A stretch of DNA of 64,000 nt, from NCBI GenBank assembly GCA_037043015.1, contig CM073330.1, positions 9,380,512 to 9,444,511 of the forward strand. The letters run 5' to 3'. This DNA is from Bryum argenteum. Lineage: Eukaryota; Streptophyta; Bryopsida; Bryales; Bryaceae. Shown here piece after piece: positions 1 to 64,000 of the stretch; the stretch's first letter is position 1, and the number at the start of each line of letters is the position of its first letter. The translations under genes and the position numbers were made by a program. The notes under the pieces are model-generated. The model was not told where the DNA came from. It was given only the letters and a program-made list of their open reading frames with translations, and ran no database searches.

Positions 1-620
1 TCTAATATCTTTTACAAACTTAGACAAGTAGTCTTACCATTTCTCAGCACTAGTTGGTTGCATGAAACGCTCACCCAGCTGATCGGATTATCAAACCTCA
101 TGTGAGTAAACATTACTTGCAAACATTTGGATACCATTTGTTTACCATTTTTATGTAATAATTGCTGACTTTGTCAACTAATTTGCCTACTCGAACTTAT
201 CGTATGTGATTAGAAATACAAGCTGAAGAATGATTGATACTGCAGGCTTGCTCCTTTGGCCTTCACATGTTTGCAGAAGGAAATCATTCATGACTTAAGT
301 CAAATTTGGAAGCGAATCTGGATGACGATTCTCATTTTGTGCAACTAACTAAATAAAGATGAAAGCTGTCCTTATTCTCCTTTTTCTCCTTACACTGACA
401 ATTTCAATTCGGTGGAAAGTCTAATATCCGTAATTATGGTATCCGTATCAGTATGGTATGCGTAGCATGAACCACCTCTAAACCTAAATTAAAGCATGAA
501 AGCCAATTCAAATGATTATAAGTATAAAGATTATAACTCTAACTCAATATAAATATGTAGAACCTTAAGTTCTTGGATTCATTGATATACTATAAAAAGT
601 GACTTACTTCAAGCTTTGTA
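1..620. other. AT-rich intergenic, no gene seen
   Basis: No coding frame or RNA gene is recognisable. Bases 112-202 are the reverse complement, with mismatches, of 12787-12878, so this stretch holds one arm of a dispersed repeat. Confidence 0.5.
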
Positions 621-1598
621 TTAACCCCTAAACGTCCCCAATGTCGTTTTTCTACACTTTGGATGGAGGGCAGAAACTTTGAAGAGCCATAACGCCTTCA
701 TCCAAACTCCGTTTTGGATGAAATCACTTGGGTTGGGTCCCAAATCAAGTCTAGTGTGTATAGTAGAACTTTTAAAGCCATACAATCAATTATGAATTAA
801 TGGCATGCATTTTAGTGAAGGCATCTTTTGGTTTTGGGTTTCAGATATTGGACATGTTTTATCATTACAAGCCAATTATGTGAAACCAAAAATAGTTTTT
901 GATGATTTTTTTTTCATGAACATGGTCTGCAGATGAAATCTAAAAATTTTCTACTTGGAAGCTTTTTTATCCAAATACTTTTGGTATTACATTTTCAATG
1001 ATGTTTCCACAATGAAAAAAGTGAAAAAATGGATGATTTTTGAACAACTATATCTTTTTCATCCATCGTTAGATTTCAACTTTATTTTTTTGGATGGATT
1101 CCAATTAGAGTCTACTCTCAGTAGTACAAATCTTGACCAAATCGAAGATGTTTCGTAGATAAGGCGTAGATTTGAGTGCATAGGGACTAGTTTTGGACTA
1201 TTTTCCCTTTGTGAATTTTTGGGTAGTTTTCACCATTGCAAGGGTATTTTTTGAGCCAAGTAATTATTTTGATGATTTTGTTTTACAAAGGGGTACTATT
1301 GGGATGAAGATGAACAACTTTCTAGTTGGAGATTTTTTCATTGGAGTAGCTTTGTTGATAGATTTTCCACTTTAAAGTGAAAATGATGAAATTTTGTAGC
1401 TTGTTTTGCTCACTAATATGTTATGATCTTGCAATCTATAAGGCCTCATGACTCAAATATTGGCCCACATGACCTACAACAAGTCTATTACAAGTTTGTA
1501 CGATTGAGATCTAAATATCTTATATTTGTTTTTATCTATGACACTTTTTTTGAAAATATGATTTTTAGCTAAAAATAGGCTGGGACGTTAGGGGTTAA
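621..1598 (+). mobile_element. TTAA element B1 (978 bp), reference copy of family B
   Basis: The element runs from TTAA at 621-624 to TTAA at 1595-1598. Its left end reads CCCCTAAACGTCCC and its right end, reverse complemented, reads CCCCTAACGTCCC, so the terminal inverted repeats match apart from one missing A. Outside the TTAA the flanks do not repeat each other, so no longer target duplication exists. The interior is AT-rich without a transposase. It is homologous to B2 (4.65 kb), B3 (16.2 kb), B4 (53.8 kb) and B5 (55.6 kb). Seen: ends, TTAA, homology. Inferred: piggyBac-like mobilisation. Confidence 0.8.
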
Positions 1599-2998
1599 AG
1601 ATCGATAATTGTACCAAAGTCCTTGGCATGCACGACTAGAATTAAGATTGGCAATATTGTTAAAATGACACGTTCCAACTTGTTGAGTTGTTGTTTGAAA
1701 ATCATGTGATATTATAGAGTTTAAAGATGAAATTATGAAAAATGAGTGATCATATTGTATAATTGAATGTGATAGTATAGAAAAAGTGTGATATCATAGA
1801 GTATTGGGGGTTTTGGAAAATGTTTTATTTTAAGACATTACTCAAGTGAAGGAACATCCTTGATTTTGATTTTCTCTCGCAAGATTTTTTGCAAATCATG
1901 CAACCTTACCATTTTTATAAGTGGCGTTCAAAACACATTCCTTAGATTTGAAGTCAAATCGTTGCTGGAGTAAGTACCAAGAGGCTGTTTGAAAAACATT
2001 CCTTATATAGAAAAATGGGTTCTATATAAAGTTGCAAGATATTCTTCCAAATTTAACCCCCCTCTCTGAGTATCTAGTAATACTCATGTGAAGATTTTAT
2101 ACTCTTAATTGTAAGCCACATTTTTATTTTATTTTTCCTCTACCTATATAATTATATTATGTACTCCTTAGAAAAAAATTGTCGTTTTAGCTAAGTTATT
2201 TATTGTATTCCGTATTTTTAGAAATTAATTGTGTTTACGATTTAATGCATACATACTTTGGAAGGAGTTTCATTCTGAATTTGGATTTGTCAATGAATTC
2301 TTTTAACTTTGTTAGATATGATCTAAGTGACTTTGTATACCAAGAGTATTCTTATATTTTTTTCAAATGAGACACAAAAATTCACCTTCAGTTGATCTTT
2401 GTAGATAAAAGAATACGATCTTTTTTTGGCAATCTAGATTTCGTTCTTGCAAACTTTCCAATCGACTTCTACACTTTCTAGTCGACTTCCACAACAAAAA
2501 TGTGCATCTAAACAACGTAGTTGTTCCCTTGTATTTCTTGATACTATGATCTATTGCTACATTTTTAGTTGTGCAAAACAAAGCCTATTAGTAAGATACA
2601 TATTACTAACATAGTGCACATTGTAAGACAATTTTACATAAAACCTAAATAAATAGGGCACAAATACCAATCATTCATACAAACTAAACAATACATATAG
2701 GGGTGAAAATTGCACAAAATTGGCTTCACAATTCCAAACCCAAAGTGACACCCCTAAAGAGGTTTTGTCTCTGATTACACCAGGTTTTGTCTCTGATTAC
2801 ACCTTCTGCAGACATATTTTATCCAAGCCACTCACAATCGCCACAAATAGCACTTCCAATAAAATCCAAAATATTACCCTCAACAACTACAACCTTAACT
2901 CTCACCTAATCTGTCAAAAAACTTACAAACATTGAAGTGCTATATATACAACCAAAACAAAAGGAACTCTCAATGAAAATCCACAAGTCTACAGACTC
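1599..2998. other. AT-rich intergenic
   Basis: No gene is recognised. Bases 2760-2803 hold a tandem pair of a 22-bp unit starting AGGTTTTGTCTCTG. The short frames here lack any recognisable domain. Confidence 0.5.
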
Positions 2999-3368
2999 TT
3001 AACCCTTAAACGCCCGTGGGGTCTGAAACGGGCAGCTCAAAATTGGATCACAACACCTTTTGGACTTGGGCATCATGAATAGTGCACTTTTTGAACTTGG
3101 GCATCATGAATAGACCAATCAACGATGAGCTTGCAACCTCCTACAAGGTGATGTACAACCCCAACCTACCTACCACAATCCTTTCAAAGCACAAAATCAC
3201 TCATACAAATTGTGATTTGAATTGTGAAATTTCACTTTTTGAATGCATCAGAAGAAGGTGATCAGTTTGACATCAAAATATAAGTGAAATGTTGAGTACA
3301 GTGAGAGCTACAGGGAAGATTCTATTGGAATCATGCCCCTCGGGCTTGCTTGGGCGTTTAAGGGTTAA
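2999..3368 (+). mobile_element. TTAA element A1 (370 bp), family A
   Basis: TTAA at both edges encloses CCCTTAAACGCCC on the left and GGGCGTTTAAGGG on the right, a perfect 13-bp inverted repeat. The flanks (ACAGACTC and AAACACTT) share nothing, so TTAA is the only duplicated sequence. No coding capacity. Five further copies (A2-A6) are in this window. The right subterminal region holds CAAGCCC-GAG-GGGCATG (minus-strand reading), a nearly perfect short palindrome. Confidence 0.85.
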
Positions 3369-3666
3369 AAACACTTAAACCTAGATTTTCAAAACTTTTA
3401 CCAAAAAGTCACAATCAGAAGCATTACAATCAAAACAAATAGCACTTCTAATGCAAATCCGATAATGAATCCTCGAACACTCGGACCTAAATTCTAAACT
3501 CATCTTCCAAAAAAATTACATACACACATGTTACAATCAACACAAATAGTAATTCATATGAAGATTCCAAAATATCCCCTCTAGCACTTGAACTTAGATA
3601 CTCACCATTTTAACCAAACAAGTTGCAACCAAGCAGCACATAAGAAACTATGCATATTGACAACAC

Positions 3667-4020
3667 TTAACCTCAATTTTGTTGAATTGGCGTTATTCTA
3701 TAGCACGTTTTTGATGGAAAAAAGAACAGACAACATGTGTTTTTGTCAGATTTTGACTTCAAAGGACAATATTTTTGAAGTGCACTTGAGAATTATTGCC
3801 CATGGACCGGCTTTCAAAGGTCAAAAACATCAAGATGTATGATAATAGGAAATTTTTGGTAATATTATTAAAATTAGTTGATACTATGTAGGAATTCTGT
3901 GATATTAGAAAAGCACGCCATTTATAAGCATAAATAATTCTGAACTGCAGTTGAGAAATATTTGTGTAAAATGGCACATTTTAGAACGGGGCCAAAATGG
4001 CACATCAGGGCGTTAGCAAA
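3667..4020 (-). mobile_element. TTAA element F2, right part lost
   Basis: The left edge is TTAA then CCTCAATT, continuing in homology to the reverse complement of the right end of F1 (10.8-11.2 kb). The shared interior includes the repeated motif around TGATATTA and the AAATGGCAC blocks. Homology stops near 4020, just before the separate inverted-repeat unit G, and no right terminus is found. Confidence 0.5.
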
Positions 4021-4050
4021 ATGATCCATCAAAGAACACGGCGTGGACAC

Positions 4051-4356
4051 GACATCCCTCAAGCTGGGACTTACCCCAGCGCCTGCCCGCCCCATACTCC
4101 CTGCCTAGCCAAAAAACGCCATTTTTTATTTATTTTTTCATTTTTCGAGACCTTCAACTACTTTTTTTGAAATTTTGACTTCGGAAATGGGATCGAAGAC
4201 CCCACTTTACCCTGATTAGACTCTTCCATGGAATCATGCGTGTCATCAACAATTAAAAAATAGAGGCCAAATTTACTCCCAAATTTTTATATTGTCGGGC
4301 AGGGTTTGTGGGGTAGGAAGGCAAAGACGCTGGTAAGTTCCAGCTTGGGGGATGTC
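4051..4356. mobile_element. Inverted-repeat element G (about 306 bp)
   Basis: The left arm begins GACATCCCTCAAGCTGG and the right arm, reverse complemented, begins GACATCCCCCAAGCTGG. The arms stay alignable for about 50 bp through CTTACC-CAGCG. No clear target duplication was found and no coding sequence is present, so the superfamily is unassigned. It may have disrupted the right half of F2. Confidence 0.5.
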
Positions 4357-4596
4357 CTGCCAAATCGGGAAGAACACCATATTAACAAATTTGAGGTTAC
4401 TTCTAATATTACACCTCCTGAGATTATCACTAAAATAACTAGACATACATTCTTAACTCATTTTCCAAGCAAATTACATACAAAGAGGTCACAATTGACA
4501 TGGATAGCCGGCTTCCAATGAAATCCCAAAAATTCCCTCTCCAACACTTAAACTTGAAATTGGAATGAACTATGTAACCTCTTGGTAAGCATAAAA

Positions 4597-5815
4597 CCTC
4601 AATTCTATTAAAATGCCATTATTATGGTAAAATGGTGAGTTTTGGGTGCTCAACCCCCAAATGTCGAAAAATGACATTGTGGATGAAGGGCAATAACTTT
4701 GAAGAGTCATAACTAACTTCTTCATTTGGACTCTAATTTGGATGAATTTACTTGAATTGGGTGCCAAATCAAGTCTAGTTTGTGTGAAAAATATTGCAGA
4801 CTTGTAGAAAAAAGTATGAATTAATGGCATGCATTCTAGTGAAGGCAGCTCTTGTTTTTGAGTTTTCAAACATGGGGCATATTTTACCATCGTAAAGCAA
4901 TCATGGGAAATTTAAAAAGATGTTTCTATGAATTCTTTTTTATGAATCATGATCTGAAGATGAAGGCTAACAACTTTCCAGAGTGAAGAGTTTTGATCCA
5001 AATAACTTTGGTACTAGATTTGAGATGATATTTCTACAATGAAAAAAATGATCAAATGGATGATTTTGAGAAGCTATATCTCCTTCATCCACCATTGGAT
5101 TTTGACTTTGTTTTTTGGAAGGGGTTTGGATTTGAGTGCAGTTCATGTATAGAAACCTTAACAAATTCAAATGTGTATTCAAGTCTAAAGATAAGGCATA
5201 GATTTGAGTGCAAAGGGTTGAGTTTTGGACTATTTTTCCTTCATAAATTTTTTGGCAGTTTTCACTATAGCAAGGCCATCATTTGCACAAAGAAATTTTT
5301 TCTCATGGATTTTTAATTGAGATGAAGGTGATATCTTTGTAGTTGGTGGCTTTTTTGTTGCAAAAAGTCTATTGGTATCATTTTCACTTAGGACTGATAA
5401 TGATGATATTTTGCGATGTTTTTTGATTATTGATACGTTATGATCTTGCAATGTATAAGGGCTCATGATCTCAACATTTAACCCACGTGATGTACAATAT
5501 GTCTACTACAAGATTGTACCGTTGAGATTTGTATAACTTCATCTGTGTTTTTATTTATGACAATGTTTTTGAATAGCCATTCAAAAATATTTGCCTTTAG
5601 ACAAAAACTATTGAACGGTCGTTCAAAAGTATAAATATTTGTGAAGAGCCCAGTAATATTGCCCTTTGACCCGTTCAAAGGTTAAGAACCACAAGTAAGT
5701 GTGATATTATGGAATTTTTTGTGATATTATAAAAATTGATTGATATTATGGAGAAAATGTGTAATATCAAAAAACGTGCCAGTTTACAAGGATAACATTT
5801 CTCATTTTGGGCAGG
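4597..5815 (-). mobile_element. Degenerate F element (F3) split by B2
   Basis: The left end CCTCAATT at 4597 and the following ~50 bp match the F1 right terminus read backwards. Homology resumes after B2 at about 5605 with GAACGGTCGTTC, a TTTGACC/GGTTAAG block, TGATATTATGG repeats and a GTGCCAGTTTACA block, all in F1 order but reversed. The far terminus is missing. B2 sits inside this element, so F3 is older than B2. Confidence 0.5.
4650..5604 (+). mobile_element. TTAA element B2, degenerate, nested in F3
   Basis: The left end is TCAA followed by CCCCCAAATGTCG, a mutated version of the B1 left end. The body follows B1 over most of its length, including GGATGAAGGGCAATAACTTT and a shared stretch around 5040-5110. 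The right terminus has decayed near GCCTTTAG at about 5604. Boundaries on the right are approximate. Confidence 0.6.
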
Positions 5816-5917
5816 AATGTATGGAAGCAAATCACATGTGTTGATATTCCATGGAATTGGGAGCAAGGTAATCAGGTTAGCATGGGCACGCAAGCAAGGG
5901 TCAAGCACGGGCACCCA

Positions 5918-6018
5918 GAGGCAAAATTAGATTACTCCCAATTGAGGCAAAATTAGATTACTCCCAATTGAGGCAAAATTAGATTACTCCCAATAGAGGC
6001 AAAATTAGATTACTCCAC
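5918..6018. repeat. 26-bp tandem repeat, about 4 units
   Basis: The unit GAGGCAAAATTAGATTACTC plus CCAATT is repeated head to tail at 5918, 5944, 5970 and 5996. The last unit diverges after ATTACTCC. Nothing indicates a function. Confidence 0.9.
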
Positions 6019-7195
6019 TACTCAAGAAGTCAAGATCTACTTCCCGTGTGCCTATAAGTGGTGCAGTGCCACTTCTCATAGCGGCAATTTAAGGCATAGT
6101 CTCTAGTGCTCTATTCCGGTGTTGTCTTATAGAAAAAATTCTTGTTCATTTGTGAAACACAATTTAGATGAGATGTAAATTTGATACATTGAAGACACTG
6201 ACTCTATAAAGTGCCAACTTATGACTCTACCCTCTCATTTGATCCTAATTCACGCATTTACTTCCACTCCCACTTTTTCTAAGCATGTATATTCCTATCT
6301 CTTCAGCTTCTTTTCTTCTTTTAGAATTTCTCTTTGATTCTCTTCTATCCTTTGTCGTCGACAAGGAGTAAGATAAATTTCCACTAGTGAAAGGGACAGC
6401 CAAGGTATGGGTATCACTTTTTGTCAAGACTAATTAGGTGATTTTTGGTTGAAACATCCAAAGTTCATCATTTTTTTCCATTTTTACCAATTACAAAGAG
6501 TACAAAATCATTTTAAATTATCGTATATGTAATTGGGATCAAGATGCACATTCCTAAGAAAAAAAATTATTCAAATTTTTTATTTTGGATCATTGAACCC
6601 TCCACAGTAAATTGCATATTGGTGGGATTTGCAGGCATCATGGTGCAAAAATTATTAATTGTTTATTTGCCAAACTAACTATTTTATATAATGCACAAGT
6701 ACATGTAAGTCATATCCAAAAATGGTATCAAAATGTGATCATTTGATGTATCGAATAATTGTTTCTTAGGATTTGTGTAATTAGGACACAACTTACTTTT
6801 CCAACTAATATACCTAATAAAATCCTTAATATTCTTCAATGCGAATGAATTTTATATTTTTTGGTAGGCTATAAGTACTGTAAATTGAAACTACATTTGG
6901 TGTTCTCATACTTAACTTTTTTTAGAAGATGGACATGTTTGACACACTTGCATGAGCTGAAATTGTACTTGGGACAACTTTTTTGAACACCCTTAGCTTG
7001 ATTGTGCCCGACAGCTAAGCTACACGTGAGCTACATGAGCTACAGAAGAATTTGACTCTCCTAGTACTAGTCTACCTTAGAGGAGAGATCGAATTTTAGT
7101 GTGCACATAAATTATGAAGTTTACTAGATTTCTCAGAATGTACACTATTACAACTTGGGCCCTGGATTTGCAACATTTTGTTCCTCAAACGTTGC
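6019..7195. other. AT-rich intergenic
   Basis: No gene or named repeat is seen. Short frames on both strands have no recognisable protein features. Confidence 0.45.
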
Positions 7196-7745
7196 TTAAC
7201 CCCTAAAAGCCCGAGGGGTTTGAAGAAAAACTTAGATGTCTTATAAAATATGAATTCGGTAACCCTTGTAAAGTAGCGATCCAAAGATAGTATGAAGACC
7301 TTAAACCCTAAATTAGATCTATCCGGTCAAATTTCCTAAAATAAGTAAGATTTGTTTCATAATTAATTGAAGAGAGAAAAACTTTGAAAATCAATATAAA
7401 ATGTAATTTCTATTATTAGTAATTGAAAATTGCTATGATTGGCTAAAATCAAATATTATATGATAAAATGGAGAGAGGCCACAAGTAACCTATGAGGAAC
7501 CTTATTAGTTTCCCAAAATAGTAATTTTTCTTACACTAAGAAAATTTTGCCATGTTTGTGTTTGAAGGCTTATTGTGAACAATCTATGAATCCAAACAGG
7601 GTTCCGTAAATTGGATGTGGTTCCTAACTTACCAAACTTCTGGAATGGTAAAAAAAATTCCAAAAAAAATCTTTTTTTAGCCAAGTACAGCTCCTCAAAA
7701 TTTGGGATCGACCATAAAATGGTTGATTGGGCTCTTAGGGATTAA
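7196..7745 (+). mobile_element. TTAA element E1 (550 bp), family E
   Basis: TTAA at 7196-7199 is followed by CCCCTAAAAGCCC. The right end reads GGGCTCTTAGGGA and then TTAA at 7742-7745. The inverted ends match with two mismatches plus the last base. E2 at 31.6 kb has the same length and is alignable throughout. A short palindrome (AGCCCGAGGGGTTT) lies just inside the left end, in the same position as in family A. There is no coding capacity. Confidence 0.75.
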
Positions 7746-8711
7746 GTGTGGCAACACTCTGGAACTTGTTTGAGGAACATTTTTTAAGAAATTAGCAAAT
7801 GAATGTTATTGAATGACAAAGCAACGTTCTTCATGATTATTTTGATAGATTTGAGGTTAAAAATATATTCCTTACTTTCTTTAGAACATTGCTCAAGCAA
7901 ATTCCAAAATGTTGCTAGACTTTAGCAACGTTTGTAAACTCCCTTCGTAGTAAATCGAAAGTTATGGGGGCCAAGCACTATTAGAATGTTACACTGCAAA
8001 CTACACCAAAATCGTAGCTATTTACACTGTAAACTACCGCAATCGATTGTCTAGAAATCGTAGTACTAGTTGTAGCCAGGCGTAATTAGTTGCAGCCTTC
8101 CCTTGATCAGCGCGTTCCTTTAAGAATACTATTTACAGTTACTCTTGCAGAAGTCCCGGGGTGGTATTGGGTGATTTTCATTGCCGTAAGAATTATTCTT
8201 ACCATAGATTAACGTGACCAAACATGTAATTCTATTTTCGGAGTTCACCCTTGACAGCCATTTTCATATTTACTTTCAGTTAGGACTACAGTAACTTTAG
8301 TTTTATTTATAACATCGGACATTTACCTTAGAAGAGTTTATCGTAGGGTAATGCAACAATAAGTGGCACGTGTAGCTTTTGAAGTCACATACTTGCTAAA
8401 TTAGTTATATCTCCGGCGAATAGTGAAGTGCCACGTCATCTCTTCGAGATTGTAATTGGCAATCTCTTATTGTTCGGGGTGCAATCCTCATTTTGCCGCA
8501 CTACCTACTTTCTATTCCGGTCAGTCCTTATTACAACGACAATATCCGTTTTCTATGTACAGATGATGCAATCAATGAGAGACGATGGGACCATGCTCCA
8601 TCTTATAACAAAGAATTCGTCAAATACATGCAGCAACTTGTCCTCCATTTGTCTTGGAGTCGATCGCGTTAGACGCGTTCGCTTCTTCCAAACGGGTAGC
8701 TTCTCACCTGT
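7746..8711. other. Intergenic, unassigned
   Basis: No gene is supported. The base composition becomes less AT-rich from about 8400. A frame at 8428-8775 has no domain that I recognise. Confidence 0.4.
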
Positions 8712-8975
8712 ATGCTTTCTAGCTTCTCACTTGTATGCTTTCTTCTCTTCTTCGCCGTCCTTCACGTGGTCTTGACTCAGCAGGGTCTGAACTCCGAAGC
8801 CTTCGGAGCCTCTCCTCGACAGGAGTTGTCTACTTGCTTGACGAGCAAAACTGAAGTATCATCTGCACACGCCACATCCGCTTCCCCATTGTCTTTTGGT
8901 GTACTCAACGGCTCAGCAACGACGGCTCCCTCAGTATTACTCGGCATTGCAATCTACGTAATTCAAAAACCCTGA
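8712..8975 (+). CDS. Possible small secreted Ser/Ala/Thr-rich protein (87 aa)
   Basis: The ATG-started frame encodes an N-terminal hydrophobic stretch (SFSLVCFLLFFAVLHVVL, residues 4-21) that looks like a signal peptide. A Ser/Thr/Ala-rich middle (about residues 40-70) and a short hydrophobic C-terminus (VLLGIAIYVI) follow. The pattern resembles small arabinogalactan-type or other GPI-anchored peptides, but proline is scarce and no family can be named. A 21-bp near-direct repeat (TTCTCACYTGTATGCTTTCT) straddles the start at 8701-8745. It could also be one exon of a larger gene or chance. Treat it as a candidate. Confidence 0.3.
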   Translation: MLSSFSLVCFLLFFAVLHVVLTQQGLNSEAFGASPRQELSTCLTSKTEVSSAHATSASPLSFGVLNGSATTAPSVLLGIAIYVIQKP

Positions 8976-10766
8976 ACTTTCCTACTAAAGTAAAGGAGTT
9001 CGTCGTTCAGCTTCGGTTCCACCCTAAGTGGCAGCAGTAATAACGACAACACCTATCACTCAAGGTACTCACTCCTCTCTCTAATTCACTCTCAACTCTC
9101 AGAAATCTGTATCTAATACAACCAAAACATACGAAACAAAACCCCTCAAAGCGCTGAGTGTTAAGTGAAGCCCATCGTGGCCTTGAGTAGCTCTCACTGA
9201 CATGAACAACCCCTCAAGAACAAAATGGGCTTCGCTTTCCACAATGATAAGAAACATGCGCTAAGATAAGCGGAGCGGGAAACCTACACATGAAACTCGC
9301 ACCGAAATCGTGGAAAAGAAGGAAATAAAGCGCAGTTGGTAGACTCCGCTCGCTCCCTACAATGCGCTGAGCGCAGGTGAGGTGATAACAAACTGGATGC
9401 GAATGAAGAAAAGCAAGGAACATCAGAGCTCAACACAAAGGAACAACTGAGAGCAACTCAAACAAACACAGGAATGAGCTCTCTCAGCACACTTGTCTTA
9501 GAGGAAGGTGGTGGGTGCATCATGACCTAAAGCAGGAATCATTACGTAACGTAAATTAAAAAGTACTCATATGACGCTCGAGTTTCACTCGAAAGTTAAC
9601 TCGCGCGTCGTCCTCATTAGTAATAATAGCATATAATAATCATCACATAGCGTATATTGGTTTTAATTCTTTTGTGATGTACTTGACGTGGCCACTTCTG
9701 AATGAACTACATAAATTGGGTAGTTTTTCTGAGCTGTATTATATTAAGGGTATTCTAGAGATAATGTTATCTTTACTCATTCTAACATAAGTCTACAATT
9801 TAATGGAATGTATATGATGTGACTCACAACCACTGCTAGACATGAACGCCATTATAGTGGGCTTGCAGTAGGAGTTCGCATACTTGTCGAGTACCAAGAT
9901 CAAGGTAGATTAAAATAAACGAAAGAACTCAGTGTTTATGTAGAAATCTCCACAAGTCATGTAGATATCTCCACAGAGATTTGTAGTTAATACATATGTG
10001 TGACTCCTGAAGGTATCCGTGTAGTCTAAACAAACACTTTTATAATTTGATAAATCCAATATGCACAGTCAATACTCAAACGTGTTTGTTATGTGGATAT
10101 TAATTGTAGTAATATGGCCATAGTAAAACGGATTGCCAGTTAAGTTCAAGTTCTGAATCTTGCGATGATAGGAAATTTATACATTTTAGCACATCCGAAA
10201 GTAAGAGTTTGTTTGAGAGAATCGCCTTTTAACTTACGCATTGAAGATGTAAATCAATTGTATGAATTTACGTTAATATCAAAATGTTCATTGATTATTA
10301 CACTCTCAAAATTTTGTACAGTATATGAGCTTGCAAGCCAAAATCTCATATCATCGTCACGACCGTACACAGCGGTAAGCCAGGGTGATAGTCTGGTTGG
10401 GGTGTCCAAAAGGACTGTCCCACTCGTATTTTCCCCCACCCCCCTCTTCTTAGACCCTATAGGATCACCTTCATGCAAATTTTGGTAGCTCTATTATGAA
10501 AATAAGGTACGCATATCAGTGTAGTTTACTTATATTCAAACGTACATATTTTTATTGACCATCTTCCTTTCGGGATAAGTCCTTTTAATAAAATATCCGG
10601 AACTATCCTGTTTTTAAAAAAGGGTAAAAAGGACTCATCTGGAAAAGTTTATTTTATACCATGACCATGAAACTTGAGGTAAGGGTGAAAGAATGTTCAA
10701 AGGGACATATTTTTATCATTTGCAAGTGTGTAGTGCAAACAAGTGTATTACTAGGAATTTTCAAAA
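8976..10766. other. Intergenic, unassigned
   Basis: No gene is recognised. A mixed-composition stretch near 9000-9560 could be a remnant of a retroelement, but no reverse transcriptase, integrase or paired LTRs can be seen. Confidence 0.4.
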
Positions 10767-11235
10767 GTAACCTCAATTCCGTTAAAATGGCACTATTCAA
10801 TGTGCCATTTTAGCAGAGCTAAAGCGCCATATAGTGCAAACGTGCCATTTTACAAGCATATTTTTGAAGTGTAGTTGAGAAGTATTTATGCCTACAAAAT
10901 GGCATGTTTATTAATATCACACATGTGCTCCATAATATCACCAAAATTTCTGTGATATCACCAAATTTTCCATAATATCACAAATTTTTTATGTCTTTTG
11001 ACCTTTGGACATAGTAAAAGGGTAATATTTCTGAACGGCCGTTCAGAAACATTGTTGTTTTTGAACGGCCGTTCAGAAACATTGTTGTTTTTGAACGGCC
11101 GTTCAGAAATATTTACCCTATCATGCATATGAGAGTTCGAAACTCGACAAAAACCAACATCATTTTTTTCATTTTACGCACCCCAATAAGCGCCATTTTA
11201 GGAGAATAACGCCATTTCAATGAAATTGAGGTTAA
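10767..11235 (+). mobile_element. TTAA-type element F1 (469 bp), best copy of family F
   Basis: The left edge is GTAA then CCTCAATTCCGTTAAAATGG. The right edge, reverse complemented, is TTAA then CCTCAATTTCATTGAAATGG, and the arms pair over about 45 bp through a second AAAATGGC block. The interior has four spaced copies of a CCATAATATCAC-like motif and a triple 30-bp repeat carrying the palindrome GAACGGCCGTTC. No protein is encoded. The 5' GTAA is probably a mutated TTAA. Confidence 0.7.
11031..11110. repeat. Triple 30-bp repeat with palindrome GAACGGCCGTTC
   Basis: The 12-bp perfect palindrome begins at 11033, 11063 and 11093, separated by AGAAACATTGTTGTTTTT. A single diverged version (GAACGGTCGTTC) occurs at about 5612 in F3. 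The array lies inside F1. Confidence 0.9.
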
Positions 11236-12044
11236 GTGCAATTTACATGGTGAATGTCCACAATCCAAAATGCATGTTAAAATTCCATTTTAATTGATTT
11301 TTTTTTTACATTACCATACAAACACTACTATATCTAGGTGCTCATATGCTTCAAATTTCCAAAAATACAATAATTTTTAGTGCATAGTTTTTAGTACTCC
11401 TTTCCACTCCTTTTAGTATTCCTTTTCACTCCTTTCTGGGACTCTTTTTTTTTCCTTTTGGGGATACCCCAACCTGAAATGCGCCCGCCAATAAAATTTT
11501 ACTTAGGATTACAGATAGAGTTACATGCAATAGGAATTTCAGCTATTTGTACATAACTTTTTCACCCCGTGGTTTGGGAATTCAGTACGAGAATTTAGGG
11601 ATTCACTATGCCAACCTTTTACATGGTTACGTCCAATTTTTTCTATGCCTCGCAGTGCAATAACCCGTGCAAAACTAATGACAGCAATGCGACTATACTT
11701 ACCTTTTGTACAATTTATTCTGCGGTTTACCCAGTCGCAATGCCGAAATCCTGTGAATACCATTATCGGGTCATACTTTAACGCCGCAGAGTACGCCCTA
11801 CCAAGATCACGGCGATTACATCTGTGAGAACTTCGCGTTCCCAACCTAACATAGTACGATGTGTACCAAGCGGAGCGATACCGTAGCTGCTAAGGTTAAA
11901 AACTCAAGCCCGAACAAAACGCAGCAATGTTCAGCGAAAACAAGGCCAAAGTTTCAAACGTAGCTTCCGGAACATAATTCGCAGTGCAACATTCTAGTAG
12001 TGAGGATTCTGCGGAAGAACTGCCCCCGCCATCATCGGTGGTCC
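11236..12044. other. Intergenic, unassigned
   Basis: There is a 101-codon open frame on the minus strand (11539-11844) but it starts at a TTG and shows no domain. I see no supported gene. Confidence 0.4.
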
Positions 12045-12414
12045 TTAACCCTTAAACGCCCAAGGTGACCCGAGGGGTGACCTTCCAACAGAATCTTCCC
12101 TGTAGCTCTCACTGTACTCAACTTTTCACTTATATTTTGATGTCAAACTGGTCACCTTCTTGTGATGCATTCAAAAAGTGAAATTTAACAATTTAAATCA
12201 CAATTTGTATGAGTGATTTTGTGCTTTGAAAGGATTATGGTAGCGAGGTTGGGGTTGTACATAACCTTGTAGGAGGTTGCAAGCTCATCATTGATTGGTC
12301 CATTCATGATGCCCAAGTTCAAAAAGTGCACTATTCATGATGCCCAAGTCCAAAAGATGCTGTGATCCAATTCTGGGCTGCCCGTTTTGGACCCCATGGG
12401 CGTTTAAGGGTTAA
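12045..12414 (-). mobile_element. TTAA element A2 (370 bp), family A
   Basis: TTAA-CCCTTAAACGCCC at the left and GGGCGTTTAAGGG-TTAA at the right. It is the reverse orientation of A1 and exactly the same length. The flanks (GTGGTCC and GGAGCAG) are unrelated. The subterminal palindrome reads GGTGACCC-GAG-GGGTGACC, with one arm partly broken. Confidence 0.85.
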
Positions 12415-12979
12415 GGAGCAGCATTCGGCTGCCATGCCCCTACGTTGTTCGCTTGCGCCCTCCATCGTCGTTCTTGTCTGACTCACGCCTTCCTCCGTAA
12501 AACCAAAGATGTCATTAATTAGCAACTTTTCGTGAAAACTCACCGTCACCACCAGTACAATGAGTGCTTGACACCTTCAACTTATAACTACTTGCACATT
12601 GGATATTGGTTCATGCCACACCATGCCAATTAGTGGAAATAATCACATTAATCGTATTGAGGCTATGACCTTGAGGGTGAATGAGGATGCCCAAAGTGTG
12701 TCTCAGAAAATGGGGGCTTTTTGAAGTCTTAGTTATATGAGTATGATCAATTTCCATTCAACCCATCTATTTGTAATCACGTACAGTAAGTTCGAGTAGG
12801 CAAATCAGTTGACAAAGTCAACGATTTATTACAGAAAAATGGTAAACAAATGGTAACCAAATGTTTGCAAATAATGTAACGTTTTCCAGTCGTAAATAAA
12901 GTCTGTCAACAACCAGTGACAGCTCTAGGTCAATTGTTGTATTGTCACTGGTACAATGCCACACTATGACACTTACTGT
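12415..12979. other. Intergenic with dispersed-repeat arm
   Basis: Bases 12787-12878 are the inverted counterpart of 112-202. Otherwise nothing is recognised. The stretch includes the 3' flank of the small minus-strand gene that follows. Confidence 0.4.
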
Positions 12980-13396
12980 CTAATGCCAAAACCTCCAATT
13001 GAACTGGAGCCTCTTCGAAAGCCAGGTGAACCAAGACCTTTGACTATGATCACAGGTGCACTTTGATTGACTTCCGGCAGTCTCGTTCACATGATCATTT
13101 CGGCCTCGAGCAATTTTCTCCGTTTGCAGCGAACCATCAGACATGGTCACCGTGATCCGTTCATAATCACAACAATCATCGGAACTGATAAGGATCTTCT
13201 TTGTGACGTGACCGGGGTTACCAGCAGGCTCCAGAGAGTATTCTTGGTACGTCCAGTTGACGTCGATCTCGATTTTGTGCTCACCTCCAACAGCTACTGT
13301 GCCCAGTTTGGAGTAGCAGTTGCTGGTTCCAACTTTCAAGACCAACGCGTGCTGGGTACGGTTAACGATCACAGTCTGCACCTTCGAGTTCACCAT
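12980..13396 (-). CDS. Small uncharacterised protein (138 aa)
   Basis: I place the start at the ATG complementary to 13394-13396, in the context AACCATGGTG. Further upstream the frame opens only with GTG. The product begins MVNSKVQTVIVNRTQHALVL and alternates short hydrophobic and polar strands to about residue 95, which suggests a small beta-rich domain. A CC pair (SDDCCDYERI, about residues 72-81) and a Cys/Trp-rich tail with no membrane segment follow. The style resembles small plant proteins of unknown function. I cannot assign the family with certainty. The GC content is higher than the surroundings, which supports real coding. Neighbours are transposon remnants. Confidence 0.5.
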   Translation of the reverse strand: MVNSKVQTVIVNRTQHALVLKVGTSNCYSKLGTVAVGGEHKIEIDVNWTYQEYSLEPAGNPGHVTKKILISSDDCCDYERITVTMSDGSLQTEKIARGRNDHVNETAGSQSKCTCDHSQRSWFTWLSKRLQFNWRFWH

Positions 13397-13825
13397 GGTT
13401 AGCCGACGAACTGCAAACAACCGAACGATGTATCTGGCTGACACTGATAATGAGGGACCTCAACCGGCTGCGGAAGAAATGTAGACCGAAGAAAGATATG
13501 CAAATCCAGGTCCTTCACAGGCAGCACAGAAAGATTGAAATGTTTGAGTCTGGTTTCTGCACTGCACATCTATGTAGTAGTGCTCAGAGAACTTTTCTTC
13601 CAAAAAGATCGGCTACATATGAGTCTTCTGCAGACAGTAACTATGACTACCTCGGATGAAAGTTGGGCACTCAGACTATGGAGGTATATGAAACTCTTTG
13701 ACTGACTTTAAACTCCACGTTCATCTTGGCAGACAGAAAACATGGTTGCCGTTTTTTATGTCTGCCGAAATTGGTACGATCTCCAGTTGCAGAAGATCCT
13801 GCGCAAGATCCTACGGTTAAAATTC

Positions 13826-14062
13826 TCAAAATTTTAAGGATAAATGCACATTAAAGGATGATTCGGAGGTCGATTTGGGCCACTCGTGTCTAGGAGTTGA
13901 TGTGGCGTGATGCACTGCTTCAAGGAATCGAAGGACCTGGTCACAGATGTGTTGTTCAAGGATTGAGCACAAATGAAGGATTAAGTCGTCCGAAGTGATG
14001 AACTCGTTAATGAAGTCTTTCAAATTTGAAACTTCAACTTGCCTATCAGTCGGCAGGCTCAT
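13826..14062 (-). CDS. Possible short ORF or upstream exon (78 aa)
   Basis: An ATG-started frame encodes MSLPTDRQVEVSNLKDFINE and a helix-prone acidic/hydrophobic stretch ending in LSLKF. No domain is recognised. It lies 430 bp upstream of the 138-residue gene on the same strand and could be an upstream exon or a separate small gene. I could not find a convincing splice join. Confidence 0.22.
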   Translation of the reverse strand: MSLPTDRQVEVSNLKDFINEFITSDDLILHLCSILEQHICDQVLRFLEAVHHATSTPRHEWPKSTSESSFNVHLSLKF

Positions 14063-14352
14063 CTATTCTCCATGTCGGTAGCAGAGACAAATTAAAGCTC
14101 ATGCAGAGAATAAGGCATTTCACACGAAGGTGACTCTTACGGGTAACTCTCAGATTGAGCCCCACCTGCTTGACGAAGCATACTTTTCAGTTGAAACACC
14201 TTGAGGCTTGAGAAACACGTATTGGGAGTAATTATTCAAATTATTATTTCAGCGAAGTACCCAATTGGTGTGAACATTTAGCTGGACTCGAGCTAAACCG
14301 TATTTCCCAAAATCATTGAATATTCCCATTATAGCTAAATACGTGTTAACCC

Positions 14353-14722
14353 TTAACCCTTAAACGCCCATGGGGTCTAAAATGGGCAGCCCAAAATTGG
14401 ATCACAACATCTTTTGGACTTGGGCATCATGAATAGTGCACTTTTTGAACTTGGGCATCATAAATGAACCAATCAGTGATGAGCTTGCAACCTCCTACAA
14501 GGTGATGTACAACCCCAACCTACCTACCACAATCCTTTCAAAGCACAAAATCACTCATACAAATTGTGATTTGAATTGTGAAATTTCACTTTTTGAATGC
14601 ATCAGAAGAAGGTGATCAGTTTGACATCAAAATATAAGTGCAAAGTTGAGTACAGTGAGAGCTACGGAGGAGATTCCGTTGGAATCAAGCCCCTCGGGCT
14701 TGCTTGGGCGTTTAAGGGTTAA
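14353..14722 (+). mobile_element. TTAA element A3 (370 bp)
   Basis: TTAA-CCCTTAAACGCCC to GGGCGTTTAAGGG-TTAA, same orientation as A1. The right subterminal palindrome is perfect: CAAGCCC-GAG-GGGCTTG (read on the minus strand). Its right TTAA (14719-14722) is also the left TTAA of A4. Confidence 0.85.
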
Positions 14723-15081
14723 ACACCCAAGGTGACCCGAGGGGTCACCTTCCAAGAGAATCGTCTCTGTAGCTCTCACTGTACTCAACTTTTCACTTAT
14801 ATTTTGATGTCAAACTGGTCACCTTCTTGTGATGCATTCAAAAAGTGAAATTTTACAATTCAAATCATAATTTGTATGAGTGATTTTGTGCTTTGAAAGG
14901 ATTGTGGTAGGTAGGTTGGGGTTGTACATAACCTTGTAGGAGGTTGCAAGCTCATCATTGATTGGTGCATTCATGATGCCCAAGTTCAAAAAGTGCACTA
15001 TTCATGATGCCCAAGTCCAAAAGATGCTGTGATCCAATTTTGGGCTGCCCGTTTCACACCCCATGGGCGTTTAAGGGTTAA
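14719..15081 (-). mobile_element. TTAA element A4 (363 bp), inverted next to A3
   Basis: It shares the TTAA with A3 and lies in opposite orientation. The left terminus has lost seven bases (TTAA-ACACCC), but the right terminus is intact (GGGCGTTTAAGGG-TTAA). The left subterminal palindrome is perfect with ten-base arms: AAGGTGACCC-GAG- GGGTCACCTT. A3 and A4 together form a ~730-bp inverted repeat. Confidence 0.85.
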
Positions 15082-15542
15082 GAGTCATACCTTATTTTCT
15101 TAGAACGTATCACAGTTGACTAATGTCTTTTGGCTCTCCTTTCAAGTAGAGCAACTATCTCATACATTTTCTATTTTAGGTGAAGTGTAATGACATTGTT
15201 AATTGATGAACTACAAGCTTACAAGTGTGAATGAAGTCAATGAACTTTCATTAATATCAGATCATGATCATTAATTATCTAAAGCAAGTAAAGCTACGGT
15301 CTTAGCTTATTGGACTTTCGTACTTTGTGGTTGCTTCCTCTTACTGTGTCCATTGATCATCCCTTAGTCTTTCGAGCGAAATAGCTTGATTTGTTCTTGA
15401 TGTAACTCTTAAATGTCCGTATTGTGGAGTTATCAAATTTGTGGATAATTAATGATTTCAATTCACATATATTAGAATAGATTATATGAAAGATTATTTT
15501 TGTCTTCATGTAGTGATCATGTTATTACTAAGATTTGGATAC

Positions 15543-15776
15543 TAAACCTCAAGTTTTGGTTAAAATGGCGGTATTCTTTGTGTCATTTTGTCAAAGTCCC
15601 AATGTGCCATTTGGGCCGCATTCTAGAACGTGCCATTTTATAGGCATATCTTGAACTGCAGACCATAATTATTGATGCCTATAAGATAGTATTTTTTTTA
15701 AATATCACGCAAGTACTTTGTATCATCAAATGATTTCTATAATATCATCAAAATTTACATGATAGAAGACATTTTT
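15543..15776 (+). mobile_element. F element fragment (F4), left half
   Basis: AAACCTCAAGTTTTGG-TTAAAATGGC matches the F1 left end. Homology continues through GTGCCATTTTATAGGCATAT to the CATAATATCA-type repeats and stops near 15776. The right half is absent. Confidence 0.5.
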
Positions 15777-15824
15777 GGATTTCCTTTTATTGTTAGTAAA
15801 ATTTGATTAGATTTAATTAGCATT

Positions 15825-16060
15825 TAACTCCTAAATTTCCTTGTATTTTTGTGGGCTTGGAACCTCAAACTTGCAATTTCCAACCTCTGTGGACTCCCAT
15901 GGGTAAGTAATAATTTTTTTTACTATTTTCTAACTTCCAACCATAAAATCTTGTACTTAACCCTATTTTAGGTATTGTTCCAAAAATTGACCGTTGGATG
16001 TTTATCATTTATGACTTGTGAGATCATATAGTTTCCGAATGTGGAACATTGAAACATGGG
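15825..16060 (+). mobile_element. TTAA element fragment D1
   Basis: TTAA then CTCCTAAATTTCCTTG. The following ~200 bp align to D2 (32.67 kb), including a GACCGTTGG...GATCATATAG block also related to family C interiors. No right terminus is recognisable. Confidence 0.4.
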
Positions 16061-16154
16061 ATGGGGAAGGAGAAAACGAGAGACAAGGGACAAGGGACAG
16101 GGAATTGAAAATGGAGAATGAGAAACAAGAAACATGGCATTAGATATAATTAAC

Positions 16155-16618
16155 TATATGTTAGATTGCAAGAACACAACGTACTACTACTCAAAAAACA
16201 TCACAAAATCTCATCATTTTCGCATTGAAGTGAAAATGCTGCCATCAAAAGACTCATTGCCATAAAAAAATTACCAACTACAAAGACGTTTACCTTCATC
16301 TCAATAACACCTATCAACAAAATAATATCCTTGAGAAAAATTTCTTTGCGCAATTATGGCCTAGCAACGGTGAAACTTGCTAAAGATTTTACAAAGGAAA
16401 AATAGTCTAAAACTAACCCCTTTGCACTCAAATCTATGCCTTATCTTCAATAAATCTTTGATTTTGTCAAGATTTTTACCACTAAAACTAGACTCTAATT
16501 AAAGTTTATCCCAAAGAATAAAGTCAAAATCCAATGGTAGATGGAGGAGATAAGTTATGGCTCTTCAAAGTTGATGCAGTCATATAAAACGACTATTTTT
16601 GACATTCGGCCCGGTTAA
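16155..16618 (-). mobile_element. TTAA element fragment B3
   Basis: The sequence follows family B in reverse (TCATCATTTTCGC, ACCAACTACAAAG, GGAGATAAGTTATGGC-TCTTC). It ends in a decayed terminus at TTAA 16615-16618. The far end is truncated near 16155 and internal parts are deleted relative to B1. Confidence 0.5.
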
Positions 16619-16812
16619 TTGTTAAACATTGTTGCAAAGTTGAGCAAATTCTTCATGAATATGGAATCAACCTAACAAGGTTGAATATTGCATAACTTAA
16701 TATTTATACTCCATTGAATAACCACAAATATTGCTTTTAAGGCATACTATTTCAAATTGTTGTAATCTTCTTAGACATAATATATATGAGAAAGCTTGTA
16801 CTTGAAAGTGAA

Positions 16813-17080
16813 TTAACCCCTATAGATCCTTGATTCAAAATTGTTTAATTTACAAAAAACGACCTTTGCTTACTTGAGGCCAAGAAAAGCCCAATCTAAG
16901 TATTAATTAGACAATCCAACTGTAGGATCTTAAACTGAACTTGCCTTATTACTTGCATGTATAATTTGAACCGTTGACTCTTTTTCATTTGTGAGACTAT
17001 AATGGTCAAAGTTGGGTGATTTCAGTTCCTGCAAGAACCCCGAAAAGCCATTTTGGCTTCCTAGAATGTTTAGGGAATAA
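16813..17080 (+). mobile_element. TTAA element C3, decayed right end
   Basis: TTAA-CCCCTATAGATCCTTG starts the element. The interior shares TCCAACTGTAGGATCTTAAA and a TTTGTGAGACTATAATGGTC block with C1 and C2. The right end reads TTTAGGGAATAA in place of TTTAGGGGTTAA. Confidence 0.6.
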
Positions 17081-18343
17081 TCTAATATGTTTCAATTTTA
17101 CAAAATCAGCTAGTTCTAATACAAAAGTGTCATTACACAGTACTTTTTAATGACATATTGTTTGTGAGTTGATTGTTGGCAACACATATTGTTGCATATA
17201 TGTATATAAAAGGATATTGAGAAAGACCACTTTATATCATGATTGGATGTCTTTACTTGAATTGTGCATAAAAGTATAGTCACTATTCTTGTAAATATGA
17301 TACACAATGTGATAAATCCTAGCTAATTACCCCTAATAGCCCACACAACCATTTTTCGATCAGTTCATTTGTCATTCATTTTCTTTTCACCATACATGCA
17401 CAAGTGGGGTGTGCATCTCTATAGTACATGAAATTTAAGAGTATATATTCACAACTTGAAAAAGTCATGACAAATAAATTTATCAGAGTTTTATGAAACA
17501 CTTCTCTTTTTGAAAACTAGATACACTCAATAGACTCAACTCTCAATCATAATATCTCAAACTAGACAATTTAGAATATGAATGAAAGTATGGTAGCATG
17601 CTCAATAATTGCACAAGGATAGAAATGGCTCATTAGGGTGAACTTGCCAAGAAGTACCTTCAATGAATTTGTTGTAAACATTTTAGACTATGCCATTTTA
17701 GACACACGTGCAAGTTCAATTCGAAGACCAGTAACAAATTTTAGAAGGATCAAGAAATGATGATTCCCATAAGTTCAATTTTCTACTTACTTTACCCATG
17801 CATAGGAGCTGCTCCCATGACTAACTTGACTACAAATTTGCCATGCTGAAACTTGCACCATTATTGAGCAGGGTACCTTATGAACACATCAAATTAACAC
17901 ATTTTGTTCAAACAAAACTATTTCTAGTACATGAACCAGAATCAAAAAGCAAAAATATCAGTCTCCATGTTTCAATTCTAATCGCACGTCCCTCCATCCT
18001 TCAGGCAAGCAGGTGCTGGCATCTCAACTGAAAACTGACCATCGTAATCCACCTTAACAAGATCACATGTTCCTCTCTCAATGATTATCTCTTTCGACCA
18101 TTGACTGTATTCTAGGAGCTAGCTGGCTATCTAGGAGGTTATAATACCTATACACACTACAGAACTGCAATTATGTACATACCTTATCTCTTGGAAGATT
18201 CACAATCAACGTGACGCCGGCACAATCAACGTGATGCCGGCACCTGCGGCTATGCACTCAAAATCATCGCTGGCTAGAAGAGTTTAACAGGATGCTGTTG
18301 TATATTGACAATCATAATTATTCAAGTGGGTCGTATATGAATA
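17081..18343. other. Intergenic and 3' flank of the FPP gene
   Basis: No gene is seen up to about 17.9 kb. The last few hundred bases are the 3' flank or UTR of the minus-strand FPP gene. Bases 18202-18241 carry a 20-bp tandem pair (ACAATCAACGTGAYGCCGGC). Confidence 0.4.
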
Positions 18344-21300
18344 TTACACTGGTCCAGGATTGGAATGATCGGATGGCATACTTGTCTCGCTCTGAGACCT
18401 GGAATAGAATCGCCTGAAACTCGTCGTGCTTCTTGACTCCAAACTCGTCCCTCCTTCCATGTTGTGCTCGAGATTTCTAACGGCAGCTGCTCCTCGGATA
18501 GTTCGAACACTTCGCAGGACGCGCATCGGGGACGCCGGTGACGAAGATGTTTCATCGGATTGCTCGAAAGGAAGGGATGGTCCATGTGGATTTGGCAGGG
18601 CAGGACGCGCTGATGACCTTGGTGCCCATGTCAGCCTGGTCCCTGGAGAACCAGGCTGATTAGCGGCGAAATCCGCTTGCGATCGAAGAAACTCCATTGT
18701 GTGGGTCATTTTTTCGATGGATTCTGGTGAGGCTGGAGCGGCAAGCGCTAACTCACAGTGCTCATGAACGCCGAGTACCTTTAACTGCTTTCCAAGGGCT
18801 AAGATGGTGCGTTGACACTCCGCTAGAGCAGCAGCTGCTATCTCCTTCTCCTGGACATTGAACAGTTGAATATGAGTATGATACGTTTCTTGAAATGACG
18901 TCCAGAGTGAAAAAGATGTGGGGCTTGTTTACCTTCCGTGCAGTTATGGTCGCGTCGTCTTCTATAAGTGCGAGTTGCAGATGCTCCGAGCCTTCTCTGT
19001 GGTTAAAACTTCTAGATTGCTCCATTCGTCCGACACCCCTGGATGACGAGTTTCATCAGCCAGCATGCTCGAAAATGTGTTCAGAGTGATGTGAGTGTGA
19101 TAAAAGGTGCGTACCTGTGTATTTGCTCCTGCATATCTTCAAGCTTTGCGACAACATCCTGGTGCCGACGCCGTTCACCCTGAAGCTCGACTTCCAAAGC
19201 AGCCACTTTATTATGAAGGTGGTGCATTTCGGCGTCAGCAGCTCGTATGCTCGATGCAAGCCCAAGAGCTGGGGAGGAAAGCTCCAGTAATTCTCGTTCG
19301 ATCATGTCCTCTTCTTTCTCCTCGAGTTCAATTGCAGCCTGTATAGATTTAGTGTCAGAAAGACTTAGTAGATTACCCAGATACCAGAATTGCCAGTCCA
19401 AATTTAATATTACTTCGGATCCTAGCCAGGTTGAGAACCTACCTGTCTTGCTCGTAATTCCGTCACAAGAGCTTCGGATTCACTCAACCGCACCCTCAGG
19501 GACTCCACTCTCTCATTAGCTTCGACAAGATGCTCGTCCATTTCTGTGATATTATTTTCCAATTCGATCTTCTCCATTCTCAGGTGCACAACCTCACTCT
19601 CGAACTGTGGAAGTCGGTCCATCGTCACTTGCATCTTTCTTTCTGCATCAGCCTGTTCAGCCCGCACTCTGCAGAGCTCTTCTTCCAACTGAGAAATTTG
19701 TACTCTAGCAGATTCCAACCCCATGGATACCATCACCCGCTCGCCATGTTCCTTTCGCAGTTTCTCGTTTGCAGTTATATGTACAATCAGGATGCAATCC
19801 AAGGTGGCCGTGAGCTCCAGAACAAGCCTCAAAACATCTTTTCCATTTTCGAGGAATGCATTGGCAGCTTGCTCTAGGCTACCCATCGAAGTGTTCAATG
19901 TCGCATCTTGCCAATTTAAAGACAAGGAGATAGCGTCGCTTCCAGTTGATGAAGTTGGGACAGATTTAGTTCCCGTAGCTTGAGCAAGAGCCTCGGTGAT
20001 ACGAACCAGTTTTCGAACAGCCAGAACGACCTCTTCATCAACCAGGGTGGAACTATTTTCTCTTGCTTCGTTCTCCAACAAAGAGTCCAATCGAGATTGC
20101 AAATCAATGACCGCCTGCTCGTTGGCAGTACTCTTATTCTGCAAGCACATAAGCTGTTCTTCAGCCATAGCAAGTTTTCTACAAAGATCGTGACACAATT
20201 CGTTCGCAGCCTCAAGGTCCCTGTCCTTCACTGCTAGTGCCTCCTCAAGGTCCCTGTCCTTCACTGCCAGTGCCTCCTCAAGGTCCCTGTCCTTTACTGC
20301 CAGTGCCTCCTCAAGGCCAGCTATACGAAGCTGATAAGTTGAATCATCAGCAGAACAGAATACAAGAGCGTTTTCTGTTGTATGCTCGGAGCCCGATACT
20401 GAGTGTGAATGAGACTGAGATTCCGCTAGCCGCTCCATTTCAATAAAATCATCCATGAGTTCGAAGTTTAGAGAAATGTCTCGTTTTGAGGTTAAGTTTC
20501 GTAAGGAGTCGCTGAAGATCGATGAATTTGATGACCATTTCTCAGGTGATGCTTTCTCCATTTGAGCAGACTTCGCAGCTGTCACAGTACAACGATAGGC
20601 ATCAGACAGTGCCTAGGCCATCCAGTGGAAGAGCAATCAAATAATTTGTAGGCTAGCTTCATCTCGCTGAAAGCTCACCTGATCTCAGCGCCTCAACTTC
20701 TTCCTCCACTGATGAAAGACGACTGGCAGTTTTCGCACACATAATTCGAGCATTCTGCAACTCATCATGCCGCTTGGCAAGAGCTTCCTTGAGAGTTCGA
20801 ATTTCTTCCTCTAGCGCAGCGTTGGCCTCCATGAACGACTGCAACTTCTCCTGAGTCGCCGCCTCTTGTGCAGACACTTGATCCGCGGCGCTTTGGCTTC
20901 TTCCCAAAGGTCGTCTGCGTGGACTTAATTTTCCATTGTGATCTCTTCCGGAAGAATCGACCACCTGCTTCACCCGCGTCATAGCAGCGGATGAATCTGC
21001 AAGTGAGATAGTCCAATCACTCAGGTGTCTGTAACTTACACCTTTGCATGATTCAATCACATAATTCATGAAATTGAGTAAGAAGAGGACATACTTGGAA
21101 ACTTATTTTTGAGCAAAGTGCGAAGCCGGTTACATTCCTCGTCAAGCTTGGTGACCTTCTTCAAGGCTTCTGCGTGTTGTTTCGATGCCACTTCCGTAGC
21201 TTTCCTTCCATGCTCAAATTCTGTAATTCGAGCCTCAAGCTCCTTCGATACGAGGTGGATGTCGTACTTAAGGTCGATGTTCTCTTTCTCCATCTCCTCG

Positions 21301-22859
21301 AGCCGCACCTATACCAGTTTCAAGGAAAATAAAGTGAGAGCATGAAAGATGTTTTCATCCACAAAGGTGTACATAGAAATATCAGCTGCTTGATCAATGA
21401 CGAACTTAAGGGTAATCCTCCTGTCTTCAATATTTCCTTAATACGACCACTTATAGAGGCTTCCAGAAATCTTTCAAAATGTACGATTCTTTATGCCTTC
21501 AACTAAGAAATTGAGGAATGCTAGTCGAACTCGATCTCCGATCCTCAGATAACCCAAGCAGAAATCGCCTTCTATGATTGTCAGTTGACAAATAGCTAAG
21601 TAAGCTTTTCCTTAATCTTGTTGAATGGTAAATCCAATAGTATCGACTCATTGTTGTTACCTGCAGAACTTTCATGTTGGTCTCTACACGCGCTCTTGTA
21701 TCATTAACTTCTGCTAGAACTCTTGAACGATCCTGCACCATAGTTATCACAAAACACAGGCGATCAGTTGAAAGAAATAAAATGCAAGATGCATCAAAAA
21801 GCAAAGTTGATGATAACATCAACTTCAGAGTGGCTTGAAATGATCCAATGTGTACCTGCAAAGCCTGAGTGAGAGCTGTTGTTTCAGCTCGTGACTCAAT
21901 GAGCTCGGCTTTCGTTTGAGCCATAGTATTTGTTGCCTCGGTCAATTTCGATTCCATGTCCACTCGAAGCTTGTCATACTCTTGCGCCTTCTTCACGATA
22001 GTTTCATGTATGCGCTGCTCCTGTTCTTCACGAGCGTTGCGAAGCTGCTTCATGACCTCTTTCAGAGCCCCATCAAGATGTTGCACACGGTCTTCCAAGC
22101 CTAACTTCTGCTCCAAGGCTTCATCTAGTTCCAATTTGAAAGCAGCTGCTTCGTTCTCTGCTCTCTCCCAACCTAAAAATGATGATACATAGAACCAAAG
22201 TAAGAAACCAAAGACTTGAACACCAACTTCAACAAATTCTACAAACCACCAAGAAAAAGCTTTCACGAAAAATAACTGAAGAACAGAAGAATGCAGCTCA
22301 CCAACTACAGCCTCTTCAGCGACTTTGATATGCTGCTTGACAAGATTATCTTTGACAGTGATCTCCGCTAATGCAGACGAGATTTTCTTGTTAACGGAGT
22401 CCAACTTCTCATTTACAATTTTTTCTTTCTCCGCGAACTTCTCATTTAGTGCTTTCTCCTTTTCCGTGTACTTCTCATTTAGGGATTTCTCCTTTTCCGT
22501 GTACTTCTCGTCGACTTCACGAAGGGTGCTGTCCATTTGCTCTTGCTGGCTCCGAATCTGGTCTTCCAGTATTCTGGCTACTTCCTGCAAATGGCAAACC
22601 ATGATTTCACATGATTTCGGTAAGCAAGGCTGAAAGTGGTTGCCGAGAAAATTGTGCGCTCTCTTAAAGGCAAAATGCAACCTTTTCCAAGCTCGAAAAA
22701 TCAAGAGAGATTCAAGACGCTGCTACAGACGACAGAGACAAAGATTGAGACCTGCTCATCGAAGAGCTTGACTGGAGGAGGAGAAGTGCCTCCTTCTCCA
22801 AAGCCATTCTTCTTCTTCCATAGCCAGCCCCGCCGTTTTTCAGCTTCTTTTATATCCAT
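18344..22859 (-). CDS. Filament-like plant protein (FPP), long coiled coil, 10 exons
   Basis: A plant-specific coiled-coil protein of the FPP/DUF869 type; such proteins are thought to act as scaffolds at membranes or with microtubules. I read exons at 22859-22753, 22584-22302 (or from 22573), 22172-21856, 21732-21661, 21308-21095, 20996-20679, 20578-19443, 19338-19115, 19011-18933 and 18850-18344, all GT-AG. Family hallmarks are ITVKDNLVKQHIKVAEEAV, then LEDRVQHLDGALKEVMKQLR, then ENIDLKYDIHLVSKELEARI, then NFELMDDFIEMERLA and a Ser-rich C-terminus. Repeats YTEKEK and EEALAVKDRDL occur in the coil. The start is ambiguous. ATG 22859 gives EAEKRRGWLWKKK, the usual FPP opening, but needs the acceptor at 22573. 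ATG 22821 joins in frame to 22584. The product has about 1,080 residues, normal for the family. Confidence 0.9.
20220..20320 (-). repeat. 33-bp in-frame coding repeat in the FPP gene
   Basis: Three nearly identical copies of a 33-bp unit encode EEALAVKDRDL in succession. Eleven residues is a hendecad, a spacing compatible with a continuous coiled coil, so copy-number change would lengthen the rod without breaking it. Confidence 0.9.
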
Positions 22860-23559
22860 CGCTACTACCTGTACAGCTGCGCTTCCAGCTGATGACTGAA
22901 TTTAGTTCCTACCTGTTGCGAATGCAATTAACAAAAGTCATCAATGTCGAAATCCTCTCACAATCCCCAAAATATCAGCTATGTCCTCACGATAAAGCTC
23001 ATAAATTCGAAGCCTTGATCCAATCTGCTCTGAAAGGCCTGCGGAATGCCTAACCTAAGTTAACGATCCTTGGCCGCAGCTCTTGTGTAAACGACGAAGG
23101 ACTCAGATACCGAGCTTTCTAATATCCGATTCGGTTAAAATCTAGCAATCCGCACACCACCTCTGAATCCTCGCCGACTGAGAGATTATAATACTTCTTA
23201 CGTGACAGACATTCGACGCCTGGAATCTGGAAGTAAGGCGCACCTTATGCAAGCAGATTATGATCTGTCGGCCACTGAATTACTCTAAGCTTCCTGAGCT
23301 CATGCCCCCGGCCCGAGCCACCTTCGGCTCCCCTCGAGTTCCAGATCTGGAGCTCCATTTCCACTAGTACCATTCCCTCCTACAACCTGTTCCAACGCTT
23401 AACCTGTTCCGTTCCATCCACTGCGGCAGCGCCACCTGCTTGCGAGATCTCAGCCGCCACTCACTGTTCCGCCACGGAAATTCGGTATAAATCACTCTCA
23501 CCCTCGCCGCCACTCTCATCACCCTAACAGTTAGAACGACGAATCCGGTTCACAATTTG
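22860..23559. promoter_or_regulatory. Upstream region and probable 5' UTR of the FPP gene
   Basis: Just upstream of the start, on the minus strand, lie splice-like sequences (GCAACAG-GTAGGAAC and GTACAG-GTAGTAGCG). They suggest a spliced 5' leader, as is common in plant genes. The rest is pyrimidine-rich with CCGCCAC-type blocks. No TATA box can be assigned safely. Confidence 0.3.
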
Positions 23560-24570
23560 GAATATGGAATCTTCTTTCACCTCAGCGGCGGCTCAATTTC
23601 TTCTAAACCAGATAAATTCCTCAACCGTCAATGCAGCACTCTCAAAAGCTTGAAATCGACCATAGACAACACCATGGAATAATTTATATTCTCCCTCTCG
23701 CCGCCACTTAGCCGCGCCTTTCGGCATGTGCAGATCATTTTTTCTTTTCTAATGTCGGTCGGATACTTCTCCCCGGACTAAGTCAGGTGAACTCTCAAAG
23801 TACGAACCTCCGTTCTTGCATCCTTTCAAAGCAAGATTGCGCAAAGTACGCCAAGCCGAATTTTAAACCACCAGCAGATGGCAAGATATCAAAACTCCAT
23901 CCCGCTACTATCCGCTTCCACAATACAAATCTCCTTTGAAATGTAAACTTCCTCCCGCTCCCATCCGTCCCTCTGCTCCCGAAAAGCTTTCTAACACTCC
24001 GAACCTCGGTCAATGCAGCCAGACGAAGAGTTGTCCAAATAACGACACGCACAAAGTAGCCGAATCACAAAACACCAGCAGACGATCAAACATCAAAACT
24101 CCATCCCTCCCTCTCTCTTTCCGCTTCCACAAAACTGATCTCCTCTTGAATGTAGACTTCTTTATTCCCGTCAATCCCGTGCTTCCAAGAAGCTTCCGAA
24201 TCGTCAATGCATCATTTCAAGGCCGCCAAAGGAAGAGTTGACCAAAGAACGCCAAGCACAAAGAAGCTGAATCTCATATATCAAAATTCCATCCCTCCTC
24301 TTCGCTTCCATAAAACTGATCCCCTCTAAGATGTCAACTTCCTCCCTCTCCTATCCCGAGCTCCCACGAACTTTCTAACACTAGGAACCTCGTCAATACA
24401 TCCTTTCAACGCCGCCAGAGGAACCTTTCTCCACGCACGAAAGAAGCCGAATCTCAAACATCAAGGATTCTATCCCTCGCTCTCGCTAATCTTTGCTTCC
24501 ACAAAAACTGATCTCCTCTACAATGTCAACTTCCTCCTGCTCTCAGCAATCCCGAGCAAGGCTTCAATGC
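23560..24570. repeat. Diverged tandem repeat, unit about 180-204 bp
   Basis: Successive units start ATCAAAACTCCATCC at 23888, ATCAAAACTCCATCC at 24092, ATCAAAATTCCATCC at 24280 and ATCAAGGATTCTATCC at 24460. Each contains CTTCCACAAAACTGATCTCC, an AATGTMAACTTCCTC block, AACCTCGTCAATGCATC and GCCGCCA. Partial units extend left to about 23560. The array lies 0.7-1.7 kb upstream of the FPP start. Confidence 0.75.
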
Positions 24571-25106
24571 AGAGCAACTCCCTCGGATAAATTTCACGAT
24601 TCTTCCTCTCCACCTTGCTAGATTGTCTCTCTTTCGTTCCTGCGGCAATCAAGCACGATCCGCAGCCACCGAATCCCACGCAAACTTACAGAGACAGAAA
24701 TAGAGCGGGGCAATGATGAAGGCGTGGAAACGTGCGCAAGATGACGACGAATACGAACAATGCAAAGCAAAGCAAAGCAAAGCCCTGGCGATGGCGATGG
24801 TTGGAAGAAAGCAAGCTTGATCAAATCCAGTGTAAAAAATATTACAAAGCATTAAAAAAAGCAGCTTCAAAGACTAGAATACTGTACAAGCGAGAGAAAC
24901 GGAGAGGATTCAGTCACATTCCACTAGAATGTAATGTGGTTATCATCCATCCGGATCATTTAGTGTGGGGACCGAATAATTGAGATTTTGTGAGATCTGG
25001 ATACGGTACAGTACTGTATATATACCGTGTTACTAATGTGGTCGGTTGTTGCTACTTCTTTTATGATAACTGAGAACTTGTAAAGTTTCGATGGCGATAT
25101 GGTCCA
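24571..25106. other. Intergenic
   Basis: No gene is seen. A short GCAAA microsatellite occurs at about 24764-24783. Confidence 0.4.
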
Positions 25107-25476
25107 TTAACCCTTAAACGCCCAAGCAAGCCCGAGGGGCTTGATTCCAAGAGAATCTTCTCTGTAGCTCTCACTGTAATCGACTTTTCACTTATATTTT
25201 GATGTCAAACTGGTCACCGTCTTGTGATGCATTCAAAAAGTGAAATTTCACAATTCAAATCACAATTTGTATGTATGATTTTATGATTTGAAAGGATTGT
25301 GGTAGGTAGGTTGGGGTTGTACATAACCTTGTAGGAGGTTGCAAGCTCATCATTGATTGGTTCATTCATGGTGCCCAAGTTCAAAAAGTGCACTATTCAT
25401 GATGCCCAAGTCCAAAAGATGTTGTGATCCAATTTCGGGCTGCCCGTTTTAGACCCCATGGGCGTTTAAGGGTTAA
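25107..25476 (-). mobile_element. TTAA element A5 (370 bp)
   Basis: TTAA-CCCTTAAACGCCC to GGGCGTTTAAGGG-TTAA with unrelated flanks (ATGGTCCA and GTGACGTA). The left subterminal palindrome is perfect: CAAGCCC-GAG-GGGCTTG. The other end carries the palindrome CCCATGGG directly inside the terminal repeat. Confidence 0.87.
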
Positions 25477-25566
25477 GTGACGTAAAATGAGAGTTTCTAC
25501 TTTGTTCGGTCTAGAGGTCAACTATGTCTTTGCATCACCTAACTTGAATTGACTCCTATATTTGAA

Positions 25567-25856
25567 GATAGATAGATAGAAACTCTAGTCCCTTTCTAGG
25601 GGTTGTCGTGAATGAAGTGTTTGTTCGTCATACTAATATCCGGAAGGCCACCAGAGAAGGGGAAATTGGAACAATACTACTTCCTCCTCTCGAGGGTGGA
25701 TACTATAACTACGCTAGTTTTTAGCTAGTTACTAGTGCCTTGAAGATTCCTGACATAGTATCCCCACAAAGAGCTTTGAGGTACCCATATGACAAGATCC
25801 AAGGACCCCCCGCAGTAGTTGAGTGGACTATAGTGGTGAGCACCACACGGGCATGT
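25567..25856 (-). mobile_element. SINE S1, head truncated
   Basis: The body is clearly homologous to S2 at 33.3 kb, sharing TGGAACAATACTACTTCC, ACTATAACTACGCTAG and TGAGGTACCCATA. It has the same 3' tail of (GATA)n repeats read on the plus strand. The tRNA-like head present in S2 is missing. The copy ends where fragment C4 begins. Confidence 0.65.
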
Positions 25857-25890
25857 GAAAATGGCTTTTTCGGGGTTCTCCCTAAATGGG

Positions 25891-25922
<32 letters not shown>

Positions 25923-26100
25923 ATTACGACTTGAACCAACACTTCAAATATGATATGTGAGTGAAATCTCAAGGTAACCTCAAGATCCTACAGTTGAAGC
26001 TTTTAAAAAATGTTCAGATTAAGTTTTTGTAAGCATAAAGCAGAGGAAGGTCATTTTTGATAATTTAGGCAATTTTGCATCAAAGATCTATTGGAAATAA
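25857..26100 (-). mobile_element. TTAA element fragment C4
   Basis: GAAAATGGCTTTTTCGGGGT matches the reverse complement of the C3 right part. TACAGTTGAAGCTTTTAAA and AAGATCTATTGGAAATAA match the C3 left part with a decayed terminus. An A30 homopolymer lies inside it. Confidence 0.5.
25891..25920 (+). repeat. Poly(A) tract, 30 bases
   Basis: An uninterrupted run of 30 A inside C4, at a position where the related copy C2 has only a short A run. Slippage expansion is the simplest reading. Confidence 0.95.
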
Positions 26101-27199
26101 GTGCTAAAACCATGATGAAAAAAAAAGAAAAAGAGAGACGTGCATTTTTAATGCATGACACACCCCATGAATGAATTATAGGTGGGAGCCTGAGCTGCAT
26201 GTTCTCGTACAGTAGATGCCATGTAACAGAATGTTAAATTAATTAATGAGGCTGCAACATAAAAGTTAACAGAAATGCACGGTTGCTTGCTTTCAAGAGC
26301 ATCTTTTGGAATCAATTATTTATGAAAATACATTAAAATTTGGTATATATACAACTATTGGCTCAGCTGTTACCGGCACTGAAGGTGCAGTAACTTTCTG
26401 ACAGTGCTCAATAGTTTCACCACTAATTTTGTTTTTGTTTTTATTGCTTTGTTTGTATTTGGTTGCAAGGTACATTTTTGTGGGTTGAAAGCAATTACCG
26501 TTATTGTACACATTTGAATGTAGGACAAATTTAATTACCGTAGCCTCTACCAGATTTTGCTTTTGTCGGAACGAAATAATCATCATTTTTCATGAAATGA
26601 TCATCATTTTTCACCTATAGATTTCATCGTCGTGTTTCTAGAGTTTATTGTTTTTTCGGTTTTTTACTATGTCAAAAATATGGAGTTTAAGAAACATGAA
26701 GATTTTGAAGAATTATGATTTCAATTACATGTAGTTTTGAAGGACTTTGCATTTTATGGGTTGATTTTTTATTTTTATTTTTTTGGAATAATGAATTACT
26801 GCATAAATATGGTAGAGGTGATGGTTAGTAGTCTCACCATCAATGTTATGACCTTGGGATGTGCTCACACCAAGAGGGGTTACTAGTGGCAATCACACCA
26901 TTGGTGTGGTGACTAATGGGTATACATTAGAGTATAGGTAAAGTAAATACTTTATTCATGGGAGCTACCGTAGGTTTGGAACTCTCCCTCTTTACGACCT
27001 CGGGGAACGAACATTCAAGAATATGTTGGACAAATACTCTATTCACATCTACTTCAAAATAGGTATGAAATTCTTCTTCGTGATTTGGACTATGTTGTTA
27101 CCTATCATAGAGTGGAGGGTTGGTAAAGGACATCCTTGGGGACATGGTGCTTATTTCTTACATCACTAACCCTAGGTTCGAAGTGGTGAAACAAGAAAA
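26101..27199. other. AT-rich intergenic
   Basis: No gene seen. A CACCATTGGTGTGGTG-type partial palindrome occurs near 26900. Confidence 0.4.
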
Positions 27200-27490
27200 A
27201 GAGGAGGAACTCCAACCTATTTAGAGGCCAGCGTGAATAGAGTGTTCATTGGACCTATCCTTGAATGTATGCCTCGAGGTCATCACACCAATGACAGGAC
27301 TACTAATCCCTCTCGGGGTGAACACTATGCTAGTTCCTACCTAGTGGCTTTGAGGTACCCATACAACGAGGTCCAAAAACCTTACCATGATTGGGTGGAA
27401 TATGTTGGTGAAACAAAATAAGACATTATGGGTACCAACCTCCTCAAAAGCCTTAGAAGAGATTCCCTTAAAACTTCGGCCTTTTGTTCT
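27200..27490 (-). mobile_element. SINE S3, old copy
   Basis: Weaker homology to S2 over AACTCC...GGCCAGCGTGAATAGAGTGT, ACTATGCTAGTTCCTACCTA and TTTGAGGTACCCATACAACG, then a decayed head region (ACCTCCTCA). It appears to be the oldest of three copies. Confidence 0.45.
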
Positions 27491-27840
27491 CAAGAACATG
27501 ACAATTCATGTGAGGTGATTTTGCACTTTCCAAAGAGGCAACGTGAAGCAACATAGAAAAATGTTTCGTTATCACACTTGTGGTGTTTTCCATGCTTTGG
27601 GAAAAAAGTGATGCCAATGTTGTGCTTTGTGTCCTTTGACTAGATGATCCAATAAGTTATGTATGAGCATATTTTGGAGGACCCAGCTGATGTTGATGGG
27701 AAACTGTGCTTTTTGACCAACATGCCTTGAAAATTGTATATGATCTCCAAAAGTGTGCAAGAAGTAACTTCCAAAGAAAGATTGCATGATTGAGACACTT
27801 TATTTTCATAATCATTATTCAGGATTATTGAAAACAATCG

Positions 27841-28110
27841 TTAACCCCCTAACTTTCTTTAAAGCCGGAAACGGGTTTTGGAGGTTCCCGCAAGAGAAAA
27901 AACTCAGCCAACTTTGACCATTATAATCTCACAAATGAGGAAGAATGAACGGTTCAAATTTGGTATGTGAGAAGAATGTCAAGTGAAATTTGAGATCTTA
28001 CAGTTGAATCTTTTAAATATTTCTTAGACTGAGATTTTATGAGCGTAATTTAAAGGAAGGTCAAATTTTGTGACTTAGACCGTTTTGCAAGAAGGAGATT
28101 TAGGGGTTAA
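27841..28110 (-). mobile_element. TTAA element C2 (270 bp)
   Basis: TTAA at 27841-27844 and TTAA at 28107-28110. The ends are CCCCCTAACTTTC and GAGATTTAGGGG. The interior (CCATTATAATCTCACAAATG, GATCTTACAGTTGAATC) matches C1 in reverse. The flanks do not repeat beyond TTAA. Confidence 0.7.
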
Positions 28111-28480
28111 ATATCTTCTTACTTTTTCTAGTGGCTACTTAGGTAAATGTTGGTACTGTCATGAGAAGAATGATATCTCTAGCTCAAACATGAATGTGAA
28201 TAATGAGGATCATTCTAACTTATGAATAAATGTTATAATGTTCCCATTTAGATGGTTGGAAGCATTAAGTAGGCGAAAGCTTTGAATGTTTATGAATATC
28301 ATGATTTTCGAAACTTAGTCCATTTGATGTTTGACCAAGAGGTTCATTAGTGTTGTAGCATCCAATGAAGAACACGCAAAAAATTTGCAAAAAAGTGGCT
28401 TATAATTTGGACCATTCAATGCATTCAAAATTCCCATTAATTTGTAAGAGATGCTAAAAAGCATCATAGATTGTTATAAT
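28111..28480. other. AT-rich intergenic
   Basis: Nothing recognised. Confidence 0.4.
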
Positions 28481-28747
28481 TTAACCCTTAAACGCACATG
28501 GGGTCCCTTGAAACGGGCAGCCCAAAATTGGATCTTTGGACTTGGGCATCATGATTAGTGCACTTTTTGAAAATGGGCATCATGAATGAACCAATCAATG
28601 ATGAGCTTGCAACCTCCCACAAGGTTATGTACAACCCCAACCTACCTACCACAATCCTTTCAAAGCTCATACAAATTGTATTTCGAATTGTAAAATTGCA
28701 CTTTTTGAATGCATCATAGGAAGGTGACGAGCTTAACAACAAAATAT
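28481..28747 (+). mobile_element. TTAA element A6, right end lost to the 126-bp array
   Basis: TTAA-CCCTTAAACGCAC starts the copy. It follows A1 to AAGGTGACGAGCTTAACAAC-AAAATAT and then breaks off exactly where the 126-bp tandem array begins. A ~30-bp internal stretch is deleted (TCATACAAATTG region). Confidence 0.75.
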
Positions 28748-28754
28748 GGTTACA

Positions 28755-29515
28755 CACAATATAACCATGAGTTCGGGGGTTAGTTTTGTGGGGGTAGCGA
28801 CACCCTCCCTCGCACCAGCGACTCTCCCGTTTCCCGGGAGCCCATGACTACGTTCTCACAAGCGATAATCTATGCCATAAAGTAGAATAACCACGAGTTC
28901 GGGGGTAGTTTTTGTGCGGGTAGCGATGACCCTCCCTCACATGCGACTCACTACCGTTTCCAGGAACCCATGGCTACGTTCTCACATGCGATAATCTATG
29001 CCATAAAGTAGAATAACCACGAGTTCGGGGGTAGTTTTTGTGCGGGTAGCGATGACCCTCCCTCACATGCGACTCACTACCGTTTCCAGGAACCCATGGC
29101 TACGTTCTCACATGCGATAATCTATGCCATAAAGTAGAATAACCACGAGTTCGGGGGTAGTTTTTGTGCGGGTAGCGATGACCCTCCCTCACAAGCGACT
29201 CACTACGGTTTCCGGGAACCCATGGCTACGTTCTCACATGCGATAATCTATGCCATAAAGTAGAATAACCACGAGTTCGGGGGTAGTTTTTGTGCGGGTA
29301 GCGATGACCCTCCCTCACATGCGACTCACTACCGTTTCCAGGAACCCATGGCTACGTTCTCACATGCGATAATCTATGCCATAAAGTAGAATAACCACGA
29401 GTTCGGGGGTAGTTTTTGTGCGGGTAGCGATGACCCTCCCTTGCACGCGACTCTCTCCCGTTTCCGGGAACCCATGGTTATGCTCTCACATGGGATAAGC
29501 TATGCCATAAAGTAG
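28755..29515. repeat. Tandem array of six 126-bp units
   Basis: The junction motif ATAAAGTAG recurs with an exact 126-base period: its AGTAG begins at 28881, 29007, 29133, 29259, 29385 and 29511. The inner units are almost identical, while the first and last differ at many sites, for example CTCTCCCGTTTCC against CTCACTACCGTTTCC. All six frames contain stops, so it is not coding despite the multiple-of-three period. Units are contiguous, without spacers. Confidence 0.93.
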
Positions 29516-29972
29516 GGTGGATAGATAAATTGCTCGAATCGTACATGGTGCATGGAAGCTTGGAGACCAACTAGCCCATGATGAATCCACTGACATAATT
29601 TCCAGGTTTAGCAAATAATCCCCCATAACTGAAGAGGAGATTCTCCAATTAAGGGAGCTGTCAACTTGTGGAACTTGGGGGCTTGGGGTGAGGGATATTC
29701 GTGGACTGTTTAGTCAGACCCTCCCAATTTTAGGATTCTCATGTGGCCACTTCTAATTGGAATGGATCTTTCAACTTGTTACTTGAGCATGCATGGGATG
29801 GGTCAATAAAAATATTTCAGTTGAAATAGTTGCTCCCGTGTTTGAGCTGATAATCAGGAGCCCCAATGTGGGTGGTTGTCTGAATTACTCCCTTTTTTAT
29901 GGCTATCAACCTGCATATCTTTTTGTTGAGATGGCAGCATTTTTATGGAGGTGGTCTTCTTGAATTAAACCC
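29516..29972. other. Intergenic
   Basis: Nothing recognised between the 126-bp array and the K element. Confidence 0.4.
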
Positions 29973-29975
29973 TAA

Positions 29976-30748
29976 GGGCATCCTCAATGGACACGGAATA
30001 CACTCCCTCTAAACCAAATTCTATCTTTTGACTGATCTAAAATTCGAAATTAGTATTATCATCATTAGAAGCGCATGTAAATAAACATGAGATATTTCTT
30101 AAGAAAAAAAATTGTGAAATTGGGACGTAGGTGAAATCCCTCATTAAAAACATCACATTTTCAAAATTTATGAGGGAGTGCACCAATTCTTGCTTAACCC
30201 TTAAAGGTTCTTGATGCGAAATTGTTTAAATCATGAAAATAGACATTCCCCTACTTCAGGCCTTAAAACTCTCAATCTAAGCATTACTTGGAAGATCCAA
30301 CTGTAGGATCTTAAAGTTAACTTAGCCTTCCACACACTGGCCAGAATTGAACCGTTCATTTGTGAGATTATAATGATCAAAGTTGGCTGAATTTTCTCCC
30401 TGCGGAAATTCCAAAAGGCGATTTCCGCTTTCTTGGACCTTTAGGGGTTAGAAATGGGAAGATCCTCACACGCTCTTTCTAAATTTTAGAAATATAGAGG
30501 GAATAGGGGGGGGGGGTCACCTACTTTTTAAGCAAGATTTGGTGCACTCTCTCTAAATTTTGAAAATGTGGTATTTTCAATGAGGGATTTCACCTATGCC
30601 CCAATTTCACAAAAAAAAATCTTGAGAAATATCTCACGTTTATTTACATGCGCTTCTATTGATAATAATTTTAATTTCTAATTTTAAAGCAATCAAAAGA
30701 TAGAATTTGGTTTAGGGGGAGCTTATTCAATGTCCATTGAGGATGCTC
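29976..30748. mobile_element. TAA-type element K with very long inverted arms, carrying C1
   Basis: TAA flanks both sides (29973-29975 and 30749-30751). The ends are GGGCATCCTCAATGG and, reverse complemented, GAGCATCCTCAATGG. The arms are about 200 bp or more each and pair through AAATTCTATCTTTTGA and AATAAACATGAGATATTTCT-type blocks, so K is mostly foldback. A 258-bp C1 element sits at the apex of the left arm. A 3-bp TWA target duplication with a G-rich end is typical of PIF/Harbinger-type MITEs. No protein is present. Confidence 0.7.
30194..30451 (+). mobile_element. TTAA element C1 (258 bp), nested in K
   Basis: TTAA-CCCTTAAAGGTTC to GGACCTTTAGGGG-TTAG. It interrupts the left arm of K at TCTTGC-TTAA. 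The matching place in the right arm of K (30526-30529) still reads CTTGC-TTAA-AAAG when reverse complemented. That is an empty site, and it shows TTAA was duplicated on insertion (the right copy is now TTAG). Confidence 0.85.
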
Positions 30749-30751
30749 TAA

Positions 30752-31136
30752 GAGCATGCCCAACCCTGTGCTCCAGGCCGGGCTGCTGGGCTACGTCGCA
30801 AACTCTCATGGGCCACTCGGGCGAACGTCGATATTCCACTCCATTCCGGAAGGCGAGGCACGTAAAAAGGCAGTTCATCAATCACACTTTCTCACAAGTG
30901 ATTCTAATAAAATTATTTTCTTCCAATAAAATCTATGCCATATGTCACTCTCCCATTGGTTAATGGGGACCCTAAAATGTGAGTGAAGGCACATCATAAC
31001 TTTGAGTTGTGTTGTGCTAAAATTTAGGAGACCTCAACCCTCTTGACTGAGTTACATGGATAGTGTGTGGGTTGGGGTTCCTCACATGCCAGAGAAGGCT
31101 CCACTGTTCAGCCCATAGTGTGCGTTGAGCATGCTC
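30752..31136. mobile_element. TAA-type element L (385 bp)
   Basis: Its left TAA (30749-30751) is also the right TAA of K, and its right TAA (31137-31139) is also the left TAA of M. The ends are GAGCATGCCCAACCC and, reverse complemented, GAGCATGCTCAACGC. The interior is alignable to M over CATTGGTTAAT, GAGTTACATGGATAG-like and GGGTTGGGGTTCC blocks. Confidence 0.7.
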
Positions 31137-31139
31137 TAA

Positions 31140-31487
31140 GAGCCTACCCAGCCCAGCGCGCTTGTTCGGGGGGGGGAAGCCTCTACGGCGTGCCGAAGAG
31201 GGCAGCGGTGTTTGGCTAGCAAGCTGGCCAAGCTAGTGGAGGACCGGTGAGCAAGGCCGCGGAAGCGTTCAAAGGGTCGTCGCAAGCCGCCACAAGGCAT
31301 TCCCGCATTGGTTAATAAGAAACTCAGATGTGAGAGAAGGGACAGTGAAACTTGGAATTATAACGAGTTATAACCCAAAGAACGTCAATCCTCTTGGCCA
31401 AGTAACAGATTTGTTGCGTGGGCTGGGGTTCTTTCCACGGCAAAAGTGACTCTAGCCTTCGACTTGCGCAAAGGGCTCGGCATGCTC
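31140..31487. mobile_element. TAA-type element M (348 bp)
   Basis: TAA flanks both sides (31137-31139 and 31488-31490). The ends are GAGCCTACCCAGCCC and, reverse complemented, GAGCATGCCGAGCCC. It is a diverged sister of L in the same orientation (CATTGGTTAATAAG, CAAGTAACAGATTTG, GGGCTGGGGTTCT). Confidence 0.7.
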
Positions 31488-31588
31488 TAAAGAAGGGTGG
31501 CCTCAGAGCTACCAAAGGCCCTCAAAATTGCCTTTTTGATGTAAGTACAAAATACATATATTTACTTATACTTTCAAAATGAATTTGT

Positions 31589-32138
31589 TTAACCTCTAAA
31601 GGCCCAATGGGCTTGGAGAAAAACTTAAATGTGTTATAATTTATGCATTTTGTAATTTTTATGAAGATTCCTTCGAAAGACAACATGAACATCAAATTGC
31701 TCAAATGATACCAATATAATTAAATTTCTTTAAAATTAGTAACTTTTAATTTAATGATGAATTAAAGAGAGTAAATCTTCAAAGATCAATAGAAAATACA
31801 CTTTCTATTACTAGTAGTTGAAAATTGATATGATTAGCTATAATACATATTATCTGATAATATAGAGAAAGTCCACACATAACCTAAGAGGAACACTATT
31901 AGTTTTCCCAAAATTGTAAGTTTTCCTACTCTAAGAAAACCTTACCCTATTTGTGTTTGAAGGCTTATTCTGAACTATGTATAAATCCAAACGAGGTTTT
32001 GTAAACTGCATGTGATTCTAAACTTTCCAAACTCCCGAAAAATAAAAAATATAGATTAAAAATTTATTTTTAGTGTGCTAGAGCTCCTCAAAATTCGGGA
32101 CCGACCATAAAATGATTGATTGGGCTCTTAGGAGTTAA
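31589..32138 (+). mobile_element. TTAA element E2 (550 bp)
   Basis: TTAA-CCTCTAAAGGCCC to GGGCTCTTAGGAG-TTAA, the same length as E1 and alignable throughout (AAACTTAAATGTGTTATAA, GTTGAAAATTGATATGATTA, GACCGACCATAAAATGATTG). The left subterminal palindrome is GCCCAATGGGC. Confidence 0.75.
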
Positions 32139-32672
32139 AATTAATACAAAAACAATTTGGTTTATTAGCTATGAGGGTTACAACCACCAAGTGTGATGCT
32201 AACTTCCTTGCCAAATTTGAAAGCACTTTCATCACTCTAAACCCAAATCCATGTAACTTACCAAGAGTTGTATTGGCAATTTAGAGTCAAAGTAAGTCAT
32301 ACTTCTTCGTCTATGGACAAAATAGACTTCTTGTTCATTTATTAGATTCCATTCTTTGGACTGAAAGAGGATGGACACCAAACACTAGAAGAAGAAGAAG
32401 AAAAAAAAACATATGTTGGATGTCTTGATCACATTATTGCCTACTTTGACCAGCCCAAAAAGCCCTAGGAACACGGAGCATTATTGCAAAAATACTTGAC
32501 ACTTGTAAAAAGGAGCAACACCAATAGTGGGTCGAATATTCATATATTTATTCATAAAGTCTTGGCCATTATATAAATTTTTATTTCGAATAGAATAATA
32601 TTTTGAAATTGTCCCTTACTGAAACATAATGCCAATTTGATACATGTTTTCAAGTTTTATGAGGTAATCCGG
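32139..32672. other. Intergenic
   Basis: Nothing recognised; a short GAA run lies near 32395. Confidence 0.4.
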
Positions 32673-32890
32673 TTCACCCCTAAATTTTCTTGTGTGTTTT
32701 TGGAGCTTGAAACCTCATAACTCCAATTCTCTACCTTTGTGCACTCTGGGGAGTGTAATACAAATTGTCTTACGTTTTTTAAGCTCCCAACCGTAAGATC
32801 TCATAGTTAAGTCTATTTATAGTCAATTGGCCGTTGTGTGTTTATGATTTGCAAGATTATAACATCCAAACTTTGTGCGAAAGTGTTTAC
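32673..32890 (+). mobile_element. TTAA element fragment D2
   Basis: TTCA then CCCCTAAATTTTCTTG. The interior matches D1 (GAGCTTGAAACCTCATAACT, TTAAGCTCCCAACCGTAAG, GGCCGTTG). The right end is not found. Confidence 0.4.
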
Positions 32891-33284
32891 TAAATTTTCT
32901 GAACCTTTCAAGCTTGCTCTTACGAATTTGAAGCTTTCACTTATGGAATTGGTAAACTTTTTGACTCGGGGTCCGTTTGGAATTGATCATAAAATATATT
33001 CTTGGAAATAAAAAAACTTGAAAAGAAAAAAAATAATTATTGCAAGCATAGGGTGTGAAACTAAAATCCGCATTAAAATACTCTAATAATGGAATCGGAC
33101 TCTGCAGTTTGTTGCACACACACCTTACACTATGGGAAACACTCAATAAAAACCTAAGTCAGAAATATTGATACAAATCCAAAAACCTAGCTTGCCCGAA
33201 GTGGCAAAAGACTCTTTTGCTCTACAAGGATACTTAGAGGTTACTTCACATGATCATTCATTCAAAAATTCTGATTGATACCCA

Positions 33285-33635
33285 TATAGATAGATAGAAA
33301 CTCCGGTCCCTTTCTAAAGGGCCGGCGTGAATGAAGTGTCGGTTCGTAATGCTAATATCCCGATGGCCACCGGACAAGGGGAAATTGGAACAATACTACT
33401 TCCCCCTCTCGAGAGTGGACACTATAACTACGCTAGTTTCTAGCCTAATTACTAGTGCCTTGAAGATACTTGACATAGTATTCCCCAAAGGACTTTGAGG
33501 TACCCATACAACATGGACCTCCCACAATAATTGGGTGGACTATAGTGGTGAGCACCAAGCCGACATAGGGAATAAAACCCACGACCTCCTCATTGGGGGC
33601 CTAAGCCCTAACCACCTAGCCAAGGCTTGTGGTGC
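33285..33635 (-). mobile_element. tRNA-derived SINE S2, complete, with 14-bp target duplication
   Basis: Read on the minus strand, the element starts GGCACCACAAGCC at 33635. It carries an A-box-like TGGCTAGGTGG (33622-33612) and a B-box-like GGTTTTATTCC (33579-33569) 32 bases apart. An unrelated body follows, ending in a (TCTA)n tail at 33298-33285. An exact direct repeat CTGATTGATACCCA occurs at 33271-33284 and 33636-33649. Order, spacing, simple tail and target duplication are those of a tRNA-derived SINE. SINEs encode no protein and depend on a LINE. Confidence 0.85.
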
Positions 33636-33649
33636 CTGATTGATACCCA

Positions 33650-34084
33650 CGTTATACATGGGTGACATCCATATGATATTGAGGTAATTTTCAAGAATTT
33701 TAACCGCTAAAGAGCCTGAACCTTGAAACTCCAGTGGGCCATTTTGCAAAACCACTCAACTCATTTTCTATTGGATGTGATAGGAATAATATTCAAGACA
33801 AAAGAGGTAAGTTGTAGATTTAGGGTTCTCCTTTGGTGGAAAGGAAAGGAAATGAATGGACCAACATGGTTGAAAAGTCAAATCCATCCTGTAGGTGGTG
33901 ATGATCATTATTTATGGTTGACTTTTTCACGCCACAATTATAATTAATGGACACACAACCCTATCTGAATGTCTGTGAGTGTGGAAGTGCGTGCACAGCC
34001 CTAAAGTATCCTCGTGAACAAGATTAGGTCAAACGATCCCTCCCTTGTAGAAACTTGAGCAATTGTTAAATGCAAAGTTAAATG
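33650..34084. other. Intergenic
   Basis: No gene. TTTTAACCGCTAAAGAGCC at about 33697 resembles a family E left end but has no partner end. Confidence 0.35.
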
Positions 34085-36717
34085 TTTACCCAGTTTCAGA
34101 GTGTATTGGTTTCATGCTTTAACTTGTTCCATGCTGCTAGAGGGAGCGTCGGCATCCGTGTGTGTCAACGGAGCATGCTCCACCCCATTCCCCATACGAA
34201 GAGGAGTCCGTCAAGGCTGCCCTCTGGCACCATACCTGTATCTTCTTGTAGCAGTGGCGCTGTCACTTACCGCGCGCCATCAGGTAACCATCGGTTCCCT
34301 TCGAGGCATCCGCCTACCGGATTCGAACACCCAACAGATCGTGACCCAGTACGCAGACGATGCCACCTTGGCGGTGTTTGGATCCCACCGATATCTCATC
34401 GCTGCCTTTGATCTGCTGCAAACCTTCGAAGCTGCTTCAGGGCTCCGGATCAACAGGGCAAAGAGTGCCGTTTTTTGGTTCGGTAGGGAAGTCACACCGA
34501 GCTGGCTCCATGACTTCGGCTGCTTGGTGGCCCCTCCACAGGCCCTGTACAAGCTACTCGGCACCCCATTTGGGCTGGAACTCGCGACCGCTGATATCGA
34601 CGAGTTTCTGAAAGCTAAAGTCTTGAAGAAGCTGAACTACTGGTCCAAGATACACCTGTCTTTAGCGGCGAGGGCAGTCATAGTTAACTCCGTCCTTCTG
34701 TCAACCTTATGGTACTTTCTAAGCATATGGGGAGGATCACGGCCGGTACTACAACGCATCCGAGCCTCTCTCAGGAACTACATATGGAAAGGGAATGAAG
34801 AGCAAGTACGCGCACGAGTCAGTTGGCAAGACTGCTGTGCCTCCCAAGGCAATGGCGGTCTCGGGATCGTTGACCCGGAGGAGGCCCTCACAGCCCTCAT
34901 GGGGAAATGGGTGGTGAAAGCTCTCACTCCAGGTACCTCAGCGCTGCAGACGCTCCTTCGCCATCGACTCAGCCTCCTGAGACCCCCAGGCAACCCGGGC
35001 TGGCCCCCTAGCCTTCAATGGTCAATGCTTTCTCGCTTTTCGGCCCCCACGGGAAATGCCCTGTGGAAACGCATCACTCAGGCTTGGCGGTCCCTCACTC
35101 CCTTGCTCGATGCAATCCCTCCAAAGAACTTCGACGAAGTGTGCAACACAAATTTATGGTGGACTACTCACTTCTTAGGCAACTCCTTTGGCTTCACGGA
35201 GTCAAGAGCCAAACAACTGGCAACAGTCGGCTTACGATCCCTTCGAGACCTCTGGCTTCCTGGAGGTATGGTCCCGATACCTTGGCTTGAGCTTCAGACC
35301 AAATTCAGTCTCCACCAGGACGAGCGCCTCTGTGTAGAGCGATACTACTCCAACATTCCTGGAGCATGGGTCCGCCTCCAACATTCAACCGCGCTCTCTC
35401 CACAGGTTGATGACTGGCTCGGCGTCTTTGATGGCAATCTCATGGACCGGCCTTCTCTGGTGCTCCAAACCTCAGCCCAGTTTCTTTCGACACTCTCCTC
35501 GACGCCCACGGACCTGGAAGTCCCTGCCCACATAAAGACTTACACCGTCGGTGACCTATCCAGCTCACTCATCGAACTGCCTGTCCCAACGTCACAACCG
35601 CGCCGGGCTCATGGCACAATCTGCAGAGTGAGGGTCATCTCGCTCCCTCCCCGCCAGTCATCCAAGGCGTCCATCACACGTAAGTACCTAGCTCCTGTGT
35701 CATGCCTCTCATTTGACCCCGCCAGATGGTCATGGCAGCCGGGAGATAACATCTTCGAGTACTCTGCGAGCAAAGGCCGCATATGGAGGAATCCTCACAT
35801 CTCCTTGAGTAGGTCAATTCATGAGAAATGGCACAATCAACTTCGACCAGAGTTCACTCCCAACTGGACAGAGGTTTGGATGGCAGACCGCCCAAGAAAA
35901 GAAGCTGCCTTCCTTTGGAGTCTCATTCACAGAGCGATAGCAGTCAACCATTGGCGACATCAATCACACACGGCAACTTCAGCTCTCTGCACCTGTTGCG
36001 ACCGTGGAGTCCCAGAGTCTCTGCAACACTGCTTCTTTCAATGCACGGCGGCAACAGAAGCATGGGACTATGCGTTTGCCATTCTATACCAGGCAGTCCC
36101 GCGCCACCTCAACTCCATCTCGTGGAACCGTCTTCGTTGGGAGCAATGCCTACTTGGTGAGCCCCTGCCGATTCAACTTCAACCACTATCAGAACTCTGG
36201 GCGCTTCTGAGAGGGGTGGTGATTTGGTCCATCTGGATACGACGCAATGCATGTGTTTTTGCAGGAGACAGATGGACAAAAGAACGCCTCCAGCTCACCA
36301 TCTGGATAGTACACTTGACTTAGGCCGAATGGCATGGGAACGAGCTTCTCGCCGGGTGCGCCACGCACAAACCCCTCGTCCCCAACTCATGGCAAGATTT
36401 CATCGAATCTGGCTAAGTTCTGAAGTATTCTGCTCTCTGATTAACGATAGAGTTCGTTGGTCGGCGGTTGCCCCGAGGTGCAGCAGGGCCCTTGTCAATT
36501 AATGCTAGTTCCAGAGGTAGCAGTTCCCTCATTGGTCTCACCATTAGGGAATTAGGTCCTAACAAGGTTTTCAGTTCTTATTAGGTAACAATCTTCAAAA
36601 ATAGGTATCCGCCGGCCCGAAGCATACTCGAGCCTGGTTCTGCATCGGTGTATCTCTCTTCATGCAATGGAAATCCACCACTTGTTCCAAAAAAGAAAAA
36701 AAAAAAAAAGAAAAGTA
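34085..36717 (+). mobile_element. 5'-truncated LINE (non-LTR retrotransposon)
   Basis: The element enters in the middle of the reverse transcriptase domain. It runs through the C-terminal half of ORF2 and a ~390-bp 3' region and ends in an A-rich tail (about 36686-36716). Loss of the 5' end with a kept A-tail is the usual product of aborted target-primed reverse transcription. No target duplication could be confirmed. Confidence 0.85.
34101..36323 (+). pseudogene. LINE ORF2, C-terminal half (reverse transcriptase and zinc-binding region)
   Basis: A 740-codon frame is open without interruption but has no ATG at its left edge. Visible in order are the RT motif RGVRQGCPLAPYL (about residues 35-47), the catalytic QYADDATLAVF (about 83-93), ASGLRINRAKSAVFWFG (about 112-128), LLGTPFG (about 153-159) and a thumb-like region. 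Near the end is a Cys/His cluster (CTCCDRGVPESLQHCFFQC) typical of the RVT zinc-binding domain of plant LINEs. The endonuclease and first RT motifs are absent. The usual final segment appears in another frame after about 36310 (LGRMAWERASRRV), so there is one frameshift near the C-terminus. GC-rich codon use contrasts with the AT-rich surroundings, and the intact 2.2-kb frame suggests recent insertion. Confidence 0.85.
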
Positions 36718-38034
36718 AGAGACCTTTGTGGTCGAAATCCCCCACTGTCATGTACTGATATCACTTGGAAATAAATACCACCATTATATGACAAGTTAGG
36801 CGGCCTTGGAATTGTACAGTAGAGTAGTTTGAAATGGAACAAGTCCCACAATGGAGCTCTAGTAGTCTTCACTCACAGGTACATAATAGTTGGTATATCT
36901 CGATGCAAACATTATAGGGTGTCACTTCAGGGTAACCATTTCAGAGATACTTAAAAATTTCAGAATTCATTGTAGAAGAGACCTGGATTGATGATTCCAC
37001 TTGCTCTATCTTTCTACTGATTTTCTGCATGTACAAAAATTTCTACTGGTTCTCCCCATGTGCAAAAATTGCTAACACCAGTGACATCCATGTAGATTTC
37101 TTGTGGTGAAAATGGAGCCATTATTGAACACGTTACTATCTACCGGCAGCACACAAATTGCTTATCAGACATTAAGCTCAATATCCTCTTACCCATGCCT
37201 CTTCCAAAAGTTTGAAAAACTGAGGTGAGGATATTAATATATGATTCACAATTTGGATAGTGCAATATTTCATAAGGGCACAGGGTAGCATACATTTTGT
37301 GGCCCTCCAAAAGGTGAAGGTGTAGTCCTCCCAAGTTTCATGGGTTACATTGTTTAATTGGCCACAGTAACTAGATCATAGAATGCTGTTAAGAGACATC
37401 CCGAACATTTGTCACTTTGTACTAACTTGTGCTTTTCCTTTGAAAGTGAATCTACGTATCATCAGTCAGGTGTGTTTCCAAAGCTCAGACTCTTATCACT
37501 TGGAATAAAACACAGAAAATAAAAGGTCTTGCAATACTGAGTCCAGTTTTAACCAGTTCAGTCGAGTTACCTTCTCAGCATATTGCCAAAGTGAAGTGCA
37601 TGCAATCATTTCATTAAAAATGGCAGAGACGCCCACACCCTCGTATTCAAAGCTTATCCGAAATACTCAGCAACTCAAGAATGTCTTCAGTACCCTGGGT
37701 CAGTCAGACTAGAAAACAAACTTGACATAATTCCATGTGGATGTCAATGAAGGACATGTTCACATCACTGGCATCTCAAGCCAAAATAAATATCCCAGTA
37801 CGAGCCGTACCACCCACAACACTCAAATCTAGTCCCATCACATAAATGCAGTCAAACAAATAATTCTGATTCTGGTGAAGAGGGAACAGAGAACATCAAT
37901 AAGCAGGCCAATAATCTTGACTTGCTTAGAGGATCACTTACTTGCATGTGCAAGCCAACCTAAATATGATACATTTGACTTCCATGAACTGATAAGTAGG
38001 AAAGCCTTCCAGCAAACAATGAGGTGCAGCATTT
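36718..38034. other. Intergenic and 3' flank of the BUB1-like gene
   Basis: No gene seen. The right part is the 3' flank or UTR of the minus-strand kinase gene. Confidence 0.4.
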
Positions 38035-41000
38035 TCACTTACGGGATTGTAGCATTGTGTTCTGCTTTACCATTAAGTCTCTTAATTTCTTCGTTAACGC
38101 TGAATCACTACGTAAATATTCCTCGAATGACCTTCGAAGCGTGTGCAGGGTGTCGTAGCTCTTGGCAGTGTTAAGGTTTAGCAATGTCTCGAAAAATTTC
38201 TGCCATAAATTCACGTTCCAATACCTGCATCACCATGTTTTTTCTGGAACTCAGATCGCTTGCCATTGAAATACGAAAAAATTCTATTAGAGGTAGGGAG
38301 TTGCTAGGGGAGAATCGACATGCTTTGGAAGATGATTGCTTACCTTTTATACGGTGCTTTAGGGCGGTTAATAACCTGGGACGTCCCATTGGTTGGACGT
38401 TTGTCTATCTCCATGTAGATACCGTGGAGGAGACAATGGACTACCCCACACAAACCATAAGTATCAACCTGCCAGCAAGCCATAATATGAATCAGCACAT
38501 AAGGATTCGCCCAAGAATATCCACTGGAAGCTGATTTTAGTCGCTTCCAAAGAAACAAATCCTTAAAAGTAGATAAAAAAACAAGCTTCTTTTGTTGAAT
38601 TCCACTGAATAAACAAAGTAGACAGTTAGAGGTATACAAACCAACTACCTGAAAAACCCATGGTTTCTTCTCGATCATTTCTGTGCACCGGAACCCATCA
38701 GTCTTGCTATCACCCACGAATTCAACTCCTTCGGCGAAAAGGGAGAGATCTATGCTGCGGCCCCAGTCTATGAGGGACACACCCTGCATAAGGAAAAATT
38801 TCAGTTCAAATGATATCCTTGGAAACTAATGATCAAGAAACTAGAGCCAACTCAATGTTAAGGAGGAATTACCTGCTGCTGCCAAGCACCTGGCTTGTCG
38901 GGGGCCCAGAATCCCAATTGCGCACTGAGAAAAATAGGATACGATCATGCCCACAGTCAGATTTGCAGATAAACCTCATCACTGAGCCAAATATAATCTC
39001 TTCAGTATTCATATGCTGAAAGAATCGTTGAGGTGTCAAGAATGTAACAACAGGATGAAGGATTCATACAGACAATTTCGTGAAATCCACATACTTTTGA
39101 GCGTAAACATCCTACTTCTAGGAGTTTGATATCAGACGACTTTGAATAATAGTTCCGTTAGATACGTCATATATAGAAGGAGAATGAAGCTCTACCTGCT
39201 GCTGCGGATGAGCAGATTGTCAGGCTTGAAGTCTCCATGAATCAGACCAACTTTGTGCAAATCTTCCAGCATGTGTAACATTTCTATGGTGTAGAAGATG
39301 CATAGAGGCTCATCCATCCGTTGGCCCTTTTTGAGATAAGTATTAATGACATCCTGCAATTCATTTGATGCACACTACTATTAATACAGGGCAGGTAACC
39401 TTCAGAGAGCGTGTAAGTACCCAGTTACGCACCCCTATTTTTTAAACTCAACTTCCGTAACGGAAACTTAGATAATGCATACCTGAAGAGTTCCATATTG
39501 ACCAAAGTCGCACTCCATGAAACTGCAGTCCGCAAATATATGTATGTTCTGAGCACAGCCATATGCGCACCTCTGTAACAAGTACAAACTCAAAGAGTCA
39601 GATATACTTTAAAAAGGACAGCTCCAACAACCTTGACTTCATATGGTAGTCTCGCTGAAAACAAGTAAGGAACAAACAGTTTGGACTAGAATTAACGAAC
39701 CAAGCATATAGAAACAAGTACCTCTTCAGAAGGAATCCGCATATCAAGTTGACGATAAATATAAAACTCCCAAGGGCAGGGCGGCTTCTGCACCTGAAGC
39801 ACCACGCATTGGTTAGATACCTCGACAATGTTTCGAAGTGTCAATAAATCTCACAGATAGGACCTTACAGAACTAGCATTTCGATAACCTTGAGACTCTA
39901 ATGACCTTCAGCCTCTGTATTATACTGATGAAATCTACACATCAGAGAGTGCAACAATATGCAATAAAGCGTTAATGTTATTAGTAGACTGGAGATCTTT
40001 CTCAGTAATGGATATCTTACTTTCAGGACAACACGGCGACTATCTCCTGTTTCGCTAAGAGCCTCAGCAAGGTAGACTTGGGCAAATGCACCATGACCTG
40101 TAGATGCCTTTAACTGATACTTGCTTTTACCTGCATCACTTAAAAACAATTGCAGGATATATTAGCATAAACATCGTCCAAGAGCATGAGAGAATCTCTA
40201 TTGATATTACTTTCAGATTCCAGGCATCCTACAACAAAGTTGTTCTCCCATTAAAGAGCCAGAGCTTGAAGTCGATTAATAGGTCGTACCTAACTCCAAT
40301 GGTTTGTTTTTCACGCCAGAGGATTTAGAAGATGTAGAAGCTAGAGAGGCCAGAGTGACTTTTCCTGAATATTTCTTAGAGCTGTACACATATCCCTGCA
40401 CAGAAAAACAAGAGGTGAGCACGCTGCAAGCAAACGGTGGAAATCTACATTGCATCTTTAAAGAACACATTGTGTAAGACTCACCTTATATTTCGATAAC
40501 GGTGGGTTAAGATGTTTCAAGAAAGTTGATATGAGTTCCTGATCCCATGGATAAATCTGTCCTCCTGGTTTCCTGTGCTCGGAAGTCGAAAGCGTAGGCT
40601 CCAGTATATTCCTGTTTGACATACAGAAACGCTTTAAATCGAAATCGGTATATGATAGCAAGAACAAGTCCGTGAAATTTCCCTTACCTTGGAGCAAGTG
40701 GACTTCCAATCGGAGAACCAACATCTGTCGTGGGTTCCAAGCTGACTGCAGGCGAATATTGTGAAGGGTGCTGCTTCTCCCTCATAGCTAAAGACCTTCC
40801 CAACACAGGTGTTCTGCTGTCATTCACTCCAAGCCCCTCATTTGATGTTAGCGATGTCCTTGGCTTCTTGTTCTCTCTAACATCAACTTTCTCTTCTTCG
40901 TCACTTAAATAGATACACTGAGTGTCCTTCACACTCGCCGACCAGCTTGATCGTTTTCGACCCGGAGTTGATCTCACATTCGTTACAATACCTTCTTTCG

Positions 41001-44000
41001 ACACTCTCCTTGTTCCGTTGCTGAGATCAACCACTTCTGGCTTGCTGCTTCTGACCTCCTTCGTTGCCCATTGCCCAATACTAGCAGCTTCCTTACCATC
41101 CTTACTGACCTCCCTCGTCTGCTGTGTAGTTGTCCTGTTTCGACCTGACAATTCCGAGTTCAAGGCTTCACCTGCAAGCTGCTGCTGCTGACCTTCAGGA
41201 GTTGATACTTTAAAATCAGCTCTAGCAATCAAAGTCTTCGTCTCTGTGTTCCCAGGAGTGCTCGTATTCGCAGGTGTCACTACTGGAGGTCTTACAGACC
41301 CATTCTGATTATAAGGAACGTTCCCAGCCGGTGACACTACTGGAGGTCTTAGCGACCCATTCTGAGATGGTGTACCGATGAAAGGAACGTTGTTCGTAGC
41401 TTGTACTCGCGCTCTTGGAGCAGGAGATCCACCAAACATGGCCATAATATCATCTGTTACTGATTTGGTCTCAATAGTAACATCGTCCTGGGGCACCCTC
41501 CTACTGCCACTTAGATCTGCCCCCATCGTATTCGAGTACGAGTTTCCAGTCTCAGGAGGAATTCGAGGGGCACTGAACATCGCCATAATATCATCCGATA
41601 CGGATTTGGTATTACTGGTGACATCTTCTCGCTTGGTCTCGTTTCTAAACGGTTTATATACGGCTGGTGGAAGGCTAGAGTGTTCCCGAGCTGGTCTTGA
41701 TTCTGGTTGCAATGTTGAGTCACCGAACATAGCCATTATATCATCCGTAACTGATTTGGTAACGAGACTGACATCATCGAGAAGCTCGTTCTGACCAGCT
41801 CCACTCTGATCGACTGTTGCCACATTTGGAACTGTCACTGGCACGCTCTCGAAATCATTTCTGGCGCTCACGGGCTGAGGAGCTGTTGTAGGAAGGAATC
41901 CACTCGAAGTGGAGCTTATAGGCTGTGCTGTTGTAGGAAGGAATCCATTCGAAGTGGAGCTTGTGAGCTGTGCTGTTGTAGGAAGGAATCCATTCGAAGT
42001 GGAGCTTGTGAGCTGTGCTGTTGTAGGGAGGAATCCATTCGAAGTGGAGCTTGTGAGCTGTGCTGTTGTAGGGAGGAATCCATTCGAAGTGGAGCTTATG
42101 GGCTGTGCTGTCGTAGGCAGAAAGCCGTTCGAAGTGGTGCTTATGGGCTGTGCTGTCGTAGAAAAGTATCCGTTCGAGGTGCCTTCTACCTGCTTGTACT
42201 GCGTGGACTCCATTGGCCTATTAGCAGTTTGATAAACCTCATTTGCTCTTGTATAATTGGAGTTAAGTATAACCTGCTCGCTGCTGAAATGAACTCCAGG
42301 TAGCTGTGGAGGCTTCTTCTGTATCCAATGATGCAGTCTTTCTTCCTCAAAACTAGACTCTGCCTTGAGCCCAAACTCCGGTTGAAGCCCCGAATTTTCG
42401 TATATCTTAGATCCAATAAGGACAGGTGCTGCACAAGACAAAAGATAGAAAACTAACTATTATAACTACCCCCACTTCGATTTATTTACCATTCATTTGA
42501 CTGGAAGTCTAAAAAAGACATGCACCAAAATCAGTAATCTATCGAGGTCTATAGATATGCTTGTTCAATTGAGTTGGTGACTCACCAGGACCAGCATAAG
42601 TGCCGACACTGTCTTGCATGTCTGGAAGAATATCTTCCCTCGCGTTGCTTTGAAAGGAGGGCAATATTGGCAAGCCTGAGCATGTTCCAGCAACAGTCAT
42701 TAGAAGGAAGTCAAATCACACGTCATAAAATATGGTGGGACTATAGTCCATCAGCAAGTATTACCTTCGATGCCAAAATTATCACCTAACGGCCTCATCG
42801 CTCCACCACTCAATCTAGCCAATAAGGCTTTTTGCTCTTGCTCCTGTGCAAGAGATTCACATACTTTTCCGTCACAAGAAGAAACACGAATGCAGAACGT
42901 AAAAGTATCTAAATACAGATGCTAGGAAAGGTAAGAGCCGCTTGGGTGTGAAGAGAGACCTGTCGAACTTTACGCCTTTGGCGAGCAACCATTCGACTCC
43001 GAAAGTTATTGTACATGGCTAATACCCTCTCCAGTGGTTGTGCTCCCCTGGAGTCAACGCCCAAACACAAGTCAAAACACTTGGCAACTGGGGCAGATTG
43101 AGAAACGAATGCATAAAAGTGAAAAACGATTCTTACCTAGATATGCCAATTTGAAAGACATAGTCGGCCTTAGAATAGTCTCTAGAAGACTCCAATAGCA
43201 TTGCATAAGCCTCATAAAACAGTCCATGCTCCAAACCAATCCCATTCGCTTCCAAAAAGGGGAAAATGCCCCCCCTCTCCAAGCAACAATCTGCCTGCTT
43301 GCAAGCACAAACGCAGTTACCGACCAGCTCATATCTTCTACCACTTTAAAGCAGGCCCCAGTCCGATTACTGCGCAGTTTATGACATCCAGTAACCTATT
43401 ACGATTCTGATCGAGATTCTTTCGTAGTATGATAAATGGAAATGAAAAATTCGGTATTGCCATCACAGAAGGATTTAGAGGCCTTACATATTGTATCCAG
43501 ACTTTCAAATAGCGAAGGTCCGACTTATATCGTTTGTCCGGCACAAAAGTGCTGGCGGCAAGCTCTAGTACTTCCTGCAGGACGACCTTCACACTACCTG
43601 GCGGATTCATCTCCTTCAACCACTTTATACATCTGCAAAAGTAAGAAACGCTCTACCTTAGCAACTCTTCCGTTGAGTGCACATGGGTTATACACTCAAA
43701 TGTCTTAAAGAATCAGAAGCCAATTTCCGGCCTCTATCGTTTCTAGAGGCAGTTTATTAGTCCAGAATTGCATTACGTTTGTACCAGCACATGCAATGTT
43801 CGTCTCTCGCTTGAATACTATGCTTTTAAAACCTCCACGGTGAATCCTTACTCCTGATACTACCTTGCGTTCAGCTTTCAAGCACAGAAATCTGAAATGG
43901 CGAAAAAACATGTTCGTGTTCCAGATTTAAACATTCTCATTGTTGAAAATTACGTACCGTAGATAAGGCTCAAGGGGATCATTCCCCGTGTAGTTTTGGA

Positions 44001-44244
44001 TAAAATCAAGTATCGTCCTGCAGACAAGTTTGAATGCACGATCATACACCTTACAATGCGCAAATACTCAACAAGCACTGAGTGACAATTAAGCATCCGT
44101 GCTCAACCTAATGTCCATTAAATTCGGCAAAAATGGCTTATAACCTAAATTGCTTGAAGGAAAAAGAAACGACGATCGAACTAACCTGCGTAAGTCATCA
44201 TCACGGCTTTCGGAAGAACCATTCTCGTATGTATTCATAGCCAT
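38035..44244 (-). CDS. BUB1: BUB1-like spindle checkpoint kinase, 18 exons, about 1,194 aa
   Basis: A kinetochore checkpoint kinase of the BUB1/MAD3 family (BMF1-type in plants). Exons: 44297-44186, 44017-43958, 43632-43488, 43294-43137, 43047-42960, 42843-42765, 42675-42586, 42428-40688, 40611-40485, 40395-40290, 40130-40021, 39793-39722, 39572-39483, 39353-39196, 38924-38873, 38783-38649, 38468-38344, 38224-38035. All are GT-AG and the phases close exactly. The N-terminal TPR domain includes YTGNDPLEPYLRCIKWLKE, DKRYKSDLRYLKVWIQY and FLEANGIGLEHGLFYEAYAM. A long disordered middle follows. The kinase shows GHGAFAQVYLAE, VVLKV, KPPCPWEFYIYRQL, HGDFKPDNLLIR and, in place of DFG, LIDWGRSIDLSLF. 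I take the first in-frame ATG (MAMNTYENG) as start. The open frame extends to 44297 and a further 5' exon is possible. No KEN box is seen in what I can read. Confidence 0.9.
41895..42185 (-). repeat. 48-bp in-frame coding repeat, about 6 units, in the BUB1-like gene
   Basis: A 48-bp unit encodes a 16-residue Ser/Thr-rich repeat with core NGFLPTTAQLTSSTS, tandemly repeated about six times. Copies differ mostly at single sites (for example ISSTS against LTSSTS). It lies in the disordered linker between the TPR and kinase domains. Confidence 0.9.
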
Positions 44245-45509
44245 GCACGTTGAGAAAAAGGCTTTCCGCCACTCAAAAGCTATTTCAGATGCACATTCTG
44301 AAATCAACAGGAAATCAATTCCATATCAGAATACTCTCGACTAGCTCCCAGCCTTTCCTTTAACGATTCAGCTAGATTCACCTAACACAATTGGTCGATC
44401 TGACACCGTAATCTTCAAAATTTGAAAAGTCACCCCCTCCACGAGGTCAGTCACCGAACCTTAAAAAACGCTAAACTAAAAGCTCGTTGTCGTCGTCGTC
44501 ACTTCATCTCAACGCGCCCATCCCGAAGTATTGTATCCAAGTGCATCGCGTCACCAAAGCATTCCAAAGCCTCACCGGAGCATTCCAGAGGCGGACAAAA
44601 AGCAAGAAAACAGGAAACTCGAAACGCAAAAGTTCCTAAAGAAGTGAGCGAACGGGCGAGAGTAAGCTATGAGGGTTAGCTGGTTGTTGCTGTTGCGATG
44701 TGAGGAAAGACGAAGCGTCTGTGTTTGGGAAACCCTGACTGACTGACTGACTACTGAGATGAAATGGATGTGAGAGGGAGAAAGGGGGGATGCATGAGCT
44801 GCTGCAAGAGATCTTTACATCCTAAAGCCGACGACGACGACGACGGAGTGAATGGGCAATGGCGAAGGGAAGGGGAAGGTGGGACTGCATTGCAGCCATG
44901 GGGCGGAGGGGGGGCAGGGGAGTGGCAGGTAGATGGATTTTCGACCTTGCGGGAGTTTCGACCTTGTGAGGGATTTGCGACCTGCTTGGAAAGTTGGTTG
45001 GCGTGCCATCTGGATGAGCATTGCAACCTACCACTCGGTAAGCGCCGATTGCGGGCCAGGGCGGTGCCAACCGTGGCTTTCAAAAGGGATCCCGCCAAAA
45101 ATGACTGGACTAGGGTGGTCGTCATTTTAAATTTTAATAATTTTTATTTAATTGGGAAGCGTATCATTTAGAAACTTGGGAGTGGGTCGTAAGGCAACAC
45201 ATCTCATTGGACAAGCTTTGTATATTACTTACATTAAATGTATTCTATTCTATGTATCAAACATTGAAATATTGGTGTAATGGTATTAACTGCATTGTGG
45301 TAAACTTTGTTATGATTTAGACATGTAAGTAAAAAACTAGCTTGATTGTGTTTGAGCTTTTGTTAGATGGTGATGTCAAAGTTTTGTAACATTTATGGTG
45401 ACCAAAATTATGATGATAACTATCAACTTCAATTGGAGAAACCTTATTTATGGTGTGATTAATAAGGTTTCCTTTTCTTCATTTGATGTGATGGTATTGA
45501 TCATGAAAA
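44245..45509. promoter_or_regulatory. Upstream region of the BUB1-like gene
   Basis: It contains the probable 5' leader on the minus strand, a GACT microsatellite (about 44738-44754) and a GC-rich block at 44830-45070. A 135-codon ATG frame on the plus strand (44764-45171) is open there but has no recognisable domain. Confidence 0.35.
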
Positions 45510-45630
45510 TTAACCCAAAAAGTCCTTGTGTTTTTGGGAGCTTCAAAACCAAAAAGATTGCAAATTTGCTACCACCTTTTTGGATCTGCACCATTTGTGA
45601 AATTATAATGTTCAAAATTGAAGCACAACT
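45510..45630 (+). mobile_element. TTAA element fragment D3
   Basis: TTAA-CCCAAAAAGTCCTTGTG followed by TTTTTGGGAGCTTC and TTTGTGAAATTATAATGTTC, alignable to the D1/D2 left halves. No right end. Confidence 0.35.
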
Positions 45631-46537
45631 TTTTTTGGGCATAGTTTGGGAGACATATTTCTACTACTTTGTGCAATGGGAGACTTCATGTTTATCACGC
45701 CAAAGATTGAAGTCATATTTTTCTCCATGTAAATGACTAAGTTCAATACACCCATGCACATATTTTAAAAACTCATTTGGCTGCTTGAGCCTTTGTGCAA
45801 ATTATTTTCTAGCAACTCACGAATAAAAACAACAACTTCAAAAAATATGTATTAAATTTGTTAATTTTTATTACAAAAAGATAAAGAGGGAGTAAGTACC
45901 TCTATGAGTTTTTGAGTTTCAAGATAATTATTACCAAAGAATTTCCAAATCTCAAATTTTGAAATATTTTGAATGAAAAAAAGTAATATTGTGGTAAACT
46001 ATGATACTAGCTCCTGTGATTTTTAGATGTTGCCCCTATGGAACCGTCAAAAGTTTTAACATGAATCACTTGGAAGTATAAATAGGAATTTAGTTGTAAA
46101 TATTTTACCGAAAAGAAAAAGAAAACAAAAACAAGCGAGAAAATCCTAAAAATTAAAACATCTATTTTTACCCGAGTAGAGCTTGCAACTAAAATTTAAG
46201 ATTAAAATTTGAACTCAAGAACACCAAAATAAAAATCTTAGACCTGAATATTCATTTTAACCGCTTCATCTAAGTTGCATGAAATAGCAAAAAGCCATTT
46301 AGGCTTTTGATAATCATCAAGGGTTAATAAAATAAAATATTTTAGATTAAAAATTAAAGTTTTTTGTTCAAAATTCAACAATAATATGAATTTAAAGTTA
46401 CTCTTAACAAAGTTTCATATTGGAACCAATGAGAGCCACCATATACTAGCCAATGAAAATCTTTTACTTTGTTACAATTTAATTAAAGTAAAGAAAAAAA
46501 AACTGTGATTTTCAGTATTAACATAGTTGTAAGCTTA

Positions 46538-46555
46538 AATATATATATATATATT
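46538..46555 (+). promoter_or_regulatory. TATA-rich run upstream of the GH17 relic
   Basis: An (AT)n stretch about 100 bp upstream of the ATG could act as a TATA element. In such AT-rich DNA this is weak evidence. Confidence 0.25.
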
Positions 46556-46651
46556 ACTCATACCTCAACCAAAACATTTTTGTGATAATTCAATCATCCT
46601 TTTTCCCACATCTATCTCAAAGTCATCATTTAATTACATTGATATCATACA

Positions 46652-47767
46652 ATGGCACTCCTTGTCAACACGAGACTAATTATTAAAGGTTTGATTTGTA
46701 TATTTTTCATGCTCACTACTTCCATGATCAATGCTACGAGTGCACCATTTGAAAGTCATAATCTTGGTATCAATTATGGAACTCTAGGAAACAATCTTCC
46801 AAACCCTCACAATGTCATTGTAAAAATTAAATCCATGAAGATTGGAAAAGTCAAGAGTTTTACTTTGGAGCATACAATTCTAAATGCTTTGGCACATAGT
46901 GGTTTAGATGTTGTCTTTGGAGTGTCAAATGATGACATAGAAAATATTGCTTCAAGGACGGATGCAGCTGATAGATGGGTTCAAGATAACATCACCGCAT
47001 ATTATCCCCAAAAAAATATCAAAACCATTGTAGTGGGAAATGAAGTGTTTCGACAATCGAATTTGCAGCCTATATGGAGCTCAGGTGTTCCAGCCATGCA
47101 GAACATCCATGCCTCAATTGATAAACGAGGTTGGTCAAATATGATAAAAATCTCAACAACTGTCACTCTAGAGGTGTTACAAGCGCCTTATTAACGATTT
47201 TCACTACCTTTGAGAGCAACTTTCCGACAAGATCTTGTTGCATCAGTCATTTTACCATTGCTAAGATTTTTACAATCAACAAATGGTTATTTATTCATGA
47301 ATGTGCATCCGATCTATAATTATTGGCAAAATTATACACGAGTATATTTGAACTACGCACTTCTTGAAGATTCATCACATACATCCGATAATGGCCTTGT
47401 CTATACAAATATCTTGGAATCACAACTTGATGCAATGAACTCGGCTATGAGTGAACATAGATTTGAGAATGTACGCATTGCCATTAGCGAAACCGGATGG
47501 CCAACTAAAGGTGATGAGAATCAAATGGGTGCACCAAACATTATCAATGCTCAAACATATAATCAAAGATTGGTAAAGAAAATATTATCCGGTGGGATAC
47601 CTATGCATCCTAGTAGATTCATCCCAACTTTCATCTTTTCTCTCTTTAATGAAAATGAGAAAACGGGAGCAACATCAGAGAAAAATTGAGGTCTTTTAAA
47701 TGCTCATGGAGATTCTATGTATAAAATTGATTTAACTGACAAAACTATTTACAATGACAATAATTAA
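46652..47767 (+). pseudogene. GH17 glucan endo-1,3-beta-glucosidase, broken by two in-frame stops
   Basis: A single intronless frame of 371 codons resembles beta-1,3-glucanases of family GH17, which cleave callose or fungal glucan outside the cell. An N-terminal hydrophobic segment (about residues 8-28) looks like a signal peptide. LGINYGTLGNNLP is the family opening, TIVVGNEVF carries the usual acid/base glutamate, ISETGWPTKGDENQ carries the nucleophile and FSLFNENEKTGATSE is the usual C-terminal signature. TAA at 47192-47194 interrupts the middle, where YPPS is expected. TGA at 47687-47689 replaces the Trp expected before GLLN. The frame is otherwise uninterrupted, so decay is recent. The usual VRLYD strand is weak (VKSFTLE). 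It is very AT-rich compared with neighbouring genes. Alternatives are readthrough or sequencing error. Confidence 0.85.
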
Positions 47768-48858
47768 TAAGGTAACGTGCTTAGAACCCACACAACACCG
47801 AAAATCACAGAGAAGGCTAAATAAATCAACGAGGAAGAACATTCCTTCTTTTCATCTACGAACCCCAATGTACTTGTGACCTAAATTAATAGTGGAATCG
47901 AGGATGAACTGTTTTTAGAACACCTATGAGCTTCTACTCATCTAATTTTATGAAATCTTCTGACTGTATATCAAAGTATTCTTATACTTGAGAGACACTC
48001 CCTTTGGTACTTTGCAAATATATGAAAATTGATACTGCGCCAGAAAGGATTAAGGATTTTCCAATCTAACGACAACTTTTTAGTTGTAAGGTTTCAAAAA
48101 ATTAAGTAGGTAGTACTGGTATTGAGTTAGCAATGAAATTTCTATATTGAAAAATTGACAATATTATTATTCTCATTGAACTTCATTCACCATTTGATCA
48201 AGATGTTCTTCAATGAGTTAAATTTCACTAAATTCCAATCTCATGAACACCCTTCTAAAGGTATTGTTAGAGCTCGTAGTGGCTTTCTTGTTTTGTTATT
48301 ATTTATTTGTTACCTTTATGAATGTAATGTTAACAAGCAATGCTTTTATGAGGTAATTTGATGAAATTTAAGTTAATTAAGTTGTGAATACAATATGCAT
48401 GTTAAAAGATGGTTGTTGCAAGGCCTTAGATAAGACGTTTCATACTAATTTAAGCTTTAGGTTAAATTTAGTATAGAAAGACTAGAAGAGGGAAGATCCT
48501 CCTAGTGGATCCAATTGATGATGGAGAAGGAGTAGGGGAGGGAAGATCCCCCAAGCTTCTTACATCTCCTCAATCTAGTTAGAATAGGAGGAGGAGGGCC
48601 GTGGGCCTCTTCCTCCACCTTATTCATCTTCTTTGTTTCCTTGATCTTCTTTTTCACTTTGGTCTTCATTGTTAGGGCTCCATTCTTAGATTAGGAGAAG
48701 GAAGGCCGTGGGCCTCTTTCTCAAGTGCTTTGTCTTTCCTTGTTCAATCTTGATCCCCCTTATTCGATTTGATTACTAGTTAGTGTCTTGTTCTTTCTCC
48801 ATGAAAGGCAGTCCGTTTATTTTGCTCATAGCCTACTCAATTCTTCTTCAAAACCTTT
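47768..48858. other. AT-rich intergenic
   Basis: No gene. Two related GA-rich segments with AAGGCCGTGGGCCTCTT or GAGGGCCGTGGGCCTCTT occur at about 48590 and 48700. Confidence 0.4.
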
Positions 48859-49235
48859 GAGAGTTTTAGGGTAGATAGAGCTCTAAGAGAGTTTTCTAGG
48901 GGTATATAATATGCACCCGTCCGATTGTTAGAGAGGGAGAAATCGGCTCCCAAAGTCGAGGTATTGGAAGAATTCCCACGCCGGCGGTGAACAAATCAAC
49001 GGTAATCAAATGACAATTAGTCAGAGAGCTTTTGTCCGATGCTTTTGAGATTTCTAGGGTAGGTAGAGCTCTAGGAGAGCTTTCTAGGGGTATATGGTAT
49101 GCCCCAATCCGATCTCTAGAGAGGGAGAAATTGGCTCCCAAAGTCGGGGTGTTGAAAACGGTTTCCCCCCGGCAATGGCAAAAAAGAGCCACAGTCAAAT
49201 GACAATCAGTCATGAGTTTTTAACCCTATGCTTTT
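48859..49235. repeat. Tandem dimer, unit 188 bp
   Basis: Unit one starts GAGAGTTTTAGGGTAGATAG at 48859. Unit two starts GAGATTTCTAGGGTAGGTAG at 49047. Both contain CTAGGGGTATAT, GAGAGGGAGAAATYGGCTCC and TCAAATGACAATYAGTCA. Divergence is moderate. Confidence 0.8.
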
Positions 49236-49453
49236 GAAATTTTAGAGGTGCATGCATCCGGCCGGTGGTTCTTTTCTTCTTCTTTCCTTTCTCCCTCATT
49301 ATCTTCTTTTCTCCTCTTCTTTCTTCTTCTTTCCTTCATGTAATCTTGTTTCCTAAAACCCCTTGTGACCAAAGGCCACTCCATGGTGGTTTTTTGGCTC
49401 ACATGTATCTACCTTGAGCACAAGTAGAAACTATTCAAGAGTTTTTGTATAGG

Positions 49454-49735
49454 CACTAGTAGAAAAGTGGCTCTAGAACACCAGACACTATACCAACGAG
49501 TACATCACACGCACCACACACACGTGGCAATTTACACCTAAGATGGATATAAAACGCCACATTCGCATTTCATTGGGATGCATTCATGTGGTATACTCAA
49601 GGCACTTTTCCACAAGTGAGGGCAATCACTTAGGACAAGGGCAATGCGGGAAACAATTCTCGATGGGGAGGATGGAGCCTGATGAGGAGAGGAATGATTT
49701 CCCGCATTGCCCTTGTCATAGGTGATTGCCCGACG
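49454..49735 (+). mobile_element. Possible CACTA-type terminus with strong hairpin
   Basis: CACTAGTAGAAAAGTGG at 49454 resembles the ends of plant CACTA transposons. Downstream, 49620-49653 and 49698-49731 form a 34-base inverted repeat with two mismatches (GGGCAATCACTTAGGACAAG... against ...GGTGATTGCCC), loop 44 bases. No opposite CACTA end or transposase is present, so this may be a fragment or an unrelated foldback. Confidence 0.4.
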
Positions 49736-51047
49736 TAAACAACACAACGTTTCGGGTTTTTTCATTTATCTGAAAAGCACCATATGGTTTATCATTTTAC
49801 ACATATTAACAAGTAAGCTCAACCAATAGGTTGATGGATTCTATATATTATCTAACTGTCTCCCTAATATTGTCAAAACTTGTAGGTATATTCTGAATTA
49901 TGACTAGTAAAGATATCCAAGGAAAGAAATTTTATTAATTTTGGTTCACGTTATTAGGATCTTATCAAAGTTAAGCCTAAGCCAAAGCCCTACTTCAATG
50001 AATCATGTAACTTAAGCAAGTCAAGTATCTATTCTGCCAGAGCTCGAAACATCCGCGAGGATCAAAGGGAAACACGTTTCCTCAGCTGTTACCGATCGAG
50101 TTTCTGATACTCTAGTCAACGATCTTTTTCGGTTTTTTCTTTGCATCAACAACAGTGATTCATTTTGTTGGATTGTAAGTACTAAGATAATAGTGTGACT
50201 GGATTTCTCTGTAGATGTGCATCACGTACTCTGTACAGCGCTTCTAGATCTAACAAAGTGGTGATGATTTTGACTTTGGTGGCCTCGTCCAGCAGCAGCA
50301 GAGGCGATTCCACTAATGCACTTTTTGCATGGATTCAGTGGTCAACCAGTGCATGGATTGGTTCGAATTGTGATCACTCTGATGAGTGTTTGACTAGTAA
50401 TAATAAGGATTCTTTGAAATTCAGACCTTGAAATAAAATACTTCTAGAGTGGACTTAATGAAGGTACAAGGAAACGCAGTCACTATGAAGATACGAGGAA
50501 GCTCAGAAGCATGGCATAGGAAGATGTATTTGAGGAACTTCTGTGATATTTCTTTTTGGGCTGTTTCATGGTGCCGTTGGGTTAAAAAATGCTTAATATC
50601 ACCCTTGAGCTCCCGTTCCGTTGTACAAAAAGGTTCAGTTTTCTATGCAATGGAAACTTCAGAACCAAAACCTAAAAGTGGTGACTTGACATCCAATTCA
50701 AAATGCTGGTAGCCATGCTGCCGAAGTCGAATACAGAAGGGGAGGGACAAAACCGTATGAAGAACGAAGGTGTATGTACGTAACTTTATCAAACTGAAGA
50801 AGTTTTTCGAGAATGATCAATCACAATGGTCTTGAGTTCAATGAGTGAATGTGATTTTCGGTTGAAGACAAACCTGCATCTATGGCTAAGAATCTTGATA
50901 GTAGTTCTATTCACTGTACATGTGGTATGAAACAAATGTAGCTATTGTTACTGTAAGCTAAAGCAGAAAAATAAGAGGAAATATATCACATGCTATATAC
51001 GTGCAATAGACATGCTATTCACCATTCCTTGATTTTTCGATGTTCGG
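49736..51047. other. 3' flank of the F-box gene A, part of an inverted duplication
   Basis: Bases about 50180-50470 and 50770-50870 are homologous, in inverted order, to about 60010-60240 and 59690-59770 downstream of F-box gene B (CAGTGCATGGATTGGTTCGAA and CCAACCAGTGCATGG-type blocks). No independent gene is supported. Confidence 0.5.
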
Positions 51048-52499
51048 TCAAGCTCTGATGCCAAACCGAGGCTCCAGTGTAAACGACATAGGGTTCAAAG
51101 TACAGACTCGAAGCTCTCCATCTTCAGGAATGGCCGGTGCAGGCAGAAGTTCAGACCTCTCGCGATCTGCAACGTCGAAAATCTCCCCAGTACGATCGAC
51201 AGTGTTGAATATGCATAATCGCGATTTGCTGTATGGAAGTAAAGCATATTCTGGGAACACATCCAAGCTCCAGCCACCAATCTTTGGTGTTCTGAAAACA
51301 TTCACCAGCTTGAAAGGAATGTCTCCGTCCAGTGGAGTCCACTCTACTCTGTCAACGCAATGGTCATCGATCTCGCCGAAATCCTCAATTCGCTCTGTGA
51401 ACAGATACAGTTGGCCGTCGTTTTCTACCAGTTGGAGAATGGAAGAATGAGGCAAACCAAGGTAAGTCGACCATGTGCGTTCCACCATGTTGAACCCCAG
51501 AATGCCCTTCACGACTTCGTTGTTGTGTTTCATGAAGCCGATGCAGAGAATGTTGTCGCTTTGGAAAACACCAGCTTGAAACTCACTCAATGCATAAGCT
51601 GGTCCTGGCAAATCACCCACTCTTGCCCATTGCCCCGTTCTAGAATCATAAAGCTCCGTGATCTTGGACAGATGCTCCTGCTGATCCATTCTCGGGACAT
51701 AAGTGTCAGTGAACGTGGACGCATGTTGCTCCTGATCGTCCCAGCTTGAACCTGCTACAAGTATCTGGTACGATTGTGTGGCTTTATCCACTATCATGTG
51801 CATGAGAACAGGGTTACGTCGATGCAGCAACGGTGGAAGCTCCTTCCAGCTTCGAGCCAAAGGATTGAAGACGATCAACCGCTCGCGGAGTGATGACTTC
51901 GAGAAGTTCATACACACCAGTCCGTTGTTGGCGCAAATGAGAAACTCTTTGAACAAGTCCGGATCCGGGGCACAATTGGTAGGAAGAAACGAGAGAGGAG
52001 GTAACCTTCGCCATTTACCGACAGAAGTTCCGTCACCGCTCACGCTCCAGGCGGGGTCGAACCCTGCCAATTGCAAAACGCCGTCTCTGATGAATAAGTA
52101 GCACGCTGTGAAGGAAGGTTGCTTCTTCGATGATATGATTGAAAGAAACTCCACGCTTTCGATCAATAGCTTCCAGCCTTTAGAGAGCAGTATCATTTGA
52201 AACACCTGCTCGTAGTCCACGTACTCCAAAATAGCTCCCTTGATTTCTCGTAGAAGAGTGTCGTCACTTTGCTCCAAGGTTGCAGGTACTAGAAAGCCAT
52301 AGAGGAAGCATGAGGCTTTCTTAGCGTAGATTACTATGAGCCACAAGTACTGTACGAGACTAAACACAAGCGACAGAGCTTTCCACAGAATACGTCTTCC
52401 GGCGCGGCAAGCTTCCAGCAGAAATGGTATTCCTGCCCGGCGTTTGCCCTGTCTCCCCACCCAGTGCTTTGTTCCACCATCGAATGCGGAAGAAGCCAT
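51048..52499 (-). CDS. F-box/kelch-like protein A (483 aa)
   Basis: Likely a substrate adaptor of an SCF ubiquitin ligase, single exon from ATG (52499). The N-terminus has a hydrophobic stretch (ALSLVFSLVQYLWLIVIYA, about residues 42-60), unusual for an F-box protein. A degenerate F-box follows (LREIKGAILEYVDYEQVFQM...SKGWKLL, about residues 82-112). From about residue 130 come kelch/galactose-oxidase-like strands: LQLAGFDP, RLIVFNPLARSWKELPPL, ITELYDSRTGQWARVGDLPG and a C-terminal EWTPLDGDIPFKLVNVFRTP. From about residue 200 on it is almost identical to protein B (57.4 kb), while the N-terminal parts differ strongly. The leading LP of the F-box consensus is missing here, so SKP1 binding may be weak. 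Confidence 0.75.
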   Translation of the reverse strand: MASSAFDGGTKHWVGRQGKRRAGIPFLLEACRAGRRILWKALSLVFSLVQYLWLIVIYAKKASCFLYGFLVPATLEQSDDTLLREIKGAILEYVDYEQVFQMILLSKGWKLLIESVEFLSIISSKKQPSFTACYLFIRDGVLQLAGFDPAWSVSGDGTSVGKWRRLPPLSFLPTNCAPDPDLFKEFLICANNGLVCMNFSKSSLRERLIVFNPLARSWKELPPLLHRRNPVLMHMIVDKATQSYQILVAGSSWDDQEQHASTFTDTYVPRMDQQEHLSKITELYDSRTGQWARVGDLPGPAYALSEFQAGVFQSDNILCIGFMKHNNEVVKGILGFNMVERTWSTYLGLPHSSILQLVENDGQLYLFTERIEDFGEIDDHCVDRVEWTPLDGDIPFKLVNVFRTPKIGGWSLDVFPEYALLPYSKSRLCIFNTVDRTGEIFDVADRERSELLPAPAIPEDGELRVCTLNPMSFTLEPRFGIRA

Positions 52500-52849
52500 A
52501 AGTGCCGACGAAAAAATGAAACGACCACGGTGCTATTTTTGATCGATCAGTAAGAGTGTCAGATCTGCCGGACTAGCTCAGCATGTGTGAAGGAATTGAC
52601 TGGTGCAGAAGTGAGGCTCAATATGCTCGTTCAAGATCGATTGTCTGCACCCGATTGTTGCGGAATTGTCTGTACGTGAACATACCTTTACAGTACAATA
52701 GTGACACCTATGAAATTTCCGTACTTTTCGTCGGAGAGGAGAAAAACGGACGCCATTTTCCTCTAAAATTGGCGCTAATGACAAGTCTTTGACTGATGGT
52801 TTGGAGTAGTGTTGATTGATAAGAGAGCATCCTTCTACTGGTCCTGTAA
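52500..52849. promoter_or_regulatory. Upstream region of F-box gene A
   Basis: About 350 bp between the start of gene A and MITE N. No clear TATA box. Confidence 0.3.
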
Positions 52850-53320
52850 GATCATCCCCAATGGTTCCGCGCCATTGGGCGCGGAACAGATAATGGCGAG
52901 CCCGAGCGTGCGACGAGCGTGCGACAAAATAGAGGGTTTTGGCCCCGATGGAAGCTCGCTACAAAGCCCCCCAAACGGCTTTGGTGTGGTGACGTGGTGG
53001 TGCCGAGCCATTCAACATGCCCTAGTGGCTGTGGAGGGTGTGGCTGGGGAGGTGCCGACAAGCATCTCTCCTCGTCAGCACTAAATTTTTTCCCCTCCTT
53101 CCCCCTTCCCGCCTCAAGAGCTACCATCCTGGCGTTGACTACGCAATAGAGTGTAGAAAATGTCTCCCTGCAACCGGAGAAAACTTGGCGTGAGCGGGGC
53201 TGCAATAGAGTGCCGCGGAAAGGTGGAGGGAGGGGTGCTGCGGCCATTGGGGTACTGTTTCAGTGCGGGCCCGCCAATTACCGTTGGCGAGGGTTGTTCG
53301 CGCGGCTAATGGGGATGCTC
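52850..53320. mobile_element. TWA-type element N (471 bp)
   Basis: TAA on the left (52847-52849) and TTA on the right (53321-53323). The ends are GATCATCCCCAATGG and, reverse complemented, GAGCATCCCCATTAG. Just inside the left end is a perfect hairpin, GTTCCGCGCC-ATTG-GGCGCGGAAC (52864-52887). The interior is GC-rich and has no supported gene. It is related in its ends to K, L, M and P. Confidence 0.6.
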
Positions 53321-53448
53321 TTAATCTCCTGACTTAGTCGGTTCCCCCAATTACACCGCAGTAGCTGTAAGAAGATCACTCCGCTAACTTCCCTCCGATC
53401 CCACCATCCGCACGATGGAACTGTTGTCCATGTAAATCTTGTTACTTA

Positions 53449-53799
53449 GAGCATGCACTCTGCATTTTTTCACCCCAAATCGACCACCAAGGCTCACGTC
53501 ATTTTCCTGTCTCTCGCAATCGAGCTCCTGGTCTTATCAGATTCACCTCACTTGCCGTGAAATCTTCCTCTCCATGTATCGGCAAGAGGACAAACCTTTG
53601 TTTGTACTGTTGTGTGTGAAAGTTGCTCCTTTCTTGTACAGCTCTCTTGTTGATTGAGTAGTAATCTGCAAAGCCATTCATTATTAGTTGTCTTTATCTT
53701 GTGCGTTAGGGCCTAATTCCTTGAAATCCACATGCTATTTTGAGGGCCTTGCCATTGCCCTCGCCAAGTGGGCTTTTCAGGGTGGTTTGGGAAGATGCC
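53449..53799. mobile_element. TTA-type element P (351 bp)
   Basis: TTA at 53446-53448 and TTA at 53800-53802. The ends are GAGCATGCACTC and, reverse complemented, GGCATCTTCCC. CCCCAAATCGACCACC inside the left end pairs loosely with the right end. The right TTA is also the edge of B4. Confidence 0.45.
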
Positions 53800-54831
53800 T
53801 TAGCCTTAGACGCCAACGGGGGGTCTAGAGCCTAAAAACATAATTTTTTGCAAAGTGTCATAAATGAAACTAAAAGCAAGCCTATCTAAATCTCAACCGT
53901 ACAATCTTGTAGTATACTGTATAGGTCATGTGCGTCAAATTTGAAGTCATGAGGCCTCATAGATTCCTAGATCGAAACATATTAGTACTCAAAAAAGATC
54001 ATAGAATTTCAATATTCTCATTTTACTTTGAAGTAAAAATGCTATCAACAAACGTACATATTGCAATAAAAAAATTTACCAACTACAAATTTGTCAAGCC
54101 TCATCTTAACAACACTTTTGTACAAAAGGATTTAATAAAAATTTATTGGCTCAAATAATAGCCTTGCAAGGGTGAAAATTGCCTAAATATCTACAAAGGA
54201 AAAAGGGTCCAAAATCTACACCCCTTGCACTCAAATTCTTGCCTCATCTTCAAAACACCTTTGATTGGGTCAAGGTTTTTTCATTGTCGAAACATCGTTT
54301 AAACATTTTTCATTGTGGAAACATTGTTTTAACATTTAAATTGTACTCCATGTGAAACCTAACCCAAAAAACAAAGTTAAAATTCAATGGCGGATGAAGG
54401 AGATATAGCTGCTCAAAAATCATCTACTTTCCTCTTTTTTCATTGTCGAAACATCATCAAAAATCCAATACCAAAATTATTTGGATAAAAAAAACTTCCA
54501 ACTACAAAGTTGTTAGTATTCATCATAAAATCATGCTTATGTAAAATAAATTCATGAATTTTTTTTCGATTTTCCATAATTACCTCACATGGTAAAACAT
54601 ACCCCATGTTTGAAAACTCTAAAACAAGAACTGTCTTCACTAAAATGCATGCCATTAATTCATACTCTATTTTATGGATTTGATTCTACCATACAAACTA
54701 GACTTGATTTGGGACCCAACTCAAGTAATTTCATCCAAAAAGGACTTTGAATAAAGAAGTTATGGCTTTTTAAAGTTTCTTCCTTTCATCTAAAATGTTG
54801 TTTTTCGACATCATGGGCGTTTAAAGGTTAG
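53800..54831 (-). mobile_element. TTAA element B4 (about 1,032 bp), decayed ends
   Basis: TTAG-CCTTAGACGCC at the left and GGGCGTTTAAAGG-TTAG at the right; the interior follows B1 in reverse (CATGAGGCCTCATAG, ACCAACTACAAATTTG, GGAGATATAGCTGCTC). Both edges read TTAG instead of TTAA. On each side an element of the TWA type abuts at the same TTA (P on the left, GAGCATCACCAATGG on the right). Confidence 0.65.
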
Positions 54832-54860
54832 AGCATCACCAATGGTGCCCACAAACTGGT
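54831..54860 (+). mobile_element. Left end of a further TWA-type element
   Basis: TTA then GAGCATCACCAATGGTGCCC, matching the end consensus of K and N. No right end is found, so this is a fragment or an element with a decayed partner. Confidence 0.35.
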
Positions 54861-55005
54861 CTCTCCAAACCAAAGATGGTGTGAGCTTTCCCCTCAGCCT
54901 CGATCAAGGTGCCACGAGTAGTTTTTGCAACTACTCCTCAATGTTGCATGTGCAGGGTAAGAGAGCCAGGCTGCAAGCAACGGCTTTTCAAACCTCAATT
55001 CCATT

Positions 55006-55224
55006 ACACTAAATTTGATAATTAGTGTTAGATTATTATAAGATTTAAAAATGCTATAAGTTTTTACTTTTGTTTAAAATAATTTACCAAGAGCATTGAT
55101 TCTGATACTATATAAGGACCCCCATCTTGGCCAATATAGTGGGTAAAATTATTGAACAACAGTAAAAACTTATAACATGTTTATGTAAATTAGTGTATCT
55201 AACACTAATTATCAAATTTAGTTG
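55006..55224. mobile_element. Foldback element H (about 219 bp)
   Basis: CACTAAATTTGATAATTAGT on the left pairs with ACTAATTATCAAATTTAGTT on the right. Pairing continues, with gaps, through CTATAAGTTTTTACT and AGTAAAAACTTATAAC, so the arms are about 75 bp. No coding sequence and no firm target duplication. Confidence 0.65.
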
Positions 55225-55639
55225 TAGCGAGAGAGTTATCCAAGAAAGATGATCCCCTCTTTTTCTTAAATTTTAATTCCCCTTAAAAGGGCATTTGAAT
55301 GTCTCTGTAAACCTCCCGGGAAACACTGCATGAGGAGCCGGTTGGTGAGCGACAAGTACTACGAGGACCATTTTTGTGAGTTTGTGAATGTGGCCCAATG
55401 AATGTTGCCAGTAATTCTACCACGGTGGCACAAAATCAAGCCATTGAATCATTCCCCCTTACCACTAGGAGCATGTCTTGGACTCCTCCACATCCTAAAG
55501 TACTATATTTTTTTATTTTTTTTTGCAGTTGTCAGTGAAAGGAGTGATGGAGTATGCAAATCACTTGACTATTTTTTTCAGAAACATTAGGAACATATGG
55601 TACTTTACACTTCTTATAAAATATAGTTTCATAGATGAA
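55225..55639. other. Intergenic
   Basis: Nothing recognised. Confidence 0.4.
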
Positions 55640-56619
55640 ATAGAGATAACCTATTAAGATCTCAACCGTACAAACTTGTGATAAACTTGTTGTATGTCAT
55701 GTGGATCAAAATTTGAGTCATGAAACCTCATAGATCGGGAGGTTATAACACATACGTACTAAAAATAAACTACGGAATTTCATCATTTTCACTTTAGAGT
55801 GGAATTCTACCAACAACCCAATTGCAATAAAAATGTCACCAACTACAAACCTTCATCTCAATAGCACCTTTACCCAAAAAAGAAAATCATCAAAAATAAT
55901 TCTTGGTTCAAATAATAGCCTTGCAATGATGAAAATTGCCAAAAAAAAAAAAAAATCAAAGGAAAAATTGTCCAAAATTAGACCCTTTGGCACTCGATTT
56001 AATGCCTTATCTTCAAAAATATTTTTGATCTTGTCAAAGTTTCTACTTCTAAGACTAGACTCTAACTGGAAGTCATCCCAAAAGATAAATTTGAAATCGG
56101 ATGGTGGATGAAGGAGATATAGCTTCTTAAACATCATCATTCCATGTTTTTCACTTCTTTCATTGACAATACATCATTGCAAATTCAATAGCAAAAGTTT
56201 ATGGATCCAAGAACTTCCAACTTGAAAGTTGTTAAGAATTACCTAACAATCATGATGATGAAAAAGAAAAAAAAGGAAAAAAAAAGAGAAAAAAATCAAG
56301 AACTATTTCTGATATCACATAATTGGCTTGCAATGTTAAAACATACCCTCTGCTTGAAAACCCAAAAACAAGAGCTATCATCACTAAAATGCATGCCACT
56401 ATTTCATACTTTATTTCATGAATTTGAAAATTTTACCGCACAGACTAGACCTAACCCCAACAATTTGATATAGAACCTAACCCCAACGATTTGATATAGA
56501 ACCTAACCCCAACGATTTTCATCCAAAACAAACCTCGAACAAAGAAGTTATGACTCTTCAAAGTTGTTGTCTTCCATCGAAAATGTCGTTATTCTACATT
56601 CAGAACATTCAGGGGTTAA
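55640..56619 (-). mobile_element. TTAA element B5, left end decayed
   Basis: The right end reads TTCAGGGG-TTAA (56616-56619). The body follows B1 in reverse (CTCAACCGTACAAACTTGTG, TCATGAAACCTCATAGATC, GGAGATATAGCTTCTTAAAC). The left terminus is not identifiable. A minus-strand frame of 95 codons remains open in this copy. Confidence 0.6.
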
Positions 56620-57367
56620 CATTGTCAAAAATTGGTCTTCGAATATGGATTTCAACATACCTACATGTGAAAGATCATACTTAGACTCTTCAGGCTAAAA
56701 CCGTCCTATGAGGGTAAAAATCATGCAAACCTATTCCTAACTCACCTAGAAACAACGCCTTCAAGAGCCTCAAATCATATCTACGTCTTCGTATGATTTT
56801 AGCTCTCGAAACATTGAGCTATTCCTTTTTACGACAAGATAAACAAAATTTCTTCCAACTTCGAATATTATGATCTCATAAGAAAATAGAAAAACCCAAA
56901 TCCAATCTTCAAAAAACACAAGGAGACAATCATGTCATCATTGTACGTCAAACAAAGTGATAACCAACACACTAGCCCAAACTTCGATAACAACTTATAA
57001 TTAAACAAAGTACATCCAAATTGGAGAAAATACAAAATTCTCATTCTTGATTGTAGTACTATTTTGAAGTACTACCAATGGATTAATGTGCACGTGAGCC
57101 TATCATTTCGCTTCCACGGAAAATACATTGAAATCATTACTTTAATATAAAAACACTATCGGTACAGACTACTCTGTTGTACAGACAGTCTAGATAATAT
57201 AAACAACAAGCCAACTAAACCCACTTAGTCCAATTAGCTAGAACGATTGCTCAGTCTTCACAATCTCACTTCGATAGATGCCGTAGCAGTCACTCTTTGA
57301 AAGTCGCCCGATCAGGTTGATCGATCAGGCCTTAGAACTGTCTGATCGATCAACGACCGGAGCAGTC
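56620..57367. promoter_or_regulatory. Upstream region of F-box gene B, with a TATA box candidate
   Basis: TATAAAA at 57146-57152 lies about 220 bp upstream of the ATG, and the stretch after it becomes less AT-rich, consistent with a 5' leader. No other element is recognised. Confidence 0.35.
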
Positions 57368-59515
57368 ATGGCCGGTTCAGCATCGATGCCAAGTTTCGTT
57401 TTGGATGCAGTCAATGCGGCAAGTTCAGTAGCGGAGGATGCATCAAGAAGCAGGAGGCCCAAGCGCCGTGCCGGAAGACGTCTTCTTTTGAAACTTTGGA
57501 CAACGTTGGTGTTTCTCTTTAGTCATGGTGTGGAAGCTGGTACAACCTTCTGTATGACAGCTTGGACTACCTTGTTGCTTGCTCATTTGCTTCTGTTCAG
57601 TCTCTGGCAGAAGTTGGGGCTCCTCGTTTCAGACTGTGCTCAGCAAGTCTTACAGCACTTGCGGGAGCTTGGTCTCCTCATCTTTCGGAGGCTGCTTTGT
57701 ATCCTCGTACCTCAGAAAGCCTTGAGGCTCATATCAGTCTGTGGTAGGAATTTCTTGCAGCAATTGGGACTCGTTCGTAGCCGTGCTAAGAACGTCTTTC
57801 GGCAGGTAGAGGATCTTCGGTACTTCGCATCGATCTGTGCGAAGGGAGACGATACAATAAGGCTGTTAGAACCCCTTCGTATTCTCATATCAGTCTGTGT
57901 CAAGAATGTCTTACAGCCATTTGGACTCGTTCGTAGCCTCATCTCAGTCCGTGCTGAGAAAGTTTATCGGCAGTTAGAGGATCTTCGGTATTCCGTATCG
58001 ATCTGTGCTATGAGAGTTTTAAGGCAGTTAGAAGGCCTTCGTATTCTCGAATCAGTGTGTGTCAAGAACGTCTTACAGCACAAGTTGGAGGAGCTTTGTA
58101 TGTGTGCTAAGAATGTGTTGGGACTCCATTGTGTCCTGAGTCTCCTGACAATAGTTTGTGATATTAGGGAAGTCTTACAGCAGTCGTGGCTCCTTCGTGG
58201 TATCAGATCGATCTGTGGTGAGAAAGCGAAATGCTTCCTCCTATGTTACATTGGGGTGCAGCCGAAGCGAGACGATACTCATCCGCCAGAAATCAAGGGA
58301 GTAGTTATTCTAGAGGAAATCGATATTCTTCCGAAAGATATGAAGGGAGTTATTCTAGGGCTCTTGGATCACGAGGATGTGTTTCAACTGCGACGGCTCT
58401 CGAGAGGATGGAAAGCATTGGTCGATGAGATTATTCCAAGTTCTGTGTTGACAGCGTGCTACTGTTTCGTCATGAACGGCGTTTTGCAATTGGCAGGGTT
58501 CGACCCAATCTGGAGGAGCAATACTTCGAGCGGTAATTGGCGGAAGTTACCTCCTGCCACATACCTTCCTGCCGATTGTGTGTTCAATTCAGATGCGCCA
58601 GCAGGCAAACAGTTTCTCATTTGTGCCAAGAGCGGACTCGTGTGCGTGAACTTCTCGAAGTCACCACTCCCGGAGCGCTTGATCGTCTTCAATCCTGTGG
58701 CTCAAAGCTGGAAGGAGCTTCCACCGTTGCTGAATCGACGTAACCCTGTTCTCATGCACATGATGGTGGATGAAGCCACACAATCGTACCAGATACTTGT
58801 AGCAGGTTCAAGCTGGGACGATCAGGAGCAACATCCGTCCAGCTGGTTCACTGACCCTTATGTTCCGAGAATGGATCAGCAGGAGCATCTGTCCAAGATC
58901 ACGGAGCTTTATGATTCTAGAACGGGGCAATGGGCAAGAGTGGGTGATTTGCCAGGACAAGCTTATGCATTGAGTGAGTTTCAGGCTGGTGTTTTCCAAA
59001 ACGACAACATTCTCTGCATCGGCTTCATGAAACACAACAACGAAGTCGTGAAGGGCATTCTGGGGTTCAACATGGTGGAACGCACATGGTCGACTTCCCC
59101 TGGTTTGCCTGATTCTTCCATTCTCCAACTGGTAGAAAACGGCGGGCAACTGTATCTGTTCACAGAGCGTATTGAGGATTTCGGCGAGTTCGGTGACCAT
59201 TGCGTTGACAGAGTAGAGTGGACTCCACTGGACGGAGACATTCCTTTCAAGCTGGTTAATGTTTTCAGAACACCAAAGATTGGTGGCTGGAGCTTGGATG
59301 TGTTCCCAGAATATGCTTTACTTCCATACAGCAAATCGCGATTATGCATATTCAACACTGTCGATCGTACTGGGGAGATTTATGACGTTGCAGATCGAGG
59401 GAGGTTTGAAATTCTGCAGGCCGTTCCTGAAGAAGGATTCACTGGAGAGGTCAGTCTCGTTACTTTGAACCCTATGACGTTTACACTGGAGCCTAGGTTC
59501 AATACCAAGGTTTGA
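57368..59515 (+). CDS. F-box/kelch-like protein B (715 aa) with repetitive N-terminal extension
   Basis: Likely SCF adaptor, single exon. The first ATG (57368, GTCATGGCC) is chosen; the frame upstream opens only with TTG. After a Ser/Arg-rich start there are hydrophobic segments (LLLKLWTTLVFLFSHGV, TAWTTLLLAHLLLFSLW, about residues 40-85). A region of about 200 residues made of imperfect Leu/Cys-rich repeats follows (ISVCVKNVLQPFGLVR, VSICAMRVLRQLEGLR, ESVCVKNVLQHKLEEL). The F-box (ILPKDMKGVILGLLDHEDVF...RLSRGWKALVDE, about 318-355) is better preserved than in protein A. Kelch-like strands from about 370 are nearly identical to A. The extension is absent from A. It could be a gained repeat domain or a fusion. 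Confidence 0.75.
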   Translation: MAGSASMPSFVLDAVNAASSVAEDASRSRRPKRRAGRRLLLKLWTTLVFLFSHGVEAGTTFCMTAWTTLLLAHLLLFSLWQKLGLLVSDCAQQVLQHLRELGLLIFRRLLCILVPQKALRLISVCGRNFLQQLGLVRSRAKNVFRQVEDLRYFASICAKGDDTIRLLEPLRILISVCVKNVLQPFGLVRSLISVRAEKVYRQLEDLRYSVSICAMRVLRQLEGLRILESVCVKNVLQHKLEELCMCAKNVLGLHCVLSLLTIVCDIREVLQQSWLLRGIRSICGEKAKCFLLCYIGVQPKRDDTHPPEIKGVVILEEIDILPKDMKGVILGLLDHEDVFQLRRLSRGWKALVDEIIPSSVLTACYCFVMNGVLQLAGFDPIWRSNTSSGNWRKLPPATYLPADCVFNSDAPAGKQFLICAKSGLVCVNFSKSPLPERLIVFNPVAQSWKELPPLLNRRNPVLMHMMVDEATQSYQILVAGSSWDDQEQHPSSWFTDPYVPRMDQQEHLSKITELYDSRTGQWARVGDLPGQAYALSEFQAGVFQNDNILCIGFMKHNNEVVKGILGFNMVERTWSTSPGLPDSSILQLVENGGQLYLFTERIEDFGEFGDHCVDRVEWTPLDGDIPFKLVNVFRTPKIGGWSLDVFPEYALLPYSKSRLCIFNTVDRTGEIYDVADRGRFEILQAVPEEGFTGEVSLVTLNPMTFTLEPRFNTKV
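57700..58180 (+). repeat. Imperfect internal repeats in the F-box gene B extension
   Basis: Blocks such as CTTCGTATTCTC-ATATCAGTCTGTGTCAAG (57877 onward) recur at about 58038 as CTTCGTATTCTC-GAATCAGTGTGTGTCAAG. A related GATCTTCGGTA-TTCCGTATCGATCTGT block occurs at 57810 and 57978. The unit is roughly 160 bp, composed of shorter sub-repeats of about 20 codons. Confidence 0.65.
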
Positions 59516-60602
59516 CGAAAAGAATAAATAGCTCACATTCAAACATAACATAGAATAAGGGAAGGCATGTACGTGGTTGTTACCCTCCTTTTCTGCTACT
59601 TAGCATTGGAACTGGTTTCAATAATCCATGGATCTTAAGGTCAAAATCATTCGACCTCGTAGCCTTGAATGTAGGTGTACAACCTAGAAGTGTACAGACA
59701 TTCAATGAGCTCTAAGAGACCATTGTGATTGACTATTCTTGAAAGAATTGCTCATTTCTGATAAAGTTGCGTTCACCCGTGTGTCTCTTCCCTTCTGCAT
59801 TCGACTATGTAAGAGCATTTAAGACGAGCATTGTAAACCAGCATTCACAGCATCAATATATATCCATTTTTGAATGCAAATGGAAATTCTATTGTATAGG
59901 AATACTGAATCTCTTACAAGGGGCAGAGCCCAAGGGTGATCCTTACCATATCAGCAGTTTAATGAGGAATATCCCAAAACTCCTGTCAAAGGCAGCTTCG
60001 CCATGCATGTGCTTCCTCGTACCTTCATAAAATCCACTGTAGAGGTAGGTCTAGATTCAAGAATCTTCTCTTCACTCACATTTCTAGTCGAAATCTCATC
60101 AGAATAGTCACATTTCGAACCAATCCACGCACTGGTTGACATCTTAAGTCCTGAATGTCGAAAAGAGTGCAACACTGGAATCGACGAGGCCACCGAAGTC
60201 AAAACGTCCACAGTAACGCTACAGTAATGCCCATCCAAAAAACAGATTCAGTCAACTTACTGGTCACACTACAATCAAAAGAAATCAACTGGTTATGTAC
60301 TCGAGAAAAACAAACTGAAACTTAGCATTGACCAAGTAACAGCAGACGAAACCTAGTTCTCATTGATTCGATACAAAGCAACAGAAGGTGGTCTGGAACT
60401 CTTGAATAGCTCCTACCTGAGCTCAAGAATGACATGCATGATCACACTTTAATTCAAAGGAATGAACTAATTGCTGCGCTAAAAAAGGTGAAACACAACA
60501 TTGTTGACAAAAGTATCAGGAACCTGGTTATTTTAACTCTGAAGGGATGCAGGAACACAACCCTAATCATAAACTCTGGTCAAAATTTCTTTGAAGTTGC
60601 CA
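59516..60602. other. 3' flank of F-box gene B, inverted-duplication arm
   Basis: About 59690-59770 and 60010-60240 match the 3' flank of gene A (49.7-51.0 kb) in inverted orientation. No gene seen. Confidence 0.5.
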
Positions 60603-60960
60603 AACTTCACCACTTTCCGCTGTACATAGCAACCAGAAGATCCAATCCTCTTCCTGAAGCTTCTACCTAAACTCAGATTCCTAAGGCAGCTCCTTATGCA
60701 TGTGATACTCAAGCTACTCTGATAAATGGAATGTAATGAAAATGAAATTATTGTACTACCATAAAGTTCCATCAATCACCGCAAGAACAGGTTCTCGTCC
60801 TGTTCCACTGAAGAATTCACCCTTTTCCACTGTACATGGCAACCACAATCTTCTTCCTGTAGCTCGCTCCCGAGGGTGTTGAGGCAGCTCCCGGTAAATG
60901 GTAAGTACTGAAAACTGCACTACCAATAATCACCGCAAGAACAAGTTCCGTTCTTGAAAT
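60603..60960 (-). repeat. Tandem duplication of the PPR gene 3' end
   Basis: 60606-60815 and 60816-60960 share TTCACCMYTTTCCRCTGTAC, RGCAACCA, CTTCCTG, GGCAGCTCC and ACTACC...AATCACCGCAAGAAC. The last block is the coding end of the PPR gene (NGTCSCGDYW), and the outer copy holds a decayed version of it. Confidence 0.7.
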
Positions 60961-63607
60961 GGTGAAAACGATTGGCATCTCGAGCGACAATGTCTCTCCC
61001 AGCGATCTTCGAGATGAATTTGGTGGCAGTATGGCAATCAGGGCAAACACGAAGGTTCTTAAAGATATGGATAGGCTGGCCAGGGGGAGTACTAATAAGC
61101 CCAAACGCAATAGCCAGTCTTTCGCTGTGATGACAAAGGGCATACTCCTTAATCTTCTCATCAACATCGTGAGCTACAAGTCGAGTATCTGGCACATACC
61201 CGGCGGTTCTCATCTGCTCTCCTAGCTTCTCCAATTGCTCCAATATCTGCTCCATTTGTGGATGGGAGCTTTCGTCAGCAACAAAAGAATGCACTTCATT
61301 GTTAACTAAAATCCAGCTCCGTCCAGGCTCCTTCTTCACTCGTCTATCTTCCATCAACTTCCTGAGCTTTGCCACACTCTCCCATTCTCCAGCCTCGGCA
61401 TAAATTTGTGAAAGGAGGATGTATACTCCAGCATCATGAGGTTGGTGCGTCAGAGCCTGTTCGGCTGCTCGTTCCGCCATAGCCAGATTGCCATGAATCT
61501 TGCAAGCTCCAAGTAAAGCTCCCCATATTGGTGCTCCTGCTTTATATGGCATGTTTCGAATTACGTCCTCTGCTCCTTGTAACTCCCCTGCTCGCCCAAG
61601 AACATCCACTATGCAACCATAATGCTCGATTGTTGGGTTCGGTATCGAACCAAAGTAGTGGCGAGCTTCAGCTACTAACCCTGCATGACTACAAGCTGAA
61701 AGAACGGCAACAAAAGTGAGGTCATCTGGCTGGACCTTTTCTCGCTTCATCTGCTCGAAAATCTCGATAGCCTCTTTGCCATTCCCATTTTGTGAGTATG
61801 CTCTGATCATCGTTGTCCATGATATCACATCACGGTGAGTCATTTGATCAAAAACTTCTCGAGCTTCGGTGATGCTCCCACATTTTGCGTACATGTGAAC
61901 AAGAGCGTTTCCAACACCCACATCATAAGAATGAAGTTGAGAATGCACCTTTCTGCCCCATTCTAAAGCGCCAGAGTTTGCACAGGCGTTCAAGACGTTC
62001 ATGTAGGTGATCTTGTTTGGAGCTAGGCCTGTAGTTTGCAAGCTTTTGAAAGCTGCTAAAGCTTTCTCGCTATCTCCACCAGCAGCGTACCCTCCGATTA
62101 GAGCATTCCAAGTGACTAAATCTCGTGTGGGGAGGTTCTCAAAGACTTCCTGTGCGTTCTTCATGTCTCCAAGTTTTGAGTACATGTTTATAAGAGCAGC
62201 TCCGATGCGGATGTCGGTGTCGTATCCTGAAGAAGTGATGTGGGCGTGAAGCTCTTTACCCTCCTGAGGATTTGAAACTGCATTCAAGATGCTTAAGAAT
62301 GTGACTTTGTCTGGTTTTATGCGAACTCGCTGCATCTCTCTGAAAGCTTCGAATGCTTGCTCGGTGGAACCGGATTCGGCGTAAGCATTGATCATCGACG
62401 TCCATGAAACAACATCCCGGGATGTCATTGTGTCAAAGACCTTTCGTGCTTCGGAAACGCACCCACATTTTGCGTACATGTTGATGAATGCGTTCCCCAC
62501 GCTCACATCTGAGAGTACTCTGGCTTTACTCGCTAGAGCATAAAGCTCCCTACCTCGATTCAGGTCCCCACATGCGTTCAAGATGCTTAAGAAAGTGATC
62601 CGATTTGGGTCCACCATCAGTTGGAAAATCTCGAAGGCCTTGTCAAAGTGACCTGCATTTGCATAAGCTCCAATCATGGTGTTCCAGGTGCTGGTCTCAC
62701 GTTTCGGCAACTGATTGAACACTTGATAAGCATCTGGAATGCTTCCACATCTAGCAAATGCTGTTACAAGGGCGTTACTGACAAGCACATCCGAAGGATG
62801 GACGCATTTTTGGACCTCTCTCACTGTTTCGAGATCTTCGCATGCGGTTAGAATTGCCAAGTAGGTGACTCTATCTGGCTTAACACCTGCTTTCTGCATT
62901 TGCTTATACAAAGAAAGAGCCTCTTTACCATCATTGACTGATCCGTAGCCTCCGATCAATGTAGTCCAGGATATCACATCACGAGCCTCCATTTCGTTAA
63001 ACATTTTCCTTGCACCTTTGATACTTCCGCACTTGATGTACATATTCATAAGTGCGTTCCCAATGGCGGTATCAGAAATGAGCCCGGAATTGAAAGCTCG
63101 GGCGTGGAGTTCGGTACCCCATTCCAAAGCTGATGAGCTTGCTACTGCTTTCAAGAGAGTTAGATAGACGAACTTGTTTGGCTCTGTAGGCATTTGGCGG
63201 AACAAAGTAAGAGCTTCCCTGGTGTCGCCATGATATGCATAGCCTGTGATCATGGCATTCCAAGTGACAGCGGTCTTCTTGATGCAGTTGTCGAATACTT
63301 GCCGAGCTTCGAGAAGAGCGCCACAGTGTGTGTACATCTTGATAAGAGTGTTCACCACGTATATGTTGTGGTGATAGTAATGTTTCGTGATGTGTTCGTG
63401 CACGTTCCTGCCCATTGCTAGATCCTTTTCCTCGCTGCATCTCTTTAGCATTTGAATGTAGGTTTGTGGGTCTGCTCGTTCTCCTACGTTCTCCAGCACA
63501 TCGCTTGCTTGTTTGATGGTTTGAAATGACCTTCGCCCTGCTAGGAGTGTAAAGAAGGAGTTCGTTTTGAATATGGCACCGTACTTGCCCAGGTACTTGA
63601 TTGCCAT
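60920..63607 (-). CDS. PLS-DYW pentatricopeptide repeat protein (895 aa)
   Basis: A single-exon PPR protein of the DYW subclass, expected in mitochondria or plastids, where such proteins bind specific RNA sites and deaminate C to U. The N-terminus is basic and hydroxylated (MAIKYLGKYGAIFKTNSFF), fitting an organelle transit peptide. About 21 PPR motifs of P, L and S type follow (for example VGNALVHMYAKCGSITEARE, DVISWTTMIRAYSQNG), to about residue 745. Then come the E region with the PG box (KKEPGRSWILVNNEVHSF, about 755-775) and a complete DYW domain. It has the deaminase-type HSERLA, CPDCH and the terminal CSCGDYW, so editing should be possible. Start ATG at 63607 is the first in frame. The length is typical. 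Partial copies of its coding sequence lie in both flanks. Confidence 0.93.
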   Translation of the reverse strand: MAIKYLGKYGAIFKTNSFFTLLAGRRSFQTIKQASDVLENVGERADPQTYIQMLKRCSEEKDLAMGRNVHEHITKHYYHHNIYVVNTLIKMYTHCGALLEARQVFDNCIKKTAVTWNAMITGYAYHGDTREALTLFRQMPTEPNKFVYLTLLKAVASSSALEWGTELHARAFNSGLISDTAIGNALMNMYIKCGSIKGARKMFNEMEARDVISWTTLIGGYGSVNDGKEALSLYKQMQKAGVKPDRVTYLAILTACEDLETVREVQKCVHPSDVLVSNALVTAFARCGSIPDAYQVFNQLPKRETSTWNTMIGAYANAGHFDKAFEIFQLMVDPNRITFLSILNACGDLNRGRELYALASKARVLSDVSVGNAFINMYAKCGCVSEARKVFDTMTSRDVVSWTSMINAYAESGSTEQAFEAFREMQRVRIKPDKVTFLSILNAVSNPQEGKELHAHITSSGYDTDIRIGAALINMYSKLGDMKNAQEVFENLPTRDLVTWNALIGGYAAGGDSEKALAAFKSLQTTGLAPNKITYMNVLNACANSGALEWGRKVHSQLHSYDVGVGNALVHMYAKCGSITEAREVFDQMTHRDVISWTTMIRAYSQNGNGKEAIEIFEQMKREKVQPDDLTFVAVLSACSHAGLVAEARHYFGSIPNPTIEHYGCIVDVLGRAGELQGAEDVIRNMPYKAGAPIWGALLGACKIHGNLAMAERAAEQALTHQPHDAGVYILLSQIYAEAGEWESVAKLRKLMEDRRVKKEPGRSWILVNNEVHSFVADESSHPQMEQILEQLEKLGEQMRTAGYVPDTRLVAHDVDEKIKEYALCHHSERLAIAFGLISTPPGQPIHIFKNLRVCPDCHTATKFISKIAGRDIVARDANRFHHFKNGTCSCGDYW

Positions 63608-64000
63608 CCTTGACGTAGGGTCAAGCGTCGCTCAGCTCCCTCCATCAACATGTACATACCTGTTGGCAAAGAAGAAAAATTGAAATGATAATAAAGAGAC
63701 TCTGCCCTGGTGATATACTCGTGGTGTACATCTTGATAAGAGTGTTCACCACGTATACTCGTACCTAATGAATTGCGCAACCCGAGAAAGGAAAATACTA
63801 TTTCCTGCTGCCACCCGATATGATTCCGACAAGGAGACACACGATATTCCAACCTCTGAGTCCATAAGAACATCGTATCATGAATTCAGTAGATAATCTC
63901 CTGAGCAGACTCGATCGAATACTGATACATCTACAAAACCCTAGCGCATCAGTTTGTAGCTCAAAAACGTCAGTGACCAAAACTCCACGCGCCTGCTTTC
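63608..64000. promoter_or_regulatory. Upstream region of the PPR gene with a copied coding fragment
   Basis: 63724-63757 is an exact 34-base copy of 63330-63363 from the PPR coding region, in the same orientation, about 120 bp upstream of the start codon. No TATA box can be assigned safely. Confidence 0.5.

Follow-up and report, generated by a model that had tools for sequence, protein, structure and literature searches.

What kind of transposon gave rise to the short elements with a common end that recur in this region of a moss genome? In the 64-kb window, i.e. the whole stretch of DNA that was analysed, about 20 copies or fragments of such elements are found, and the end motif TTAACCCYTAAA occurs 24 times with at most one mismatch where 0.96 are expected, a number reached in 0 of 100 shuffles, which bears out the initial annotation in its count of about 20 elements sharing an end. 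They are almost certainly non-autonomous (MITE-like) members of the piggyBac superfamily, with elements of about 5–6 kb elsewhere in the genome encoding a DDD transposase (PF13843).

Family A is represented in the window by five 370-bp copies, 92–96% identical, and one fragment. A1 (2999–3368, minus strand with the lineage-I transposase element described below as reference) is complete with the TTAA included at both ends, and A2 (12045–12414, plus), A5 (25107–25476, plus) and A3 (14353–14722, minus) are likewise complete at 370 bp, A3 being located inside the terminus of A4 (14346–15081, plus), which it splits into 14346–14352 and 14719–15081. A6 (28481–28747, minus) is a fragment with one end intact, and its inner side meets a 126-bp tandem array. 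Family B consists of one complete 978-bp copy, B1 (621–1598, plus), and four diverged ones, 70–73% identical, at 4656–5573 (plus, 72.6% to B1, decayed ends), 53832–54830 (minus, 71.6% to B1), 55614–56619 (minus, 70.1% to B1, one end TTAACCCCTGAA) and, as a fragment, 16162–16625 (minus). There are three family C copies of 258–270 bp that are about 71% identical, at 16813–17075 (plus, left end TTAACCCCTATAGATCC), 27841–28110 (minus, ends TTAACCCCCTAACTT and TTAACCCCTAAAT; the BLAST match starts at 27842 and the TTAA was read off the sequence) and 30194–30451 (plus, 258 bp), and one fragment at 25938–26083 (minus). Family E has two complete 550-bp copies, E1 (7196–7745, plus) and E2 (31589–32138, plus), with 76% (76.3%) identity. 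Two or three more fragments match the 3' end of L028, a transposase element of lineage II, among them 15823–16014 (minus, 67.6% over 204 positions) and 32673–32873 (minus, 65.9% over 214 positions, E 1.9e-5), and they are possibly family D of the initial annotation. The host is a moss according to its plastid psaA and psaB, which come closest to those of Physcomitrium patens, and a PPR-DYW gene in the window likewise supports a land plant.

The elements had been described as TTAA-bounded, with TTAA on both sides of the intact copies. This applies to the better-preserved ones, namely those taken as A1, A2, A5, B1, E1 and E2 (the earlier copy labels carried no coordinates and were matched to copies by our own assignment) and also the C copy at 27841–28110, but not to the C copy at 30194–30451, which has TTAA on the left only and CTAA/TTAG at its right end, nor to most B copies and the fragments, where the ends are decayed or truncated.

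Genome-wide, exact TTAACCCYTAAA is found 11,520 + 11,664 = 23,184 times, against 207 + 194 = 401 for the reversed control pattern, and 847 A-type elements with exact termini are present, against none in the control. The latter number bears on the idea that the motif is a telomere-like sequence scattered as interstitial repeats and not a transposon end. CCCTAAA is the plant telomere unit, CCCCTAAA contains one telomere-like unit, and some CTAACCCCTAAA pairs are only 35–79 bp apart; the motif nevertheless stands in inverted pairs at fixed distances, adjoins TTAA and bounds transposase genes, leaving a probability close to nil for this explanation, and the paired inverted arrangement rules out interstitial telomere repeats.

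With the motif taken as a transposon end, the flanks were tabulated as the initial annotation had proposed, and the target reads TTAA and not TA alone, the latter being an outcome that it had listed as contradicting piggyBac. TTAA is present on both sides of 763 of the 847 A-type elements, and 23,184 of 24,450 [T/V]TAACCCYTAAA sites have the outermost T, a frequency that speaks against a TA-only target since the outer T would then be expected near the background frequency of T. The unoccupied site is directly visible in the window, since A3 does not merely adjoin A4 but is inserted in its terminus, TTAACCC[TTAA / A3 / TTAA]ACACCC, and A4 without A3 and one TTAA measures exactly 370 bp. The 4-bp TTAA target duplication is that of the piggyBac superfamily. 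MITEs with a TA target (mariner or Stowaway-like) or a TWA target (PIF/Harbinger, Tourist-like) are the common ones in plants, and as TTAA contains TA, TTA and TAA, such elements might read TTAA by chance; against them stand the T before the TA in nearly all sites, where Tc1/mariner elements duplicate TA, the full TTAA on both sides of most A-type elements, and the fact that elements with these ends encode PF13843. We regard such an origin as extremely improbable, and for family A both MITE types are ruled out by the flank counts.

The search for a piggyBac-type transposase (DDE_Tnp_1_7) suggested in the initial annotation was made as a profile search of the whole genome with PF13843, which gave 775 candidate loci, and all of the 116 places that were scored, a subset of the candidates, lie above the curated cut-off, so that there are at least 116 transposase loci. 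No PF13843 match was found in any of the 14 control genomes. The domain is free of stops in 93 of the 116 scored places, and in all nine pairs of transposases that were compared, more codons differ silently than differ in the amino acid. An open frame of 886 aa in the copy on contig C1, the sole transposase read from its ATG, matches PF13843 with E=1.3e-82, and a search with the 414 residues before the domain gave no Pfam family with an E-value of 1 or below. Among solved structures, piggyBac 6x67 (2e-29) and piggyBat 9c0f (7.4e-24) are the nearest. Aspartate occupies alignment columns 153, 256 and 375 in 30, 29 and 30 of 30 domains respectively, and these columns coincide with the motifs IDE, CDN and VD of 6x67, which hold the catalytic aspartates. 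A cysteine-rich C-terminal domain, putatively zinc-binding, has the pattern CxxC..CxxC..C...C....H complete in 19 of the 30 C-termini and seen in part in a 20th (L037); in the remaining 10 the reading frame is incomplete or terminates early. The 30 best-scoring domains of the 116 fall into several well-separated groups, with end variants, indicating that of the two sources envisaged earlier, one transposase or a set of related ones, the set is the right one.

Both ends were found for eight of the 14 transposase loci with extended flanks, giving eight elements of 4.9–6.4 kb whose ends adjoining TTAA read CCCTTAAA, CCCCTAAA, CCCCTAA or CCCCTCAA. The copies on contigs C4 (4,950 bp) and C1 (5,199 bp) are 97–98% identical where aligned, and the similarity stops at TTAACCCTTAAACGCCC on both sides. 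All eight start and end with CCC beside TTAA, as expected of CCY/CCC terminal inverted repeats, but only the C4/C1 pair was bounded by alignment alone, and for the other six, which were sought with a TTAA-plus-CC pattern, the CCC start follows in part from the way they were found. L021 has doubtful ends, its 5' candidate lying 17 bp from where the examined stretch stops; for L035 the extended flank yielded no 5' end, and for L031 no more than a doubtful 3' end was seen. Judging from how the C4 element is laid out, the examined stretches of L041, L042 and L043 probably do not reach the 5' ends. An autonomous element with these ends encoding a transposase of another superfamily had been named as evidence against piggyBac; the elements encode PF13843 instead, and family A matches those of lineage I beyond the shared motif.

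This match is collinear at both termini. Beyond the 12-bp motif, A5 compared with the lineage-I ends gives z = 13.6 (5') and 8.7 (3'), with 0 of 300 shuffles reaching either value, and judged by this similarity past the motif at both ends, family A is a non-autonomous derivative of lineage I; we infer that the lineage-I transposase moved it. Family C probably belongs to the second lineage and was likely moved by its transposase, as each of the three longer C copies shares with L028 a segment that lies close to the 3' end of that element (52 bp at 84.6%, E 8e-10; 74 bp at 77%, E 3e-9; 41 bp at 85%, E 2e-5). The match of the C copy at 30194 to the termini of L014 is weak, with z 3.0 at one end, at most 1.6 with any element at the other, and a 24-bp stretch at 95.8% of which 11 bp are the motif. 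For families B and E no convincing match past the 12-bp motif was seen in the twenty ends compared (both ends of the eight bounded elements and four single ends). E1 gives z 3.3 and 4.3 with L014 and E2 does not, and values up to about 4.6 were taken as background, since the cross-lineage pair A5 and L014, which is not believed, reaches 4.6 in the same test of 160 comparisons. Another TTAA-target superfamily, Kolobok or Sola3, both of which use this target, might therefore mobilise some of the families and leave only A and C to piggyBac. B and E, however, open with the same CCCCTAAA as the bounded lineage-II piggyBac elements, and we consider a second superfamily quite unlikely.

A piggyBac origin of the window elements can be put in mechanistic terms by analogy with characterised piggyBac elements. 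The transposase would bind any element with recognised ends at its terminal and subterminal repeats and excise it at the TTAA/CCC junction, and insertion into another TTAA would leave TTAA on both sides. On sequence grounds, piggyBac has many intact-looking gene-carrying copies and is spread across the whole moss genome. Several lineages might still be mobile and might, through intact transposases, cross-mobilise a large pool of MITEs, although we lean somewhat against this. If it is true, a land plant would possess a piggyBac system of its own, and the long N-terminal region of the transposase would represent a domain that is specific to the lineage and lacking in the characterised piggyBac enzymes.

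PiggyBac is best known from insects, is regarded chiefly as a transposon of animals and serves as a standard tool in genome engineering. A moss genome of 259 Mb with at least 116 transposase loci that score well and more than 23,000 exact end-motif copies offers a land-plant case for studying piggyBac spread, the birth of MITEs and possible host control, and a plant-native piggyBac system might be obtained from it. It further suggests that such elements may go unclassified when plant repeats are annotated.

The structures used for comparison are those of piggyBac from Trichoplusia ni IFP2 (6x67 and 6x68) and piggyBat from Myotis lucifugus (9c0f). The moss elements share with both the TTAA target duplication, CCC-initiated ends, a DDD transposase and a cysteine-rich C-terminal domain, but differ in the moss host, in the coexistence of several lineages and number of scored loci, and in the long region without Pfam match that precedes the PF13843 domain; the bounded elements are also larger than the 2,472 bp stated for T. 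ni piggyBac. The initial annotation considered such elements poorly documented in land plants, and no piggyBac report for bryophytes was found in the literature searched, but published statements that piggyBac occurs in plants already exist. The name is given for land plants in the repeat tables of Ceratopteris (1,230 fragments, 122,417 bp, 0.00%; PMC6890710) and Stipa (1 element, 75 bp; PMC8319324), which as tabulated are trace entries without ends or transposase, whereas in the moss the ends and the transposase are both demonstrated, as is the target site. PiggyBac-related MITEs are described in animals, as coral MITEs (PMC2872659) and as Pokey mPok in Daphnia (PMC4912750), and like the moss families these are, as described there, short, non-coding and linked to a transposon of piggyBac type, although in other hosts; in the moss, family A alone has 847 copies with exact termini and several more families are present. 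The moss piggyBac is of a known kind, in an unusual host and at an unusual scale.

The 64-kb window has 24 sites that match TTAACCCYTAAA with at most one mismatch; 0.96 would be expected, and none of 100 shuffles gave as many. The initial annotation described about 20 elements in five families, and repeat comparison in the window likewise recovers about 20 copies or fragments, namely six of family A, five of B, four of C, two of E, and two to three D-like pieces that we took for its family D; by interval sum all A–E copies and fragments span about 9 kb. The length of 370 bp given for family A holds for all five complete copies, which are 92–96% mutually identical. The start of a 126-bp tandem array at 28702–29631, reported as six overlapping 300-nt copies with 126-bp spacing, falls within the truncated copy A6 (28481–28747), as if the array had grown out of this MITE.

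The genome carrying the window (G000, 258.8 Mb, 25 contigs) contains 11,520 + 11,664 exact TTAACCCYTAAA sites, with 207 + 194 for the reversed control pattern, and 594 + 672 sites of VTAACCCYTAAA, which has a non-T base ahead of the same motif (control 223 + 186). Among these exact matches a T precedes the motif in 23,184 of 24,450 sites, and a TA-only target with random neighbours, the case named as contrary to a piggyBac reading, is therefore excluded. Paired CCCTTAAACGCCC...GGGCGTTTAAGGG at the element distance of family A occur 847 times genome-wide with 0 in the control, and the constant TTAA flank first seen in the window is found on both sides in 763 of these 847 A-type elements, both figures being exact matches with decayed copies outside the counts. 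Copy A3 (14353–14722, minus strand) occupies the inner TTAA of a terminus of A4 (14346–15081, plus strand) in the arrangement TTAACCC-TTAA-[A3]-TTAA-ACACCC, and A4 minus A3 is exactly 370 bp; within the window, this pair serves as the empty-site control for a TTAA duplication of 4 bp. An apparent three-level nesting is present at another locus, L044:1721–3909, where the outermost level is an A copy holding the two other elements, and the middle element, which begins at 1934 and has TATA, not TTAA, as its right flank, encloses a 939-bp CCCCTAAAAATCC element at 2211–3149. The largest contig, C1 (44.1 Mb), is strongly poor in these elements, with 13 of the 847 A-type copies where its length predicts 144, and 85 of 1,746 TTAACCCCTAAAGATCC ends where it predicts 297; it is possibly a sex chromosome or one that otherwise has a different history.

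The proposed genome search for a piggyBac-type transposase domain, PF13843 (DDE_Tnp_1_7), gave 116 scored places, all above the curated cut-off (best E 7.4e-82); none of the 116 falls in the window, and none of 14 control genomes was positive for the domain. The domain is stop-free in 93 of the 116, a fraction biased upward because the 116 rank highest among 775 candidates. Three aspartates, presumably the catalytic ones, are conserved in 30, 29 and 30 of the 30 best domains. Two copies, on contigs C4 and C1, are 97–98% identical across the aligned parts, and their similarity stops at TTAACCCTTAAACGCCC on each side with unrelated flanks beyond, which bounds elements of 4,950 bp (C4) and 5,199 bp (C1). 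The C4 copy has its reading frame split into two that overlap. In the C1 copy a frame of 886 aa is open and contains PF13843 at 1.3e-82, and the closest solved structures to its protein are piggyBac 6x67 (2e-29) and piggyBat 9c0f (7.4e-24). At L040:2206–4866 (minus strand) the 414 residues N-terminal to PF13843 have no Pfam match. Loci L016 and L048 have an arginine-glycine-rich stretch upstream.

In a tree the 30 best domains form several deep, well-supported groups, and four rows sit on long branches whose placement is unsure. At 14 transposase loci the flanking sequence was extended, which gave both ends for eight and at most one end each for five. The end is CCCTTAAACGCCC in L039 and L040 (the C4/C1 pair, both ends found) and in L030 (5,336 bp), CCCCTAAAGATCC in L014 (6,399 bp), CCCCTAAAGATCC / CCCCTAAAAATCC in L028 (4,940 bp), CCCCTAAACTCC / CCCCTAAAAAACC in L027 (5,492 bp), CCCCTAACTGCCC / CCCCTAAGTGCCC in L019 (5,758 bp), CCCCTCAAGGCCC in L016 (5,286 bp) and, doubtfully, CCCCAAAA in L021. 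Six of the eight bounded elements were sought as TTAA followed by a CC-type end, and their first bases are partly given by construction; this does not apply to the agreement between their two ends beyond those bases, with the reservation that the pair agreeing best was picked. From these varied ends it follows that CCCYTAAA, which had been put forward as the shared end, is common in this genome, but is not the sole one. Five pairs are near-identical (96.2–98.6%), and silent codon differences exceed amino-acid-changing ones in all nine pairs compared, which together with the open frames indicates that the transposases stayed functional during lineage divergence and that copies were made fairly recently.

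The 100 bp adjoining the 12-bp motif were aligned for A5 (25107–25476, plus strand), B1, E1, E2 and the C copy at 30194. Between A5 and the ends of the C4 element, which belongs to transposase lineage I, the match in the same orientation has z = 13.6 (5') and 8.7 (3'), with 0 of 300 shuffles each, and family A is therefore a non-autonomous derivative of this lineage. GTCAAACTGGTC is shared about 100 bp inward. Other A copies have BLAST terminal matches to lineage-I loci among the matches listed. The cross-lineage pair A5 and L014 scores z 4.6, and values up to this were taken as background; the scores against L014 of E1 (3.3 and 4.3 at its two ends) and of the C copy at 30194 (3.0 at one end, the other at most 1.6 with any element) are therefore not convincing in this alignment. 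For families B and E no convincing partner emerged among the transposase-element ends compared. Family C has separate evidence: a segment close to the 3' end of L028, a lineage-II element, is repeated in each of the three longer C copies (E 8e-10, 3e-9 and 2e-5), and the C copy at 30194 shares 24 bp (95.8%) with the 5' tip of L014, 11 bp of this lying in the motif. Further window fragments resemble the 3' end of L028.

The plastid psaB and psaA genes have their best matches in 7ksq, 6l35 and 8htu (1,671.4 and up to 1,641.8 bits), followed by 9lut (1,631.6 and 1,610.5 bits); the first three chains we take to be from Physcomitrium patens, and the host is on this similarity most likely a moss. 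The window also contains a PPR-DYW gene, an open frame for a LINE-type reverse transcriptase (RVT_1, zf-RVT) at 34059–36323 (plus strand), and at 41837–42196 an in-frame 45-bp repeat, encoding a 15-aa protein repeat, within an open frame of 590 aa. An F-box/kelch-like gene is present as an inverted duplicate at 51048–52532 (minus strand) and 57287–59515 (plus strand), with 97% identity in a 572-bp stretch and 93% in one of 236 bp, the F-box itself being matched just in the latter.

In PMC8086355, PMC10813416 and PMC4438587 (Table 2), piggyBac is recorded in plants, or in all studied groups including land plants, and repeat tables of Ceratopteris and Stipa contain trace amounts. The literature matches listed among freely accessible papers for piggyBac with bryophyte or moss include no report of it from a bryophyte. 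The superfamily is known and plants are already named among its hosts; what looks new is therefore a demonstrated multi-lineage, high-copy piggyBac case in a moss.
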